DNA of 64,000 nucleotides from Owenia fusiformis (Eukaryota > Annelida > Polychaeta > Sabellida > Oweniidae), in the NCBI GenBank assembly GCA_903813345.2, contig CAIIXF020000011.1, positions 1,328,571 through 1,392,570 on the forward strand. The letters are read 5' to 3'. Positions 1 to 64,000 of this stretch are shown piece by piece. Below the pieces are notes generated by a model. The model was not told where the DNA came from and did no database searches. It worked only from the letters and a program-made list of their open reading frames with translations. The position numbers and the translations under genes were made by a program. Within the stretch, counting starts at the first letter, position 1. Each line of letters opens with the position of its first letter.

Positions 1-35
1 CTTTTTTAAATTTTGCCTCGCCCAATGATGCTCAC

Positions 36-265
36 CTCTTCGTGTCACCACCTGGAACCACTAAGCCGTAACAACATGAAAAACCTGGTCTGTAATACGG
101 TCGATTATTGCAGCATCTAAATAATATTGATTGCCACGCTCTGTTACCGCAGCACATGTAACCGGATCCTCCATAAGTCACCCGACCGTTGCAACAACTT
201 TGCTTCCGAGGATCATACAGTTCGAATCCACAGCAAGCAACCTTTGCGCCTTCTTTTCTGAGAAC
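36..265 (-). CDS. galaxin-like gene, downstream exon (gene leaves the window)
   Basis: Continues the galaxin-like frame in phase 0 after acceptor TTTGTAG/GTTCTC. It encodes about 76 residues with five further CC pairs (ACCGFELYD, SCCNG, MCCGN, RCCNN, SCCYG). At the end the frame reads AAG AGG TGA. The same bases form a strong donor (AG/GTGAGC) at 36/35. In the other repeats the residues after this point (xxRxxxTKR) are followed by CC, so I favour splicing in phase 2 to a further exon left of base 1. The alternative is a stop at 32-34. Confidence 0.75.
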
Positions 266-447
266 CTACAAACAGTAAGACACCAAAGCTTCACTGTCGC
301 TTGAATCCGTGTTAGGGAGAAAACATGTCATGATATGTATGTTAGAGGTGTGGAATGATTTTCTAAATGATTAAATTGTTTAAAACAACAAACGGATTAG
401 ACTGAAAATGAAGTTATGAGTAGGCCCACAACGAAACTATATTTTAC

Positions 448-1760
448 CTGGTTTTCGCAACATGTTTCAATTCGGTAGTCATAACTTGATGTTCCACAGC
501 AAACGGTGTTGATGGTAGGTCTTGGTCTAATCTGGCCATTGCAGCATAGCTGTGATGTGTACTGATAGCTCTGCTTATTGCAACAATCATATCCCGATTC
601 TAATTTACTAAGAATTTCCCCGTTACAACAAGATTGCGTCCTATAGTCGTAAAGCTTACATGAGGGATAGTTGTGGTGATAGTAATATGGGGCCGAGAAA
701 TAGTAAAAGTAAGGATAATAGTTACGGTAACGGTTGAAATAGTAATTGTGATAATGACAGCAGCATGTGATATAGCGGTTGCCACTTATTCCAAGGGAAT
801 TGTAGACCCGACACCCACAACATCTCTGAGTATGGTAATTGTACAGTCTTGCGGTATTATAACCATTAAAATAGCAACTGCAACAGCGTGTGTTGGAACC
901 ATATATTTTGACATAGACCATTCCACCGCAGCATATCTGTTTGGTGTAATTATATGGTTGAGATCTACCGTTAGAGTAGTTCAAACAGCAGTGTGTGTTT
1001 GCCGTTTTCGAAAAAGCTTTGCCACCACAACATATTTCTAACTGCTCATTGTAGACAATTGCTCCACAACATCTTTCGTCATCACGTCTTGCAAAAGCTT
1101 TGCCACCACAACATATTTCTTTCCGGAAATTGTAGACCCCTTCACCACAACATGTCTCACCATTACGTCTTGAAATTGCAATTTTTCTCCCACAACATCT
1201 TTGAGTTGTTGGATGGTATCCTTCATGACCACAACACTCTATTGGTTTATCACCCTGTCTCTGTACCACCACTCCATTGCAACATAACTCGTACTTTATA
1301 TTGTACGTACCATAACCGCAACAATGCTGGTTACAACCAAGCACATTATTGAACAAATTACCATTACAGCAAAGTTGTTTTTGCGTATCATATGCCTCAC
1401 CATTGCAGCAACCTATATAGTTAGCTCTTCCAATTTTTAAAATATCATACAGTTTATCTCTACAACAGATTTGAAGGTTCGAGTTGTAGGGGTTGCCACC
1501 GCAACAGGCGTCTGCGTAGGTTTGTTTCTTGTACCTGTAGTAGCGATAGTAAAAATTCTTCCGATGTAGGCGTCCATCGCAGCAGAAGTATTGAAAGGGA
1601 TCATAAAGTTCTCCGGCACACTTTGAAGGTGATGGTGGGTAATACCACGTTGACCTACTAAATGTAAACGACCCTTCTACCATTTTAGCTTCAGTTGTAA
1701 TGTCTTCTCGGGCAGTGTCAGGCATGACAATTGTTTCAGAATAACGACCCCCACCGAGAG
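448..1760 (-). CDS. galaxin-like dicysteine-repeat protein, main exon
   Basis: A 437-codon exon encoding a secreted-type Cys-rich protein made of repeated units of about 25-30 residues, each with two CC pairs (pattern CCG-x3-Y-x5-6-CC-x-G). This is the galaxin signature. Galaxins are coral skeletal-matrix proteins, and a galaxin of squid light organ is antimicrobial, so matrix or defence roles are both possible. A Tyr-rich stretch (YYPYFYYFSAPYYY) interrupts the repeats near the C-terminal end. The acceptor is taken at 1760 (ATTATTTTAG/CTCTC), which enters in phase 1 and matches the phase of the upstream exon at 5209-5464. The first ATG of the open frame (1723-1725) lacks a signal peptide, so it is probably internal. 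The donor is CAG/GTAAAATA at 448, phase 0, joining the exon at 36-265. Family assignment is strong; function here is inferred. Confidence 0.85.
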
Positions 1761-1794
1761 CTAAAATAATTTTGTATCACTTTATACAGGGTAT

Positions 1795-4700
1795 CAAATA
1801 AGTCACGTCCCCCCTGCCACAGCTTTAACCTGATTATATGGTACCTAGTTTGATATATCATTGGAAAGATCATCTAAAGTTACGTTAAAGTGTCACACAT
1901 ATTCGATCAAAACTTGCCATGCAAACATGTTAGTCTACTTTACTGGCCCCCCCTTGCTGTAACAAGGAACCCAAAACACATTAAAACGTAAACATAAACC
2001 AATTAGTCACTTCACTTTGAAAGTGGGGGTGTTAGCAAATGTGTATTAGGCCATAAGAAGTAGATTCTTTGTTTTGCGTCCTGGCAAAATCCAAATCATG
2101 CAAGGGTACAAGAGAAACAAACACAAACTCAAGAAAAAAACAGAAACTTGTTTGCTGAGAAATGTATACATTTTATGGGCATAAAAAGGGATGACATACC
2201 AATTTGCAGTGATTACAAACACATATCTATACATTTTATACAATATATTTAAACTTCAAGGGTAAAAAATAAGAAAATACACAATATATGCCAAAATAAT
2301 TATAACACTGTCAATTTTGACGCACATCAAATTATCCGCCATTTCGTCTGATTCTGATTGAACGAAATGTAATGGTACTTTCAGACCCTTGTGATTGCTA
2401 TTTTGATGTGTTTGTTTTTTCTGATTTACTCAAAATCGTGCAAGCAAGGGGGCGCAAAGCAAAGAATCTGCTTCTTATGGCCTTAGCAGAATACGCTATG
2501 TGCATGGACTAAAGGCCCGGTCACACCGCCCGGACGTTGCTGGAGCGTTCCTTGAACGTTGAAAAAATTCATCAACGCTCGTCAACGCGCACAAAATGGG
2601 GAAAAAAACAAAAACACGGGCGTTGGCTTAGCGGTGCACCGCTGAAGCCGGCGTTGCTTTAGCGTTGGTTAAGCGGTTGCGAGCGGTTGCGAGCGGTAGC
2701 TAGCGTTTGTTTAGCGGTAATGCGAGCGTTGGTATAGCGGCGTTCTGCGCATGAGAGCGTTGCCTCGGTGGGGGTATAAATAGCAGCAGCGTTGGTTTAG
2801 CAGCATATCGCGTTTGACTACTGGGAAATTATTTCAAGTGGGAAGTGTTTAAGAGTAAAGACCTTTATTGGAATTTGTAACTTTAACAAAAGTCCTTCAA
2901 GGATTAAAGAAGAAATGTTTTAAATCTAAAGTGCTTCTATTAATATAATATGACATTAAGAATGAATAACATTACAATTTTCTTTAATAATCTCTCATAT
3001 CATTCCAAACAAACATATCACAATTTAATCGTTGCATTTCCATTACTTGGAACCGATTTACGTTCAAATTGCTTTAACAATTTTTGCAATGCTGTGCGCG
3101 CATCAACTTTTTGTATAATACCATGACGAGTGCAACATTTTACAAGCTGCGCAGAAAATTCACAGATAATTTATTGAATTGCTTGACGTGAAAACACTAG
3201 GTATATACTATATTTGAATAAAGGTCTCAGTAAAAGTCTATTTGTATTAACATTTAATGAAAAACAAAATTCGCATAATTCACCTTTTTAAAATCCAAAA
3301 TCACAAACTTTGAGCGCTTAATTTAGGAATTTACAATGCAAAAAATTGAAATGCCAGACATGAATATATATCAAATGTAAAATGCACAAGTGTCTCCACA
3401 GTGTTCTACACAGTGGTGCATTTCTCCACGTATTTATAGCCAAATTCTGGTCCCGCTCCGACACCTCTATACCAACGCCAAAGCAAAGTTCATCGCCGCC
3501 ATGGAACGCTGCGACAACGTCCGACACCGTTCCAACAACCCCATGTACGCTGATAAAACGCTAACAACCGCTCCATTGACGTTTGTGCAACGTTTAATCG
3601 CCGCCCGGGCAACGCTGGCGAAGCAGCGGTGGTCCAGCGTTTAAGATTTCTGCGTTCGTCTAGGGGATTCAAGCGTCCACGAACTTGCGTCTAGCGGTGC
3701 CAAACTTTGACTGGGCGTTGGTGGAGCGGTGATAAACTTTGCCAGGGCGTAAAATTGTCCCTTTTTTAACGCTCGCAATATTTTGAGCAGTTCAAAACTT
3801 TTGGAGCGTTAGGATGGCCACTCGAGAAACATCCGCGTTGGCCGAGCGTTTGCAGCGTTGCTTTAACGGATGCCAACTTGTGTTAAACGGTGGTGAACGT
3901 TTACGAGCGTTGATGATTTTTTTCAACGTTCAAGGAACGCTCCAGCAACGTTTAGGCGGTGTGACCGGGCCTTAACACAATATCAGTGGTCATTTACTGT
4001 GTCAACTTAGTAACCCTTGCATATCGTGCTCACTCAAGTATTGAATAATTTTTTTATGATCTAAATGTTTGTGGTTTATAAAAAAGTGATATATTTTAGT
4101 TAGAAATACATTAATTAATATATTCATTCAAACAGCACTAGAATGCGGGAAGAAAGAGCAATGGTGACAAAATGCAGACAGAATTTTCCGTAAGGGTTTC
4201 AAACATTTCTGAACACAATCATACATGTACCTCATGTGTACTGTTATTTTTAGTGCTGTATTTATAGATATAATTTCACGTATTAAAATCATATTTTCCA
4301 GCAATGACTTCAAATTCGGAACCACACCCATATCACATTTTCTTCAATAACTCCAAACATGTGTAAACATTGACCATGTGCATATAAATTCAGATTTCAC
4401 GAGCTCTTTCCTATTCGAGTACCTCATACACCCCTGCATGGATTTGAGTTGGATTCGCCTTTTATACGTGAGCCGACACACTCGCAAACGCTGATTGGAT
4501 AAACATTGCGAGAATCTTTAACTCACCGACTCTCGAGTATTTTGGGTGAAATTTACCTACATTTTCATGATGTTCATGATAGTTAGTGTGCCCTCCTCCA
4601 GCAGCTTTTATTGCGTCAACTAAGAAGGATATGACCTCAGAAATACGTTAGAAAGTTAATCTTTTTCGCAATCCACTTGTTCCAAAAAATCTTCACTACT

Positions 4701-5035
4701 ATCCCTGCCCCTCTATTTTCTACACATCTAACTCTATCCAGAAATTGGTTAAATTAACTACCATATACATGTACATATACATTTTGAGCTCCTTGGACTT
4801 TTCTGATGCCTGATTCTTCAAATCTTGCCAAATTGTCATGTTTTTAGGTCTATGCGATGGTCACCTCAATTGATACAATGTAGCAATCTGTCACATTGAT
4901 TGACAGGTATCAGGTATATGCCAAATCAACGCGTACGTGACTTTGGATTGTCTTTCCAATGATGTATCACACTTGGTACAATATATCGTGGTTTTGGCTG
5001 TAGATGGGGGTACAGGACTTATTTGACATCCTGTA
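1795..5035. mobile_element. TIR DNA transposon filling the galaxin intron
   Basis: Left end TACAGGGTATCAAATAAGTC and right end, reversed, TACAGGATGTCAAATAAGTC match. Similarity extends about 110 bp inward (shared ATCATTGGAAAGA). Both ends are flanked by TA (1793-1794 and 5036-5037), as in Tc1/mariner-type insertions. No transposase frame is visible, so it is non-autonomous or decayed. Without the element nested at 2513-3972 it would be about 1.8 kb. Confidence 0.7.
2513..3972. mobile_element. Harbinger-like non-autonomous element with long imperfect inverted arms
   Basis: Ends AGGCCCGGTCACACCGCC / GGCGGTGTGACCGGGCCT are perfect inverted repeats, flanked by TAA at 2510-2512 and 3973-3975. A 3-bp TWA duplication is the PIF/Harbinger habit. 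The arms (2513-2800 and 3410-3972) are GC-rich and packed with the degenerate unit AGCGTTGGTTTAGCGGT and its complement. The centre is AT-rich and non-coding. A TATA-like box (TATAAATA, 2775-2782) lies at the inner edge of the left arm. Confidence 0.75.
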
Positions 5036-5208
5036 TAAGGTGACCTTATCGTGTCAGGTCTATGTGATTCATTGAAAATATTGATTTATTTAATTTCCCA
5101 TTTTTTAAATCATTGGCATGCTCCATGGTTGAATTTCTTTATTTCTTGCTTTTCATAAAACCAGTTCAAGCAGAATAATATAAACGCATTAATATTCTTT
5201 TTACTTAC

Positions 5209-5464
5209 AGATTGGTACAACACCAACACGCGTACGCGTTCTCCCCGGTATTCCAAGCGGTCGACTTCTCGGAGGAAGCACTTCTATAACAGTTTGAGAT
5301 TCTGCTTCATCGATGAATAAAACGTTCGCATCATGTAGTTTGTCTGTTTCAGAGTACACTCTATGCATTGCAGTTTTCTCTTGTGTTCCATTCGCCAATT
5401 TCGAGTCAAGAATCTCAACTGCACGCATTAGCTGCACACTAATTTCATTTAAAGTTAGTGTCAA
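5209..5464 (-). CDS. probable upstream exon of the galaxin-like gene
   Basis: Open frame of about 85 codons without a usable ATG, bounded by a plausible acceptor (TTTTTCTCAAAG at 5465-5476) and a strong donor (ATCT/GTAAGTAA at 5209/5208), ending in phase 1. The big galaxin exon is entered in phase 1, so the join reads VGVVPI-SLGGGRYSE without a break. The encoded segment has no Cys pairs. It looks like an amphipathic, partly helical region (LMRAVEILDSKLANG) followed by an Arg/Pro-rich stretch (LPPRSRPLGIPGRTRTR) that could be a linker or proprotein-processing region. Exon status rests on splice signals and phase agreement only. The true first exon with a signal peptide is not identified. Confidence 0.55.
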
Positions 5465-5628
5465 CTTTGAGAAAAATATATTTTTGTTCAATAAGTTATT
5501 ATTTATTCAATTATTATTATCATAGGTTATTTATGTGATTATGTGAAATGTTGTTATTTCCTCACAAAAAGTTTACTATTAAAAACAATAAGAAAAGTAC
5601 GACTTTAATCCATTTGTACGAGGGTTGT

Positions 5629-6686
5629 CCCAGAAGTAATGCACTATATACTTTAACTTTCTTTAATATTCTTCAATTCAGCTGAAATTTTGTGTATATA
5701 ACAATTGAAGTCTTATCTATAATATCCTGAAGTTTCAGCATCAAGCATTAATATTAAGTCTTAATATGGTTGCTATAACAACATGGGGGTAGGGGTGGGT
5801 GGGGCAGGTACCATTTTTTCTGATTATGGAAAGATCGGAAGTGTTATTTTATTAATATTTCTTTCCTTTAAATGATTAAAATGTTTGGGAAATTGTTTAA
5901 TTTATTCAGCATGATGTTAACCAAGTACAAATAATGACATTTAGCACTGTGATGTCATAATGCCACAGTTCAATAGTCACAAATTCAAATACAGTCACAG
6001 TCAAGAAATTCCAAAAATGGCTGCAATTTTCACCTGATAACAGAAGGCCTTGCGTTTGGTGGCCTAAATTCATACTTCAGTTGGACTGACAGCCATGCAA
6101 AACTTATGCTACCATGAAGAAAGTATATAAGGAGTATATACCAGATAGAACTACTTATTGTGAAGTGGCAGAAGAGATTTAAAAGAGATGATATGACCCT
6201 GAATGACAACTCCAAACATGGGAGGCAAAAACTCAACAAGTCACAGTGGAAGAAGTTGCCTAGAGTTTTTGACTTGACAGGCATCAAAAGTACATTACAT
6301 GCAAAGGGCAATATTTTGAGAAAATGTGAAATGGGACACTGTGCAATGTACCTCCATTAAATCTAGGATGTGCTCATAGTAATTTAGTATCTTAAAATGT
6401 ATTTTTGAGCATACTTCTAATAGCTACACAAAATGGTATTTGTTGATTAATTATTTCATATTTTCAATTTTTTATTACTTTTGACGTGACTGTATAACCT
6501 GCCCCACCCTACCCAAACTCACCAACTTGATTTTATCATAACATCAATATACTTTTATCAGTCAACATGAAATTTTTTAGAATAATCAAAATGTCTCCAA
6601 GGAACATTTACTGAAATTTTCATGAAAAAATATCAATTATTGATAAAGTTAGAGCATATAGTGCATTACTTCTGGGACAACCCTCG
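5629..6686. mobile_element. degenerate mariner-type transposon
   Basis: TIRs CGAGGGTTGTCCCAGAAGTA (5629) and its complement (ending 6686) are flanked by TA on both sides. Similarity continues into TGCACTATATrCTTTAAC. The interior holds a broken mariner transposase on the plus strand (see 6090-6345). Confidence 0.8.
6090..6345 (+). pseudogene. mariner transposase N-terminal relic
   Basis: The translated stretch contains VKWQKRFKRDD, NDNSKHGRQK and related residues. It corresponds to the WHKRFKEGRE...DDPRSGRP region between the helix-turn-helix and the catalytic domain of mariner transposases. The frame is interrupted and lacks the DDD triad, so it is a dead copy. Confidence 0.6.
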
Positions 6687-6859
6687 TACTTCGATATTAC
6701 TAATAGTTCAATGTGTGCTTCATACTTCCGTCTTACATATTTGTAAAGATGGCAATTGTTTTTGAGATTATCAAACCAACAAAGCGATATAGGCATTAAT
6801 CTACAGTGAAACTACAATTAAGAAACATTTTTAGAAAACATAATGAAAGAAAAAAGGTG

Positions 6860-7145
6860 ACATACCTAATTGGTGACTTCAATACACTACAGTAGATCTA
6901 CTTAAAACTGATACTCATTTCCTTACAAAAGCATTTATGACCCTACTGAACAATAACGGTCAAAACCAACAATTTATAAGCCAACGCGAATTACTTCAAC
7001 AACTGCAACACTAATAGACAACATCTTTACAAATGATTCAAATATAAACTCATCCGGTCTGATATTAGCACACATTTCAGATCATTTACCAATATTTATG
7101 ACATCAGACTACATCAGATCCAATGATAATTTCAAAACCATCACA
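6860..7145 (+). pseudogene. non-LTR retrotransposon endonuclease relic
   Basis: Broken frames preserve motifs of the APE-type endonuclease of LINEs: LIGDFN near the start, TTATLIDNIFTND in the middle, and the catalytic-end motif ISDHLPIF near 7077-7100. A short further piece (INEFKEILSKNPL) follows at about 7762-7800, after the inverted-repeat insertion. 5' and 3' parts are missing. The family (CR1, RTE or Jockey-like) is not resolved. Confidence 0.6.
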
Positions 7146-7221
7146 TATACAAGGGCCGATCAAAAAGTTTCTTACCGTTGGCTCTCAATTTTATAATAAG
7201 AGGAGTTGGAAGCTCAAACTT

Positions 7222-7731
7222 TAACATGAGACAGGGTGGTTAGTTTGCTTGAAACTGTACGAGTTTTATATACATTGGTTCATTGGTAGTGACACAGAGT
7301 CAATTCATATATTTGATGACACAGTTAGGTGGAGCAGCGTTATATATAAAATATCTGCCTAGTTGTGGTTCTGGAAATTTACCGACATCGTTTCAAACCT
7401 CTCATACGGATGCCTTATACATGTGTTTTGGGATCGAGTGGATCGATATAGGAAGTGCATTGCAACTGGGGTGGAATATTTTGAATGAGAATGAATATTA
7501 GCAGAAAAACTAATTAAACTTGATTAAACTACAGTCTGTTGACAGATGACACTACTTAGTGTTAGAAATTTCCAAAACTGCAGCTTTAGCACAATTTTTT
7601 TTATAAAAAACGCTGCTCCACCTAATTCAATCATTGAAAATATGTATTGACTCTGTGTCACTACCAATGAACCAAATTAAATGAAACTCAGACAGTCTCA
7701 GGCAAACTTACTACCCTGTCTTATGTAAAAG
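7222..7731. mobile_element. inverted-repeat (MITE-like) insertion in the LINE relic
   Basis: About 110 bp at 7222-7330 recurs inverted at 7612-7731. Shared blocks are GACAGGGTrGTtAGTTTGC, GGTTCATTGGTAGTGACACA and AGGTGGAGCAGCGTT. It separates two in-frame pieces of a LINE endonuclease region. The exact outer ends and TSD are not settled; a further 75 bp of foreign sequence (GGGCCGATCAAAAAGTTTCT) lies on its left. Confidence 0.6.
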
Positions 7732-7819
7732 TAAATACATGGAAAATAAATGGAAAAAACATTAATGAATTTAAAGAAATCTTATCAAAAAACCCACTGG
7801 CTACAAATTCTGAATTCGA

Positions 7820-8297
7820 GGTTTGAGGTCGCTGTGTCAACACCTCTAACTGTTATATAGCATAAGTATATTATAGATCGTCACACATTTATAAAAGGGT
7901 GATTTTTATTTTGACAAATCAATTCCACATTTATGGGTGAAGTTTCAGGATCTTATATTTGTGTATAATAAGGAAAAATTGGCATCTAAATTTCCCCATA
8001 ACGTAATAGCACACAGCTTGGCATATGAAATATCCTACAAATGAAACAAAGCAAGACAAACCGGTTTCTAATACAAGGATTTATATTGGCTGTTGTACAT
8101 GTATTCTTTGAACGCAATCACTCTTTGGATAACGTTTTCAAAATCATTATAAACGGATTACTTTATCTCAAAGACAATTTCAATAAACTGGATTTTACAG
8201 AACTCCCCTTATTTCTTAAAAATGGACTGATCCAGTTGATTCGCCTGGAGCCGCCATATTGTTTTTATACGGGATGCTAATCGGAACCCTTTAAAAG
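7820..8297 (+). pseudogene. short coding-like segment, copy 1 of a 55-kb-apart duplication
   Basis: Nearly identical to 63331-63804. It contains an acceptor-like GTTTCAG/GATCTT, then a frame reading YNKEKLASKFPHNVIAHSL up to a stop, then a shifted frame (from 8074) reading FERNHSLDNVFKIIINGLLY and LPLFLKNGLIQLIRLEPP, ending at 8278-8280. Copy 2 extends 16 residues further, so this copy is 3'-truncated by divergence after 8297. I do not recognise the protein. Codon-like conservation in both copies suggests a once-coding gene or an element ORF. Confidence 0.4.
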
Positions 8298-9395
8298 ACT
8301 CCTCGCGTATTGAAGTGATTTAGATCTTTATGATGAGTTGTGTCTTATTTATAATGTAATTAAAATTATCTTGTTTTTAAGCTCCCCATCTGATGTTTTG
8401 CTGCTTTTGAATAATTTTAAAAGAAGCGAGTTTTAATCCGTGAAATTGATAAAAAGATGAACGTCACTACTTAAGCTGAATAGTTTTGACCATGACGCCA
8501 TAATCTTTCATCATAATATCACTTACATGGTCTCGATAGTAATCAAATACTAAGCAAGTCGAACCATCTTTCAACTGTGAGACAATCCATCCATCCATTC
8601 ATGATATGTATTTGTATTCTAACAATTCTGTGCAATGTATTATGATATTTAATGTGCATGGATTGATTTAGTATCGGTAGCTGGTAGAAAACTTTCTAGT
8701 ATTTGTAAGTCAAAAATACCTTAAAGCAACAATCGCAACAAAAACAACCAGTCGCATATTTCTCAGATACACCAGTTTCCGATGTCGGCTTTCTCCAGCA
8801 CTACCTTCGAATAACATTCATTGCCAATATATACAGTGTATCATCAAAACAACCATCTAATGCATTTATCATTCATCAATTTTAGAATATAGCAATAAAA
8901 GTAACAATGTCCAATTGAAATGATAATGGCATTACACATCATTAAATGTAACAATAAACTTTGAAAAACAGATGCATATAATCTATCAGATTGATTAACA
9001 AGTTTGTTTAACAGGTGATTATAATCAGTATGGTATTCTATAGCTAAAAGTTGTACAAACTATTTTATTGAATATCATCAAAACAATCCTTTTAATGGAG
9101 AAATGACGCTAATTACGTCGTAAAAACAACAATGGCGGATAGGGGATAAAGGAATAGCATGCAATTTCTATAATCTAATTGATTGGTATTTACATGGCGT
9201 TTCAACAGCGACTATGCTATTTTCACAATCCAAATCGAAACTAACTTTTCAATGCAATAAAACGAACTAAGACGAAAGAAATGGAGCTGTCAATATGAAA
9301 TTGCCCCACAGCATAATATTAGTTTCGAGTCGACTTTACTTTGAATTTCTCGTTACTCGACGAAAAATGAATCATACTAGTATTTAAAAAAATGT
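8298..9395. other. intergenic, no recognisable feature
   Basis: AT-rich sequence without long frames, clear repeats or RNA genes. Nothing supportable seen. Confidence 0.5.
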
Positions 9396-9787
9396 TATAT
9401 TTATAGATGGCGTTGCACACTAATGTATAAAGTTCTCCGACAGTCATATAAATATGATATATTATAGATATTGTTGCACACTAATGTATTAAGTTCTCCG
9501 AAAAACATATAAATATGGAATTTTATGGAAGTTGTTGCACACTAATGTATTAAGTTCTCCGACAATCATATAAGTATGATATTTTATAGATGTCGTTGCA
9601 CACTAATATAAATATGATATTTTATAGATGTCGTTGCACACTAATGTATTAAGTTCTCAGATAATCATATAAATATGATATTTTATAGATGTCGTTGCAC
9701 ACTAATGTATTAAGTTCTCCGATAATCATATAAATATGATATTTTATAGATGTCGTTGCACACTAATGTATTAAGTTCTCCGACAAT
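9396..9787. repeat. tandem array, about 62-bp unit (array A)
   Basis: About six copies of a unit containing CATATAAATATGATATTTTA, TAGATGTCGTTGCACACTAA and TGTATTAAGTTCTCCGACAA, with one shortened copy near 9600. The same unit, same orientation, forms array B at 33766-34020 on the other side of the 22-kb transposon. Confidence 0.85.
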
Positions 9788-10029
9788 CCAGTCAAGTCAA
9801 GTAAGTAAGTCAACATTCGAAAATAAAAATCTCAAAATCGTACATCTTTGATTTTCAAAATAATTTGTGAGGTGGTTATTAAGATGATAATACACATTTT
9901 AACGTATTAATTTTGAGTACATCTCGAATCCATTCTCAACAAAGCGTTCTCGAAATAAGTATTCGAAATGTTTGAGTTCGGGATGATAAAAGTACGTTAA
10001 GATATACCGCTCCTTAACAAACTCCTTTG

Positions 10030-10590
10030 TACGAAGCTTTAAAAGGGACATTTTTTCATTTCTATTTTTGAAAATCATAATTAACTTTTAAAAACTCACA
10101 AAATACTTATTGAAAATTTAAAAACTTTAATAAAAATAAAAATAGTTTTTTAAAATCATAATTAACTTATAAAAACTCACATAATACTTATTGAAAATTT
10201 AAAAACTTAAATAAAAATGTAAATAGTTTTTTAAAATCATAAATAACTTTTGAAAACTCGCAAAACACTTATTTAAAATTCAAAAACTTTAATAAAAATT
10301 GAAGTAACTTTTGTAATTTGAAAATTTAATTTTTTAATTTCAAAATATATATAAAAAAACACTTTTAGAAAATCCTTAAAACTTTAGACTCTATTTTAGG
10401 ATTTCAAAAATCAAATATGTAAATGTAAAATGATTTATAGAAATTATAATAATTTTTTAGAAATATTTTTGCAATTTTTTTTTGCAAAACTGATTTTGGA
10501 AATTCATAAGTCAGTTCAGATTTTTAGATAAGTCTGAAATTTTTTAAAAGTCTTCTGTAAAGGAAAACTTTATGTGGCGTGTCACGGTTG
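10030..10590 (+). repeat. left TIR of the 22-kb transposon
   Basis: The outermost 20 bp are identical to the right TIR. Three degenerate units of about 85 bp follow (10065-10310), each with AAAACTCACAAAATACTTAT and AAAACTTTAATAAAA. The inner block AAGTCTTCTGTAAAGGA (10548-10564) and GGCGTGTCA (about 10576-10584) recur in the right TIR. Units of this kind are typical subterminal transposase-binding sites. Confidence 0.8.
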
Positions 10591-10633
10591 AAATTAACGG
10601 AAGTGAAGGAAGCGGGAATTGTCAAGCAGAAAA
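10575..10633 (+). promoter_or_regulatory. possible 5' leader exon of the HECT gene
   Basis: Just inside the left TIR, a purine-rich stretch ends in CAGAAAA/GTGAGTATATG, a good donor at 10633/10634. The first coding exon of the HECT gene (ATG 13965) has an acceptor only 2 bases upstream (TTTTGTTTTACAG/ACATG), so a non-coding leader exon must exist upstream. This is the best candidate seen, and would mean transcription starts in the TIR. Confidence 0.35.
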
Positions 10634-10949
10634 GTGAGTATATGTAGGCCTAGTTGTCTATACTAGTGGACTATCTTTTATATATTTTACCTTTGTAAGG
10701 CAATCTGTTTGTTCAAAATAACGTAGATGTTGCACTTTACAGATAAACCATTCAAAAGCCAGACATGACGTGAACCACGTGTGCATCACCCCCCCTCAGA
10801 CCGGCCTGGACAAAAATTCATTCAAAATCATGCAGTTTTTCAACAATTTAGAACTCAGTTCAAGTGATTTTTGGCCAAAGTTGATCACCCTGATTTTTTT
10901 TAATGGGATGGTTAGCTAGAGCAGGGGTTTCACTGACTGAATACTAGAC

Positions 10950-12230
10950 ACAGGGCCAGGGCTCCTAGCCTGGGGTGTTCACTGTATATAAACCTTGACG
11001 GGGGGGATCCTCGGCTCATGTGGGGTCCCTTTTTTGACATTTGGTATGGCAATGGACCCAATTTTTAGGATCTGGAATGAGAATGCCCCCTAAATTATGA
11101 TTTGAGGTATGGCAATGGTCAGATTTTTCCACTCCTGGTATGAGAATGGTCATGGAAAATACATTGCCTCTCACTTGTGTATGGCATTGGTCTAGTAGTT
11201 ACACATATCCTTAATTATCCCAACGAACGAAGTTCTGTAGGGATATAGTGAAGCCCTCCGTCTGTCAGTCCGTCCGTCCGTCCGTCCGGAAGATAACTCA
11301 AATACCAGTTGACGGATTTTCTTCATATTTGGTGGAACGATGTATATTGGTGAATAGTTTTACCCAAAAAAAAATTTTCCATGATGGCCGCCGCTTTAAA
11401 AATGACTAGACTTTTTCGTAAAAATCATGAATTTTTCATTCGAAACCAAAGTAATAAATATTTTTGTTTGAAATTTTGGTAGTATATTCACAACATCTAT
11501 TTATTTCACATATATTCCTTGTTTTTCATGCTGACCCCCTGGGGCCGTGTATGGGGGGTCAGGAAAACAGAAATATTCGTTAATTTTGAGGTATTTCTGA
11601 AGTATAGCTTTATTATACTCAAATGAAAGGCAATTTAGAGTTGATTGTATCTTTTTTCAGATTCAGACCTCGTGAAATTCAAAATGGCCGCCTAATGTTG
11701 GATTTCGCAATAATTTTGCGATCCCTTCAAAGTATGCCTATATTATACTCAAATTGAAGGAATTTTAGAGTAGATCACAATTATGGTATTATTTTTCAGA
11801 TTTGTACCTCAGAAAATTCAAAATGGCTGCCTTTCAGGAATTCGCAATCATAAAATCTAAATTTTTCAATTCTATGACTGATTGGAATTAATTTGGTAAT
11901 TGATATATTGTTCGTTGGGATTTGCTACTTCGCGGAGTTGCAGTTTTCTAGTTTGAGGTTGTTTTGGATCGTTTTCCTCAAAGATCTGCCTTCTTCTCGG
12001 GGCTTTAGACATTTTAAATGGCCTTAGTCTTACATCTGGACATGTGGTATGGCAATGGTCTTATATTTGGACATTTGGTGTGCTTTGGGGCATTATTTTT
12101 GTCAGTATGGGAACACATTGAAATTTAACAGATTGGTATGGGAACATATTGATCATATTTGAGGGTTCAGCCTAGGAACCCGCTGAATTTTGTATACAGT
12201 GAACCTCCCGGGCCTAGGGCACTCCCCCCA
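10950..12230. mobile_element. inverted-repeat element in HECT leader intron
   Basis: The left side (GGGCTCCTAGCCTGGGGTGT, TTCACTGTATATAAA, ATTTGGTATGGCAATGG) recurs inverted at 12040-12225 (TTTGTATACAGTGAACCTCC, CGGGCCTAGGGC). TATGGCAATGGTC units are repeated inside both arms. It is interrupted by the repeat at 11213-11955. Confidence 0.55.
11213..11955. repeat. interspersed repeat family R1, copy 1
   Basis: Begins AATTATCCCAACGAACGAAG, contains a (TCCG)n run and AGATAACTCAAATACC, and ends GTTCGTTGGGATTTGCTACT then TTTTCTAGTTTGA. The tips ATCCCAACGAAC / GTTCGTTGGGAT are inverted repeats. Other copies are at 20733 and 26078. Confidence 0.7.
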
Positions 12231-12410
12231 GTTTTCCGTGAGTTAAAATACTGAATTCTGCAAGTGAAATTAGTGAATTCTGCAAAGAAAAAAGCCAATT
12301 CTGCTGGAATTCTGCGGGGTTCCTCTGAGTTTTTTTTGTGAAAAATAAGACATGGATAATAGGCTAAGAGTTAATGACCCGCTATCAAACATGTGAGAAA
12401 TGAAAGTACC

Positions 12411-12419
12411 AGATCTTCG

Positions 12420-12456
<37 letters not shown>

Positions 12457-12462
12457 TCTTCG
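12411..12462. mobile_element. 35-A tract flanked by a 9-bp direct repeat
   Basis: A pure A run (12420-12454) lies between two copies of AGATCTTCG (12411-12419 and 12454-12462). This is the footprint of target-primed insertion of a poly(A) tail with almost no body. Assembly or replication slippage cannot be excluded. Confidence 0.5.
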
Positions 12463-12987
12463 ATCGTTTTCATTGCAAATTCAGTTTAAAATCAACACGT
12501 AATCGCGTGGCGTTATATGTGGCACGATCACAGGAATTGTAAATCTTATCCAAATATGACATTGGGTCTGAAAAAAGAATGTCTGATTGAATATTTTCCA
12601 AAATATTTTGTCTTGCGTTGCCTTTGCCTATAGACACATTTCACCATGCAGCATATCAGTGCACCAGTAGGTGTTACCCCAGGACCGGGTGAATATCATA
12701 CTGGTGACCTATACACAACAAATGCGTTATTGTTGATTATTTCATGCACTGCTGTCATGTAAAAATACTCTGTTCGGATTGGCTGGAATCTGACACACTT
12801 TGCCTAGCTATGTGTGAATTGATGATTAAGTGAGTTGAATGAATTGATATAATTTACCGGTGATTAGGCAAAATTTACATTTGCCATGTAAAGTATAATT
12901 GACTGGCTATGATGACAATGTACCATATATTTTGAAATGACCAATGACATTTATACTTTAATTTATGGTACTAATACATGCTTGGAA

Positions 12988-13936
12988 GGATGTACCATTC
13001 TCGGTAGTTTAGAAAATACATCACTAATAAAATGCATTTTGGGGTTCCTGAAGGGTAAATACAACATATACAATTTTAAATTACCAATTTTTATTCACAT
13101 TTTCTAAAATACTAGTAAACATGCAGTATAAGCAGCATAGGCCTGGAAGCATGCATAAAAATAGAGTAGAATACACCATGACCATGCAGTAAAGCTTTGT
13201 TACGTAACCAATTATCACACTCAAGTAAGATTGAGTCTGATCGACCCTTTGTTCAACTTTTGTGCATACTGTATACACATTAATTAAATTTTACACAGAC
13301 CATCATTAGCTTTAATTCACAAACAAATACCGTGAATTAATACAAACTCCCTCCATTTTGAATTCTATCTGGACCTGCAGCCATCTTGTTTTGGCAATAC
13401 CATGGATGCCAATTACGACCAATTACATTTGAATTTCGAATGATTTAGGGTTTTACTGATACCAGAAGTTAAATCAATCATTTAGATGATTGCCGGTAAA
13501 ATTGTAAATGTGGCTAGAATCTAATAAAGCCGTTTATTTAATTTGGTAAATCCCAATCTGGAAGTTCAGGATTTTCCATGACACAAATAAGAAACTTTAT
13601 CTCCAATGACATTTAAACTTTAAATTAGCTCGATTTGTGACAACCACATCTGCTGACATTATTTTATTTTAAGATATTAAACCGTTTGAATTAAAACGTC
13701 CAGAATAAGTGATTAAATTTGCAAAGTTTTTCACGATTTCAATCGGGGGCCCCCTCAGATTTCGAAACAGGGTTTTCTCGTCTATGGTCCTAAATAATGC
13801 AAAGAAATAGTGAGCATATTCGCATATATGTGGAAATGTGATTAGAAATAGGTAAATTGTGCATGCTGCAATTATCCTACGGGAGCCCCATCATGCATTT
13901 TATTGGTGATGTATTTTCTAAACTACCACTATTCTC
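12988..13936. mobile_element. inverted-repeat element just upstream of HECT exon 1
   Basis: 12990-13060 (TAGTTTAGAAAATACATCAC, AATAAAATGCAT, TGGGGTTCC) recurs inverted at 13862-13936. The interior is non-coding. The right arm ends about 28 bp before the first coding exon, so it lies next to the acceptor. Confidence 0.55.
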
Positions 13937-13964
13937 AGATTAATGAAATTTTTGTTTTACAGAC

Positions 13965-14082
13965 ATGTTTTGCACTGGCTGTGGGAAACCAGCTGTGGGA
14001 AACTTTTGCTGTCACTGTGGTGTAAAATGCCAACCAACACCAAATACCAGTCCAGGCACTAGTAGTGGTAGTGTGTCTTCAG
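13965..14082 (+). CDS. HECT gene exon 1: zinc ribbon
   Basis: Encodes MFCTGCGKPAVGNFCCHCGV and a Ser/Thr/Pro-rich linker. Two CxxC knuckles nine residues apart form half of a double-zinc-ribbon fold, usually a protein- or ubiquitin-binding module. ATG follows the acceptor by 2 bases. Donor TCAG/GTATTTA, phase 1. Confidence 0.7.
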
Positions 14083-17000
14083 GTATTTATTATTTATTTG
14101 GATATACAGGTACACTGTACACTTTTAACAGTAGCACTTTTATAATTTGTATAGAAGTATTTGTTTATAATCAATGTCAAATGAGTGTATTATTTTGCAC
14201 CATTCACCAGTTTGGAGTAATTGGGGGTTTGGGTACTTTGAACCATCTTTGCTCAAGTACTTTTTAAATGGCTGTGTACTCTGTGTAATTATTTACCATA
14301 ATTAAACTAATGGAGTATTAGTTTCACATTATGCTGCACTGGAATTACCCAGATGCAAGTAGGTAGTAATAACTAGTAACCAGTTTCACCACCAGGTGGC
14401 TAATTCGGCGTAAATAGCATGGCAGGTATAGCAGAAAGTGCCCTTAAACTTAAATATCCATCTGTTCTGGTCGAATAATTTTCATATAACCCTTATGTAT
14501 CTGATAGTTATACAAATGAAAAAAATGTCAAGTAAAGCAAAATATTATCTGTCCACTATCTGTCCACTAAATGAAAAGACATCATTCACTTTTTGTGATT
14601 TTATAACATGGGCTCTATGGGGAATCTCCCCGACCTAGAAGTCACATTTTCAAAGAAAATTAAATTTTGAAAGTTGATTAACTGTTTTTGTTACCACATG
14701 TAGATTTCAATATGGTATCACATCGACTGAATTTTGAATATTTAATGATGTAAATCAAGATTATTTCTACTTGCATGTAGGCTAATAGGTTACATGCTTC
14801 CGAAAGTGGACTAGTCATATTAACAAATACTGAATTACATGACTATTACATATTTTGCACCAGTATGGAGTATTTAGGATTTTGAGTATGTACTTTAAAT
14901 CTGTGTGTTTGAGATGTTTAAAATATATCACATTACACCTACTGATCAACATGTAAAGTGGTGTTACATATATGTAATATTACCTGTACCATCTATGTTG
15001 TCTCCTTGTAGTAGAACTGGGACAAGGTAAATTCCTTTGTCTGTGTTTTGAATTCTTCTATCTTTGTTTGGACTTTTGTAATGCTTTTTAACTTATCCTA
15101 ACTAACTTATGACCTATATTTAAATGTGCACATTGACTGAATCTATATCATATCCTTTGAAAAGAACTAAATTCTATCTGAGTTATAATTTCATAAAATA
15201 CCATAGCATCAATTCATAACTTTGATGTTCATTCTATAAAAACTTGGGCTCAACTGCCAGCTATTTGGCTTCTGTAGCATAGTTAGCCCTTTTTAAAAAC
15301 GTGTATCCTTGAAATAACATAGCAATCAAGCAATTCCGCCCTTGCAATAGATTTTCTTACTTATTTATATTACATGTTAAATTCAAGAAATGTGCTCCAG
15401 CTATCTATTTATCAACATGCTGCAACAGCTGCTCTGAAATTGGGTTACATGCTTCCAAAAGTGAACTGGTCATGTAAATTAATGTTAAATATTTGAATTA
15501 TTTTGCACCAGTATGGAGTATTTAGGGTTCTGAGTATGTTTGAGATGTTTAAGAGATATAATCAGATCTAGTGTTACATATTGAAAGGGAAACTGATCAT
15601 GTAAATTGATGTGAAATATTTTGCACCAGTTCGGAACTTGAGGGTTGTGAGTACTTCAATTCACCATCACTTAGATACTCTGTACATTGCCACACGCTCC
15701 AGATATGATAGATATCTGTTACCATCATAAGACTAATGATCATTGGTAACACATTAAACTGCTCTGAAATTAGATTACATGCTTCCAAAAGTGAACTGAT
15801 CATGTAAACAAATGTTAAAATATGTGATCTATTTTGCACCAGTATGGAGTATTTAGGTTTCTGAGTGTTTACTTTAAATCATTTCATTTGAGATCTTTAA
15901 AATATATTACTGCTGTAATCAGGTAATAACTTGAACTGATTGTGCTATTACCAACATGTATATGTTTACAATATTACATCAATACTAGTTGATTTTCTAG
16001 CGAATATACCAATGGCTAATCTGATACAATCCTTCAACCCTATGATTTAAAAATTGTTATGCATACCAAAGTGAACTGATCATGTATGTTTTAAATACAA
16101 GAAGTATTTTGCACCAGTTTGGAGTATTCAAGGTTGCGAGTACTTTAAATTGCTTAAGAGGTCAGGTCAATGTTTCAGTGTGCGTCAAAAAACGTAATTA
16201 ATTATGTAAGGGGGGAGGGTGTAAATCCCTGTTATGACACCACCAAAAAGTGTTGACATATTGTTATGGTCTCCGTTTTTTTGTGATGGCGGTTGGTGGT
16301 TGGAGTCTGTAACAGATTCTTACAACTTCCAATAACTTAACAAATACTGTTTAGACTGACTTAAATTGTTTTCTAAATCATATACAAGTTCTCAGAAGTT
16401 CAAATCTGACTTTAGATTTGAGATTTGACCTTCAATAAAGTTCTTAATGTCAAAAAGGTCTTTTTTTAACTTGCTTCAAAATTTCAAAGTCATCTACAAG
16501 ACCTCAGAAGCTCAAATCTGACTTAAGATTTCAGATTTGACCTTCAATGACCTTCCCAAGGTCAAAACGGTCTTTTTTCAACTTGCTTTAAATTAACCAA
16601 TTTTTTAGGTGGTGACATTTTGCCATGTTAATGCCTTGTTTAATTAGGTGACAGACATTGATTTCAGAGTTTCATCTTCTGCAATGGTATGATCATTTAA
16701 TATACAACAGATATGATAGAGAATTTGATATGTGTTTATAGCAGAAGCAGATATTGTGTGCTGGGGTTGTACTTGTACACTGCATGCAAATCAACATTTT
16801 GATTCTTTAACACTGTACACGAAACAACATTTTGACTTTTGTGAGAAGGGGGAGGGGGGTTAAAACCTTGCTAAATCAATTACGTTTTTTGACGAACAGT
16901 GAAATATTGACCTAACCCAACAACACTATTTACATGGCCAAGTGCTCCTGCTATTTACTTAATATCAATCAAATAAAGAGAATAAGTAAAACATTATGCT

Positions 17001-20000
17001 GCACTTGAATTAGGTTACAAGCATCCAAAAGTGAACTGGTCATGAACATTAATGTTTTATACTTGAATTATTTTGCACCAATAAGTTTGGAGTATTTAGG
17101 GTTCTGAGGGTCAGTACTTTAAATCACCATTACTTGTGAAAGTGAACTGATCATGTAAATTAATGTTTAATTCATGGGTCATTGTCCCCTAACCGTCCCC
17201 ATAGTATTCATAACTAGTAAAGAATAAATGACCTTTAATAAAGCTAAAATAAGTTATTCTTTGTGGTAAAAGTATGTATCCTACTTTCCAGATGATAGGC
17301 GACAAAAGTTGCTGAAGATGATGATGAGCAGCACACAATCCAAAACTGAAAAAATGGGAAGACCGTTGAAAAGTTCGAGAGTGGTACAGTTTGGTCTTTA
17401 TGTAGCCTCCGCATCAGAAAAGTCAAAGCTTACATTAGTGAAGTCTCCATTAGGAGATAAAAACTTTATTCAGCTAACTTGTGGAACACAAGACTCTTAC
17501 CATGATATTCTTCAACAGGTGAAAGCTGCATTATTTCCCAAGGGTCTAAATATAATGATTGGAAATGTAAACTGTTATAATCTAACACTGACAGACATTA
17601 CTGGGCGAAGTGTAGAGGATGCAGTGGATGGTGTTTTTTCATTACGAAAATATCTGGATGCTAAATTAATACCAGGACAGATAAGACTTTTTTGCAAGTG
17701 TATTCCAGTGAATGATGAAGAAAGTGACAGTGACAGCAATAGTGATATTGAAGTGATGAAGACTCGCTACCCATTCAGGTAATTAATATTCTATAAATAA
17801 CAACATACAAGGTGATCCAGAAGTAATGTCACTACTAGACCAATCTTCTTGAAACTTGGCACAGATGTTCCCCAAACATTATTTAGTTAATACCTCAAGA
17901 TTAAAGCTTCTACTATTTGATTGGTTCTGGACTTGATAATTCAATATAATTATCTATTTATTTCATTTTACCATGGGAATCTAATGTCAGTGATTCAATG
18001 TAGGATCATATATAATCTCAGACAATATTTAGTCAATTATTTTATTTTCTGAGAAAGCACCACAGTAGCAATTACATGACTGGGATAGATGATTCTTACA
18101 GCCTTCACTGGGAAAATGCCCTAGGACATAAGGCCATCCTCATAACCAAAAGCTCAGTGGAATCAGTTTTCAAACTTCTGATGAAGGAAATATGTCATGG
18201 GAGCAATCCAAGAAATGAGGAATGAGGCATTTTAAACGTGGAATGCTTCACTCCATATCCTTCAGAATTTAAAGAGTACCACCTCCCTGATCAAAACTAC
18301 ATGGATAAAATTAATGCCAATGCAGATTCCCTCTAAAATAGTCATTTTTTCCATGGGGAATTCAGATGAGACTCTTCATTAATATTAAGTCTCAAAAGAG
18401 ACATAACAGAGTGATTTGCAGGGGTGGATCTTGAATTTGACAATTTTAGTGCTAAATTAGATTTTCCCAATTTTTGAAAATTAAATTGAGGTGCAAAGAA
18501 GACACTTAGAATGGTATAAAACAAAGAATAGTACCCTAACATCAAAGAATATGAGAATTGGTATAAAAATGACACCTCTTTAAATTTTCATTTTAGCTCA
18601 GCAATGACTGATGAAGAGGATCTCAATGGTTCGAGTGCAGACATTACGACATCGTAAGTACATACATGCACTATATGCGCATGCAGTATCAAAAGTAATA
18701 ATCCATACTTAGAACTCCATATGTCTAAATGCTCTAACTGCCTGAATACATATTTGCCTTTTTCTTTTATTGTTATACCAATTTTTCAGACATTTACAGA
18801 AAAGAATGTTTTTAGTCACCGCCAAAAAGACTTGAACACATAATATTGTGAGCAACAAGGTGGTGACATTTTGTCATGTTAATGCCTTGTTAGAACTTGA
18901 TGGTGCAATTTTGAGAGAATATTGTGAAAAGTTTCAGTTAATTTTGGTGTTTTCAGTTCAGGTGTATATTGTGTTACAGGCTGAGCCACTTTATTATTAT
19001 GGGATGGAGTAAGATCAACTAGAAAAATCTGTAATCCAATGCAAATTTCCACATTTAGCCAGTCATCTTACAGTTTACAAAGCATGCCCAAAAGTAATCA
19101 GGTCTAGAATAATAAACCCAGAACCATTGGTAAAAAGTATTAATTAATTTTAGTTTACCTGTAGATATGTTAACAAAACGTGGCAGAAAATATTTAAGCA
19201 TTTGTTTGAATTTTCAGGAAAGGGGATACCATCAGAAAGACAGTTGAAGCTGCCAGTGAAATACAGTAAGTTCATTAGAAAGCATTGTTATCTAACAGAA
19301 ATAGTTAGGAGCAAAGATTTGAATAAGATTTTAAAAGTAATCGGTCCATTCAATCGTACAGTATTTGATCCATCCAATTTTTGTCCATTTATCCCAGAAG
19401 CACTCATTGGCATAGATTGCACCCTCAAAACCAGGTTTGCTGCTCTCCAAATTTACCTTTGCAAAAAACCATGTCATCTTTATATGAAAACAGGGTCCAA
19501 TCTTGAATTCTGGGATTTTTCGACTTCTCCCCTGCGTGCAGAGTCTTGTTATAAATTCCAAAGACAAAGCTCTCTTTTAAGAGGCGAAGTCGAACAAATG
19601 CAAAGGGGACTCCTCTTCCATTATCTAATGTAGAAATAGAGACAGAATGAGTATAAGGGGTCTTCTAACTCTGCCTATTTTAGACCACTCATAATAAGTA
19701 CTATTTCATATTTGTTTAATGTCTTGGTAGATAACACAAACAATTTTCTGATTAAGCGATTCTTTTATATTTTATGGCCTGGAATAGCCTCGAACCCTGG
19801 TCTGTGATACGAAAATCTAATAAGGGACTAGCAAACCTGGGTTTGACTGTTAACCTCCTGTTCATTGTGGTATGGATTACGAATGCAGTTTTGCACAGGT
19901 GTCAACAGAAACAAACAGTAAACCTGGTTTCCTGAAGCTGGGTTTACTGGATTTGCCAAGCACATCTTCGACTCTCTCAGTTATCCAGCCATAATGTGTA

Positions 20001-23000
20001 CATCTCTTGATTAGAAAGATTTTTAAAAAATGAAACAGTTGTAGAAAAGCTGTTATTTAATGAAGCATTTGTTGAATTTTCAGGAATGAGGATACCATCA
20101 GAAAGGCAGTTGAAGGTGCCAGTGATATACAGTAAGTTCATTCAGTGTCATTAGAAAGTATTATTTAGGAGTGAACCTCTCAACAGGACCCTCATATGAA
20201 TCTTCACTTAAAACAAATCCACAAATACATGTATTCTGATGAGTGGCAGTAGGTTTATGATGAGCATTACCTTAGATTAACCCACATATACATACATGTA
20301 CAGGCCCGTAGCCAGGATTTGCCAAAGGGGGGGGGTTGCTTTTTAAAAATTCAAGGGGGGTTCACTTTTGACAACTTTGGCCCAAAAATGCCCAAAATCA
20401 CTTGAAAAGTGCTCAGAATGGTGAACCAAAAATGTAATTTCAGTATGGATTTAGCAAACCTAGACTTAACCAAAAAAGGTCCCCTTATAGGCTTGGTACT
20501 GAAAACAATTTGAAAGATACAACATTATACAAGCATTTCGAACAACATTGTATTGTAACTGTCTTATATTAGACAGTTAGAGTCTTATAAGAATACTATA
20601 CAATACAATCAGTAACATTTATAACTTTTTACCTTGTAGGATGGACTATTGCCTTTCAAAAGAAGAGATGGAGGATTTTATATTCAACATGTAAGTAGAG
20701 CAGACTTCCTTTAAAGACAGAAATATATTTGGTAATTATCCCACCGAACAAAGTTCGAGGGGATATAGGAAAGCCGTCTGTCCGTCCGTCCATCTGTTTG
20801 TCCAGGAGATAACTCAAATACTGGTTGATGCATGGGGATAAGGGAGCTCTGTTCAAGAGGGCTGCTATTTATCGAGACATGTTTTGTTTGGTGGGATTTG
20901 CTACTCGGTGAAGTTGCTGTTTTCTAGTTTGTATATTTGAGGAAATAAAGCCCCACAGAGCAAGAATGACCATGGATTTTGTGTTTTGTATATTTAATAT
21001 ACAGTATGATCACAAAAACATGATTCTCATTTAAACATAAAAAGATGAACATATTGGAGCTTTTCAGAGGCATAGCCAGGATCTTAAATTTGACGAGGCA
21101 AATTTTATTTGGCGAGGCAAATTTGAGGCACTAGCGAAATAACACTATAAAGATAAAAAGAGTTCATTTTCACAACTTCAATTCAAAACAAATGTCTGAA
21201 TTGATATTTTTCTATTAAATTTTGGCGAGGCAGTTGCCTCACCTGCCTTATGCCTGGCTAGTAGTGGCTATGGCCATGGTTTCACAATGAGGTTAGTGTT
21301 TATCAGGTTGACAGTATAGGGCATAAAAATGGCAGTAGTTCCCATCATTTACATCTATAGGAGTTAAGTGAATGTGCTTTCAGTCAAGGTGAGATTAAAA
21401 TCCAATAACCCATATTTAGGCAGCATTTCGAGAAGACCATTATATCACTTTTGGCTGACAAAACAAGCCCATGGGATTGACTATACATTGATTGGTCAGT
21501 CATTCTATCAACATTGTTGATTTTTTAAATAAAATGATTGATGAAAGACATTTTCACTGCCTCTTATAATATCTATAATGGAACTGCCATGATAATAGAG
21601 ATTTCGCAACTCACTTATAACTCACTTATATTATTCCAGTCTAATTATGTCACCACCAAAAAGGGGTGACATATTGTTATGGTCTCCGTTTTTTTGTGAT
21701 GGCGGTTGGTGGTTGGAGTCTGTAACAGATTCTTACAACTTCCAATAACTTAACAAATACCGGAGTTTCTCGCGAATAGGCCCACGGGCGTTTATTTTGC
21801 ACTGGGCGTTTATTTGAAAGAATTTTTAATAAACGCACATGGGCCTTTATTAAGAGGGAAAAAACATTTTTCCAAGGGGGGTGGGCGTTTATTTAGAGGG
21901 AAAATAGCTCTCCCAAGCCAGTGGGCGTTTATGTCGAGGGATATTATAGATCGCAAATATGACACATGTCCTTCATACTCATGCACTAGTATCATGAACG
22001 CGGGCAAGAACGTTGACCAATATGTAACCTCTTGTCATATTTTTATTAATTATTTGTACTAGAATGACAGTAATCACCTATTACCTTACATATGTACTGT
22101 TCGCAATTTCATTCCTTTTCTCGAATAATTCGCCCACTGGGCGTTTATTTGAAATCATTTTTAATAAACGCCCATGGGCCTTTATAAAGAGGGAAAAAAA
22201 CTTTTTCATTCACCCCTCTTTCAAATAAACGCCCATGGGCCTATTCGCAAGAAACTCCGGTACTGTTTAGACTGACTTCAATTTTTTCTGAATCATCTAC
22301 AAGTTCTCAGAAGTTCATATCTGATTTTAGATTTGACCTTCAATGACCTTCTCTAGGTCAAAAAAGGTCAAAAAGGTCTTTTTTCAACTTGCTTCAAATT
22401 GACTAAATTTTGTTTTCAAAATCAGCATTTGACTAAATTTTGTTTTCAAAATCATCTACAAGATCTCAGAAGCTCAAATCTGATTTAAGATTTTAGATCT
22501 GACCTTCATTGACCTTCTCAAGGGCAAAAAGGCCTTCCAACTTGTTTTAAATTTACCAAATTTTTTTAGGTGGTCACATTTTGTCATGTTAATGCCTTGT
22601 GTATAACTTATGAAGCGTTTGATTACGTCATCATTTACATGAATTGCGCAGGTCTGTAAGTACATAGTGTGATATTCTTATAAATCGTTGTCTATGTAAG
22701 AATATCACACTTATGGACGTATAGAGCTGCCCAATAAATGATGACATAATAAAACGCATCAAAAGTTATACGTTATTTGGGAATAATAAACATGCTATAA
22801 GTGAGTTGCAAAATCTCTTTAATAACATTCAATAATGCTTTATTTCAGGAAAAATGAAATAAATCCAGTGATTGTGTTGAAATCGTACCGTATCATGATT
22901 CTCAAGGGAGATGAAATGAACAATATGGATGACAATGGATTCGATAGAGGCAAAGAGACAGATGCTCTAATATGTGTGACTAGATTGACTGGAGATGATG

Positions 23001-25944
23001 GGAAAATCATTTTTGATGATTTTGATGAGCAAGTGCGAACATGGCCTCCTACACACTTTAGGCAGAGAATAGAGGTGATGTACGATGGTGAAAATGCCAA
23101 AGATCTTGGTGGGCCACGTCGAGAACTTCTTACAGATTTAATAAGGTAATATTCTCTCAATAGATATAATGTATGTGTAACTTGGAGCAAGTGAAAATAT
23201 TATGAAGGAATTAATATTGTAACCTTTGCAAGATTTTTCATAAGGGGTTGGATTTTCATTCTTAAAATCTCGTCTGAAAAGTCTTGTCTGTATGTTTCAA
23301 GCCAAACCATTTGACCTAAATTTTTTAGCTCAATTATTTATTGAAAGTCTAGTAATGATTAGTTTTTGGTCATTCTGAGTAAATGTTAATATAGCCATTT
23401 TGGACTTTTCATTCCAAAAACTGTCTATTCTATTCAAGAGTGCAGTATTGTTTTCCTAGTGTCTTGTTTCTTTTTGCTACTGTATAATATTTTTTATGAT
23501 ATCTGATTTTCATTCAGTTTCAATGCAGATATAAAATTGGTCAAACAAAAAGCTGTATGTATGAATGTTCCTCCAAGAAAATCTTGGATTAAGATGTATA
23601 TGGGAGGTGAGACCAGTACAAGTTATGTTCCCAGACTATTTTGTTTGTTTTGGGTTTTCTGAAAAACAACAGTGGATTGAGCATACTGTAATATAGAATT
23701 AGATAATGTAATATTTAAAGGTTTTACTGAGACTTGATTTCAACAAAATAGAAAATGGGCTGCCGATTTCAACAAAATAGAAAATGGGCTGCCAAATTCC
23801 CCATCTATGTAGCAATCAAGTGAGTTAAATTCCCCATCCTGGTAACAATAATAGCTGGTCAAATATAGTTGAAATACATGAAATACCCAGGAGGAATTCA
23901 CATTTCAGAAGTTCCTACTCCCAGGAAACAGTATGATGGCAGTATCCCACCTCCTTGGATGCTACTGTGATAATTTTCTACCCTTTTGTGGGGTGTCTCA
24001 TGCAAACATTTGAATGGTACATAATGCATTATTTAAACTTATTGAAGATTCACGAAGATAAATTATTGCAGGTACATCAAAGGCGATGATTCACCATTCC
24101 TAAATGTGATCAACAATGAGTGCTGGATCAGTACTAGTGAAAGAGAACACATAGGATATTTTGCTGCTGGTGTTGCTGTTGGTGAGTAGCTGTCTAAACT
24201 AATATTAGGCCTATGGGCTCTTTAATTTTTGCTTCTAAAGTTAATTATCCCATCCAGTGCTTGCCTTAAGGACTAATCCGTTGTCAGACATTTTGGCTGG
24301 ACATAATTTTTTTCACCAGGCATTTTCAAATTTCCAAAGACATTTTAAATGGAAAAACTTTTCTAAAAACGTTTTAGAGTATTGACTTCCGCTTCAAAAT
24401 AAGTTGAATAGTTTTCGTCATTTCGTCACTCTGATCTTTGATATGAAGTAGCCTTTGTACTTTCCATTAGATTCAAATGAAAGCTAAAAATATGTAGGGG
24501 TCATAAATGTTTTCTTTGAAGAAAATAAATGAAATATTTTTTTTAATTTAAGCTATGGCATTGCTTTTTGAGGGACCACCTGTCAACTTCCTGGCAGAGG
24601 GGCAGATGGATAGACTCTTAAATAAGGAAAGCTTAGAACTAAATGGAGGAGAGCGAGAGTTTTCAAGAGGAATGAACATGTATGGTGTGCTTGAGGTAAA
24701 TATATATTTAAACCCAACAAAGTTCAGAGAGAGTACCCATCAATCCATTTATTTGAGTACCCATCAATCCATCTATTTTTTCATCTACATGTATTTGTGT
24801 GTTTGTGCAATAATTCAGGAACTTGTTCTCAAAAATGTTAAAACGGCAGCATCTGTAGCTAGACTTTGATTACAATGTCAGATGGGTTTTCTGAGAATCG
24901 TAAGGATATATTACAATATGGTTGCATGCACTTGTAGCATAAGATAAAAACTTTTCTTACAAATCCAAATGTTATATTAATTTGCCACTTGCATTCATTG
25001 AAACCTCTAACTGTACTTCAATCATTTTGTTTTAGCTTGTAAGGAAGAAGCCCGTTATGCGGTATCTGCTTCGCCCAGGAACCCAGGCAGTCATGACAAT
25101 GCGCAAGTTGAAGAGTCTCGTAAAACCTGTGTTTTCCGAAGCGGGAACCAACAGTAAAATAAAAGAAGAGAAAATATTTCGAATGTTCAACAAATACTTA
25201 ATAGAAGTACAGCGTAAATAACAATTTTTGATAATTATCTTCTATTTTTCATTTTTATGTCAGCACCCAAAGTGATGACATATTGTTATGGTCTCCAACT
25301 TTTTTGTGGATGGTGTTCGGTGGTTGGTGTTCAGTGTTCGGCAGTTTGTGTCTATCACAAATAGCTGAATGGCAGGTGGTGACATTTTGCATGTTAATGC
25401 CTTGTTGTACATGCAAGCGCAAGTAATGCTAATTAGAAGTATAAAACACTAAGTCTGACTTACATCTTCTGATTACAGTATATGGAATAAATATAAGTGC
25501 TTTAAAGAGGTCTCGTTTAAACAAAATTATCAAAGTGTCCTCTATTTATCAATACAGGTTAACTGTACTCACTCAATTATTTACTTTATTTGCTTTTCAC
25601 ATAATATTGCTACTACTAGTATAGTAACTTATGAATTACAAGTAAGTCTCTTTTGGAATGAAAATAAACATGTGTTTCACTTTTCATATTTTGTATTTTC
25701 AGATGGCAACAGGCCAGTTGATATCCCAATGATACTTAAATTCATAACAGGCTCTGAAACGGAACCCATAACAGGGTTCGACCCGGGATTAACCATTGAA
25801 TTCTATGACAACAATGATGATATCCCAACATCTTCTACATGCACAAATACTTTCCGCCTTCCATATTATGATGGGATCAAACAAGATAGTGTATTTGCAA
25901 AATTTGATTATGCATTTAGTAATAAGTACTTTGGCAAACATTAA
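13965..25944 (+). CDS. zinc-ribbon / HECT-type E3 ubiquitin ligase, 12 exons, 618 aa, transposon cargo
   Basis: Exons by splice signals and phase: 13965-14082, 17292-17778, 18597-18653, 19218-19265, 20084-20131, 20640-20690, 22849-23145, 23518-23595, 24072-24181, 24553-24695, 25036-25213, 25703-25944. They total 1857 nt, one open frame of 618 codons plus stop. N-terminus: zinc ribbon (C3-x2-C6...C15-x2-C18). Exon 2: a basic linker, an uncharacterised folded region and an acidic Ser tail. Exons 4 and 5: duplicated UIM-like helices. Exons 7-12: HECT domain, with the N-lobe motif DGENAKDLGGPRREL and the C-lobe motif STCTNTFRLP, whose Cys is the expected thioester nucleophile. HECT enzymes accept ubiquitin from an E2 on this Cys and pass it to substrate. 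It resembles the short G2E3-like HECT proteins that occur in many copies in fish and invertebrate genomes. No stop or frameshift is present, so it is probably functional. Confidence 0.8.
15011..15025 (+). CDS. possible 15-bp microexon of the HECT gene
   Basis: TGTCTCCTTGTAG/TAGAACTGGGACAAG/GTAAATTC: a good acceptor and donor enclose 15 bases that keep phase 1 and would insert V-E-L-G-Q between zinc ribbon and exon 2. Chance occurrence is possible. Confidence 0.25.
16163..16913. mobile_element. TIR element with an R2 repeat inside, HECT intron 1
   Basis: AGGTCAATGTTTCAGTG and GTCAAAAAACGTAATT at 16163-16200 recur inverted at 16876-16913, followed inward by G-rich runs on the left and on the right. 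An R2 family copy (16234-16646) occupies most of the interior. Confidence 0.6.
16234..16646 (+). repeat. interspersed repeat family R2, full copy
   Basis: Starts ATGACACCACCAAAAAGTGT, then GACATATTGTTATGGTCTCC, TGACCTTCAATAAAG-like units (GACCTTnnnnAAGGTCAAA), and ends AGGTGGTGACATTTTGCCAT / GTTAATGCCTTGTT. Copies at 21647, 25257 (short), 28770 (inverted), 44213 (short), and a 3' fragment at 18857-18895. Ends GTCACCACC / GGTGGTGAC are inverted. Confidence 0.75.
17805..17850 (+). mobile_element. possible mariner-type terminus
   Basis: TACAAGGTGATCCAGAAGTA resembles the TIR style seen at 5629 (GAGGGTTGTCCCAGAAGTAA). No matching right end was found before the exon at 18597. Confidence 0.25.
19218..20131 (+). 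CDS. HECT gene exons 4 and 5: tandemly duplicated 48-bp exon
   Basis: Exon 4 (19218-19265) encodes KGDTIRKTVEAASEI and exon 5 (20084-20131) encodes NEDTIRKAVEGASDI. Both are 48 bp, phase 2 to phase 2. Flanking intron sequence is also shared (TTGAATTTTCAG before, GTAAGTTCATT after), so the duplication included intron ends. The pattern (acidic-x-x-Ile-x-x-A/T-Val...Ser) is reminiscent of a ubiquitin-interacting motif, but the central Ser is displaced, so UIM is a suggestion only. Confidence 0.6.
20733..20931. repeat. R1 family, internally deleted copy
   Basis: AATTATCCCACCGAACAAAG, (TCCG)n, GATAACTCAAATACTGG, then directly the 3' end GGGATTTGCTACTCGGTGAA and TTTTCTAGTTTG. About 200 bp compared with about 740 bp at 11213. 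Confidence 0.65.
21647..22600 (+). repeat. R2 family copy, itself interrupted
   Basis: Starts ATGTCACCACCAAAAAGGGG and ends TGGTCACATTTTGTCATGTT / AATGCCTTGT. It is split at TAACAAATA / TACTGTTTAG by the element at 21760-22260. The intact copy at 16234 reads AACAAATACTGTTTAG across the same point. Confidence 0.75.
21760..22260. mobile_element. 501-bp MITE with TA target duplication
   Basis: Tips CCGGAGTTTCTCGCGAATAG and the near-complement ending CTATTCGCAAGAAACTCCGG. TA at 21758-21759 and 22261-22262, proven by comparison with the uninterrupted R2 copy. The arms carry several GGGCGTTTATTT units and their complements. Confidence 0.85.
22849..25944 (+). CDS. HECT gene exons 7-12: catalytic domain
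   Basis: Exon 7 covers the start of the HECT N-lobe (VTRLTGDDGKIIFDDF, DLGGPRREL). Exons 9-10 encode EREHIGYFAAGVAVA-MALLFEGPP, the conserved core helix of HECT-like domains. Exon 12 carries the C-lobe with the catalytic Cys in STCTNTFRLP and ends KYFGKH-stop, about 30 residues after the Cys, as normal for HECT. Exon 8 has two possible ends (23595 or 23606), which pair with acceptors at 24072 or about 24083; both keep the frame (KMYIKGDD or KMYMGGDD). Confidence 0.75.
25257..25406 (+). repeat. R2 family, short subtype, HECT intron 11
   Basis: TGTCAGCACCCAAAGTGATG, ATATTGTTATGGTCTCCAAC, then a GTTCGGTGGTTGGTGTTCAG core and the usual end GGTGGTGACATTTTGCATGT. It lacks the GACCTT units. The same subtype is at 44213. 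Confidence 0.6.
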
Positions 25945-26077
25945 AAGTCTTGTCTACATACTGTACATGTTTCCTGGCGCACTGTCAGGATTTACATTTT
26001 TTAGTGGACATTGCCTGAAGCTTAAGATTTCTTTAGCATTAGCATTTTAAAGCTATCATCTGAGAATTCATTTCTCT

Positions 26078-26753
26078 AATTATCCCATCGAACGAAGTTC
26101 GGAGGGATATAGGGAACGCCTCCGTCCGTACGTCCTTCCTTCCGTACATCCGTCTGTCCGGGGGATAACTCAAATACCGTTTGCCCGATTTTGTTTTGAG
26201 AGTAGAAGTTCTGCTCGAAAGCCGATTTTCAAAATGGCCACTCGTTTCAAAATGGCGGTCATTTTAGTGCCGATTTTACAGTAATTTAGGTACAATATAT
26301 AAAACTGTAATAGCAATGTGTTTAAAATGTAAAAAAATTATATAGGACATTGATAAAGCAAGAAATGTAGATATTTAAGAAACACATGGCAGCCATCTTG
26401 AAAAATGGCGGCTTTTACACGCTACTTTACAATTTTTGCTGTAACTTCAAAAGTAGTGGAGCGATTTTGTTCATATTTGATATGTGAATACTCATAAGCA
26501 TGGCACAGTGTTTTATGACACTTTAGGTAGTAGGCAGCCATTTTGAAAAATGGCCACCATTTACATGTTTGTGTGTGTGATTTTGCTGAAATTGTATATG
26601 TGCCTACTTAGAAACATATATTACTCTTGGCTAGTGAGCGACCATTTTTAAAATGATGAATTTTTGCTATAACTGAAAAAGAAGAAGGATTTTGTAAAAT
26701 GGCTGTTCGATGGGATTTGCTACGCTTCGGCGTTGCTCAGTGTTGTCTAGTTT
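26078..26753. repeat. R1 family, copy 3
   Basis: AATTATCCCATCGAACGAAG start, AAAATGGC-rich middle, and end TTCGATGGGATTTGCTACGC then GTCTAGTTTGA. It lies about 130 bp after the HECT stop codon. Confidence 0.65.
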
Positions 26754-27099
26754 GATGATTAGTTTGAAGGCAAAGGAGACTGCAGACGCTTCTATAACAT
26801 AGTGGATTAAAATGGGGCTGTTTTGTGAATAGTGGACAGTGGAGGGTACAGTGAATATGTGTCAGGCATAGTGTCAAAAAGATTTAACATGAGAGAGCAC
26901 TGACTATGACGTAATATTATTCTTGTGGTCTAATAAAGTTGACTATGGAGTAGTTCTACAGTGTAAATAGGATAGCTTTGGGTCCAGTCTCACACAATCT
27001 CATTAGAACTCCAGCAAAATTGAAACAGTTGATGACCAAACATTGTTAATTTGTGTATTTTCTTAAAATAGGATATATTTGGATGACGTTCATCATGTA

Positions 27100-27706
27100 C
27101 AAGGGTGACGCAAAAAATGACACCCACCTTATGCTGCATAATTTATTTGTCCATTACCATATAGACTTGTCCTTTAGCACATTTGAAGTAGACATAATGC
27201 GTAAGCACCTCGAGAAATTTCAGATATGTAGCTCAAGTGGTTTAAATTTTATGAGCATTACAATAAATTCTCACTTTGGAGACTTTCTCATTAGCCGCAG
27301 ATCTGAGATTGAGTGGGCACCCCATTCCCCTGATATTAACCCACCAAATTTTTACCTCGGGGTATTTAAAGGACCATATGTATGAGACAAAACATCCCCA
27401 AAACAGCTGACTTAAAGAGAGAAATTACAAGGAAGATCAGGGCCATATCTCAATGTGTAAGGGTAATCAACAACTTTGCCTGTAGAATTCATGTTCGCCT
27501 ACAAAGGAATGTACGTCATATATGTCATATGGAACAAATCTTGTAACGCTCATAAAATTTGATCCATTTGAGCTACACATCTGAAATGTCTTGAGGTCTT
27601 TACACATTATGTCTTCTTTAAATGTGCTAAATGACAAGTCTGTATGACCATAGACCAACAAGTTATGCAACGAAAGGTGGGTGTTATTTTTTTTTGAGTC
27701 GCCCTG
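27100..27706. mobile_element. truncated mariner/IS630-type element with ~170-bp TIRs
   Basis: Ends CAAGGGTGACGCAAAAAATG and, reversed, CAGGGCGACTCAAAAAAAAA, TA on both sides (27098-27099, 27707-27708). Arms match for about 170 bp (CACATTTrAAGwAGACATAATG and more). The middle carries a transposase C-terminal relic. Confidence 0.75.
27290..27500 (+). pseudogene. Tc1/mariner transposase C-terminal relic
   Basis: Reads IEWAPHSPDINPPNFYLGVF followed, with breaks, by KREITRKIRAISQCVRV and a RIHVRLQ end. It matches the catalytic WPPxSPDLNPxDFFLWG block and tail of insect-type mariner transposases. Interrupted by stops. Confidence 0.65.
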
Positions 27707-28769
27707 TATTTATCATTCCTAAGAAGAGAAATGCAATCAAAATTGTGACATATGTTATTGACTATGAATACTCAAATGTGATTGCTATTTTTATAGCTAA
27801 AATGGATGCATGTCCAACACATTGTGGGACCACTTGTAGTCTGATTCTGAAAGCTTTTTAAAAATATTTATTTAGTCATGATCAATATACCTATAGCATT
27901 AGCTTGCCTATGAAAAAGGTACTTGAGAAAGTTTGTTTTAAGATATTTTTAAGTGTTCCTGTACAGTACTTAGTATTAACAATTAGACGATTCTATACAA
28001 ACTTTGATTACTAAATTTTGATGACTGTATGAGAGCTGTTATTAGGTATATCATATACATTCCTGAATAATTTAAGATGTTGATTATTGTTGCTATGGAT
28101 TGTGTGATGTAATACTACTAGATGCTGAAAATGTGAATTTACATGTAAGTGTGAATTGTGGATAGAATGTGGAGATTTCTGTAAGTTGTATTGCCAATTA
28201 AGAAATCGGTTCAGTACTTGATTTGTGCATAATTTAAGCTGAAGTTTATCTGTTGTAAATTGATTGCTGTTACATCATGTTAAGAATTACTCTTCGAAGC
28301 ATGTAAAATATTGCCAATATTTTGAACATGCCAAACATCATTATACCATGTCATTTTTATACCATATTTAGAAAGAATGAAGCAAATTTTCTTTAAATCT
28401 CTGATTTATAATTGTAAACTAGAGTATCTGACACTTGTATCAAAATAACAAGTACTTTTTAGTTTATAAGTTAAATTTCTTAAGATGCATTCATTATCCC
28501 AAAGAACGAAGAAGAACAATATTTGCAGTTGCAAAGAATTAAATAATGATGTTACTTTTTAAGGAATACTGAGTCCTAGTGCATCTTGGTGTGTATAATT
28601 CAGAAATACCTTATTCTGTGTAATATTAGTTATGAGAAATATAATGAGATACTAAAATGCTAAGTGTTTTTATTTCATTTTATTTGTCCCACAAGTATAA
28701 TGGCATATTGTACAGGGTGGCCACAGTGGAAAAGTAAAACTCCAGTGCATCCCAATAGACTGGAATAAG

Positions 28770-29296
28770 AACAAGGCATTAACATGACAAAATGTCACCA
28801 CCTAAAACAATTTGGTCAATTTAAAGCACGTCAAACCTTAAATCTAAAGTCTGATTTGAACTTCAGAAAACTTGTAGATGATTTTGAAAAAAAAATTGTG
28901 CAATTTGAAGCAGAGTAAAAAAGACCGTTTTGACCTTGAGAAGGTCATTAAAGGTCAAATCGTAAATCTAAAGTCAGATTTGAATTCCTGAGAACTTGTA
29001 GATGATTTGGAAAAAAATTTTGTCAATTTGAAGCAAGTTGAAAAAAGACCTTTTTGACCTTTTTTTGTTGATCTTGAGAAGGTCATTGAAGGTCAAATCT
29101 CATATTTTAAGTCAGATATGCACTTCTAAGACCTTGTAGATGCTTCAGAAAAAAATTGAAGTCAGTCTAAACAGTATTTGTAAAGTTATTGAAAGTTGTA
29201 AGAATTTGTTACAGACCAGATACCAGACACCAACCGCCGTAACAAAAAACAGACCACGAGACCATAACAATATGTCACCACTTTTGGTGGTGACAT
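28770..29296 (-). repeat. R2 family, inverted copy
   Basis: Reads on the minus strand from ATGTCACCACCAAAAGTGGT (about 29296) to TTAATGCCTTGTT (28770), with several GACCTTCTCAAGGTCAAAA-type units between. Confidence 0.75.
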
Positions 29297-29772
29297 AAAA
29301 ACTGGAAATGAATGAACATTATCAATATATTCAATACGATTATTATCCCACCGAAAGAGGAGCTCATGTTATGCAAGGAAAGGTGTCCAATTCCAGCTAA
29401 TTACACAGTATTTCATATAATTGCATTGCATAATACTAGTCTAATGCACCCAAAGTCATTTTTTATAACATCCATTTAACAATTTCAAATTGGCTGTTCA
29501 CTCACTCACCTCTTGTATTTTCAACAAAAAAACAGATGGATGCACTGACATAGAAATGAAAGAATTGCAATTCAAAGTAGGAGTTAGCCATTTGGTGATA
29601 TTTTGAAAAAACCCTTGCACCGACAAACTACCTGAAAACTTCCAACCACTTGAAAAATCATTACAATTAACAGCTTTACGACCAAATTATACAGAATTGT
29701 AAAACATCAACACTTCAGGCTTGATTCAAAAAATCTGAAAGCCTACTGATGTGAATAAGCTTATTCAATGGA

Positions 29773-31640
29773 TTATTGTTGCAGTTCATGATTAATTTTA
29801 TCTAACAGAAAAACCAGCAACTCTCTTGCCTCCTCTAATGTGTTAGGGGTTGATTTTCCACTTTCCTCCATAAGCATTTGGAATAATTCTTTGAAGTGTT
29901 CCTTGTTAGTTTCTACAACACAAGTATTGTCAGATTCTAACTGAGCAAATATTTCTTGGTCAATCTTTTGCAACACATCCTTATGTCCAAATTCTTCAGG
30001 GGCAAAGTACAGAATATCTGGTTTCCCATTAACTGAACTGACAGATTTTGATTTTTGAATATGGTGTGTATTCCACATTCTTTGCGTTGTGTCAAGTTCT
30101 CTTTGCAGTAGATCCATGTAACAATATCTCATACACTCAATGTCTAGTATGTTTGAATTGTCAATAATGCCAACATCTAACAGCTGGCGGCAGTGAGATA
30201 TCCACATTGCTGCTCCATATATTGGAAATTTACTCCAGAAACTTTCTATTCTCTGGTTTGCAGTTGATTTTCCATACAGAAATGCAACTTTACATGAACA
30301 GTCATCATTTACAGAGCGTAGAACAGTTTGAAGCAGTTCAACCTTGACATTCTCAGTCCCCCGATCTGCGCGAACAATCTTTGGAATACCATTTACATTT
30401 TTAACACAATCGCAAAAGTATTTGCAAATTAACATAGAGTTTTTATTTGAAGATCCTGCTTTGAGCCACAATATTCTTCTACTGAATCCATCCAAGCATC
30501 CATGGACAGTTAAACCATATGGAGTTAGTTTATCCCAGCCATCAATATGCCATATATAGTTGCTCCCTTCAGATGTATATTGTCGCCTTTGTAAGCGTCT
30601 CGTTGATCGTTTGTGTACACCTTCTGGGTCAAGAACTGAGAGCAAACGGCGAATTGTTTCATGATCTGTTTTCAGCCTGCAATTCACAAAAGCTGTCATA
30701 CTTTATTTTATGCCAGAAAAAGGGGAGATAAAATAGTGAAATACAGTATAATGGTAAAGAACTTTATGAGTATCTTATTGGGCGGGATGACAGGTACAAA
30801 ACTGAGTTGACGGGAACAACTGAATTGATGGGTAACAGAAAATGAAACAACAGCACTCTGAGGTGACATATACCAGAAAATGAGATGACGAGGACCAAAA
30901 AGGGGAAAATACATGTACTGAGATTAAGATACGACACAACTTTTTTAACTTATGCCACAAGTGGCAACGGTTTCAAACGTCATGATGACATCTTTTTAAT
31001 AATTGAGTTTGCCTTCAATGAAAACTAAGCGACAGGTACAGGTACTGAGATGACCTAGGTAACATGTATTGAGTACTGGTGTATGTTGAACTGACTTGAT
31101 GGGCAGCATACAGTAGGTATTTTCAAGAAAAGTATTCAGTTGACGGCAGAATAGTTGCTGGCCTTAAAGTGATCTGATTGGCGGAATCACATTCCAGCCT
31201 ATGCCTTCCCATACATGTACCTCATAAATGTGGGGCTGATTTTTCAAATCCAATCTCCACAATTTTACAATCGGGATTCGGGGTACCAGATACTATTCTC
31301 GATTCCGGAATCAGGACATTGATACTTCCCCGATGGTAAAATTGTGGAGATTGATCAATCAATTGACTTACCCATGGACTTTTGTGATTTTGCCATGCAT
31401 ACTCCGGTATCCCATTGCTGACCCACTGCCATGATCTATCTCTTGAATGATAGCGTCAGCAACTGTGCCAATGGCAGTTTTATCGAATTTTCTTGAGAGC
31501 CCCATCTTCTTTAAATCCCTCTTGATCTGTCTCTCCGAAAGTGTAATTCCATGACGGAACTTTAACAACATGCCGATCTCCTTGTACGTAAAACCGTCTT
31601 CAAAGTATGTGGCTATACATTCATCTCGATCTGACTCCAT
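29773..31640 (-). CDS. integrase-type DDE transposase (IS3EU-like), 2 exons, 390 aa
   Basis: Exon 1, 31372-31640 (ATG at 31638-31640), encodes a helix-turn-helix region: YFEDGFTYKEIGMLLKFRHG followed by ERQIKRDLKKMGLSRK. The donor CCATGG/GTAAGTC (phase 2) joins acceptor GAATTGCAG/G at 30676. Exon 2, 29773-30676, has the integrase (rve) core: first Asp in YIWHIDGWDKL, second Asp in KIVRADRGTENV, Glu in ANQRIESFWS, the DDE triad of retroviral-integrase-like enzymes. A helical C-terminal region follows. The spliced frame is unbroken. It would bind the TIRs and carry out strand transfer giving the 6-bp target duplication. It starts about 20 bp inside the right TIR and points toward the convergently transcribed HECT gene. 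Confidence 0.88.
31249..31352. repeat. hairpin in the transposase intron
   Basis: CCAATCTCCACAATTTTAC (about 31249-31267) pairs with GTAAAATTGTGGAGATTG (31336-31353), with a ~70-bp loop. It lies 14 bp downstream of the exon 1 donor and could influence splicing. Confidence 0.5.
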
Positions 31641-31656
31641 TTCTTCTTCGATTATA

Positions 31657-32216
31657 AGTCATGACACGCCGCATCTAGATTCTACAAAATCTCCTTTACA
31701 GAAGACTTTTGTAAAATTAAAATACTTATGCATTTTCAATATTAGTTTTGTAAAATTATTTTTTATTTTGCAAAATTATTTTTATAATTCTATACTTTTG
31801 GAAAATTATTTTGAAAATAATATTTTGAATTGCAAAAGTCCCATCGTATTTTATAAAACTATTTTTAAAATCTGTAAACTAATTTGATTTCTTTAAAGTA
31901 ATCTAGGTATTTTTCCATAAATATTTTGAAATTGAAAAATGAATTTCGAAATTACAAAAATCAAATCCTGTTTCATTCAAGTTTTTAGATTTTAGATAAG
32001 TATTTTGTGAATTTTTATAAGTTTTTTAGATTTAAAACAGAAAAATCGATTTTTCATTTAATATTTTGATATATTACAAAACTAAAATTGTGTTTTATTA
32101 AAGTTTTTAGATTTTATATAAGTACTTTGTGAATTTTTATAAGTTTTTTTGAGATTTGAAAAATTAAAATTGATTTTTTTTTAATTTGAAAAATATGTCC
32201 CTTTTAAAGCTTCGTA
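31657..32216 (-). repeat. right TIR of the 22-kb transposon
   Basis: Inverted counterpart of 10030-10590: tip GTCCCTTTTAAAGCTTCGTA, two copies of the AT-rich subterminal unit (AAGTTTTTAGATTTTA...AAGTACTTTGTGAATTTTTA), the inner block TCCTTTACAGAAGACTT and TGACACGCC at about 31662. The transposase ATG (31640) lies about 20 bp inside its inner edge, so the TIR probably supplies the promoter or 5' leader. Confidence 0.8.
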
Positions 32217-32222
32217 CCTTTG

Positions 32223-33765
32223 GGAACAAGATATATAATCAAATGCATATTCTTCTTATTTCCTCCCTGACACATGCCCATGAATGTTGCATAAGTAAAT
32301 ATATCCGTTTAAAAAAATTGAAAACGTTGTTCTCTACAGGTGCCATTTTTTATAATTGAAAAACAAAATTGAACATTTTGCTTTTTTAAATAGATAAGTT
32401 TCTTGGAATACAACTTAACCGTAAACGATTTAAGTCATTAATAATATTTCCCTTAGTGAACCCATGCTGAATAGACAGTAACTGGGTCAATGTTTTGTGT
32501 TCAACCTTGTTTTCATGATTTTTAAACATGAGTCGACGATTATGTAGGAAATTTCATTTCCAAATGTAAGCGTGTCAACTCCTGTTTTTGCACAATATCT
32601 AGCCTTTTATAATGATAGATCGCCAAAATCTGCATGTACCTCTCAATGAGGCGATATGTTTTTAAATTTATAGATGTAAGCTATAAACTCAAACAAAAAT
32701 TCAAACCACCCGCTCTATTTTTTTGATTACACAAGACGAAATTTCTACTCCCGGGGAGCACTTTGGTACCACTTTGAAGAAAGATTCTTGAAAAATCGTT
32801 CGAATTTTCACAAAAGGTTTTACGTAATTTTATTGCTTTGTTTAAGCCTCGATTTATATCATACTCAAATCTGATAACATAATTATAAATTAATATGAAA
32901 CATTCAACTCACCAGGTTAAATGATAAACCATTTCGAGAATTGATGATTTGAGTTAATTGTGGATATTTATGTAAATGTAAATCGGCATGTATTCGACAG
33001 TTAATGTACACACATGATATATGCATAACGTGTGACTTAAATATCAATTCGTGACTATCACATTTGGCTTTCAAAAATTAAGTTGGAAGTTACAGTGGTA
33101 GGAGATTAACGAAAACGTAAATCACATCCAAATATCCGAACGACGTCAAGTATTAACAATACACTTTTCGTGCATCTCGAACAAGGCAAGGTTCTGTGAT
33201 CCAGCAATGTGCATTTCGAAAGAAAAAATTCACAAATATCAACAAATTTTATTGAGTAGGATATTACATTTGAAATCAAAACTTTTATTTTTTTAAACCA
33301 AGAATTGTAAGAACTTGAAACATGTTGTGAGTTTTTCAAACGGCATATCCTCATTCACGTTCTTTGACAAGGATGGATCCATTTGAAAATATGGATTTTC
33401 CTGTTTATCCTTGTAAATTGACACGCATTTGTTTGCTCCATATCACGAACAAATAAATGCAGTACCAGCTTGCAATATTTGAAAACAGAAAGTTCATTCT
33501 GTATGTAAACAAGAAAAAATACATTTATGGTTGGTTCATAATAAAAAATGACGAATAGCATACATCTTTTGAAGTAGGGGTATACAGGGACACAGTGGAA
33601 AATCAGAAATTTAGGTCATATCCCAAAGATTGCTTCGCCAATATGTAACAGAACATCAAAATTATCATTTGCACGTTTGCTGATAGGTTTATTGAAAATA
33701 ATTAACCAGAGGTTTACTTAAATTGTGGCACCATTCTTAGTAAATTAGTTAGTTACTTGGCTTGA
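32223..33765. other. flank right of the 22-kb element, no gene seen
   Basis: AT-rich DNA without coding potential or clear repeats up to array B. Confidence 0.5.
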
Positions 33766-34020
33766 CCGAATCATATAAATATGATATTTTATGGAAGTTG
33801 TTGCACCTCGATGTATTTAGTTCTCCGACAATCACATACATATGATATTTTATAGATGTCGTTGCACCTCAATGTATTTAGCTCTCCGTCAGTCATAAAA
33901 ATATTATATCTTATAGATGTCGTTGTACATCAATGCATTTAGTTCTCCGACCATCAGATGTAAAAAATGATATTTCATAGATGTCGTTGCTCATCAATGC
34001 ATTTAGTTCTCTGGTCATCA
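33766..34020. repeat. tandem array, ~62-bp unit (array B)
   Basis: About four copies of the array A unit (ATAAATATGATATTTTATGG, GTTGTTGCACCTCGATGTAT, TTAGTTCTCCGACAATCA), same orientation as array A but with the variant CACCTCAATG/CATCAATGC instead of CACACTAATG. Confidence 0.8.
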
Positions 34021-34037
34021 GACTGGCCTGAGATCAT

Positions 34038-34938
34038 GGTCGCGGGTAAATCTCAGGCACGACATGGAAATCTGAAATTATAGAGGGCGCAAATCCAAGT
34101 GCACTTGTACCGGAAGTCTGTCTAAATATGGCGGGACTACACAAATTCGACCTACTTTTGTACCACGTGATGTGTTTTAGCCAATAGCCGAGGGGCTGCT
34201 AGATGTCTGTTAAGTTATAGTATTTATGTCTCAAATAAAAATGCATTATATCTCATCTTATATTGGACTTTTAAGTTACATTATTGAACCCATTAACAGC
34301 ACACTAAGTGATTTTTCCCGATCCAAAAATTTCTTCTGAGCCCTTGGTGTTCTTAATTCTAAGTGATTAATCTTGATCCTAGGTGATTGTTATTGATCTT
34401 AAGTGATAATGTTTTTGATCCTTAGAAATATCCTCATGATCTTGATCTTTGGTATCTGTCTTGATCCTTAGGGATTGGGTCGATCCTAAACAATTTTACA
34501 AGTGATTGTTCTTAATCTTAAGTGATTGTTTTTATTACTTTAAATTTTTCTTGACTCTTCTGGGCAATTGTTTGGTTGTGATTCTTAATATTTTGTTTTG
34601 ATACTGTGATTGTACTCAATTGTTCTAATCTTAGTTGATTGTCCCTGGTTTAGGTGATTGTTCCTGATCATAAGTGATTTACCTTGATCCTTGATATTTT
34701 TTCTTTACTAAGCTCGGTCAGTACGTGGTTGATTGTTTTAGATCATATTAATTGGTCCCTATGTGATTTGTGATCGTGCTGATCAAATGTGGTTGTACAA
34801 TGTACAATAGACTATTAATATACTAGTATTGTCCAAAATTTCCCGGGAAATCTTTGTTTCATTTTGCCGTGTGTAAAATGAAAATGCGCCCTCTATAATT
34901 TCAGATTTCCATGTCGTGCCTGAGATTTACTCGCGACC
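34038..34938. mobile_element. MULE-like non-autonomous element, 10-bp TSD
   Basis: TIRs of about 55 bp, GGTCGCGGGTAAATCTCAGG ... GAAATTATAGAGGGCGC and its complement, flanked by CTGAGATCAT (34028-34037 and 34939-34948). A 9-11 bp duplication is the Mutator habit. The interior has repeated GATCTTAAGTGATTGTT-like units and no transposase. Confidence 0.8.
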
Positions 34939-36674
34939 CTGAGATCATACACCACAATTAACCATCTAAACCGATTTAATTCTACAAATCGAAACATATT
35001 CCCAACTTCACGCGCTCGGTTTTTACTGCGGTTTAGACAGGAGAGCTGAGTGAACGGATTTATCGCCAATTTTGACAATTTTGTAACTGTGACGGAAATT
35101 CCGTGTTTTCGTATGACATTCTACTGAAATCTAAACAAATAAGACTACACGAAAATCATATTTTGTGTGCGGTTGAATTACGTAAGTGTCGTCGATTAAA
35201 GGCAAATAACGGATAAGAAATGTCAAGTCTGTTGTGTCTTATTTTCATTATACAGGGCTGTCTGAATAAAACGCTTTTAAGTTGTCATTGGAACTGAGTT
35301 GTCAAGTTTATTTTCCCTAAATAACGATGGAGCTCTTCATCCCATGCCTTATATCCGTACCCCTGAAACCAAATAATACTTTGTATATTTGAGTTCATCA
35401 ATTTCCATTTCAGGCGAGATGGAATATATCTAAGGTTATAACGAATCACCAGTTCGACGAACATAAAGTACTTTGTTTTATTTGAATTTAAGCACTTTAT
35501 CTAAGTATGAAAGAGCGCGGGGATTATCGGAAACGCTTCGATTATTTACGCTGGCCTAATACCATCCCCTTTAGAGTGCAATATGCATGTATCAACTTTG
35601 ATGGCTAGGATATTTTCATTGGAATGCGGGTCAGTGGGTATATACTTCCCAAACCATTTAAATAGAGCATTAAAATCCCTGTTAACTCCGTCGGTCAACA
35701 TAAGTCGGGTCAAAAGAATAATTTATCAATCGCATGAAGTCACTTTTTAACAGCGATGGTCAATATTGATCGTGATGCATGGAACTTTAAACTGTTGTAC
35801 GGCGCAGTTGCCATGGAAATGTTTTTTAAACGTCAAATTCTAAATTGTCCTCCAATCTAGGTTGAACCCAATGTAAGGTATGTGAATTATTTTGATATTA
35901 CATTGATACAGAGCGGAAAAGATACAATTGATCTGTTAAGGTACATGCACCTGGTATGTCGAAAAATTAATGAAAAAATTATACTAGCTATTATACTAGC
36001 CTAGGAAATATAAGGAAGTACATTCATGTCTTCATTCTTCATCTAATTTGAGGTCAGGTCTATCACTTTCTTGTAATTAAAAACAATTTAGTTGCTAGCC
36101 ATTATCTTATTACAGGTACGTCTGTTTGATATTTTGTTGATGAAGTAGTAAAATTGTAATTTCCGCATGTTTATATGTATGGCATGGTAGATTACATTGT
36201 TCAAAATAAAAGCAGTTGATTAAATGTTCTATTGTTTCTTTTTAACATTTTTTGACCCAATGAACGGTTGACTGCTATCGCCGCAAGGAGCATCGTCGTA
36301 TCATTAAAAAAAGTCCGTATCAAATGTGTACAGAGTCGCCGCGTGATAATCGTCAGTGCATGGAAGCGTAGGTCACCGTAACCAAATAAGGTAGATCGGC
36401 CTGGTGACATTCTGATACTCAGACCATCTTTGCTATGCACAAGAATGTTCTAGAAGGAAACTGAGAGAAGGCTGTGATATCTCACGATGGCCTGGTGATA
36501 ATTCTGTGCAGTTTTATGTTTATAATTCTCCATAGTTTATTAATTGAATACTATTGTTCAACATGTTTTATCAATATCTTCGTATCATAGTAGAATTCAA
36601 ACTTAAAAAAATGTTGAAATGAGATTCTTCAAAAATATTTTTCAACTTCCTCCATGTAAGTGCGGAACTTCCTT

Positions 36675-36804
36675 AATGCCTGGGTCACATTTGCTCAGCG
36701 CCCGGCCGATTGAGTGTTTTGTTCAATATTGCATTCGATTTGGAACAAAATACTCAATTGGCTAGGCGCCGAAGTGAAAATCGGAGCAAATGTGACAAAG
36801 GCAT
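36675..36804. mobile_element. 130-bp palindromic MITE (family P)
   Basis: ATGCCTGGGTCACATTTGCT ... AGCAAATGTGACAAAGGCAT, with an inner stem CGATTGAGTGTTTTGTTC / GAACAAAATACTCAATTGG. The near-perfect hairpin continues through GGCGC arms. Confidence 0.75.
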
Positions 36805-38387
36805 GAATGAGTACTGAGTACCAATTAACCGACCGAGAAAGTACATTTTAGTAGAGTTTGGATTGCATATTGGCTACAAATAAATGCAATAGCAAGTCAA
36901 GATGAGAAGTTCGAGGTATGTTGGTGAGTATCTTTCTTTTCAAAGGACACCTCTCTCGTTGAAACAATATGGACCAGGGTTCCTAGGAAATTTGGTCTCA
37001 GACGACAATGGTTGAAACTACTGTAGTTTGGAGTTTCTGTAATGTTTTGAGAGAAAGGTGAAAAAATTACACAGTAAGTCTTCGTGAAACGACTTATTGC
37101 AATTTCCTTTTCGCACAACAGTATTCCATAAGTACAGCTCCAGTGCTTGTACTGTATACAAGGGGAACTAAAAGTTGTTTGTGGCGAAACCACATTCCTC
37201 AAAACGCAAGGGATTGCTAAAAATGATTGTTCGTCGAATGTCGCTATATTTAAGTATTATATAGTTAGTTTTGCTAAGTTAATCCGATGGGCACGGTCTG
37301 TATTTTCCTTTCTCATAAATGCATTCAAGGCAAAGCAAAATATACTACGGTTAACAAAGTATTGATAAAGTTGACTTGTCAATAACAATTGGCTTTTTAT
37401 ATACCAGGTTTTTAGTTCAATTGTAAAAATGTGTACCCGTATCTTTTATTTTATTTATTAATTTGTTTTAATTTTAGACTTCCTTTAAACAACACTATTT
37501 ACTTCCAATAGAGGAACAAACGTAACCATTTTTCTGAGGCAAACATGCGTCAAAGACAAACCACGTCGTTTTATTGACTCATGTTACTTTAATAATTATT
37601 AACTCTTTGTTTTCCACGAAACCCTAATTTGCCATGACATCAAGTCTGCCATCGCCTTTTACTGTCAGGACACCAGCAAATTCTATTTTTCTTGGCCTTA
37701 CAATAATAAAATGCTTTCTCGACATCCCTTAGGTCAATATTTTAAACCAAATTAGTTAAACTTAAATACCTTATTTTGTAACACTTACAATATTATAGAC
37801 AAACGTTGATGTATGTAAAATTAAAGGCTCTTTCGATTTAACGTGTTTTTCAGAGGGATCCATCTTGGTAACTCTTACATTATAAGATACATATCAAATT
37901 AAAGGGGAATTACAAAGTGGTAAAACAGTAAATTGTTTAACCGTATGAACATGAGAGGGACGTCAGATAGATACTGAAACCATTTTACCGGGGTCTAGCT
38001 TGTTATGCGCTAAATGTTTCGAAGTATGTTTAATTGGATATTGTGTTTATTATAGGATGTAAAAGGATTTAGGTATGAATTCGAAATTCATGTTTAACTA
38101 TGGATTGGAGTTTAATAGGCTACATGGAATATAGGCAGTGTCAGCTTATATGTTGCTTTCCAAATTAAGCTTTCGATGTCACGGAAATATGAGCCTCGGC
38201 CGCTAAACATACTTTTCATACGCAATGAACATAAATTCCGCAAATTGTACAAATCAGAAATTATGGGTACACGATTTAAGGGAAATTAAGATGAACTTGC
38301 CCAAATTTTGGTCTCCATGGGATTTATTCTTCCCTCCGTAGTATTTATTTGCCTGATTTAGTTTGCAAAAATCGATTTATTTTCGAG

Positions 38388-39815
38388 CCTAGCTCGTCAC
38401 ATAAGCTCCGATTTATGCCTGGGTCACATTTGCTCCGATCCATCGATCGGCGCCCGTACGATTGAGTATTTTGTTCAAATTTGTATTCAGTTTTGACACT
38501 ACCCTACCACGTGACCACGTTTAAAAGGGAAACAGGGTACAGCTTAGTTGCAAATGGAGGACGTGGGTTTAATTCCATATTTCTGAACGTAAAATACATT
38601 TTACATATATTTCTAGTGTTCTACCAGACATAGAATTGATTCATTAAGGAGTGTGTAGAATATTGTTGGCAAAAAACCACTATAGGCAAAGATAGATAAT
38701 AGTGGGCGCAGTGAAGCAAAACCAAATGCAATACACGATACATTTCAGTAAATCTATCAACGTACAGGGAGCATGTAAGTGTCCCTTCGAAAATGTTACA
38801 TTGATATGTAACAAAAAAACAGTTAACTGTTGTTTAAACTGCGTGTCATCGTGTTATAGGTGGATACGTTTTCTAGTATGTTAGTCAACTGTATTTTTGT
38901 GAATTTGAACAAAACATTTTGAATGGTCGGGTTTTTGACGGTAGTGAATTAGACCATTCAAGGGGTTCTATAAAAAGATTCTTCATATGTAGTTCAGGCA
39001 ATTTTAATTATTCTGAGTAGCAAATAGTCATTAATACTGATAGCGGATAGTCATTTATCATTAACGTGTTGATATTTAATTTCGTTATTTTATTTCAATT
39101 TGATACCCTAGTAACACGTATAATCTAGCGTTCTTGTTAATTTAATGACTAAAATGCATACGACTTGAAAGCCCGTGTCTAAATCTACAAAATAATGTTT
39201 ACTTTATTTGGATTAAATAACAATTGATGACACCTCAAAGCATCAACAGGCGGCCTTTTTAGCATTACTTTCACTGTTTGCAACGTAAATGTACATGAGG
39301 TCGGGACAGCTTACTTTCTCGCTCCCTGTACTATTGAACAATTTACATTCCTTGTACCCTGTATTGATCAACTTTTGCAGCTGTGTACCGTGTACTATGA
39401 CATATCAAATATTTTAAAATTTAAAACGATATTATTTACATTATTTCTTCAACTATCATATAACTTGGAACATGGACTTCACTATTGCACCACTGAAGTG
39501 TAGCGAATAGCAATATTGACTCACTCCGAGCACCAAACGTATTAACCTTTTGACTAAGCAGTCGATATACTCAAAAGCGACATGTTTGAAAGCCAAAAGA
39601 TTCGCGCATGCGCGATCGAGGTAGGGTAGTGTGTAATACTCAATCGGCCGGGCGCCTTAGTGAAAATAGGAGCAAAAGTGACCAAGGCATTAGCGGCGCC
39701 CTTACGATTGAGTATTTTGTTCAAATTTGTATTCAGTTTTGAATATAATACTCAATCGGCCGGCCGCCGTAGTGGAAATAGGAGCAAATGTGACCCAAGG
39801 CGTTATGTGAGCTAG
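38388..39815. mobile_element. family P palindromes, duplicated and split by another element
   Basis: The left half starts ATGCCTGGGTCACATTTGCT at 38414. It is broken near 38497 and resumes at about 39634 (GTAATACTCAATCGGCC). A second P-like half follows to about 39799. Outside is a further inverted pair, CCTAGCTCGTCACATAA (38389) and TTATGTGAGCTAGG (39803). The inserted piece (about 38497-39633) has inverted tips ACACTACCCTACC / GGTAGGGTAGTGT. It contains no coding frame. Confidence 0.6.
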
Positions 39816-40408
39816 GCATTAGTGTTTGCCATCTGACTATATGTTTTATCAAAAGCAATCTAACTGCGACAAACTAAGCTAATTGACACACCATCAATTG
39901 ATAGCGAGAGCCAAGTTTGTAATTTACAGAGTACAATACGTTGCATTGTTTCGGTTAATTGTTTTATTTTGGTTATGTGTAACTTTTAACCATCCGTTAT
40001 TAATGCTATTTTGGTATAGCGGCTATGCTCTAATGTGAATGCAGCCCGTGACAGGGCAGTGAGCCATAACAAGGAGATAAGATTGACAAACAACATAACC
40101 ACGAAGTACATATGGAGGATAATAGTATTAACTCTATGTTGAAATGTGTTTTTCAGAAAATGGACATTTTACGATGGATTAAGAGGTCCATATGATAAAC
40201 TACTGAACACGAAGTGGACAAACGAAGCAGAAACTTAGGATACATTATTTAAACGAAAGGGGCGTAGTTCTTGTAGTGGTATTGGATATTGATACACACT
40301 ATCTCTCCCTCTATCCCTAGAGGGAAATCCACGTCGTAGAGGCATTGTATTGCCTACCTATACAGCCTAAAACAGCTAACACCCAAACGCATATTCAACA
40401 TCATCAAA

Positions 40409-42328
40409 ATGGCGAAAGCAAATATACCAAAACTGAAACGACAGCAGTCGGATCTCTTTAAACATCGACCGGGGGATATAACGCTGATCGTTTTGACCTT
40501 CTTGGCCTGGATCGTCACAACTGTCATCTGCTGCCTGGCGAACCCACTGCTTCCAAGATTAACAGGTATAGTACACCCCCTTCTTAAGTTTTGGCACAAA
40601 TAAGTTGTTTTACTAGTTAATAGCACACACATAACACGTTGGTGTTTAATCGATTTAAATTCAATAGAAAGGTATAATTCTTAAATTAGGCAAAACTTAA
40701 ACTTTTAAATCAGGTCGAGTCCTTTGTTTGTTATTCGAGTACTTGTGCAATAAAAAGGGTTTACTTTTTAGTTTTCATTGTCGATTACACCCCCCCCCCT
40801 TCGAATTGAAACATCTGGACCAAGTGAACTGTTTTCTTGGCAAATAATACTTCTTTAATTATCTAAATCAATGACGTGAAATATGGGAACGCAATAATGC
40901 AGTCACTGACTATGTTGTTGTGAAAAGCAAAAACGCCGAACATAACACCCCAGGTTTACTCCCAAATAAATTTGCCATATTAAACATCTATATCGCAACG
41001 TATCTATTAAATACGATCGTTTTTTATTATTTTTCAAATTAGTTTAATTTTAAAAGTATTTTGTTTCAGGACTCTTCAGCGAAAATGCTATGTTTGGTGT
41101 ATATTATTCCAAAGCAGAGCCACCTATTTGGGTCCACTGGGCGCTATGGGGCCTAACGTATCTATGGCAACTCAGCTGGTTAATATACGGGCTGACAACA
41201 ATCTCCAGATACGGGACGCATGGCTACCTTTACTTCTCGCCCGAGATCATCCCCTTCTCCGTATACGCGCTGTTCATCCTCTCCCAAATTCTCCACACGG
41301 CTTGGATCTTTCTCTGGGCACAAGGATACTTCTCGTACGGTGTTATAGCAGTTGCCCTCATCGCTTTTGTGTTGTATTGGTGCATGTTCTTAGCGTTTAC
41401 CAATCTACGGAGAATCCGGCGCCAGCTAGATGAGTTCTTATGTAGGAAGGATATTTTTCTGTCCATCGCGTTTGCCCATAATGGGCTAGCATTGTACGCA
41501 TCAATGGCGTCTGTGGTGACAATATTTGGCTTCATAGATATATTAATCTTAAGCTGGGGATTGAAGGAAGACCCGGCAATAACAGTAGGATTCTTGGCCC
41601 TATCGATAGAACTGCTCATATGGTTCTTTTTGGACATATGTCTGTTTGACAGGTACAGTCGATACACCGTCACGCCGTATATTGTCCCGCTTGTATGGAT
41701 GGCTGGAAATCTCGTTAAAATTGCCCCTATAGACGCAAAAAATATATTGGATATAAATGTTATGTTCGCCGTTATTCTCACCGGGGTGGCATTCATATTG
41801 CTCATAATAAAGGTGATTGTTCTGTACCGTGAACCGATTTTCGAACGAACTGTGCCCCGTTCGCCCGATAACCAGTATAACGTTCCGCAAGATAGGATAC
41901 GAACGGGCGCTGGAAAAGATCCACTTGAGATGACTGAGAATAACGATGAGGATGATACCGAGGAGTTTGCATATGTTAACAAAGGTGCAATGGAGACTGA
42001 CTTGGGCGATGAACGTGATAACAGCCCAGTTGTTACAAATGAAGATTACCAACCGGGTGAACTTGTGGACGATGTTACAATGGACTCAAACGCTGGCATT
42101 GGCTCTTCATCAGATGATGTTCAAGTAGTTACTTTAGATACTGCGACAAGTGACCATCGTTCTGCATCAGCCGATGTCCCCGTGGTTACAGTGAACGAAA
42201 CTAACGCAGCAGACAGTGGTAGCCCCGGGGCTTCAAATGGCGGCTATATTCCAGATACTACAGAGCCTCCGGGACTTGCTGTCACAGATGCTGTAGTATC
42301 CGGGAATATTGCACCTGTATCAATATAA
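40409..42328 (+). CDS. eight-pass membrane protein of unrecognised family, 2 exons, 471 aa
   Basis: Exon 1, 40409-40565 (ATG in context CAAAATGG), donor AACAG/GTATAG, phase 1. Exon 2, 41070-42328, acceptor TTTGTTTCAG/GACTC, phase 1. A short cytosolic basic N-terminus (KLKRQQSDLFKHR) is followed by eight hydrophobic segments at about residues 24-44, 70-92, 105-130, 137-157, 178-202, 211-234, 244-262 and 276-300. The Trp-rich motif WALWGLTYLWQLSWLIYG covers segment 2. The last 165 residues are an acidic, Ser/Thr/Asp-rich, probably disordered tail (DDTEEF, DDVTMDSN). GC content and codon use are higher than in the surroundings, fitting a host gene under selection. The W-x-L-W-G-x-x-Y pattern loosely recalls TspO-like proteins, but I do not claim homology. 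Confidence 0.8.
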
Positions 42329-42455
42329 GAATGGAAAACACATACAGCTAGGTGAAAACGAATTGATACCATAACATGTTTCTAAAAATCTGAAAGCAAT
42401 GAATAGATGGTGCTTTAATCAACGCATATACTAGCATCATTGATTATGTGCAAAT

Positions 42456-42855
42456 TGTTTGAAAATATGTATATCATTTTTGTACTTTTATAAGTATAGG
42501 ATAAGTTAGTGGGGGTTAGATATTGGGGCATCTTCGGGAAAATACTAATTAAATAATCCTTATATGAACGCTTCATCAATCTACTATAGACGATAGTCTT
42601 ACAAGATTAAGGAAATAAAAAGTGATAAATGTTAAATGTTGGAATAAACAAATGTTTGAAAATATGTATATCAAATTCATTTTGTACTTTTCTTATTTTT
42701 CTAAGTGGGGGTTAGATATTGAGGGCATCCTTTGAGAAATTCAAATAATAAATAATCCATCCGTACACTTCATGCATCTACTATAGATGTTACATAGTCT
42801 ATTTGGAAATCATCGTATTGGAAATAAATTCCACCAGCATTTAAGTGATAAAGTG
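42456..42855 (+). repeat. tandem ~195-bp duplication in the 3' UTR region
   Basis: GTTTGAAAATATGTATATCA ... GTGGGGGTTAGATATTG ... CATCTACTATAGA at 42456-42640 is repeated with changes at 42652-42855. AATAAA poly(A) signals occur at the end of the first unit (about 42615 and 42640) and of the second (about 42822), so each unit may provide its own 3' end. Confidence 0.6.
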
Positions 42856-43149
42856 TGCGGAATAAGAGGACAAAACGAACTTTCAAACAGTCTCTATTCC
42901 GTCTTATAACTATTATTGTAAAAGAGACTAACTATGGAAAGTCTCAACATTTGAATTTATTCAGATGCCATAAAAACAGTGTAAGTGGCGTGGATGACGA
43001 GTTACCCTTTCATCTTGTAGCACTAAGTTGTCGACCAGTGATACCGTTTCAAAATAAATTAATCTCGAACCAGATTGGTGTAATTTAATTTTCACTTTGC
43101 CCTTGAGATAAAAGGCGGAACAAGACCAAGCAATGCCGTTGCCGCATTT

Positions 43150-43250
43150 GATCCGATCTTTCAACACCAGCGCCCGTCCGATGATTATTTTGTTCAAAAC
43201 TGAATGCAATTTGAACAAAATGCTCATCGGCCCGACGACGGTACTGATGA
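43150..43250. mobile_element. hairpin related to family P
   Basis: CGCCCGTCCGATGATTATTT TGTTC pairs with GAACAAAATGCTCATCGGCC. It shares the TTTTGTTCAAA centre with the family P elements but has different tips. Confidence 0.45.
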
Positions 43251-43378
43251 TACTAAAAATAGGACAACCTTTTAAAATATGAAATTGTTTTGTCATTTTC
43301 AGAAAGGTCAAAGGTCATACTTTTTCATGGGAAACTATAGATTTTCACATTAGAGAAAGCACCGATGCACTGTAACCA

Positions 43379-44033
43379 TAGATGTTTATATCACGAAGAT
43401 GGCCGAAGATGTTTATATCACGAATATGGCCGAAGATGTTTGTATCACGAAGATGGCCGAAGATGTTTATATCACGAAGGTGGCCGAAGATGTTTATATC
43501 ACGAAGGTGGCCGAAGATGTTTATATCACGAAGATGACCGAAGATGTTTATATCGCGAAGATGGCCGAAGATGTTTATATCACGAAGATGGCCGAAGATG
43601 TTTATATCACGAAGATGGCCGAAGATGTTTATATCACGAAGATGACCGAAGATGTTTATATCACGAAGATGGCCGAATATGTTTGTATCACGAAGATGGC
43701 CGAAGATGTTTATATCACGAAGATGGCCGAAGATGTTTATATCACGAAGATGGCCGAAGATGTTTATATCACGAAGATGGCCGATGATGTTTATATCACG
43801 AAGATGGCCGAAGAAGTTTATATCACGAAGATGGCCGAAGATGTTTATATCGCGAAGATGGCCGATGATGTTTATATCGCGAAGATGGCCGATGATGTTT
43901 ATATCAGGTAAATGGCCGAAGATGTTTATATCACGAAGATGGCCGAAGATGTTTATATCACGAAGATGTCCGAACAAGTTTATATCACGAAGATGGCCGA
44001 AGATATTTATATCACGAAGATGGTCGAAGATGC
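43379..44033. repeat. 27-bp minisatellite, about 24 copies
   Basis: Unit GATGTTTATATCACGAAGAT GGCCGAA with scattered substitutions. Because 27 is divisible by 3, several frames on both strands stay open (for example FGHLRDINI repeats on the minus strand, 43345-43977). No splice, start or codon evidence supports a protein. Confidence 0.9.
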
Positions 44034-44212
44034 TTTAAAGAACCAATCAAATTCTGTTTAGAGTCAGATATTCAGCAATCGTCGATTGCGGTCTATAAAT
44101 CGTATACACCTTTACAACTACCGGTTAATTGTTTCTATTTATCCATTCTTGTGCTTTGAATAAGAAATACGCTAACCCTGAGATGGACAGTTCATCCTAG
44201 GAATTCTTGATA

Positions 44213-44369
44213 TGTCCCCACCACAAGTGAGTGGTTACATATTGTTAGTTTTTATCTTTTTGTGGACGGTGTTCGTCGGTTGGCATTCAGTGGTTGGTAT
44301 TCGGCGGTCTGAGCTCGGCATCTGTAGCAAATGGCAGGTAGTGACATTTTGCACGTTAATGCCTGGTTA
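44213..44369 (+). repeat. R2 family, short subtype
   Basis: TGTCCCCACCACAAGTGAGT, CATATTGTTAG, GTTCGTCGGTTGGCATTCAG and the end GGTAGTGACATTTTGCACGT. Same internal layout as 25257-25406. Confidence 0.6.
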
Positions 44370-44869
44370 TATCCTTGTTTTAGAATTGGATTTGATTGTC
44401 TGTCCTCAAAGTGTCTGATGTCCCCCTGTGCTAGGATTCATTTGCTAAGGAAGCTACCCTAATTTTTGTCCCACATTGGAATATCAAGTGCATTTGATAC
44501 AATTGCCTATTGAGTTGATGTTTTGGCCTTCGCTCCGACCTTCAAAGATGGGGTCAAGGCAACGGTATATGTCTCTTTTGTAACCTCAATGTTAAAGATA
44601 CTATACAGCATAGACTTTTTGTCTGTCCGTACTTTGGTAGTGATAGGAATGTATTTTTCAATAATGTTGTGTCAAACTGCAACCACCAACTCTCCTCTGA
44701 CTTTCTAGCAGGAAGTGTACAACTAAAAACATGTTGGGCTCTGGGAGATGACACTTTGATCTTGTGGGGACATGATAATTACGTGAAGTTTGACAAATAT
44801 GTCAAATTGTTTTTAAAGAAAATACATGTACAGTGCACACAATAGTCGTATGCATGTTTTAGTGGTTTT

Positions 44870-44992
44870 TTGCATGATATGTTTTATCCCATTTATATTT
44901 TATATATGATGTATTGGATGCACCGATTGAGTGCCGCTGCTCTAAAAGCGTTTTCCAAATAAATAAATAAAAAAAAAATAAAAAAATAACAA
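44870..44992 (+). mobile_element. possible retroposon 3' tail
   Basis: ATGCACCGATTGAGTGCCGC, then TAAAAGCGTTTTCCAAATAA and an AATAAATAAA/poly-A run. This is the look of a SINE or LINE 3' end. The body is not recognisable. Confidence 0.35.
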
Positions 44993-45536
44993 CTCTTGAA
45001 CGCGGAGTGTATTTGATAAAACTGCTTGTTGAATACAAATTAATCGCTTTTGAGTGCAACTCTGTCAAGACCCATTAGCGTACTTTGTTACATCCTAATA
45101 GTTCGAGAAAATCAAATTGAAAATAATGGTTCGCCTCCTGCTGTGTTGGTGATGAGGATCATTAGATTCTCAAATTTGACATTGCGTTTTTATCGATCTA
45201 AGCCTTACGGTATTGTAATTTTTATTGTTTTAGCATTCCAACAAATCATATAATAGGTTTGCGTGAAGTAGGATATGAATCTTTAATACAATTATATATT
45301 ATTACACAATCTTACACAATAGATTACATAACCATTATGTAACTTTATTTTTGAAAATAGGGTAAGAACCGTGGGCGCGGGTCAAACTCTGGCGTATCGA
45401 AACTCATTACCACACGCAAAACCGGTAATTTGAAGTTTTGATCGGATGTTTGAAAATCAAGGATTGAGTCATACTGCATCGCTGTCCTTTAAAATTGTTG
45501 CATTCAGATCGTAAAAAATGTTTGAAGGTAGTATGA

Positions 45537-45879
45537 CACTGGTGATCCACTCGATTACACTGGTTACCGAAACGATATAAGTTACATAAACGGTATTGGC
45601 TAAAAGTGCAGATCTTAACTGTTTTTCGAAAAACCGTTTCTGTAACTTAAGTGAAGAATTAAATCGACGATTCTGTCGTCTTGTGAACTATGTGTTCGCA
45701 AATATGTACATTTTCTTAAACATATGATACTGTTATACGTTTGTGATAAAAATGTCATGGGAATTCTGCCTACAACGTGTGAGAGAAGGTAAAAAGAAAA
45801 ATCGTACCTCGACGTTCCGACATTTTGTTACCAAAACGAACCGTTTCGGTAACCAGCGTAATCGAGTGGATCACCAGTG
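45537..45879. mobile_element. 343-bp TIR element with 5-bp TSD
   Basis: CACTGGTGATCCACTCGATT ACrCTGGTTACCGAAACG at the left recurs inverted at the right, ending CACCAGTG. TATGA flanks both ends (45532-45536, 45880-45884). CAC tips plus a 5-bp duplication recall Transib; CACTG tips also fit the CMC group. No transposase inside. Confidence 0.7.
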
Positions 45880-46003
45880 TATGAGTTGCGTTACCGGGCG
45901 TTGGGAGATCATGAATATTATACCATTCGTTTACCATCAGTTTCTTTCTGGAATTCTCTTGTTCAATACTCTTACACTTAAAGTGTGCGCCATAGTTTAA
46001 AAC

Positions 46004-46063
46004 TGCGCAGGCGCAGCGCTCTCGCTAACCTATATAAAGAAATTACAAGGTACAGTCTTCAGA
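46004..46063 (+). promoter_or_regulatory. promoter-like cluster: NRF1 site, TATA box, downstream donor
   Basis: TGCGCAGGCGCA (46004-46015) is an exact NRF1-type palindrome, TATATAAAG follows at 46031-46039, and CAGAG/GTAAGTCAGG, a strong splice donor, comes about 30 bp later. This could be a short first exon on the plus strand, but no downstream coding exon was found. Confidence 0.35.
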
Positions 46064-47660
46064 GGTAAGTCAGGAAGGTGAACAATCTTCGTCCCATGTT
46101 GATTTCCCGTATAATCGTTAACAGGCAAGTTTCACCATTGAAATTGAAAATTACTATTATATATACTTTGTAGATGTTATTAATGAGCTATTAAAGGAAT
46201 CCAACACCTTGCAAAACTTCTTAACGGAGAGGAATAAGGGAAAATGCTTGCCGGATTCTGAATCTGTGTATTTTTTAATGATTTTTCACCGTCTTAGAAT
46301 TTCAATTTTTTTCCTTTGAAAAAATGAGATTTGCATTGTTTTCCAATTAGACAAATGAGTAAACATGAATAGCCCGAAATCTAACGGTGAGATTTTGTTT
46401 TAAAAAATCATGGATATCAAGGCTAAATATAGCTATACAATAAACATAAAAAAGCAATGCTTGGACTCTTCATATTCACACAAAAAATTAATTAGTAAAT
46501 GAGGTTTGATTTTTGTGAGAATAAGTTGTACGAGTCGCAATGCTCTACAAACACCAGACTACAGGGTGGATTAGGATCAATGACACACATAAAAATTGAT
46601 TTAAAAACATTTCATGATAATTATCTCAAACAAAAGCAGTTAGCGAAGGATACATTTCATTACACTCAATAAATAGTTATCACTTTTGACTATATATATA
46701 CATATCTCATGGGAATGTATTTCCATCTGCTCAAGATATCATATTTTAGCTTCGAAAATCACAATCGTTGGATAATACATTTGTCTCAGAATGATAGGCC
46801 ACCCTGTAGCAATGTAGCTTTCACCTGAAGTGTACCCTTGAGAATAATGAACTTACTTTCAAATTGGTCTTGCTTTTGTGGTGTATGTGGCATTTTAGCA
46901 AATCTGCCACGCTCATTTCTTTCCAGAACCATCTTGTTCACATGTAACACTAGGCTATACGCGCATGTATAGACAGATGACATAGATATACATATAAATT
47001 ATATATTGCACCTGTATTTACTTACATGGGAATATTCCCTTTGGAAAAATGCAAATGCATGAACATATATTTTCATCTTATATATGACTTCAAGCTAACA
47101 TATTATTTCATATTTATATTTTCATAGTTAGTCTAACATAAATAATAGATCCATGAGAACAATATTCTTTGTTTTCTTAAAAATTGATGGGTTTACTGTG
47201 AATTCAATAAATTACAATTTGCAAGGGGTAAGTATACTGTATGACCTTAGTTGCAAAGTACTGTTTATATATGCAGCTCAATAGCATAAAATATGTTGAA
47301 TGAAGCATATGGTGGGGATTAGTCGTGTGACACACAAACTGACCAATACATGAGGGTATTATCTACTTTTCACAGAAACCAAAGGAGGACAGTGATTTTA
47401 TTTCAACTGGGAGCTTACCTCCACACGACTGATCATGTGACCATGGTGTTGGGTCCCTTTAAGTGTATGCATCAATCAAATGGCTCATTTTGAACATATA
47501 AAAAGTATTTGTGTTTTGTTTCCCAGGGAATCGTATTCCCATGTAGTACACACATAAATAGTGTACATTATGTCGTCGCATGAGAATAACTTTGTACTAT
47601 CTCACATTTTTACGGAACTGAGAAATCAAGGTTTGAAAGTTTAGAGGTCTGTATCTTACT
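46064..47660. other. no gene recognised
   Basis: AT-rich sequence without coding frames, tandem repeats or inverted repeats that I can support. Confidence 0.4.
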
Positions 47661-47665
47661 TACGC

Positions 47666-48176
47666 CCGGTATACAGCAATGGGGCAAGTTGGGACCTCCA
47701 TAGACTTAACATTGCGTGGGACATCGTGGGACCTTTTGGGATTTTGCCCCATGAAGTCCGTGGGACTCCATGGGACTCCGTGGGATTTTGCCCCATCTTG
47801 CCCCATCGAGTCCCACGAGGTCCCATGAAGTCCCACGTGGGGCTCGGTGGGACTCGATGGGGCAAGATGGGGCAAAATCCCACGAAGTCCCATGGAGTCC
47901 CATCGAGAATGAACATGTTCATTCTTTCCATGGGGCATCGTGGGATTTTCGGTCATATGACGTGTTGTGTGAAGCCCGACATACACCAATGGGGCACGGT
48001 GGGATTTGATGGGACTCCATGGGGCTTGATGGGACTCCATGGGGCACGATGGGGCAAAGTCATCAAGGTCCCATGGGACTTCGTGGGATTCAATGGGGCA
48101 AATTGGGATTCGATGGGGCAAGATGGGACTCGATGGGGCAAGTGGGATTTTGCCCGATTGGTGTATACCGGCTTTA
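47666..48176. mobile_element. palindromic element built of GGGACTCSATGGGGCA units
   Basis: Tips CGCCCGGTATACAGCAATGG (47666) and, reversed from the right, AAAGCCGGTATACACCAATC (48176). A third tip-like sequence, AAGCCCGACATACACCAATG, lies in forward orientation at about 47971. Between them are dense runs of TGGGACTCCATGGGGC-like units, forward and complemented. It looks like one MITE beside a partial one or inserted in it. Open frames here are by-products of the unit. Confidence 0.7.
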
Positions 48177-51100
48177 GTATTGCTATGTGAAACTTGATTT
48201 TTTGTATGTCACCTGGTCTCACCCTAGAGATATCTTATATGAAATATCATACCTTGAAACAATTTACAAGATCCTTTTTTAAAACTATGGAAATGGAACA
48301 ATTTTCCACCGGAATATCAGCTTATTTCTAATTTCAAATTGTCATATCTGATATCAACTGTTTCAACCAATCAACTCTCTAAGAATTGGTCATGTGACTT
48401 GCAAAACTTGGAGTTATAACAATCTTATATTAAAACAAAGTATGCCAATATGCATGTTATTGTATCTAGAATGAAAAATAATGTTTTGCTTTGTAAAAAA
48501 ATCTTCAAAAATCAAAGAATATTATTTAATAAAATAAAGAAAATTCAATTTATAAAACTTTAAAATCAATTTCTCAAATAAGTACAATTATTTCTTAATT
48601 TTGGAATCTCAGGACACCCTTCAAAAAGAATTTATTGCCTTTGAAACTAAGGCAGAAGTACAATGCATTGAAACCAATGATGCCAATACGGTCCCCCACA
48701 TATTTCCCTCGGTATAAACCCTGTAGCCTAAACCTCCCAGCACATTACAATGTAGCCCCTAAGGGCCGGTCCGCTGGTCATTATCAGGTTATTTTTGATA
48801 CAGACCAGTTGATTTTTTCACTGGGTATAGGAGAATTACATTGCAACTGGTCCGTAATTCCATTTTGACCAGCAGGTTTCAGATCCTTAGGGCCTAAGAC
48901 ATAACCAATTTTTATTACATGCACATGGAAGAAATTTGAAAATAGAAAAATAATTTCTAATTCATTTTAGATTAATGAAAGTGATGAAACCTCGATTTAG
49001 GTAATCACATTTTGTTCATTGGGATGCAGCTATCATTATCCATTCATTTTCTGTTGTTTGCTACTCTGTGGAGTACAATTGGGAATTGAAGCAATTGTAG
49101 AGGTGGACACTAAGAGTGGCTCTTTGTAAAGAAATTGAACCAATTTGTTACTTTTCCAAAATAAAATGTAAATGATCTAAAAACAATGATCCCAAAAATG
49201 CAAAAGAAAGGACAAATCTGAAAAACATACTAGTAATAAAATAACTAATAAAAAGATCCCAGATGTTCAGTGAAAAGCGCAAAGTAAATCATAGATGAAG
49301 AGAAAATAAAATAAGTGTTTTAAGGGACTATACTAACATAAAGATAACTCCTTATTGATATAGTGTATGGTCAGTAAAAGTTAAAGCTAGTTGAAATAGA
49401 TTTAGCTTTTTTCCACAAACTATAAAACATCATTTTGAAAGAGATTTCAATAGTATACAGACAGTGATTGCCTTTGAGCGATGTAGTGCAAAATATGACA
49501 GTTACTATTTGTTTTGATTACTATATCTAGTATATAACCTATTATTATGTACTCTATTTGAAGAAACAAATAAGTAGTCTTTCATTTTCAACATTTAATG
49601 ATGACAGTTTCGTATATGCATTTCTATTGCATTTGGCCATTCAAACCCCTATAAGACCTGGTAGCAGGGAAGATAAAGGGTACTTTTGACTGCTCACATG
49701 ATCTAATTAACTGGTCATTTGTACTTTTCATCTTCCCTGAATTCTAGCTTAATGAGAGGGAATTGAGATGGGGCATGTATCTGAGATGAAAGCCTGTGTT
49801 TCAAATAGTAAAATTCCATGTCTATCTCAATTTTTTTGAAAATGGCAGTTAGTACAAAGTTATTCTCACGCGACGATGTAGTACTTGAATAGCCTGGTTT
49901 ATATAATATTGAAGGGCATGCTAATTGTACACACGAGTACATGCATGAAGGCCTAATATTGATATTGCTTGCATACCTAAATAAAAATAAACTCTTCTAA
50001 TCCCCTAATGTAAACACGGCGGTATACGTAGTCCGATTTATCGGAGACTTTAAGCTTTCTGTCTCATTGGATTTGCCTTTCCCCCATAACCAGCCCGCAA
50101 TCTTTTTCTCAAGTAGGCTTCTCTAGTTTCTCGTGTCCTTGAGGTAGATTCATTGGGTCACTTCCAAAGTTGATATACGGAATAAAAATTGTACCCAAAT
50201 TTCAGTTTTAAATCTCGCAGAATCCTGATGATTATAACGGGAAAAATGACAAGCAAGTTTGTTACAAACGCTTTTTTATTTATCCGCATTTTATCAATCA
50301 CATAGGGAGGCCAGGTTACAAGTTTTTATGAGAAGCTTCCCGCTCTCAATTCACTTTTATTTTCCGTATACCTTCATGCATCAATCGGCCAAGTATACAA
50401 CTTACAAATGGGAGAATACAAAATAAAATAATCCAAAGAACCACGATTCTACACGTTCACGAACAAGTTTTAAAATACTTGTATCTTATCCTCCCCTTTC
50501 TATTCTGTATAGCATTTATGCATCTTCTCCATTGCATTATTTCCTCTACAAAATGCATAGTTGAATGATGATTTACAAAAAATGTTTATATATTTTTTAG
50601 TTTGTACTTGCCTTATCATCATTAAAATAAAATGAACATATTACCCATATGCAAAAAGGTGCGCAGAAATAAACAAAACACTTATTTCAAAATACAATCA
50701 AGTCAGTACTGAACTTTCTGAATTTTTCTTTAATTTTAGGAAAGAAAAATTATTCAACACCCGCAATACGATCCACATGGAATCAACTTGGATATGTGTG
50801 ACAATCAGGGTAACATATGCATATTATGACATCACTTGTATATAGTACCCCGGACAGGTTGAATGATGCATTCGTGTTTTAATCCATATTTGCAATAAAT
50901 GCTATATTAATTATGGCTGATTATTGTTATTCATTTTTGTCATATTCAATAGTGATTTTCTCCCGATTTTCTTGGCAATCCCAATTTTCTTCCGATTTAT
51001 TTTTAGTGATTAGTGATTTCAAATAGTTTTTGTACCCCTTATTTTAATTCTCCCGATTTCTTAGTATAAATTCCAATTTTTTTAGATTTTTTCATAGAAA

Positions 51101-51876
51101 TTCCGATTTTCTCCCGATTTTCAGGAAAATCGCGATTTTCACCCCGATTATTCCCGATTTTTAAAAAGAATTATCCCGATTTTTACTTGATACGTACAGG
51201 TATGTTGTGATGACCAAAATGGACTTTTGATCATCACACGTGTCTAGAGGACTTAAAAAAGTCCCGTAAAAGACTGGTCGGTGTAAACGAGGCTTTATAG
51301 TAACAGTATGACACGTATAGCATACTACTCAGCCTAATAAACAGTCTGGATGAAAGGGACGGGAGTGAAGGGCGCCTGCAGGATTCTGGATTTGTTTTGC
51401 AAACGTTTGAATACATGACTTGTGTAAGGTTTCATTTGGAAATGTTTTTGGGCTTATGGAGCTCAAAGGTTATCTTTAGTTTTCTATTTGTCCCTTTCAT
51501 ATGTCAACTCATGCTTTATTATTTTAAATCATATATCACCTCAGTACATTCCATTTACCATTCATTTAAAATTTTGAAATATGTTTTTTTATTGAGTATT
51601 CTTGTTTTTACAACCATTCATAACCATGTATTTATGTGTTATAAACATCCAACTCTACTTTTCTTCATGAAATATTTGATCAAATGAACTTCCCATAGTC
51701 AAATTGAATTATTTGCTAAAGAATATATTAAACTTTTATAAAAACATTAGTTCGATTTTAATTGACCACAACAATGTGAAGGACCCTTTCCTTGCAAATG
51801 ATTTAAAAGGGTCTTTTAGTGCTTGCTACGTACAAATATATCACAAATTTTGCACTAAATCGATTGTTTCATAGTG
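48177..51876. other. intergenic, mostly unremarkable
   Basis: No gene recognised. 50945-51185 contains about ten imperfect TCCCGATTTT / TTCCGATTTT units (degenerate simple repeat). Otherwise nothing supportable. Confidence 0.45.
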
Positions 51877-52806
51877 TCAAGGAAGGTCGTTCTTCATGAT
51901 CTTGTCTTCTTGAAGGTCAATAGTGCCGTACAATACAGATCTCGAAATATCCCCAAATGTTGTATCAGATTCATTGATTTCCCTTTCAGTTGGAATATGT
52001 CCTTTCCACTTTCGTACAAAAAGATGAATCGCATAATTGTTATGCCAATTGTAGTTCGTAGCGAATATTAGGTCGATTTCTTTTGGTGATGGCCGATTGA
52101 GAGACGTCATCTCGATGTGAATATCTTCGGGAAATCGTGAAGCAATTTTGTCTGCCATGCGTCCACTATTATATGCCCATTTTGATCTTTGATCATCAAC
52201 AAAATTATTGATCCATATTTTCAAGAACTTTGAGCCTGGTTCCGAGATGATGATCCCACCACATAAAAGAACAGTTTCATTCAAGCTTTCGGACCCCATT
52301 GTGAATGAGTAAACGCGCAGGGGATCAAATGATCGTAACGCTATCACATCTGTATCTAAATAAATACCCCCTGTTCTGTTAAGTATAATGAGTCTATCAA
52401 TATCACTGGCTGAGATATCTTCAAAAGGAAAACGAATTTGCTTACCGAACAAACTTCTTGTAGGAGAACGATGGATAATCTCAAAATCTGATATCTCCGT
52501 TGTTCGATTCCAGTAATGTCCATTTGGAGTGCAATTTGTGTGGAACATAATTCTTGATGGTCTAATGAACTTTGATGCACTCAGTATGCTAAGATACTGT
52601 ATAAAATTCCAAGTTGTCGGTTTCCTTGAGTACCAGATGTAGTGTACAATATTAGGTACTTTGTACTGAAGGTTCTTCGTAGTCAGATGATCAGATTCAA
52701 AAAGTTTGTCCTCGATGTGCTTTCCCGTTAGCTGTTTGACACATATGTAGATACATACGCTAGTGAAAACGACCAGTATAACAAATAAACGATGTGCTGC
52801 TGTCAT
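51877..52806 (-). CDS. type II membrane DXD glycosyltransferase (Gly_transf_sug, GT32-like), 309 aa
   Basis: Single-exon frame with ATG at 52804-52806 and stop at 51877-51879. Residues 7-23 are a signal-anchor (LFVILVVFTSVCIYICV), so a Golgi type II topology is expected. VPNIVHYIWY (50-59) is the usual start of the catalytic domain. ASDIDRLIILNRTGGIYLDT (133-152) followed by D153 gives the Asp-x-Asp metal/nucleotide-sugar site (DTD, 151-153) in the GGIYLDTDV context typical of the OCH1 / alpha-1,4-galactosyl- and GlcNAc-transferase sugar-binding DXD family. N-glycosylation sites are at NRT (100, 143) and NET. The last ~100 residues contain no motif I can assign. Length and completeness fit a functional enzyme. 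Donor sugar and acceptor cannot be told from sequence. Intronless structure is common in invertebrate expansions of this family. Confidence 0.85.
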   Translation of the reverse strand: MTAAHRLFVILVVFTSVCIYICVKQLTGKHIEDKLFESDHLTTKNLQYKVPNIVHYIWYSRKPTTWNFIQYLSILSASKFIRPSRIMFHTNCTPNGHYWNRTTEISDFEIIHRSPTRSLFGKQIRFPFEDISASDIDRLIILNRTGGIYLDTDVIALRSFDPLRVYSFTMGSESLNETVLLCGGIIISEPGSKFLKIWINNFVDDQRSKWAYNSGRMADKIASRFPEDIHIEMTSLNRPSPKEIDLIFATNYNWHNNYAIHLFVRKWKGHIPTEREINESDTTFGDISRSVLYGTIDLQEDKIMKNDLP

Positions 52807-53036
52807 GTTTGAATGTGAACTACACGCCTTTTCTTACAATTTACATTTCCTTAAAGGCCCTATATAAAGTTTAAATCACTTTGGCGTATATTATAGTCTT
52901 ACACAATGTTATCAAAATGTGGTATGTGAAACTTTTCAATTAAATTCTAAAATAGTGATTTTGAAGGAGTATTTGTGCAAAAATTGTGAACTTAATTTCC
53001 AATATTTTTGGTTGTTGTCACCCTCATATATTGAAA

Positions 53037-53147
53037 AAGCTAAGTTCACACCAACGGTGCTTTGATGGCACTTTAAAGCGACGTGCGAAGCGGCTTTGCA
53101 CGCCGCATTAAAGCGCCATCAAAGCGCCGTTGGTGTGAACTTAGCTT
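53037..53147. mobile_element. 111-bp near-perfect palindromic MITE
   Basis: AAGCTAAGTTCACACCAACG G...TTGATGGC / GCGCCATCAAAGCGCCGTTG GTGTGAACTTAGCTT, with centre GCGAAGCGGCTTTGC. TSD not resolved. Confidence 0.75.
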
Positions 53148-54315
53148 AACTTTTACTCGATATATCTAATGGAGTGTAGAAAATAATATTTTAAGTTTAA
53201 AGTGTTGCATTTTATGGCCAACCGTTGCTGATAAAATTGCAGGAAATTCAAATATTCGAAAATTTAAATACCAATAACCTTTTTTTAAATATAAATGTCA
53301 ACTTTTTCTAGAAAATTTCCTAATACGCCTTTTTAAGTCATGATAAATAATATTTAGATGGTCAAACACTATTTTCAAACTCTGACCGGGGCCTTTAACT
53401 TTGCAGCTCAACTTATCAGAGCTTATCAGTACCAAGAGAAGAGCAGTCAATTACATTCTGATACTCATAGCGATAGACGTCCTTGCTCATAGCATCTTTC
53501 TGTTTCACCTCAAGGCTGAGAAGAAATGAGATGTCATGGTTTATCATGATAAGTCGATTATTATTCATACACATATATTTTACATCGTAAAGTATGTAAA
53601 TAATGCCAATCTTACCTGAGCAGCTTGAAATAATAGAATGCCTCTTGCATATTGTATAAATTGAAGAATTGAAATGTCCCGATTTCAGTCAAAAAATAAT
53701 CGGTGGTCCATTACCTTGATGACAAAATTGAAGACAGTGTTTTGTTACCTAAATTAGTGACATTGATCTTAAATTGCTACTATTTTATCCCTTTATAATT
53801 ATAGTGTTGCCCATTTGTACATAATTCGAGTAAGAAATAATCGATTTGATCTGTTGATGGTTATTCAGCACGTGCAAAGCGGCCTTGCCTTTTAAGGAAC
53901 AAGTGCATTCTTGGATATTCTGCAAAAGTTTCGTAGAAATCCATGAATTTTCAAAAACATATTGAAATAAATTGTATTAGTGAACCACCATGTATATAAA
54001 ACACTACTTTTTATTCGATGACTTTATTATCAATTCTTTTTCATATTGGTATAACTTTTTGCAGATGATAATGTCCGTTTCACATGAAAGACTTTGTATT
54101 TAGCGATATGTCATATTTAAATGAAAATAGCAAAATGTCAAGTGATAAGGCAAAAAATTTCAAACAGTTGGTCATTAGTCTGAGATTATAGGAGTTGAAA
54201 GGCAAAATGCCTTTAAATGCCAATAAGAACCTGTAAGCATAAAATGTTCAAATGAAAGGACTTTTCATTTTGTTTACAGAGAACACATGAGGTATATAAT
54301 TATAAAACAAATAGT

Positions 54316-54471
54316 GACTGCCATATTTTCGGGAAATAGTGTTAAGATGTTCCCCTCTGGAATATCCTGTCCACTGACATGCTCACTTGGCCTATAACCT
54401 CGGGGGAACATGTCAGTGGACAGGGCATTCCTTCGGGAAAAATAGTTTACACTATTTCCTCAATGGCAGTC
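54316..54471. mobile_element. 155-bp palindromic element
   Basis: GACTGCCATATTTTCGGGAA ATAGTGT pairs with ACACTATTTCCTCAATGGCAGTC. The inner stem is CTGTCCACTGACATG / CATGTCAGTGGACAG. Confidence 0.65.
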
Positions 54472-55858
54472 TTGTATATTGTATATTTGTATTATATTGC
54501 ATTTCTCTTTGATATACCTCTATTTTGTATACAATATAAATATATCAAAAACTCCTTTCTGTTCTAGCATAAGTTAAATTAATTGTCCAATTTTAAGATC
54601 ACCACGTTTCTTTTTCTCAAATACAACATAATAATGTTTGGAAATCGGGAAAATATTACAGGAAATGTGTTTTAATTTGTGTGGCCACAAGCACAAACAG
54701 TGGCCTATTCTCGAAGTTACACTCAGGTAAATGTATCTGAATATCGACCCAACTTTTTCTATTCTTCATTCTTCTTTTTTCTTTCTCCTCTCCAGTTTTC
54801 TCGCTAAATAGAAACGCTTACCTTAAGCTGCTTACATGGTTAATTTAACGAAGGATTGTCTATGAGAAGATTGGGCATTAGGTTAACTTTTCATCTAGGT
54901 CACAGGTCAAGTCTGTATTCATTATTTTTCCAGTTTTGTCGGTTGTCCTTCGTTATTCTTTTGTTTTCTGTTATTATCTTTGTGGCTAATTCCGTTAGGG
55001 ATTTTTGATTATTCTTACCATTTATCGACCAGGGAGTTTTGTGTCTGAAAACTATGTCAGTGACCTCTAAATGCAATATTACTAGCATGAATACGATGGA
55101 AATTTTTTCTCAGGATTCTGAATTAAAAATCGACTTCTGGTCTATATTCTAGATTGTTTGGAATCTCAAACATTGGTACATCGGGGTTCTCACCAGACTT
55201 TTAGACTCCGGAGTAGATGTATTAAGACCCTCTTTCTCCAGAGTCTAACGGTTTTTGCGGAGTCTAGAGTGTTTTTTCCGGAGTTCAATTTTACATTTTT
55301 TGTCACATTATTTGTGGTAAAACTCTTGAGACAATACATAAACTAGATACAAACAAGGAATAGGAAGTCAGAAACGTATTAGAAATGTATATTATGATTA
55401 AAATAGGAAGATAATCTTAATTGTGGAATTTTGAAAAGTATACTAATAGAATATCTCTGATCTCACACGAGGGAGGAGTATAGTCACGATACCGCGAAAA
55501 ATCCGGAGTCTAAAAATTTCCTGGTGAGAAACCTCAGCATGATATATGTACCTGGTTAAGTTCATGGCGCCGAGGAAAAAATCGATTAAAAATGCCAGAT
55601 TAACATGAATTTAGATGCATTTGGTGATGGCCTACAATGATAGGACTTAAATTCTTGAAACAGACATGGTTAAAGATTGCACAATATTTTTAAGTGTTCG
55701 ATGAAATGATTGCTTGTGCTGTGTATTATAACCAGTCATTTCCTGACGAAGCGATTGTTGTTGATTGTTGAAGCAATAAAAACCAGACAGGTGAAAATTA
55801 TATCTGAACTTGTAATTTGTGGATAAACTTTAAAATACCCTTGTACATATTAACGAGC

Positions 55859-55905
55859 ACATAAACAAACAAAAAACAAACAAACAAACTAACAAACAAA
55901 CAAAC
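55859..55905. repeat. (AAAC)n microsatellite
   Basis: About eleven imperfect AAAC units. Confidence 0.8.
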
Positions 55906-56104
55906 GGTGGCTTTATATTAGGTAGTAGATCTTTATATCATTTATTCATATTTATAAATAACATAACAATCAAATAGAGATAATGACATACATGTTTATG
56001 ATTCATAAAGTCATACAGATAACATATTTACATAAAACAAAACTAGAATAAAATAACCTAACATTTACTTTGGCTTGGGGCGCATATGGTGCCAATCATA
56101 CGCG

Positions 56105-57598
56105 CTATTGTATAAAGTGGCATTCAAAGTCATTCTTGTTCAAGAATACGGTAATTAATGACGTTACGTAATGAAGTATTACGTAAAGAGGGGTGCCGAC
56201 TGGACTTACCCTAAACGTTTTAAAGGGAGGTGTTTTGAAAGGGCCGAGAACATATCCTTTTTCTAATTCCTTCTTTAATAACTCCGTAGTTGCCTCCGGT
56301 TGTTTCCTAGCCGAAAGAAGGTTACGGCATTCGAGTGTCGGCAATTGAATTTCGCTAACCATGGTGTCAAATCCGTTTGTAAGTCCAGTACAAATATATT
56401 GCACGAAGTTTTTGTCTGGGTGCATTTTTAACTCGGATGCTAATTTTTTGACGTTTACAGGAGTGGACGCTACCATGAGATTAGGTTCTAGTCAGTTATT
56501 TCCACTTTTAGTTACGGAATTGACATCAGCGGTTTCAGACGTTTGTTTTGTAACGTGTGCTCCATTGCAATCTGCATATGTGCAACCACGGGAACTATTG
56601 AAATTATTACAAATCTCCCTGCCATCTTTGCGTTGTATAGAGCGGCCTCTCATATCCTTTGAGCGGTTGAGCATGTTGCTTCCTGTTGACGAAGAGCTAA
56701 CATGTGTCTTGACGTTGTCACCGATCTTACTGTTCAGTACAAGTTGCCATAAGTCCGAATTTCTGCAGCCCCAATCGACCTTTATTTGCAGATTTATCCA
56801 GGCAGCGCATGCCTGGGAACTGAAACGCTTATGGTACTCATAGAATTTTGGGCCAGGGTAGGAGTTATAAAGTTCTAAAATACCATGCTGGTATCTATCA
56901 AGCTCATCGCGTCTTCCTGGGAATTTTTCACACATCACCCTTTTATACTTGTCAAACGCTGTGATAAATTCGGCGATGTTAAGAGAGACTTTAAGCTTTG
57001 GGTCATTGTCCATGTTGATGGGCTTCAGACAGAGTTTTCCGTCGTCATCCGTATCTAATGCTGGTGTTTTCGAAAGTTCCTAATACGGCACTAGCAAACA
57101 TGCTAAGTTGACATATTTCCCGGATTGTATCGCCTTTCTAACCCCGGGTGAAATAATGTCTACAATAGGTAAAGAATTCGGGTGAATACCTTTGGAACCG
57201 AGGCCTGCTGATGATGATCCATCTCGTGGTCTTGGCTCTATCGCCGCCGAATTCTCTATTTGCTCAGCTGAGCCAGCAGCGAACGGTATGTTCTGTTGGT
57301 TAACAAGGGAACTCACGACGTCAGTAAGATTTTCGACCTTATTTTCAAGATCCTTGATAATTCTTCTTTCTTCAGACATTACTGGTACGGGAGGTACGAT
57401 GGGGCCGATTTCGATTTCATCCTGCTCCTCGGATGGTATAATCCCGTCGTTAGCGTCATCATTCATAACATTGTCCATATACAAGTTTCTCAACGCTGTG
57501 AGCGAAATCTTTTTCTTAATCTTTATCCCTATGTCTGACAATTCTTCCTTCATATGTTCTGATGAAGGATAGGAAATACGTCGTTTTTTAGGTGGCAT
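56105..57598 (-). pseudogene. truncated DIRS-like retrotransposon: gag-like ORF and start of reverse transcriptase
   Basis: One continuous frame (ATG at 57596-57598) runs to about 56190 with only two in-frame stops: TAG at 57080-57082 and TGA at 56492-56494. Part 1 (57080-57598): basic start (PPKKRRISYP), acidic middle and coiled-coil DLENKVENLTDVVSSLV. Part 2 (56492-57013): FITAFDKYKRVMCEKFPGRR and YHKRFSSQACAAWINLQIKV, as in the gag-like ORF of DIRS/Ngaro elements, then a C-x7-C-x4-C-x3-H finger. Part 3: VKKLASELKMHPDKNFVQYI, GLTNGFDTM and GPFKTPPFKTFRVSPVG, the start of DIRS-type reverse transcriptases. The match breaks off there. No RNase H, methylase or tyrosine recombinase follows, so the copy is dead. 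Confidence 0.7.
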
Positions 57599-58359
57599 GA
57601 TATTTGTGTTTGTGATGAATAATCAACTTTGAAAAATGTTTGAATCTCGTTGTGTCGTTCGCTACTTCGAAAAACTGAATGAATGATATCTTAAGATAGA
57701 ATGGATGTTCAATTGTTTGGAACGTTGCGGAACGACTGTTCAGTGATTGACAATTACAGAGTGACAGTGTGGGCGGAGCCGAAGCTATGGCTGGCCTTAC
57801 TAACATTTATTTATAAACAATGTTTACAAAGTAAACACATATTTACAATTGACCTTTTTCCTTATAAGTGGAAAAATAGATGGCATCATTGGGATTGGAA
57901 GGGCTAGTGTAGGGCTAGAATATATGTACATGTAAATGTATTCTTAGAGTCACTTAATTTATTGATTTAAGAAGTCATTCCATTTAGATCAACTTAAAAC
58001 ACCATTGAAATGTAACTATATGATCTTATTAACATGTGGAATTTGATTTCACATTAAAATTGTGATCCTTGTAAGAGTAAATGAACTTTTAAAGGTTTTT
58101 CACAGCCACAAATGGCCTAGAAATCATGTTTGCAAAATATTTAAGTCATTGCTCTGCTAGTAACAAAGGAAATGTTAAGACTATGTGTTTGTCGCTATAA
58201 TATTGAGATGCGCTTGGTAGCCATCTTGAATTTTGGTGAAAACACGAAATGATCGCGTTGAGATATATCAGGTCAGTTTCGGGGTCCAGTTATGTAAAAT
58301 CAATTATAATTTTAATGCATTTTATCCGGAAGTGCAGAATTCCTTGGCTTATTTGGCCA

Positions 58360-59195
58360 AGCCGCCTCACTAATTGTGTCAATGGGGATTTAGCCCGACC
58401 TTTTTTAGACAACTAGAAAATCATTAGAATTAGAATCATTAGAACAAAGATAAATCACGGTGCAAATCAAAGTTTTTTTGATAGAAAATTACACACAGAA
58501 TTCAAAAATGCCATCAAATAGAAGTCAGTGTTAGTCTTTAATGTTTAAAAATGCAGATCTCTTTAACTCTCATCAAAAACGAAACTTTAACGAATTTCAA
58601 AGCTATATGGAAAAAGGACCAATGGTTTCACTCTTTTTCAATCCTCACATTCTCTGGTGATTCTTCATATTTCCATTAGCCAATCGCGCTAATTGGAGTT
58701 TCTAAATAGCAGAAAAATCAATGAAATCTAGTGCTGCCATCTTTTATTCAGCTTTTAATTTGGGCTAGAGTTCTTTTCACTTACATGCTAAAATCTTGGA
58801 AAAGTGGCTTAATTTCATGATTTATCAAAGTGTGTCTGTTGAATCTGCATAAAACTTGAATGATATACCACATGATGACTCTGTTTATGTACATGTTGTG
58901 ATTAAACATGCAAATGTTGATTGACATACAAATAATCCAAGGTTTTAAAGAATTTTAGCATTGCATCAATGGATATTTGGCCCAAGTTTTTTTAAATTGT
59001 CATAGAAAATTATTCAAATTACATAACTTTGTAAATCAAAGCTATTATAGGAGAAACATTTCACTGAATTAATTGCTATTTAAAAGAAGGTAATGTAAGT
59101 CATTAGAGGTCTGATATGTAAATCTCTCAAAATCTCACGAAAAACGAGATTTAGCCAGATTTCAAAAGTTATATGGAAACTATACTATTGATTCC
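58360..59195. repeat. old tandem duplication of ~270 bp
   Basis: 58370-58630 and 58965-59190 share in order: TCAATGGrrATTTrGCCC, TAGAAAAT-ATT-(A)AAATTA, GTmAATCAAAG, CAGATCTCT/TAAATCTCT, TCTCAyrAAAAACGA, and TTTCAAAGyTATATGGAAA. Diverged and non-coding. Confidence 0.5.
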
Positions 59196-59516
59196 AAATC
59201 CTTTGATTGGTCAATTTAATGTGGTATTTTTGTCAGTCTGTCACGATTTATCACCGACACGATGTTTATAAATTCACCTACATTCAGTCCCATTTAGGCC
59301 GATGTTCCAGACAGTGTTATACACCATTGTAAAGACCCCCGGTAAAGACCATTCTTCTTAACATAGACGTAACCAGATATTGCTGTTTACTTTTTTTTAA
59401 ATCTCGGGTACAGACATCTTACTTTGAATAATTCTTTAATCATTAGCTAATTATTATCTGAAATAATCATATACAGTAGTTCTAGTTTCATTTTGAATCA
59501 ATGCATTTTGTTATAT

Positions 59517-59958
59517 ATAGGGTGGGCCAAAAAAATTGGAACACTTTTTGCATCCATTGTAACTTTTTTGTTAGTCATGTATTATTTAAACAATTAGTCT
59601 GAGTCATATTTGACGGTCAAACATGGCTTAAATGATAGGTTTTGAGACATATTGTGCCAGTTTTGAAAAACAGCTGAGGTCAGTTAATCTATATTATCCA
59701 AGGGAGACATGTCTAGCTTCTTGAGATAACTACATATGTTAAAAATGATGGATATTGTATTGTGACAGTTCAAAGGGCACATATGATGTCTCAAGAAGAG
59801 AACATTTTGAAAATGTTCACGACACACGTAGTTTACAGATCATGACCGTGGCAAGCAATAATCATTTTACCATTATCTGAATTTCTGTGGATTGAACTGC
59901 AATATTGAAGGCAATCGAATAAATAGAAAATGTTTCAATTTTATTGGCCCTTCCTGTA
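59517..59958. mobile_element. mariner-type MITE
   Basis: Left AGGGTGGGCCAAAAAAATTG GAACACTTTT and right, reversed, CAGGAAGGGCCAATAAAATT GAAACATTTT, with TA on both sides. No transposase frame in 440 bp. Confidence 0.6.
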
Positions 59959-60828
59959 ATGTAGTATAATTGCTGTTTTGAGAGCCAGAAGCCAAAAACA
60001 AATTAAAATTAAACAGAATATTGATATTTGTAAGACTGTCAATGTATTGCTTCATTTTATACATTTTATTTGAAGACGGTACCATCTGAACTCCCTTAAA
60101 GACTTGTCAACGTGTTATTGGAGAAAACAAAGTCTCATTAATAAGAGTAACGTAACCTTTCATCGGCGGCAACTGCCATGTCACATTCTCATTAATCTAC
60201 TTCTTGCCGGATGTGCCATCACTCTTTTAATTTCTTATTTTAGGAGAATGCGGAAACAGTTAGCGGAAGCAGTAAGTTACAGTTTTAGTCTTCTCGTCAC
60301 GGACTACACGTATGGATGTCTGAGAGGATGTTTATTTTCAGACTGGCTTTCGAGGTCGTATTTCCCATTGTCAGGTTATTGGAAATCAAGCCAGTGATTT
60401 CCGTCACTTTAATCATTTCGGGCCATCGATTGTTTGGCCGATGGTATGTATCCTGCTGATTATACCCCCTGACTATTCGGACCAGTGGCCTGGTATACGT
60501 CATTTTAATCAGTCACGGGCGAGTGGAATTCGGGCAAATGTTATGTGTCTGAAACAGGTTTTAGGTATTCATATACATTACATTTTGGTACACACATCAT
60601 TTTAATACTTCATTGATTTTCAGGTTTCAAGATATATTTTATTGTTCTATACATTTGATGTACATCATATCTATTCTTTATTCCTCTTTAGTTCATTTGC
60701 ACTCAATACGTGATATCATTCATAAATAACATTAAAATCTTAGCTCTTTTCATATTGTTTTGTCTTCTCTATCAGGAAAGTTCCAATTCCCATAAAGGAG
60801 AATTTTAAGTTCAGTATATTTAAGAAAT

Positions 60829-60990
60829 ATAGACCAAAGAGCAGGGCTACTAGTTTCGAATACACCCCGCAGGTCTAGGTATAAACGTTTTCTGTACCCC
60901 AAACGACCGAAGGGAGTGAGGGGGTCGAAAGCTTGTGTGCCTAGACCTCAGGGGTGTATTCGAAACTAGAAGCCCTGCTCTGAGGTCTAT
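60829..60990. mobile_element. 162-bp palindromic MITE
   Basis: ATAGACC...GAGCAGGGCTACTAGTTTCG AATACACCCC pairs with GGGGTGTATTCGAAACTAGA AGCCCTGCTC...GGTCTAT. The inner arms are GCAGGTCTAGG / CCTAGACCTC. Confidence 0.75.
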
Positions 60991-61341
60991 ATTACGATTC
61001 GAACATGAAAACTCACCAGAATATTGCAAGATCGTCAGTTTCGATGTTCATTTCAACTTTTTTCATTTCTACTTCCGGTTGATCTTTTGGCTTTTACAAT
61101 TTGTTTACTTACCTCCTGACCCCGACTTTTTCATTGACATTTCGGCCTATTTTATTGGTTTCACGCATATCTACTACATTGATAATTATTGAAATTAATT
61201 CTATATTGCCCAGAAACAAAAAAATCACAGCGGATATCCATATAAAAATTAAATTTGGCGAAAAGAACGGAGCAGCCTGAACTGACCATTGAGTGCACTG
61301 GACGAAACACTAGTACAGAGTTGGGGCATTGATCTCGAATA

Positions 61342-61403
61342 TTTCCTAAGTGACATCTATATTATTGAGTAGAGTGAATGTTTATTCTAAATAGGGAATT
61401 CGA
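61342..61403 (+). repeat. 62-bp direct repeat, left copy
   Basis: TTTCCTAAGTGACATCTATA ... TAAATAGGGAATTCGA is repeated without visible change at 62649-62710, 1.3 kb downstream. Confidence 0.8.
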
Positions 61404-61450
61404 AGTGGCAAGACGTACATTCAGCAGTGGTAAGCATATTTTGATTTACA

Positions 61451-61825
61451 TGCCCGAGCAAGGGGCTAAAATAAAAGGCTTTGAGGGCCTAGAGATATAA
61501 TGCCCGAGCAAGGGGCTAAAATAAAAGGCTTTGAGGGCCTAGAGATTAAAAGGCTTTGAGGGCCTAGAGATATAAATGCCCGAGCAAGGTGCTAAAAATA
61601 AAAGGCTTTGAGGGCCTAGATATAAATGCCCGAGCAAGGGGCTAAAATAAAAGGCTTTGAGGGCCTAGATATAAATGCCCGAGCAAGGGGCGCCCGAGCA
61701 ATGGGCTAAAATAAAAGGCTCCAAGGGCCTGAAAATATATGCGCAAGCAGTGGGCAAAAAATATGAACCATGAGGGGTAATGAATAAAAGGCCTTGAGAG
61801 CCTAGAGATACAGAGATATATGCCA
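61451..61825. repeat. tandem array of ~50-bp unit
   Basis: Unit ATGCCCGAGCAAGGGGCTAA AATAAAAGGCTTTGAGGGCCTAGAGATATA, about six copies with partial units. Copies decay toward the right. Confidence 0.85.
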
Positions 61826-62648
61826 GAGCAAGGGGCTATTAAATATAACTATGAGACAAAATAAGAGAAGTTTTCTGAGAGGCAAATATTTGACAGAAAA
61901 AAAGAAAAATAGAACAATTCAACGTGTTAATAACACAGTAAAATTAGAGGTCATTATACAGAACGTTATAGTACAGTGTGACGAAAATAATGACACTCAG
62001 GTATAATCTGGTAATTGGCAGTTGAAAGAAAACTGAGGTTTACTCAATAGAAAGTAGGTTGAATTGTTTTGACATGACTGGATAACCTATGCAAGTGATT
62101 GGTTATGTAATGGTTTAATTCCATGTACCCTCTTGTAAACTAATTTGAAAATGACTTGAGTTTGTAACATCTGAAACTAGTGAAGTCTGATAAACAATTG
62201 GCTTCTCTTTACATCTAAAGTCCGGGAGCACTGATCTCTTAGTGGTTTTAACCACGTGGACTTCGGATGTGAGAGTTGTCTCTCCACAGTAGGAGGTAAT
62301 TGGCAATTGAGGTTAATTACTCATGTTAGGGGACTGATTTTTCCCCACCAGTAATTCATGAATGAAACATTGATATGAGGTCAATTTTAGGTTTTATTAG
62401 CTTCATAATTACCTCATGGAAAACAATCTACTAGAACTACTGGGAGAGATTGCTCTCAAATCCGATGTCCACGTTAGTTTTTTGTTAATTTTTTATTAAA
62501 GATTTGAGGATTGGGAGTAGTAAAAATTAACAAATCACATTATTCAGGATGTAAATACACCGTAAAGGGTAAAATTAAATGGGTATTTCACCCAATCCTT
62601 TAACATGAAATCTACTTGAATGTATGGATGTCACTTAGGAAACATAGA

Positions 62649-62710
62649 TTTCCTAAGTGACATCTATATTATTGAGTAGAGTGAATGTTTATTCTAAATA
62701 GGGAATTCGA
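62649..62710 (+). repeat. 62-bp direct repeat, right copy
   Basis: Matches 61342-61403. Confidence 0.8.
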
Positions 62711-62845
62711 GGGAGGTAGTCATTAGCGAATGGATTGGATAATAGTTTACATATCATGAAATTTGTTCACAATTTAAAGAAGGCGTGGATACAGTCATGT
62801 TAGAATAAAATTTTAGGACGTTTATTTCAAGTTTTATGTTTCACG

Positions 62846-63175
62846 TCCTTTAATCAACCTGGAGACATAGGAACCAGTGATATGTGTCATTTTAATCATC
62901 CTCCAGACAATGGAATGGGGACCAATGTTATGCGTCATTTAATCAACCTTAGGACATAGGAACCAATGATATGCGTCATTTTAATCATCCTCCAGACAAT
63001 GGAATGGGGACCAATGTTATGCGTCATTATTCAACCTTAGGACATAGGGACCAATGATATGCGTCATTTTAATCATCCTCGAGATAATGGAATGGGGACC
63101 AATGTTATGCGTCATTTAATCAACCTTAGGACATATGGACCAATGATATGCGTCATTTTAATCATCCTCGAGACA
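62846..63175. repeat. tandem array of ~90-bp dimeric unit
   Basis: Alternating half-units end in ACCAATGATATGCGTCATTT TAATCATCCTC and GACCAATGTTATGCGTCATT, about 3.5 full units. Related single units occur near 60400-60510. Confidence 0.8.
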
Positions 63176-63290
63176 ATGAAAGGATAGGTATCGATATGGT
63201 GAACTGAATTCAACAATGTTTTTCTCTTAAAGGGTGACGCATATCGTTTAGCAAATCGAACGCTCGTTTCTGGTGTTGCTCACCGTTTAG

Positions 63291-63299
63291 TATAAAAGG
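63291..63299 (+). promoter_or_regulatory. TATA box before copy 2 of the duplicated segment
   Basis: TATAAAAGG about 40 bp before the start of the block shared with 7820-8297. Copy 1 has no such box at the matching position. Confidence 0.45.
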
Positions 63300-63330
63300 C
63301 CCGATCCCGGAATAATACTCAAGGGTTCAC

Positions 63331-63841
63331 AGGTTCGATGTCGTTGTGTCAACACCTCTAACTGTTATATAGCATAAGTATATTATAGATCGTCACACAT
63401 TTATAAAAGGGTGATTTTTGTTTTGACAAATCAATTCCAAATTTATGGGTGAAGTTTCAGGATCTGCTATTTGTGTATAATAAGGAAAAATTGGCATCTA
63501 AATTTCCCCATAACGTAATAGCACACAGCTTGGCATATGAAATATCCTAAAAATGAAACAAAGCAGTTCTAATACAAGGATTTATATTGGCTGTTGTACA
63601 TGTACTGTTTGAACGCAATCACTCCTTTGATAACGTTTTCAAAATCATTATAAACGGATTATTTTATCTCAAAGACAATTTCAATAAACTGAATTTTACA
63701 GAACTCCCCTTATTTCTTAAAAATGGACTGATCCAGTTGATTCGCCTGGAGCCGCCATATTGTTTTTATACGGGACACTTATCGGAACCCTTTAAACCAA
63801 TTATTGAAAACATTCTTAAAAAAACACGGTATTTTATGTAA
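63331..63841 (+). CDS. short coding-like segment, copy 2 (possible small gene or element ORF)
   Basis: Shares about 95% identity by eye with 7820-8297. An upstream piece (after GTTTCAG/GATCTG) reads YNKEKLASKFPHNVIAHSLA to a stop at about 63548. The downstream frame reads ILAVVHVLFERNHSFDNVFK, then NGLFYLKDNFNKLNF and LPLFLKNGLIQLIRLEPP, ending IIENILKKTRYFM-stop at 63841. No ATG opens the second frame, so it is either an exon, or the two frames are one gene broken by a frameshift. I do not recognise it. Preceded by a TATA box at 63291. Confidence 0.4.
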
Positions 63842-64000
63842 TGTTGACTGATTGGCAACAATTTAATGCAAAAATTCTTTATATATATTTTATATAACTG
63901 TTTTTGTTTACGTTTTTTGTTTTTTAATGCAATTGTTTTTTGTTCCTTTCTACCAATTCTTGAGAATGAAGTTAAATGTTAAATTGTCTTAGACCTCTCA

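What the first reader, a model, noticed from the sequence alone, without database searches (positions are those of the whole stretch)
10030..32216. A 22-kb DDE transposon that carries a complete HECT E3 ubiquitin ligase gene
Seen: perfect 6-bp TSD (CCTTTG), identical 20-bp tips, ~560-bp TIRs, an unbroken integrase-type transposase and an unbroken 12-exon zinc-ribbon/HECT gene, all inside one element. Known: multi-copy G2E3-like HECT genes in fish and invertebrates are usually annotated as host genes. Inference: at least part of that expansion may be cargo of IS3EU-like transposons, and the ligase may act in the element's life cycle, for example on transposase turnover or host silencing factors.
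Basis: partly seen in the sequence, partly recalled or inferred. Interest (0 to 1): 0.92.

Follow-up and report, generated by a model that had tools for sequence, protein, structure and literature searches.

The report
Jumping gene carrying a ubiquitin ligase
A 22-kilobase jumping gene, with at least 17 nearly identical copies in one genome, carries beside its own transposase a gene for a ubiquitin-tagging enzyme that was seen in full only inside these copies, so the enzyme gene travels with the transposon.

Summary
Confirmed and extended. The window holds a complete IS3EU-type DNA transposon (10030-32216, 22,187 bp): identical 22-bp tips (TA..TA), about 530-bp divergent terminal inverted repeats (TIRs), a 6-bp target duplication. 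A two-exon DDE transposase (390 aa) and a predicted zinc-ribbon/HECT gene (up to 12 exons, 618 aa) converge. The host genome holds at least 17 TIR-bounded copies: 15 have an exact 6-bp duplication, one 7 bp, one eroded tips beside a shared 6-mer. All 17 match HECT exons 7 and 12 and the transposase core. A capped search found these exons nowhere else; one older degenerate relative holds an exon 2 fragment. Copy B's insertion point is empty in other members of the repeat it hit. Of 11 copies read in full, the HECT protein is identical in 8 and broken in 3; the transposase is identical in 10. Each copy has about 0.03% private substitutions, so the burst is recent. In the older relative 80 clean HECT codons give pN/pS about 0.25. 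HECT therefore travels as cargo; expression and target are unknown. Against generality: 17 other transposase-core matches have no Pfam-detectable HECT nearby, and 6 partial TIR matches lie outside the 17 elements, two of them with neither gene in the 10 kb read.

The parts
10024..10029 (.). left target-site duplication CCTTTG
10030..32216 (.). whole IS3EU-type element, 22,187 bp
10030..10564 (+). left terminal inverted repeat; identical 22-bp tip; internally repetitive (81-bp unit, 2.9 copies)
10572..10584 (+). motif ATGYGGCGTGTCA just inside the left TIR, mirrored at 31674-31662; possible shared promoter or leader (inference)
   Evidence: its core GGCGTGTCA occurs only at these two places in the window
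13965..14082 (+). HECT gene exon 1 (start codon, CxxC..CxxC pattern)
17292..17778 (+). HECT gene exon 2 (162 aa without Pfam match)
18597..18653 (+). HECT gene exon 3
19218..19265 (+). HECT gene exon 4
20084..20131 (+). HECT gene exon 5, duplicate of exon 4
20640..20690 (+). HECT gene exon 6
22849..23145 (+). HECT gene exon 7 (N-lobe motif YDGENAKDLGGPRREL)
23518..23595 (+). possible cassette exon 8 of the HECT gene (may be skipped in frame)
24072..24181 (+). HECT gene exon 9
24553..24695 (+). HECT gene exon 10
25036..25213 (+). HECT gene exon 11
25703..25944 (+). HECT gene exon 12 (C-lobe, predicted catalytic Cys585 in STCTNTFRLPYY, stop)
29773..30676 (-). transposase exon 2 (core PF24764; D135, D194, E234 assigned by motif)
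31372..31640 (-). transposase exon 1 (HTH / Clr5-like N-terminus)
31692..32216 (-). right terminal inverted repeat, identical 22-bp tip
32217..32222 (.). right target-site duplication CCTTTG

Best explanation
Shown by sequence: this is a complete, recently mobile IS3EU-type DNA transposon whose unit is a convergent pair of genes, a DDE transposase and a predicted zinc-ribbon HECT E3 ubiquitin ligase. The unit of about 22 kb duplicates 6-bp targets and sits in at least 17 places with both genes. Inferred: the transposase binds the repetitive subterminal DNA of the TIRs and integrates the unit with a 6-bp stagger; both genes start from the inner TIR borders, which share two sequence motifs. Inferred, about 40%: the ligase is expressed with the transposase and ubiquitinates a nuclear host silencing or repair factor, or the transposase itself, and so sets how well the element escapes silencing or how active it is. 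[quoted passage not shown]
For: At least 17 TIR-bounded copies of 16.8-37.3 kb. Own duplications: exact 6 bp in 15, 7 bp in C5, shared GTATCA beside eroded tips in K (B and C read from the flanks printed, K from the ends printed). HECT exons 7 and 12 match in 17 of 17 elements, exon 2 in 15 of 17, and none of the 49 listed matches of these three exons lies outside; transposase core in 17 of 17. The 11 copies read in full have the same order and orientation; HECT protein identical in 8 of 11, transposase in 10 of 11. Copy B's joined flanks match, in one piece across the insertion point with at least 20 bases on both sides, 35 of 72 listed places at 72-85% identity. Older relative on C9 with HECT exon 2 fragment, transposase exon 1 and right TIR in the same arrangement; 80 clean codons of that exon give pS 0.21, pN 0.053, Fisher p 0.001. 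Among the 11 copies, isolated variable sites are 2 in 31,946 coding copy-sites, both silent, against 49 in 188,388 noncoding (p 0.016; no amino-acid change, p 0.003, taking 76% of coding sites as nonsynonymous). TA..TA termini, 6-bp TSDs and accessory genes are described for IS3EU (PMC10045372, PMC12730594, passages).
Against: Copies D and G lack HECT exons 2-6 with the same breakpoint, and each has its own TSD; if the deletion predates their insertion, HECT is dispensable in cis. B has a frameshifted HECT. The 17 other transposase-core matches in the genome have no Pfam HECT match nearer than about 519 kb (none on contig C32), so IS3EU movement as such does not need it; but Pfam sees only the C-lobe region of this gene, so fragments could be missed. 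Six partial TIR matches lie outside the 17 elements; around two of them, with nearly perfect right tips, 10 kb hold neither gene. HECT alone gives only p 0.027 for absence of amino-acid changes between copies; 9 of 67 variable sites, in dense clusters, were left out; one of the two silent sites lies in the doubtful exon 8. Transposase exon 1 against C9 shows no pS/pN contrast (0.059, 0.050). HECT frames were not read in six of the 17 copies. No expression or ligase activity is shown. No other species carrying both genes could be examined.
Confidence: 0.85

Rival explanations
1. Passenger: a host HECT gene was captured once by the ancestor of this lineage and has hitch-hiked since without helping the element; it looks intact mainly because the burst is recent.
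For: Copies carry about 0.03% private substitutions (54 noncoding ones over about 200,000 copy-sites), so even neutral cargo would look intact; 3 of 11 fully read copies have a broken HECT against 1 of 11 for the transposase; the other transposase-core matches lack a detectable HECT.
Against: The older C9 relative already had the gene in the same place, and 80 clean codons of the exon compared show pN/pS about 0.25; no amino-acid change among the 8 intact copies.
Confidence: 0.3
2. A host HECT gene by chance flanked by two TIRs, or an assembly artefact.
For: None found.
Against: At least 17 TIR-bounded copies with the same two genes and target duplications; none of the listed matches of exons 2, 7 and 12 lies outside elements; paralogous empty sites for copy B.
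Confidence: 0.01
3. The HECT gene is itself a separate element nested inside an IS3EU transposon.
For: The introns carry several MITE-like insertions, so nesting does happen; a dispersed repeat brackets the gene in direct orientation (11204-11323 and 26069-26195, 77%), with a third copy inside it at 20733.
Against: No inverted-repeat pair with arms of 30 nt or more brackets exons 1-12 other than the element's own TIRs; none of the listed matches of exons 2, 7 and 12 lies outside elements; the C9 relative has the same arrangement.
Confidence: 0.04

Closest known systems
IS3EU / GingerRoot superfamily (Repbase; PMC10045372, passages seen)
   Same: TA..TA termini, TSDs usually 6 bp, DDE transposase; the paper reports no HHCC motif for the group, and Pfam found none here
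   Different: Carries a spliced HECT gene; the paper has no occurrence of HECT or ubiquitin
TET/JBP and alpha-kinase IS3EU elements of fungi (PMC12730594, passages seen)
   Same: IS3EU element with accessory enzyme genes; transposase and alpha-kinase in opposite orientation; the author suggests that TET/JBP helps escape from silencing
   Different: Fungal; dioxygenase and kinase, not a ubiquitin ligase; the paper has no occurrence of HECT or ubiquitin
RAG1L-RAG2L transposons (PMC7204232, start of abstract in search listing)
   Same: Animal DNA transposon with two convergent genes
   Different: Unrelated transposase; the second gene is a transposase cofactor (recalled)
Cellular HECT E3 ligases (AREL1, Rsp5, E6AP; solved structures)
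   Same: N-lobe motif and C-lobe catalytic-Cys motif
   Different: Only weak sequence similarity (best PDB E 8.5e-4); the gene here sits in transposons

Membership tests
IS3EU | TA..TA termini | tested here: met
   16 of 17 copies end TACGAAGC..GCTTCGTA; K has eroded tips
IS3EU | 6-bp target-site duplication | tested here: met
   exact 6 bp in 15 of 17, 7 bp in C5, shared GTATCA beside eroded tips in K
IS3EU | DDE transposase with integrase-type core | tested here: met
   PF24764 E 1.4e-32; weak IS481 match, E 0.0024, far below its cut-off; D, D-x-G-T-E-N and R-I-E-S-F-W motifs shared with a homologue on a contig of a sponge-symbiont MAG
IS3EU | transposase groups with reference IS3EU/GingerRoot proteins in a tree | not tested
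   no reference sequences at hand; protein database switched off
HECT E3 ligase | C-lobe with catalytic Cys | tested here: met
   PF00632 41.4 bits against cut-off 23.9; STCTNTFRLPYY aligned to AREL1 and Rsp5
HECT E3 ligase | N-lobe (E2-binding) | tested here: inconclusive
   short match YDGENAKDLGGPRREL to Rsp5, Itchy and AREL1; Pfam aligned only profile 190-284 of 306
HECT E3 ligase | ubiquitin transfer | not testable with these tools
   needs biochemistry
G2E3-like | N-terminal PHD/RING-type fingers plus HECT, closest relative G2E3 (recalled definition) | not tested
   the N-terminus has a CxxC..CxxC pattern without Pfam match; no G2E3 sequence was available
host HECT gene | copy at a locus without TIRs | tested here: not met
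   0 of 17 last-exon matches outside elements, but only 76 of 155 candidates were scored, and the C9 fragment, in a degenerate relative, was not listed; 21 clusters of other Pfam HECT matches exist

The most novel reading that the evidence does not exclude
A long-lived lineage of animal IS3EU transposons has made a HECT ubiquitin ligase an integral gene, transcribed from its own TIR and used to destroy or re-route a host silencing or repair factor (or to tune its transposase), a transposon counterpart of viral E3 ligases. Some lineage-specific HECT expansions annotated as host genes in animals would then be this transposon.
Probability: 0.35. Interest if true: 0.9.

Novelty: new variant of a known kind. 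Interest (0 to 1): 0.8.

Why it matters
It would add the ubiquitin system to the accessory genes of eukaryotic DNA transposons, and gives a recently active two-gene element in which the role of a transposon-borne E3 ligase can be tested directly. It also warns that HECT genes counted as host expansions may be mobile elements. Print search: in the 5.39 million open papers searched, 0 hold IS3EU, transposon and HECT together and 2 hold IS3EU and ubiquitin, with one ubiquitin mention each, seen only as listings. Broader searches were judged from titles and abstract starts only: 15 of 52 papers listed, 15 of 15, 4 of 4, 20 of 29,216, 14 of 15, 5 of 11,996. Apart from the Cottus passage, none of those listed appeared to describe a transposon-borne HECT gene. 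Subscription papers and Repbase entries were not searchable, so a database-only record is possible.

Tried and rejected
Viral contigs: with the HECT protein 24 stretches matched a pattern but none was confirmed, with the transposase none matched; a degenerate pattern gave 0 hits, a looser one 4, without a convincing relative. Prokaryote collection: 4 stretches, none confirmed, by protein, and one hit by pattern: a 3.8-kb contig in a sponge-symbiont MAG with an intron-broken relative of the transposase and no HECT; too short to be informative about HECT. AlphaFold2 on single exons without alignment gave pLDDT 35.8 and 36.9: no structural claim is made and no fold search was run. Exon 8: leaving it out changes the HECT Pfam score only from 42.5 to 42.7 bits, so it stays 'possible'. 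Common descent of the D and G deletions could not be decided: the crossover lies in an identical stretch of the two repeats. Nine of 67 variable sites, in dense clusters, were dropped before the variation counts. Own errors: I first took a wrong right end for the C3 copy and mended it; one search read two loci in the wrong orientation, mended. A joined-flank search for copy H was sent once, not answered and not repeated; none was sent for the other copies except B.
Full report
What is there. Between 10030 and 32216 is a complete DNA transposon: 6-bp target duplication CCTTTG, identical 22-bp tips beginning TACGAAGC, and AT-rich, internally repetitive terminal inverted repeats of about 535 and 525 bp that end at a shared 19-mer. 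The alignment of the two ends scores 490 against at most 316 in 300 shuffles.

Genes. The right end encodes, leftwards, a two-exon 390-aa transposase: HTH/Clr5-like N-terminus, integrase-type core PF24764 (E 1.4e-32), catalytic triad D135, D194, E234 assigned by motif. A homologue on a contig of a sponge-symbiont MAG keeps the W-H-x-D-G, D-x-G-T-E-N and R-I-E-S-F-W motifs. The left end encodes, rightwards, a predicted protein of up to 618 aa in up to 12 exons, all introns GT..AG, one open frame, with an N-terminal CxxC..CxxC pattern and a C-terminal HECT domain. The C-lobe has STCTNTFRLPYY (Cys585) and the N-lobe YDGENAKDLGGPRREL, aligned to AREL1 and Rsp5 structures. The protein ends ..YFGKH, with Phe four residues from the end as I recall for active HECT enzymes (recalled, not tested). 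Just inside both TIRs lies the motif ATGYGGCGTGTCA, beginning 34 bp upstream of the transposase start codon on the right side; its core occurs nowhere else in the window. A shared TIR promoter is my inference.

The rest of the genome. A search with the left TIR gave 41 matches: 17 left ends, 17 right ends, one second piece of a right end, and 6 others. The 17 pairs bound elements of 16.8-37.3 kb; the tool calls its counts lower bounds. I read 11 in full (the window and ten others) and the ends of the other six. Fifteen have an exact 6-bp duplication (CCTTTG, GTTCGG, GTAATC, GAGGTC, CATTGG, GTTGAT, CATAAT, CAGGGC, CTTTAC, CTAGTT, GGGTTT, GTTATC, AAGACC, AGGGAG, AAAGGC), C5 has a 7-bp one, and K has eroded tips next to a shared GTATCA. 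HECT exons 7 and 12 match in 17 of 17 elements and exon 2 in 15 of 17, with none of these 49 matches outside; the transposase core is in 17 of 17. The HECT search scored only 76 of 155 candidates, and it did not list the C9 fragment described below, so distant or broken relatives can be hidden. A Pfam search finds 64 other HECT matches in 21 clusters, presumably host genes. Another finds 17 further transposase-core matches, with no Pfam HECT match nearer than about 519 kb on the same contig, or none on it.

The 6 other TIR matches. One, on C9, is the older relative below. Around two more (L044 on C134, L045 on C7), which keep the right tip with one and no mismatch, I read 10 kb and found neither gene; they may be short non-autonomous relatives or broken ends. 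Three (C5:5348595, C12:21441576, C12:21529110) were not read.

Mobility. Copy B lies in a dispersed repeat. Its flanks, joined without the element and with one copy of the 6-bp duplication, match 35 places in one piece across the insertion point with at least 20 bases on both sides, at 72-85% identity, out of 72 listed matches: paralogous empty sites. The 11 copies carry 54 private isolated noncoding differences over about 200,000 copy-sites, roughly 0.03% per copy: a very recent burst. The copies are collinear with the window's through the intronic MITE-like insertions, outside deleted stretches, so those insertions predate the burst.

Integrity and constraint. HECT protein: identical in 8 of 11 (A, C, E, F, H, I, J, K); B has a 2-bp deletion in exon 11; D and G lack exons 2-6, with a junction between two intronic repeats. 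Transposase: identical in 10 of 11; K is split by an insertion of about 10 kb. Isolated variable sites: 2 in coding DNA (31,946 copy-sites), both silent and one of them in the doubtful exon 8; 49 in noncoding DNA (188,388); 7 in TIRs. The coding deficit has p 0.016; the absence of amino-acid changes p 0.003 and for HECT alone p 0.027, taking 76% of coding sites as nonsynonymous. Nine of 67 variable sites, in clusters, were excluded. On C9 lies an older, degenerate relative with a HECT exon 2 fragment, transposase exon 1 and a right TIR whose tip differs at one base, in the same order and orientation; its left end was not found. In 80 clean codons of its exon 2, chosen as ungapped stretches, pS is 0.21 and pN 0.053 (Fisher p 0.001). 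The whole-exon alignment, including broken parts, gives 0.243 and 0.093 over 111 codons, and transposase exon 1 gives 0.059 and 0.050, no contrast. So HECT was in the element before the present burst, and part of one exon looks constrained; the choice of clean stretches favours conserved sequence, so this is suggestive rather than final.

Mechanism. Shown by sequence: one DDE transposon unit carrying both genes duplicates 6-bp targets. Inferred: the transposase recognises the repetitive subterminal TIR DNA; HECT acts in trans in the nucleus. Its substrate may be a host silencing or repair factor, the transposase, or none (passenger). I put the first two together at about 40% and the passenger at about 30%. 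D and G, if their deletion predates insertion, mean that HECT is not needed in cis; intact copies could complement.

Comparison. IS3EU elements have TA..TA termini and usually 6-bp TSDs (PMC10045372, passages). TET/JBP-bearing fungal IS3EU elements also carry an alpha-kinase gene, with transposase and kinase in opposite orientation (PMC12730594, passages). The element meets the tested IS3EU features; the tree test was not possible. A repeat with a G2E3 blastx match in Cottus fish (PMC5638112, one passage) is the only hint found that such cargo is wider. PMC11353290 (passages) lists G2E3 as present in some bivalves and absent in others and has no match for 'transpos' in its text. PMC12062965 (passages) surveys transposon-domain fusions and has no occurrence of HECT.

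Verdict. Function, expression and breadth across animals are open.

Noticed in passing
L043 (C9:11976384-11986383), 2005-5000: Older degenerate relative of the element: HECT exon 2 fragment, transposase exon 1 and right TIR in the same arrangement; left end not found.
   Followed up: partly
L044 (C134:689-10688) near 5001 and L045 (C7:17450241-17460240) near 5153: TIR ends with nearly perfect right tips and neither gene in the 10 kb read: possible non-autonomous relatives or broken ends.
   Followed up: partly
C12:8024798-8025319 and other transposase-core matches: Seventeen further rva_4 matches outside the 17 elements, one with an open frame of 271 aa and a much stronger family score; no Pfam HECT match nearby.
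   Followed up: partly
window 16232-16642, 18858-18891, 21645-22603, 25255-25406, 28770-29298: MITE-like repeat family concentrated in the element (only one match elsewhere in the window, 72% at 44211-44371); the D and G deletions join two of its copies.
   Followed up: partly
window 19218-19265 and 20084-20131: Duplicated 48-bp exon of the HECT gene (81-bp match, 92.6%), phase-compatible either way.
   Followed up: no
window 9388-9788 and 33769-34011: Similar 61-bp tandem repeats lie on both sides of the element in the same orientation.
   Followed up: no
window 397-1776 (-): Open frame of 459 aa with galaxin-like repeats (PF24748 E 2.2e-49).
   Followed up: no
window 51877-52833 (-): Open frame of 318 aa with a DXD glycosyltransferase domain (PF04488 E 9.4e-9).
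   Followed up: no
window 43341-44038: Repetitive stretch with open frames in several reading frames.
   Followed up: no
K copy, C6:39115745-39150645: Insertion of about 10 kb inside the transposase exon of one copy; not identified.
   Followed up: no
L001 (LWTN01000133.1): A 3.8-kb contig filed in a bacterial MAG (sponge symbiont) carries an intron-broken IS3EU-like transposase; probably eukaryotic contamination.
   Followed up: partly
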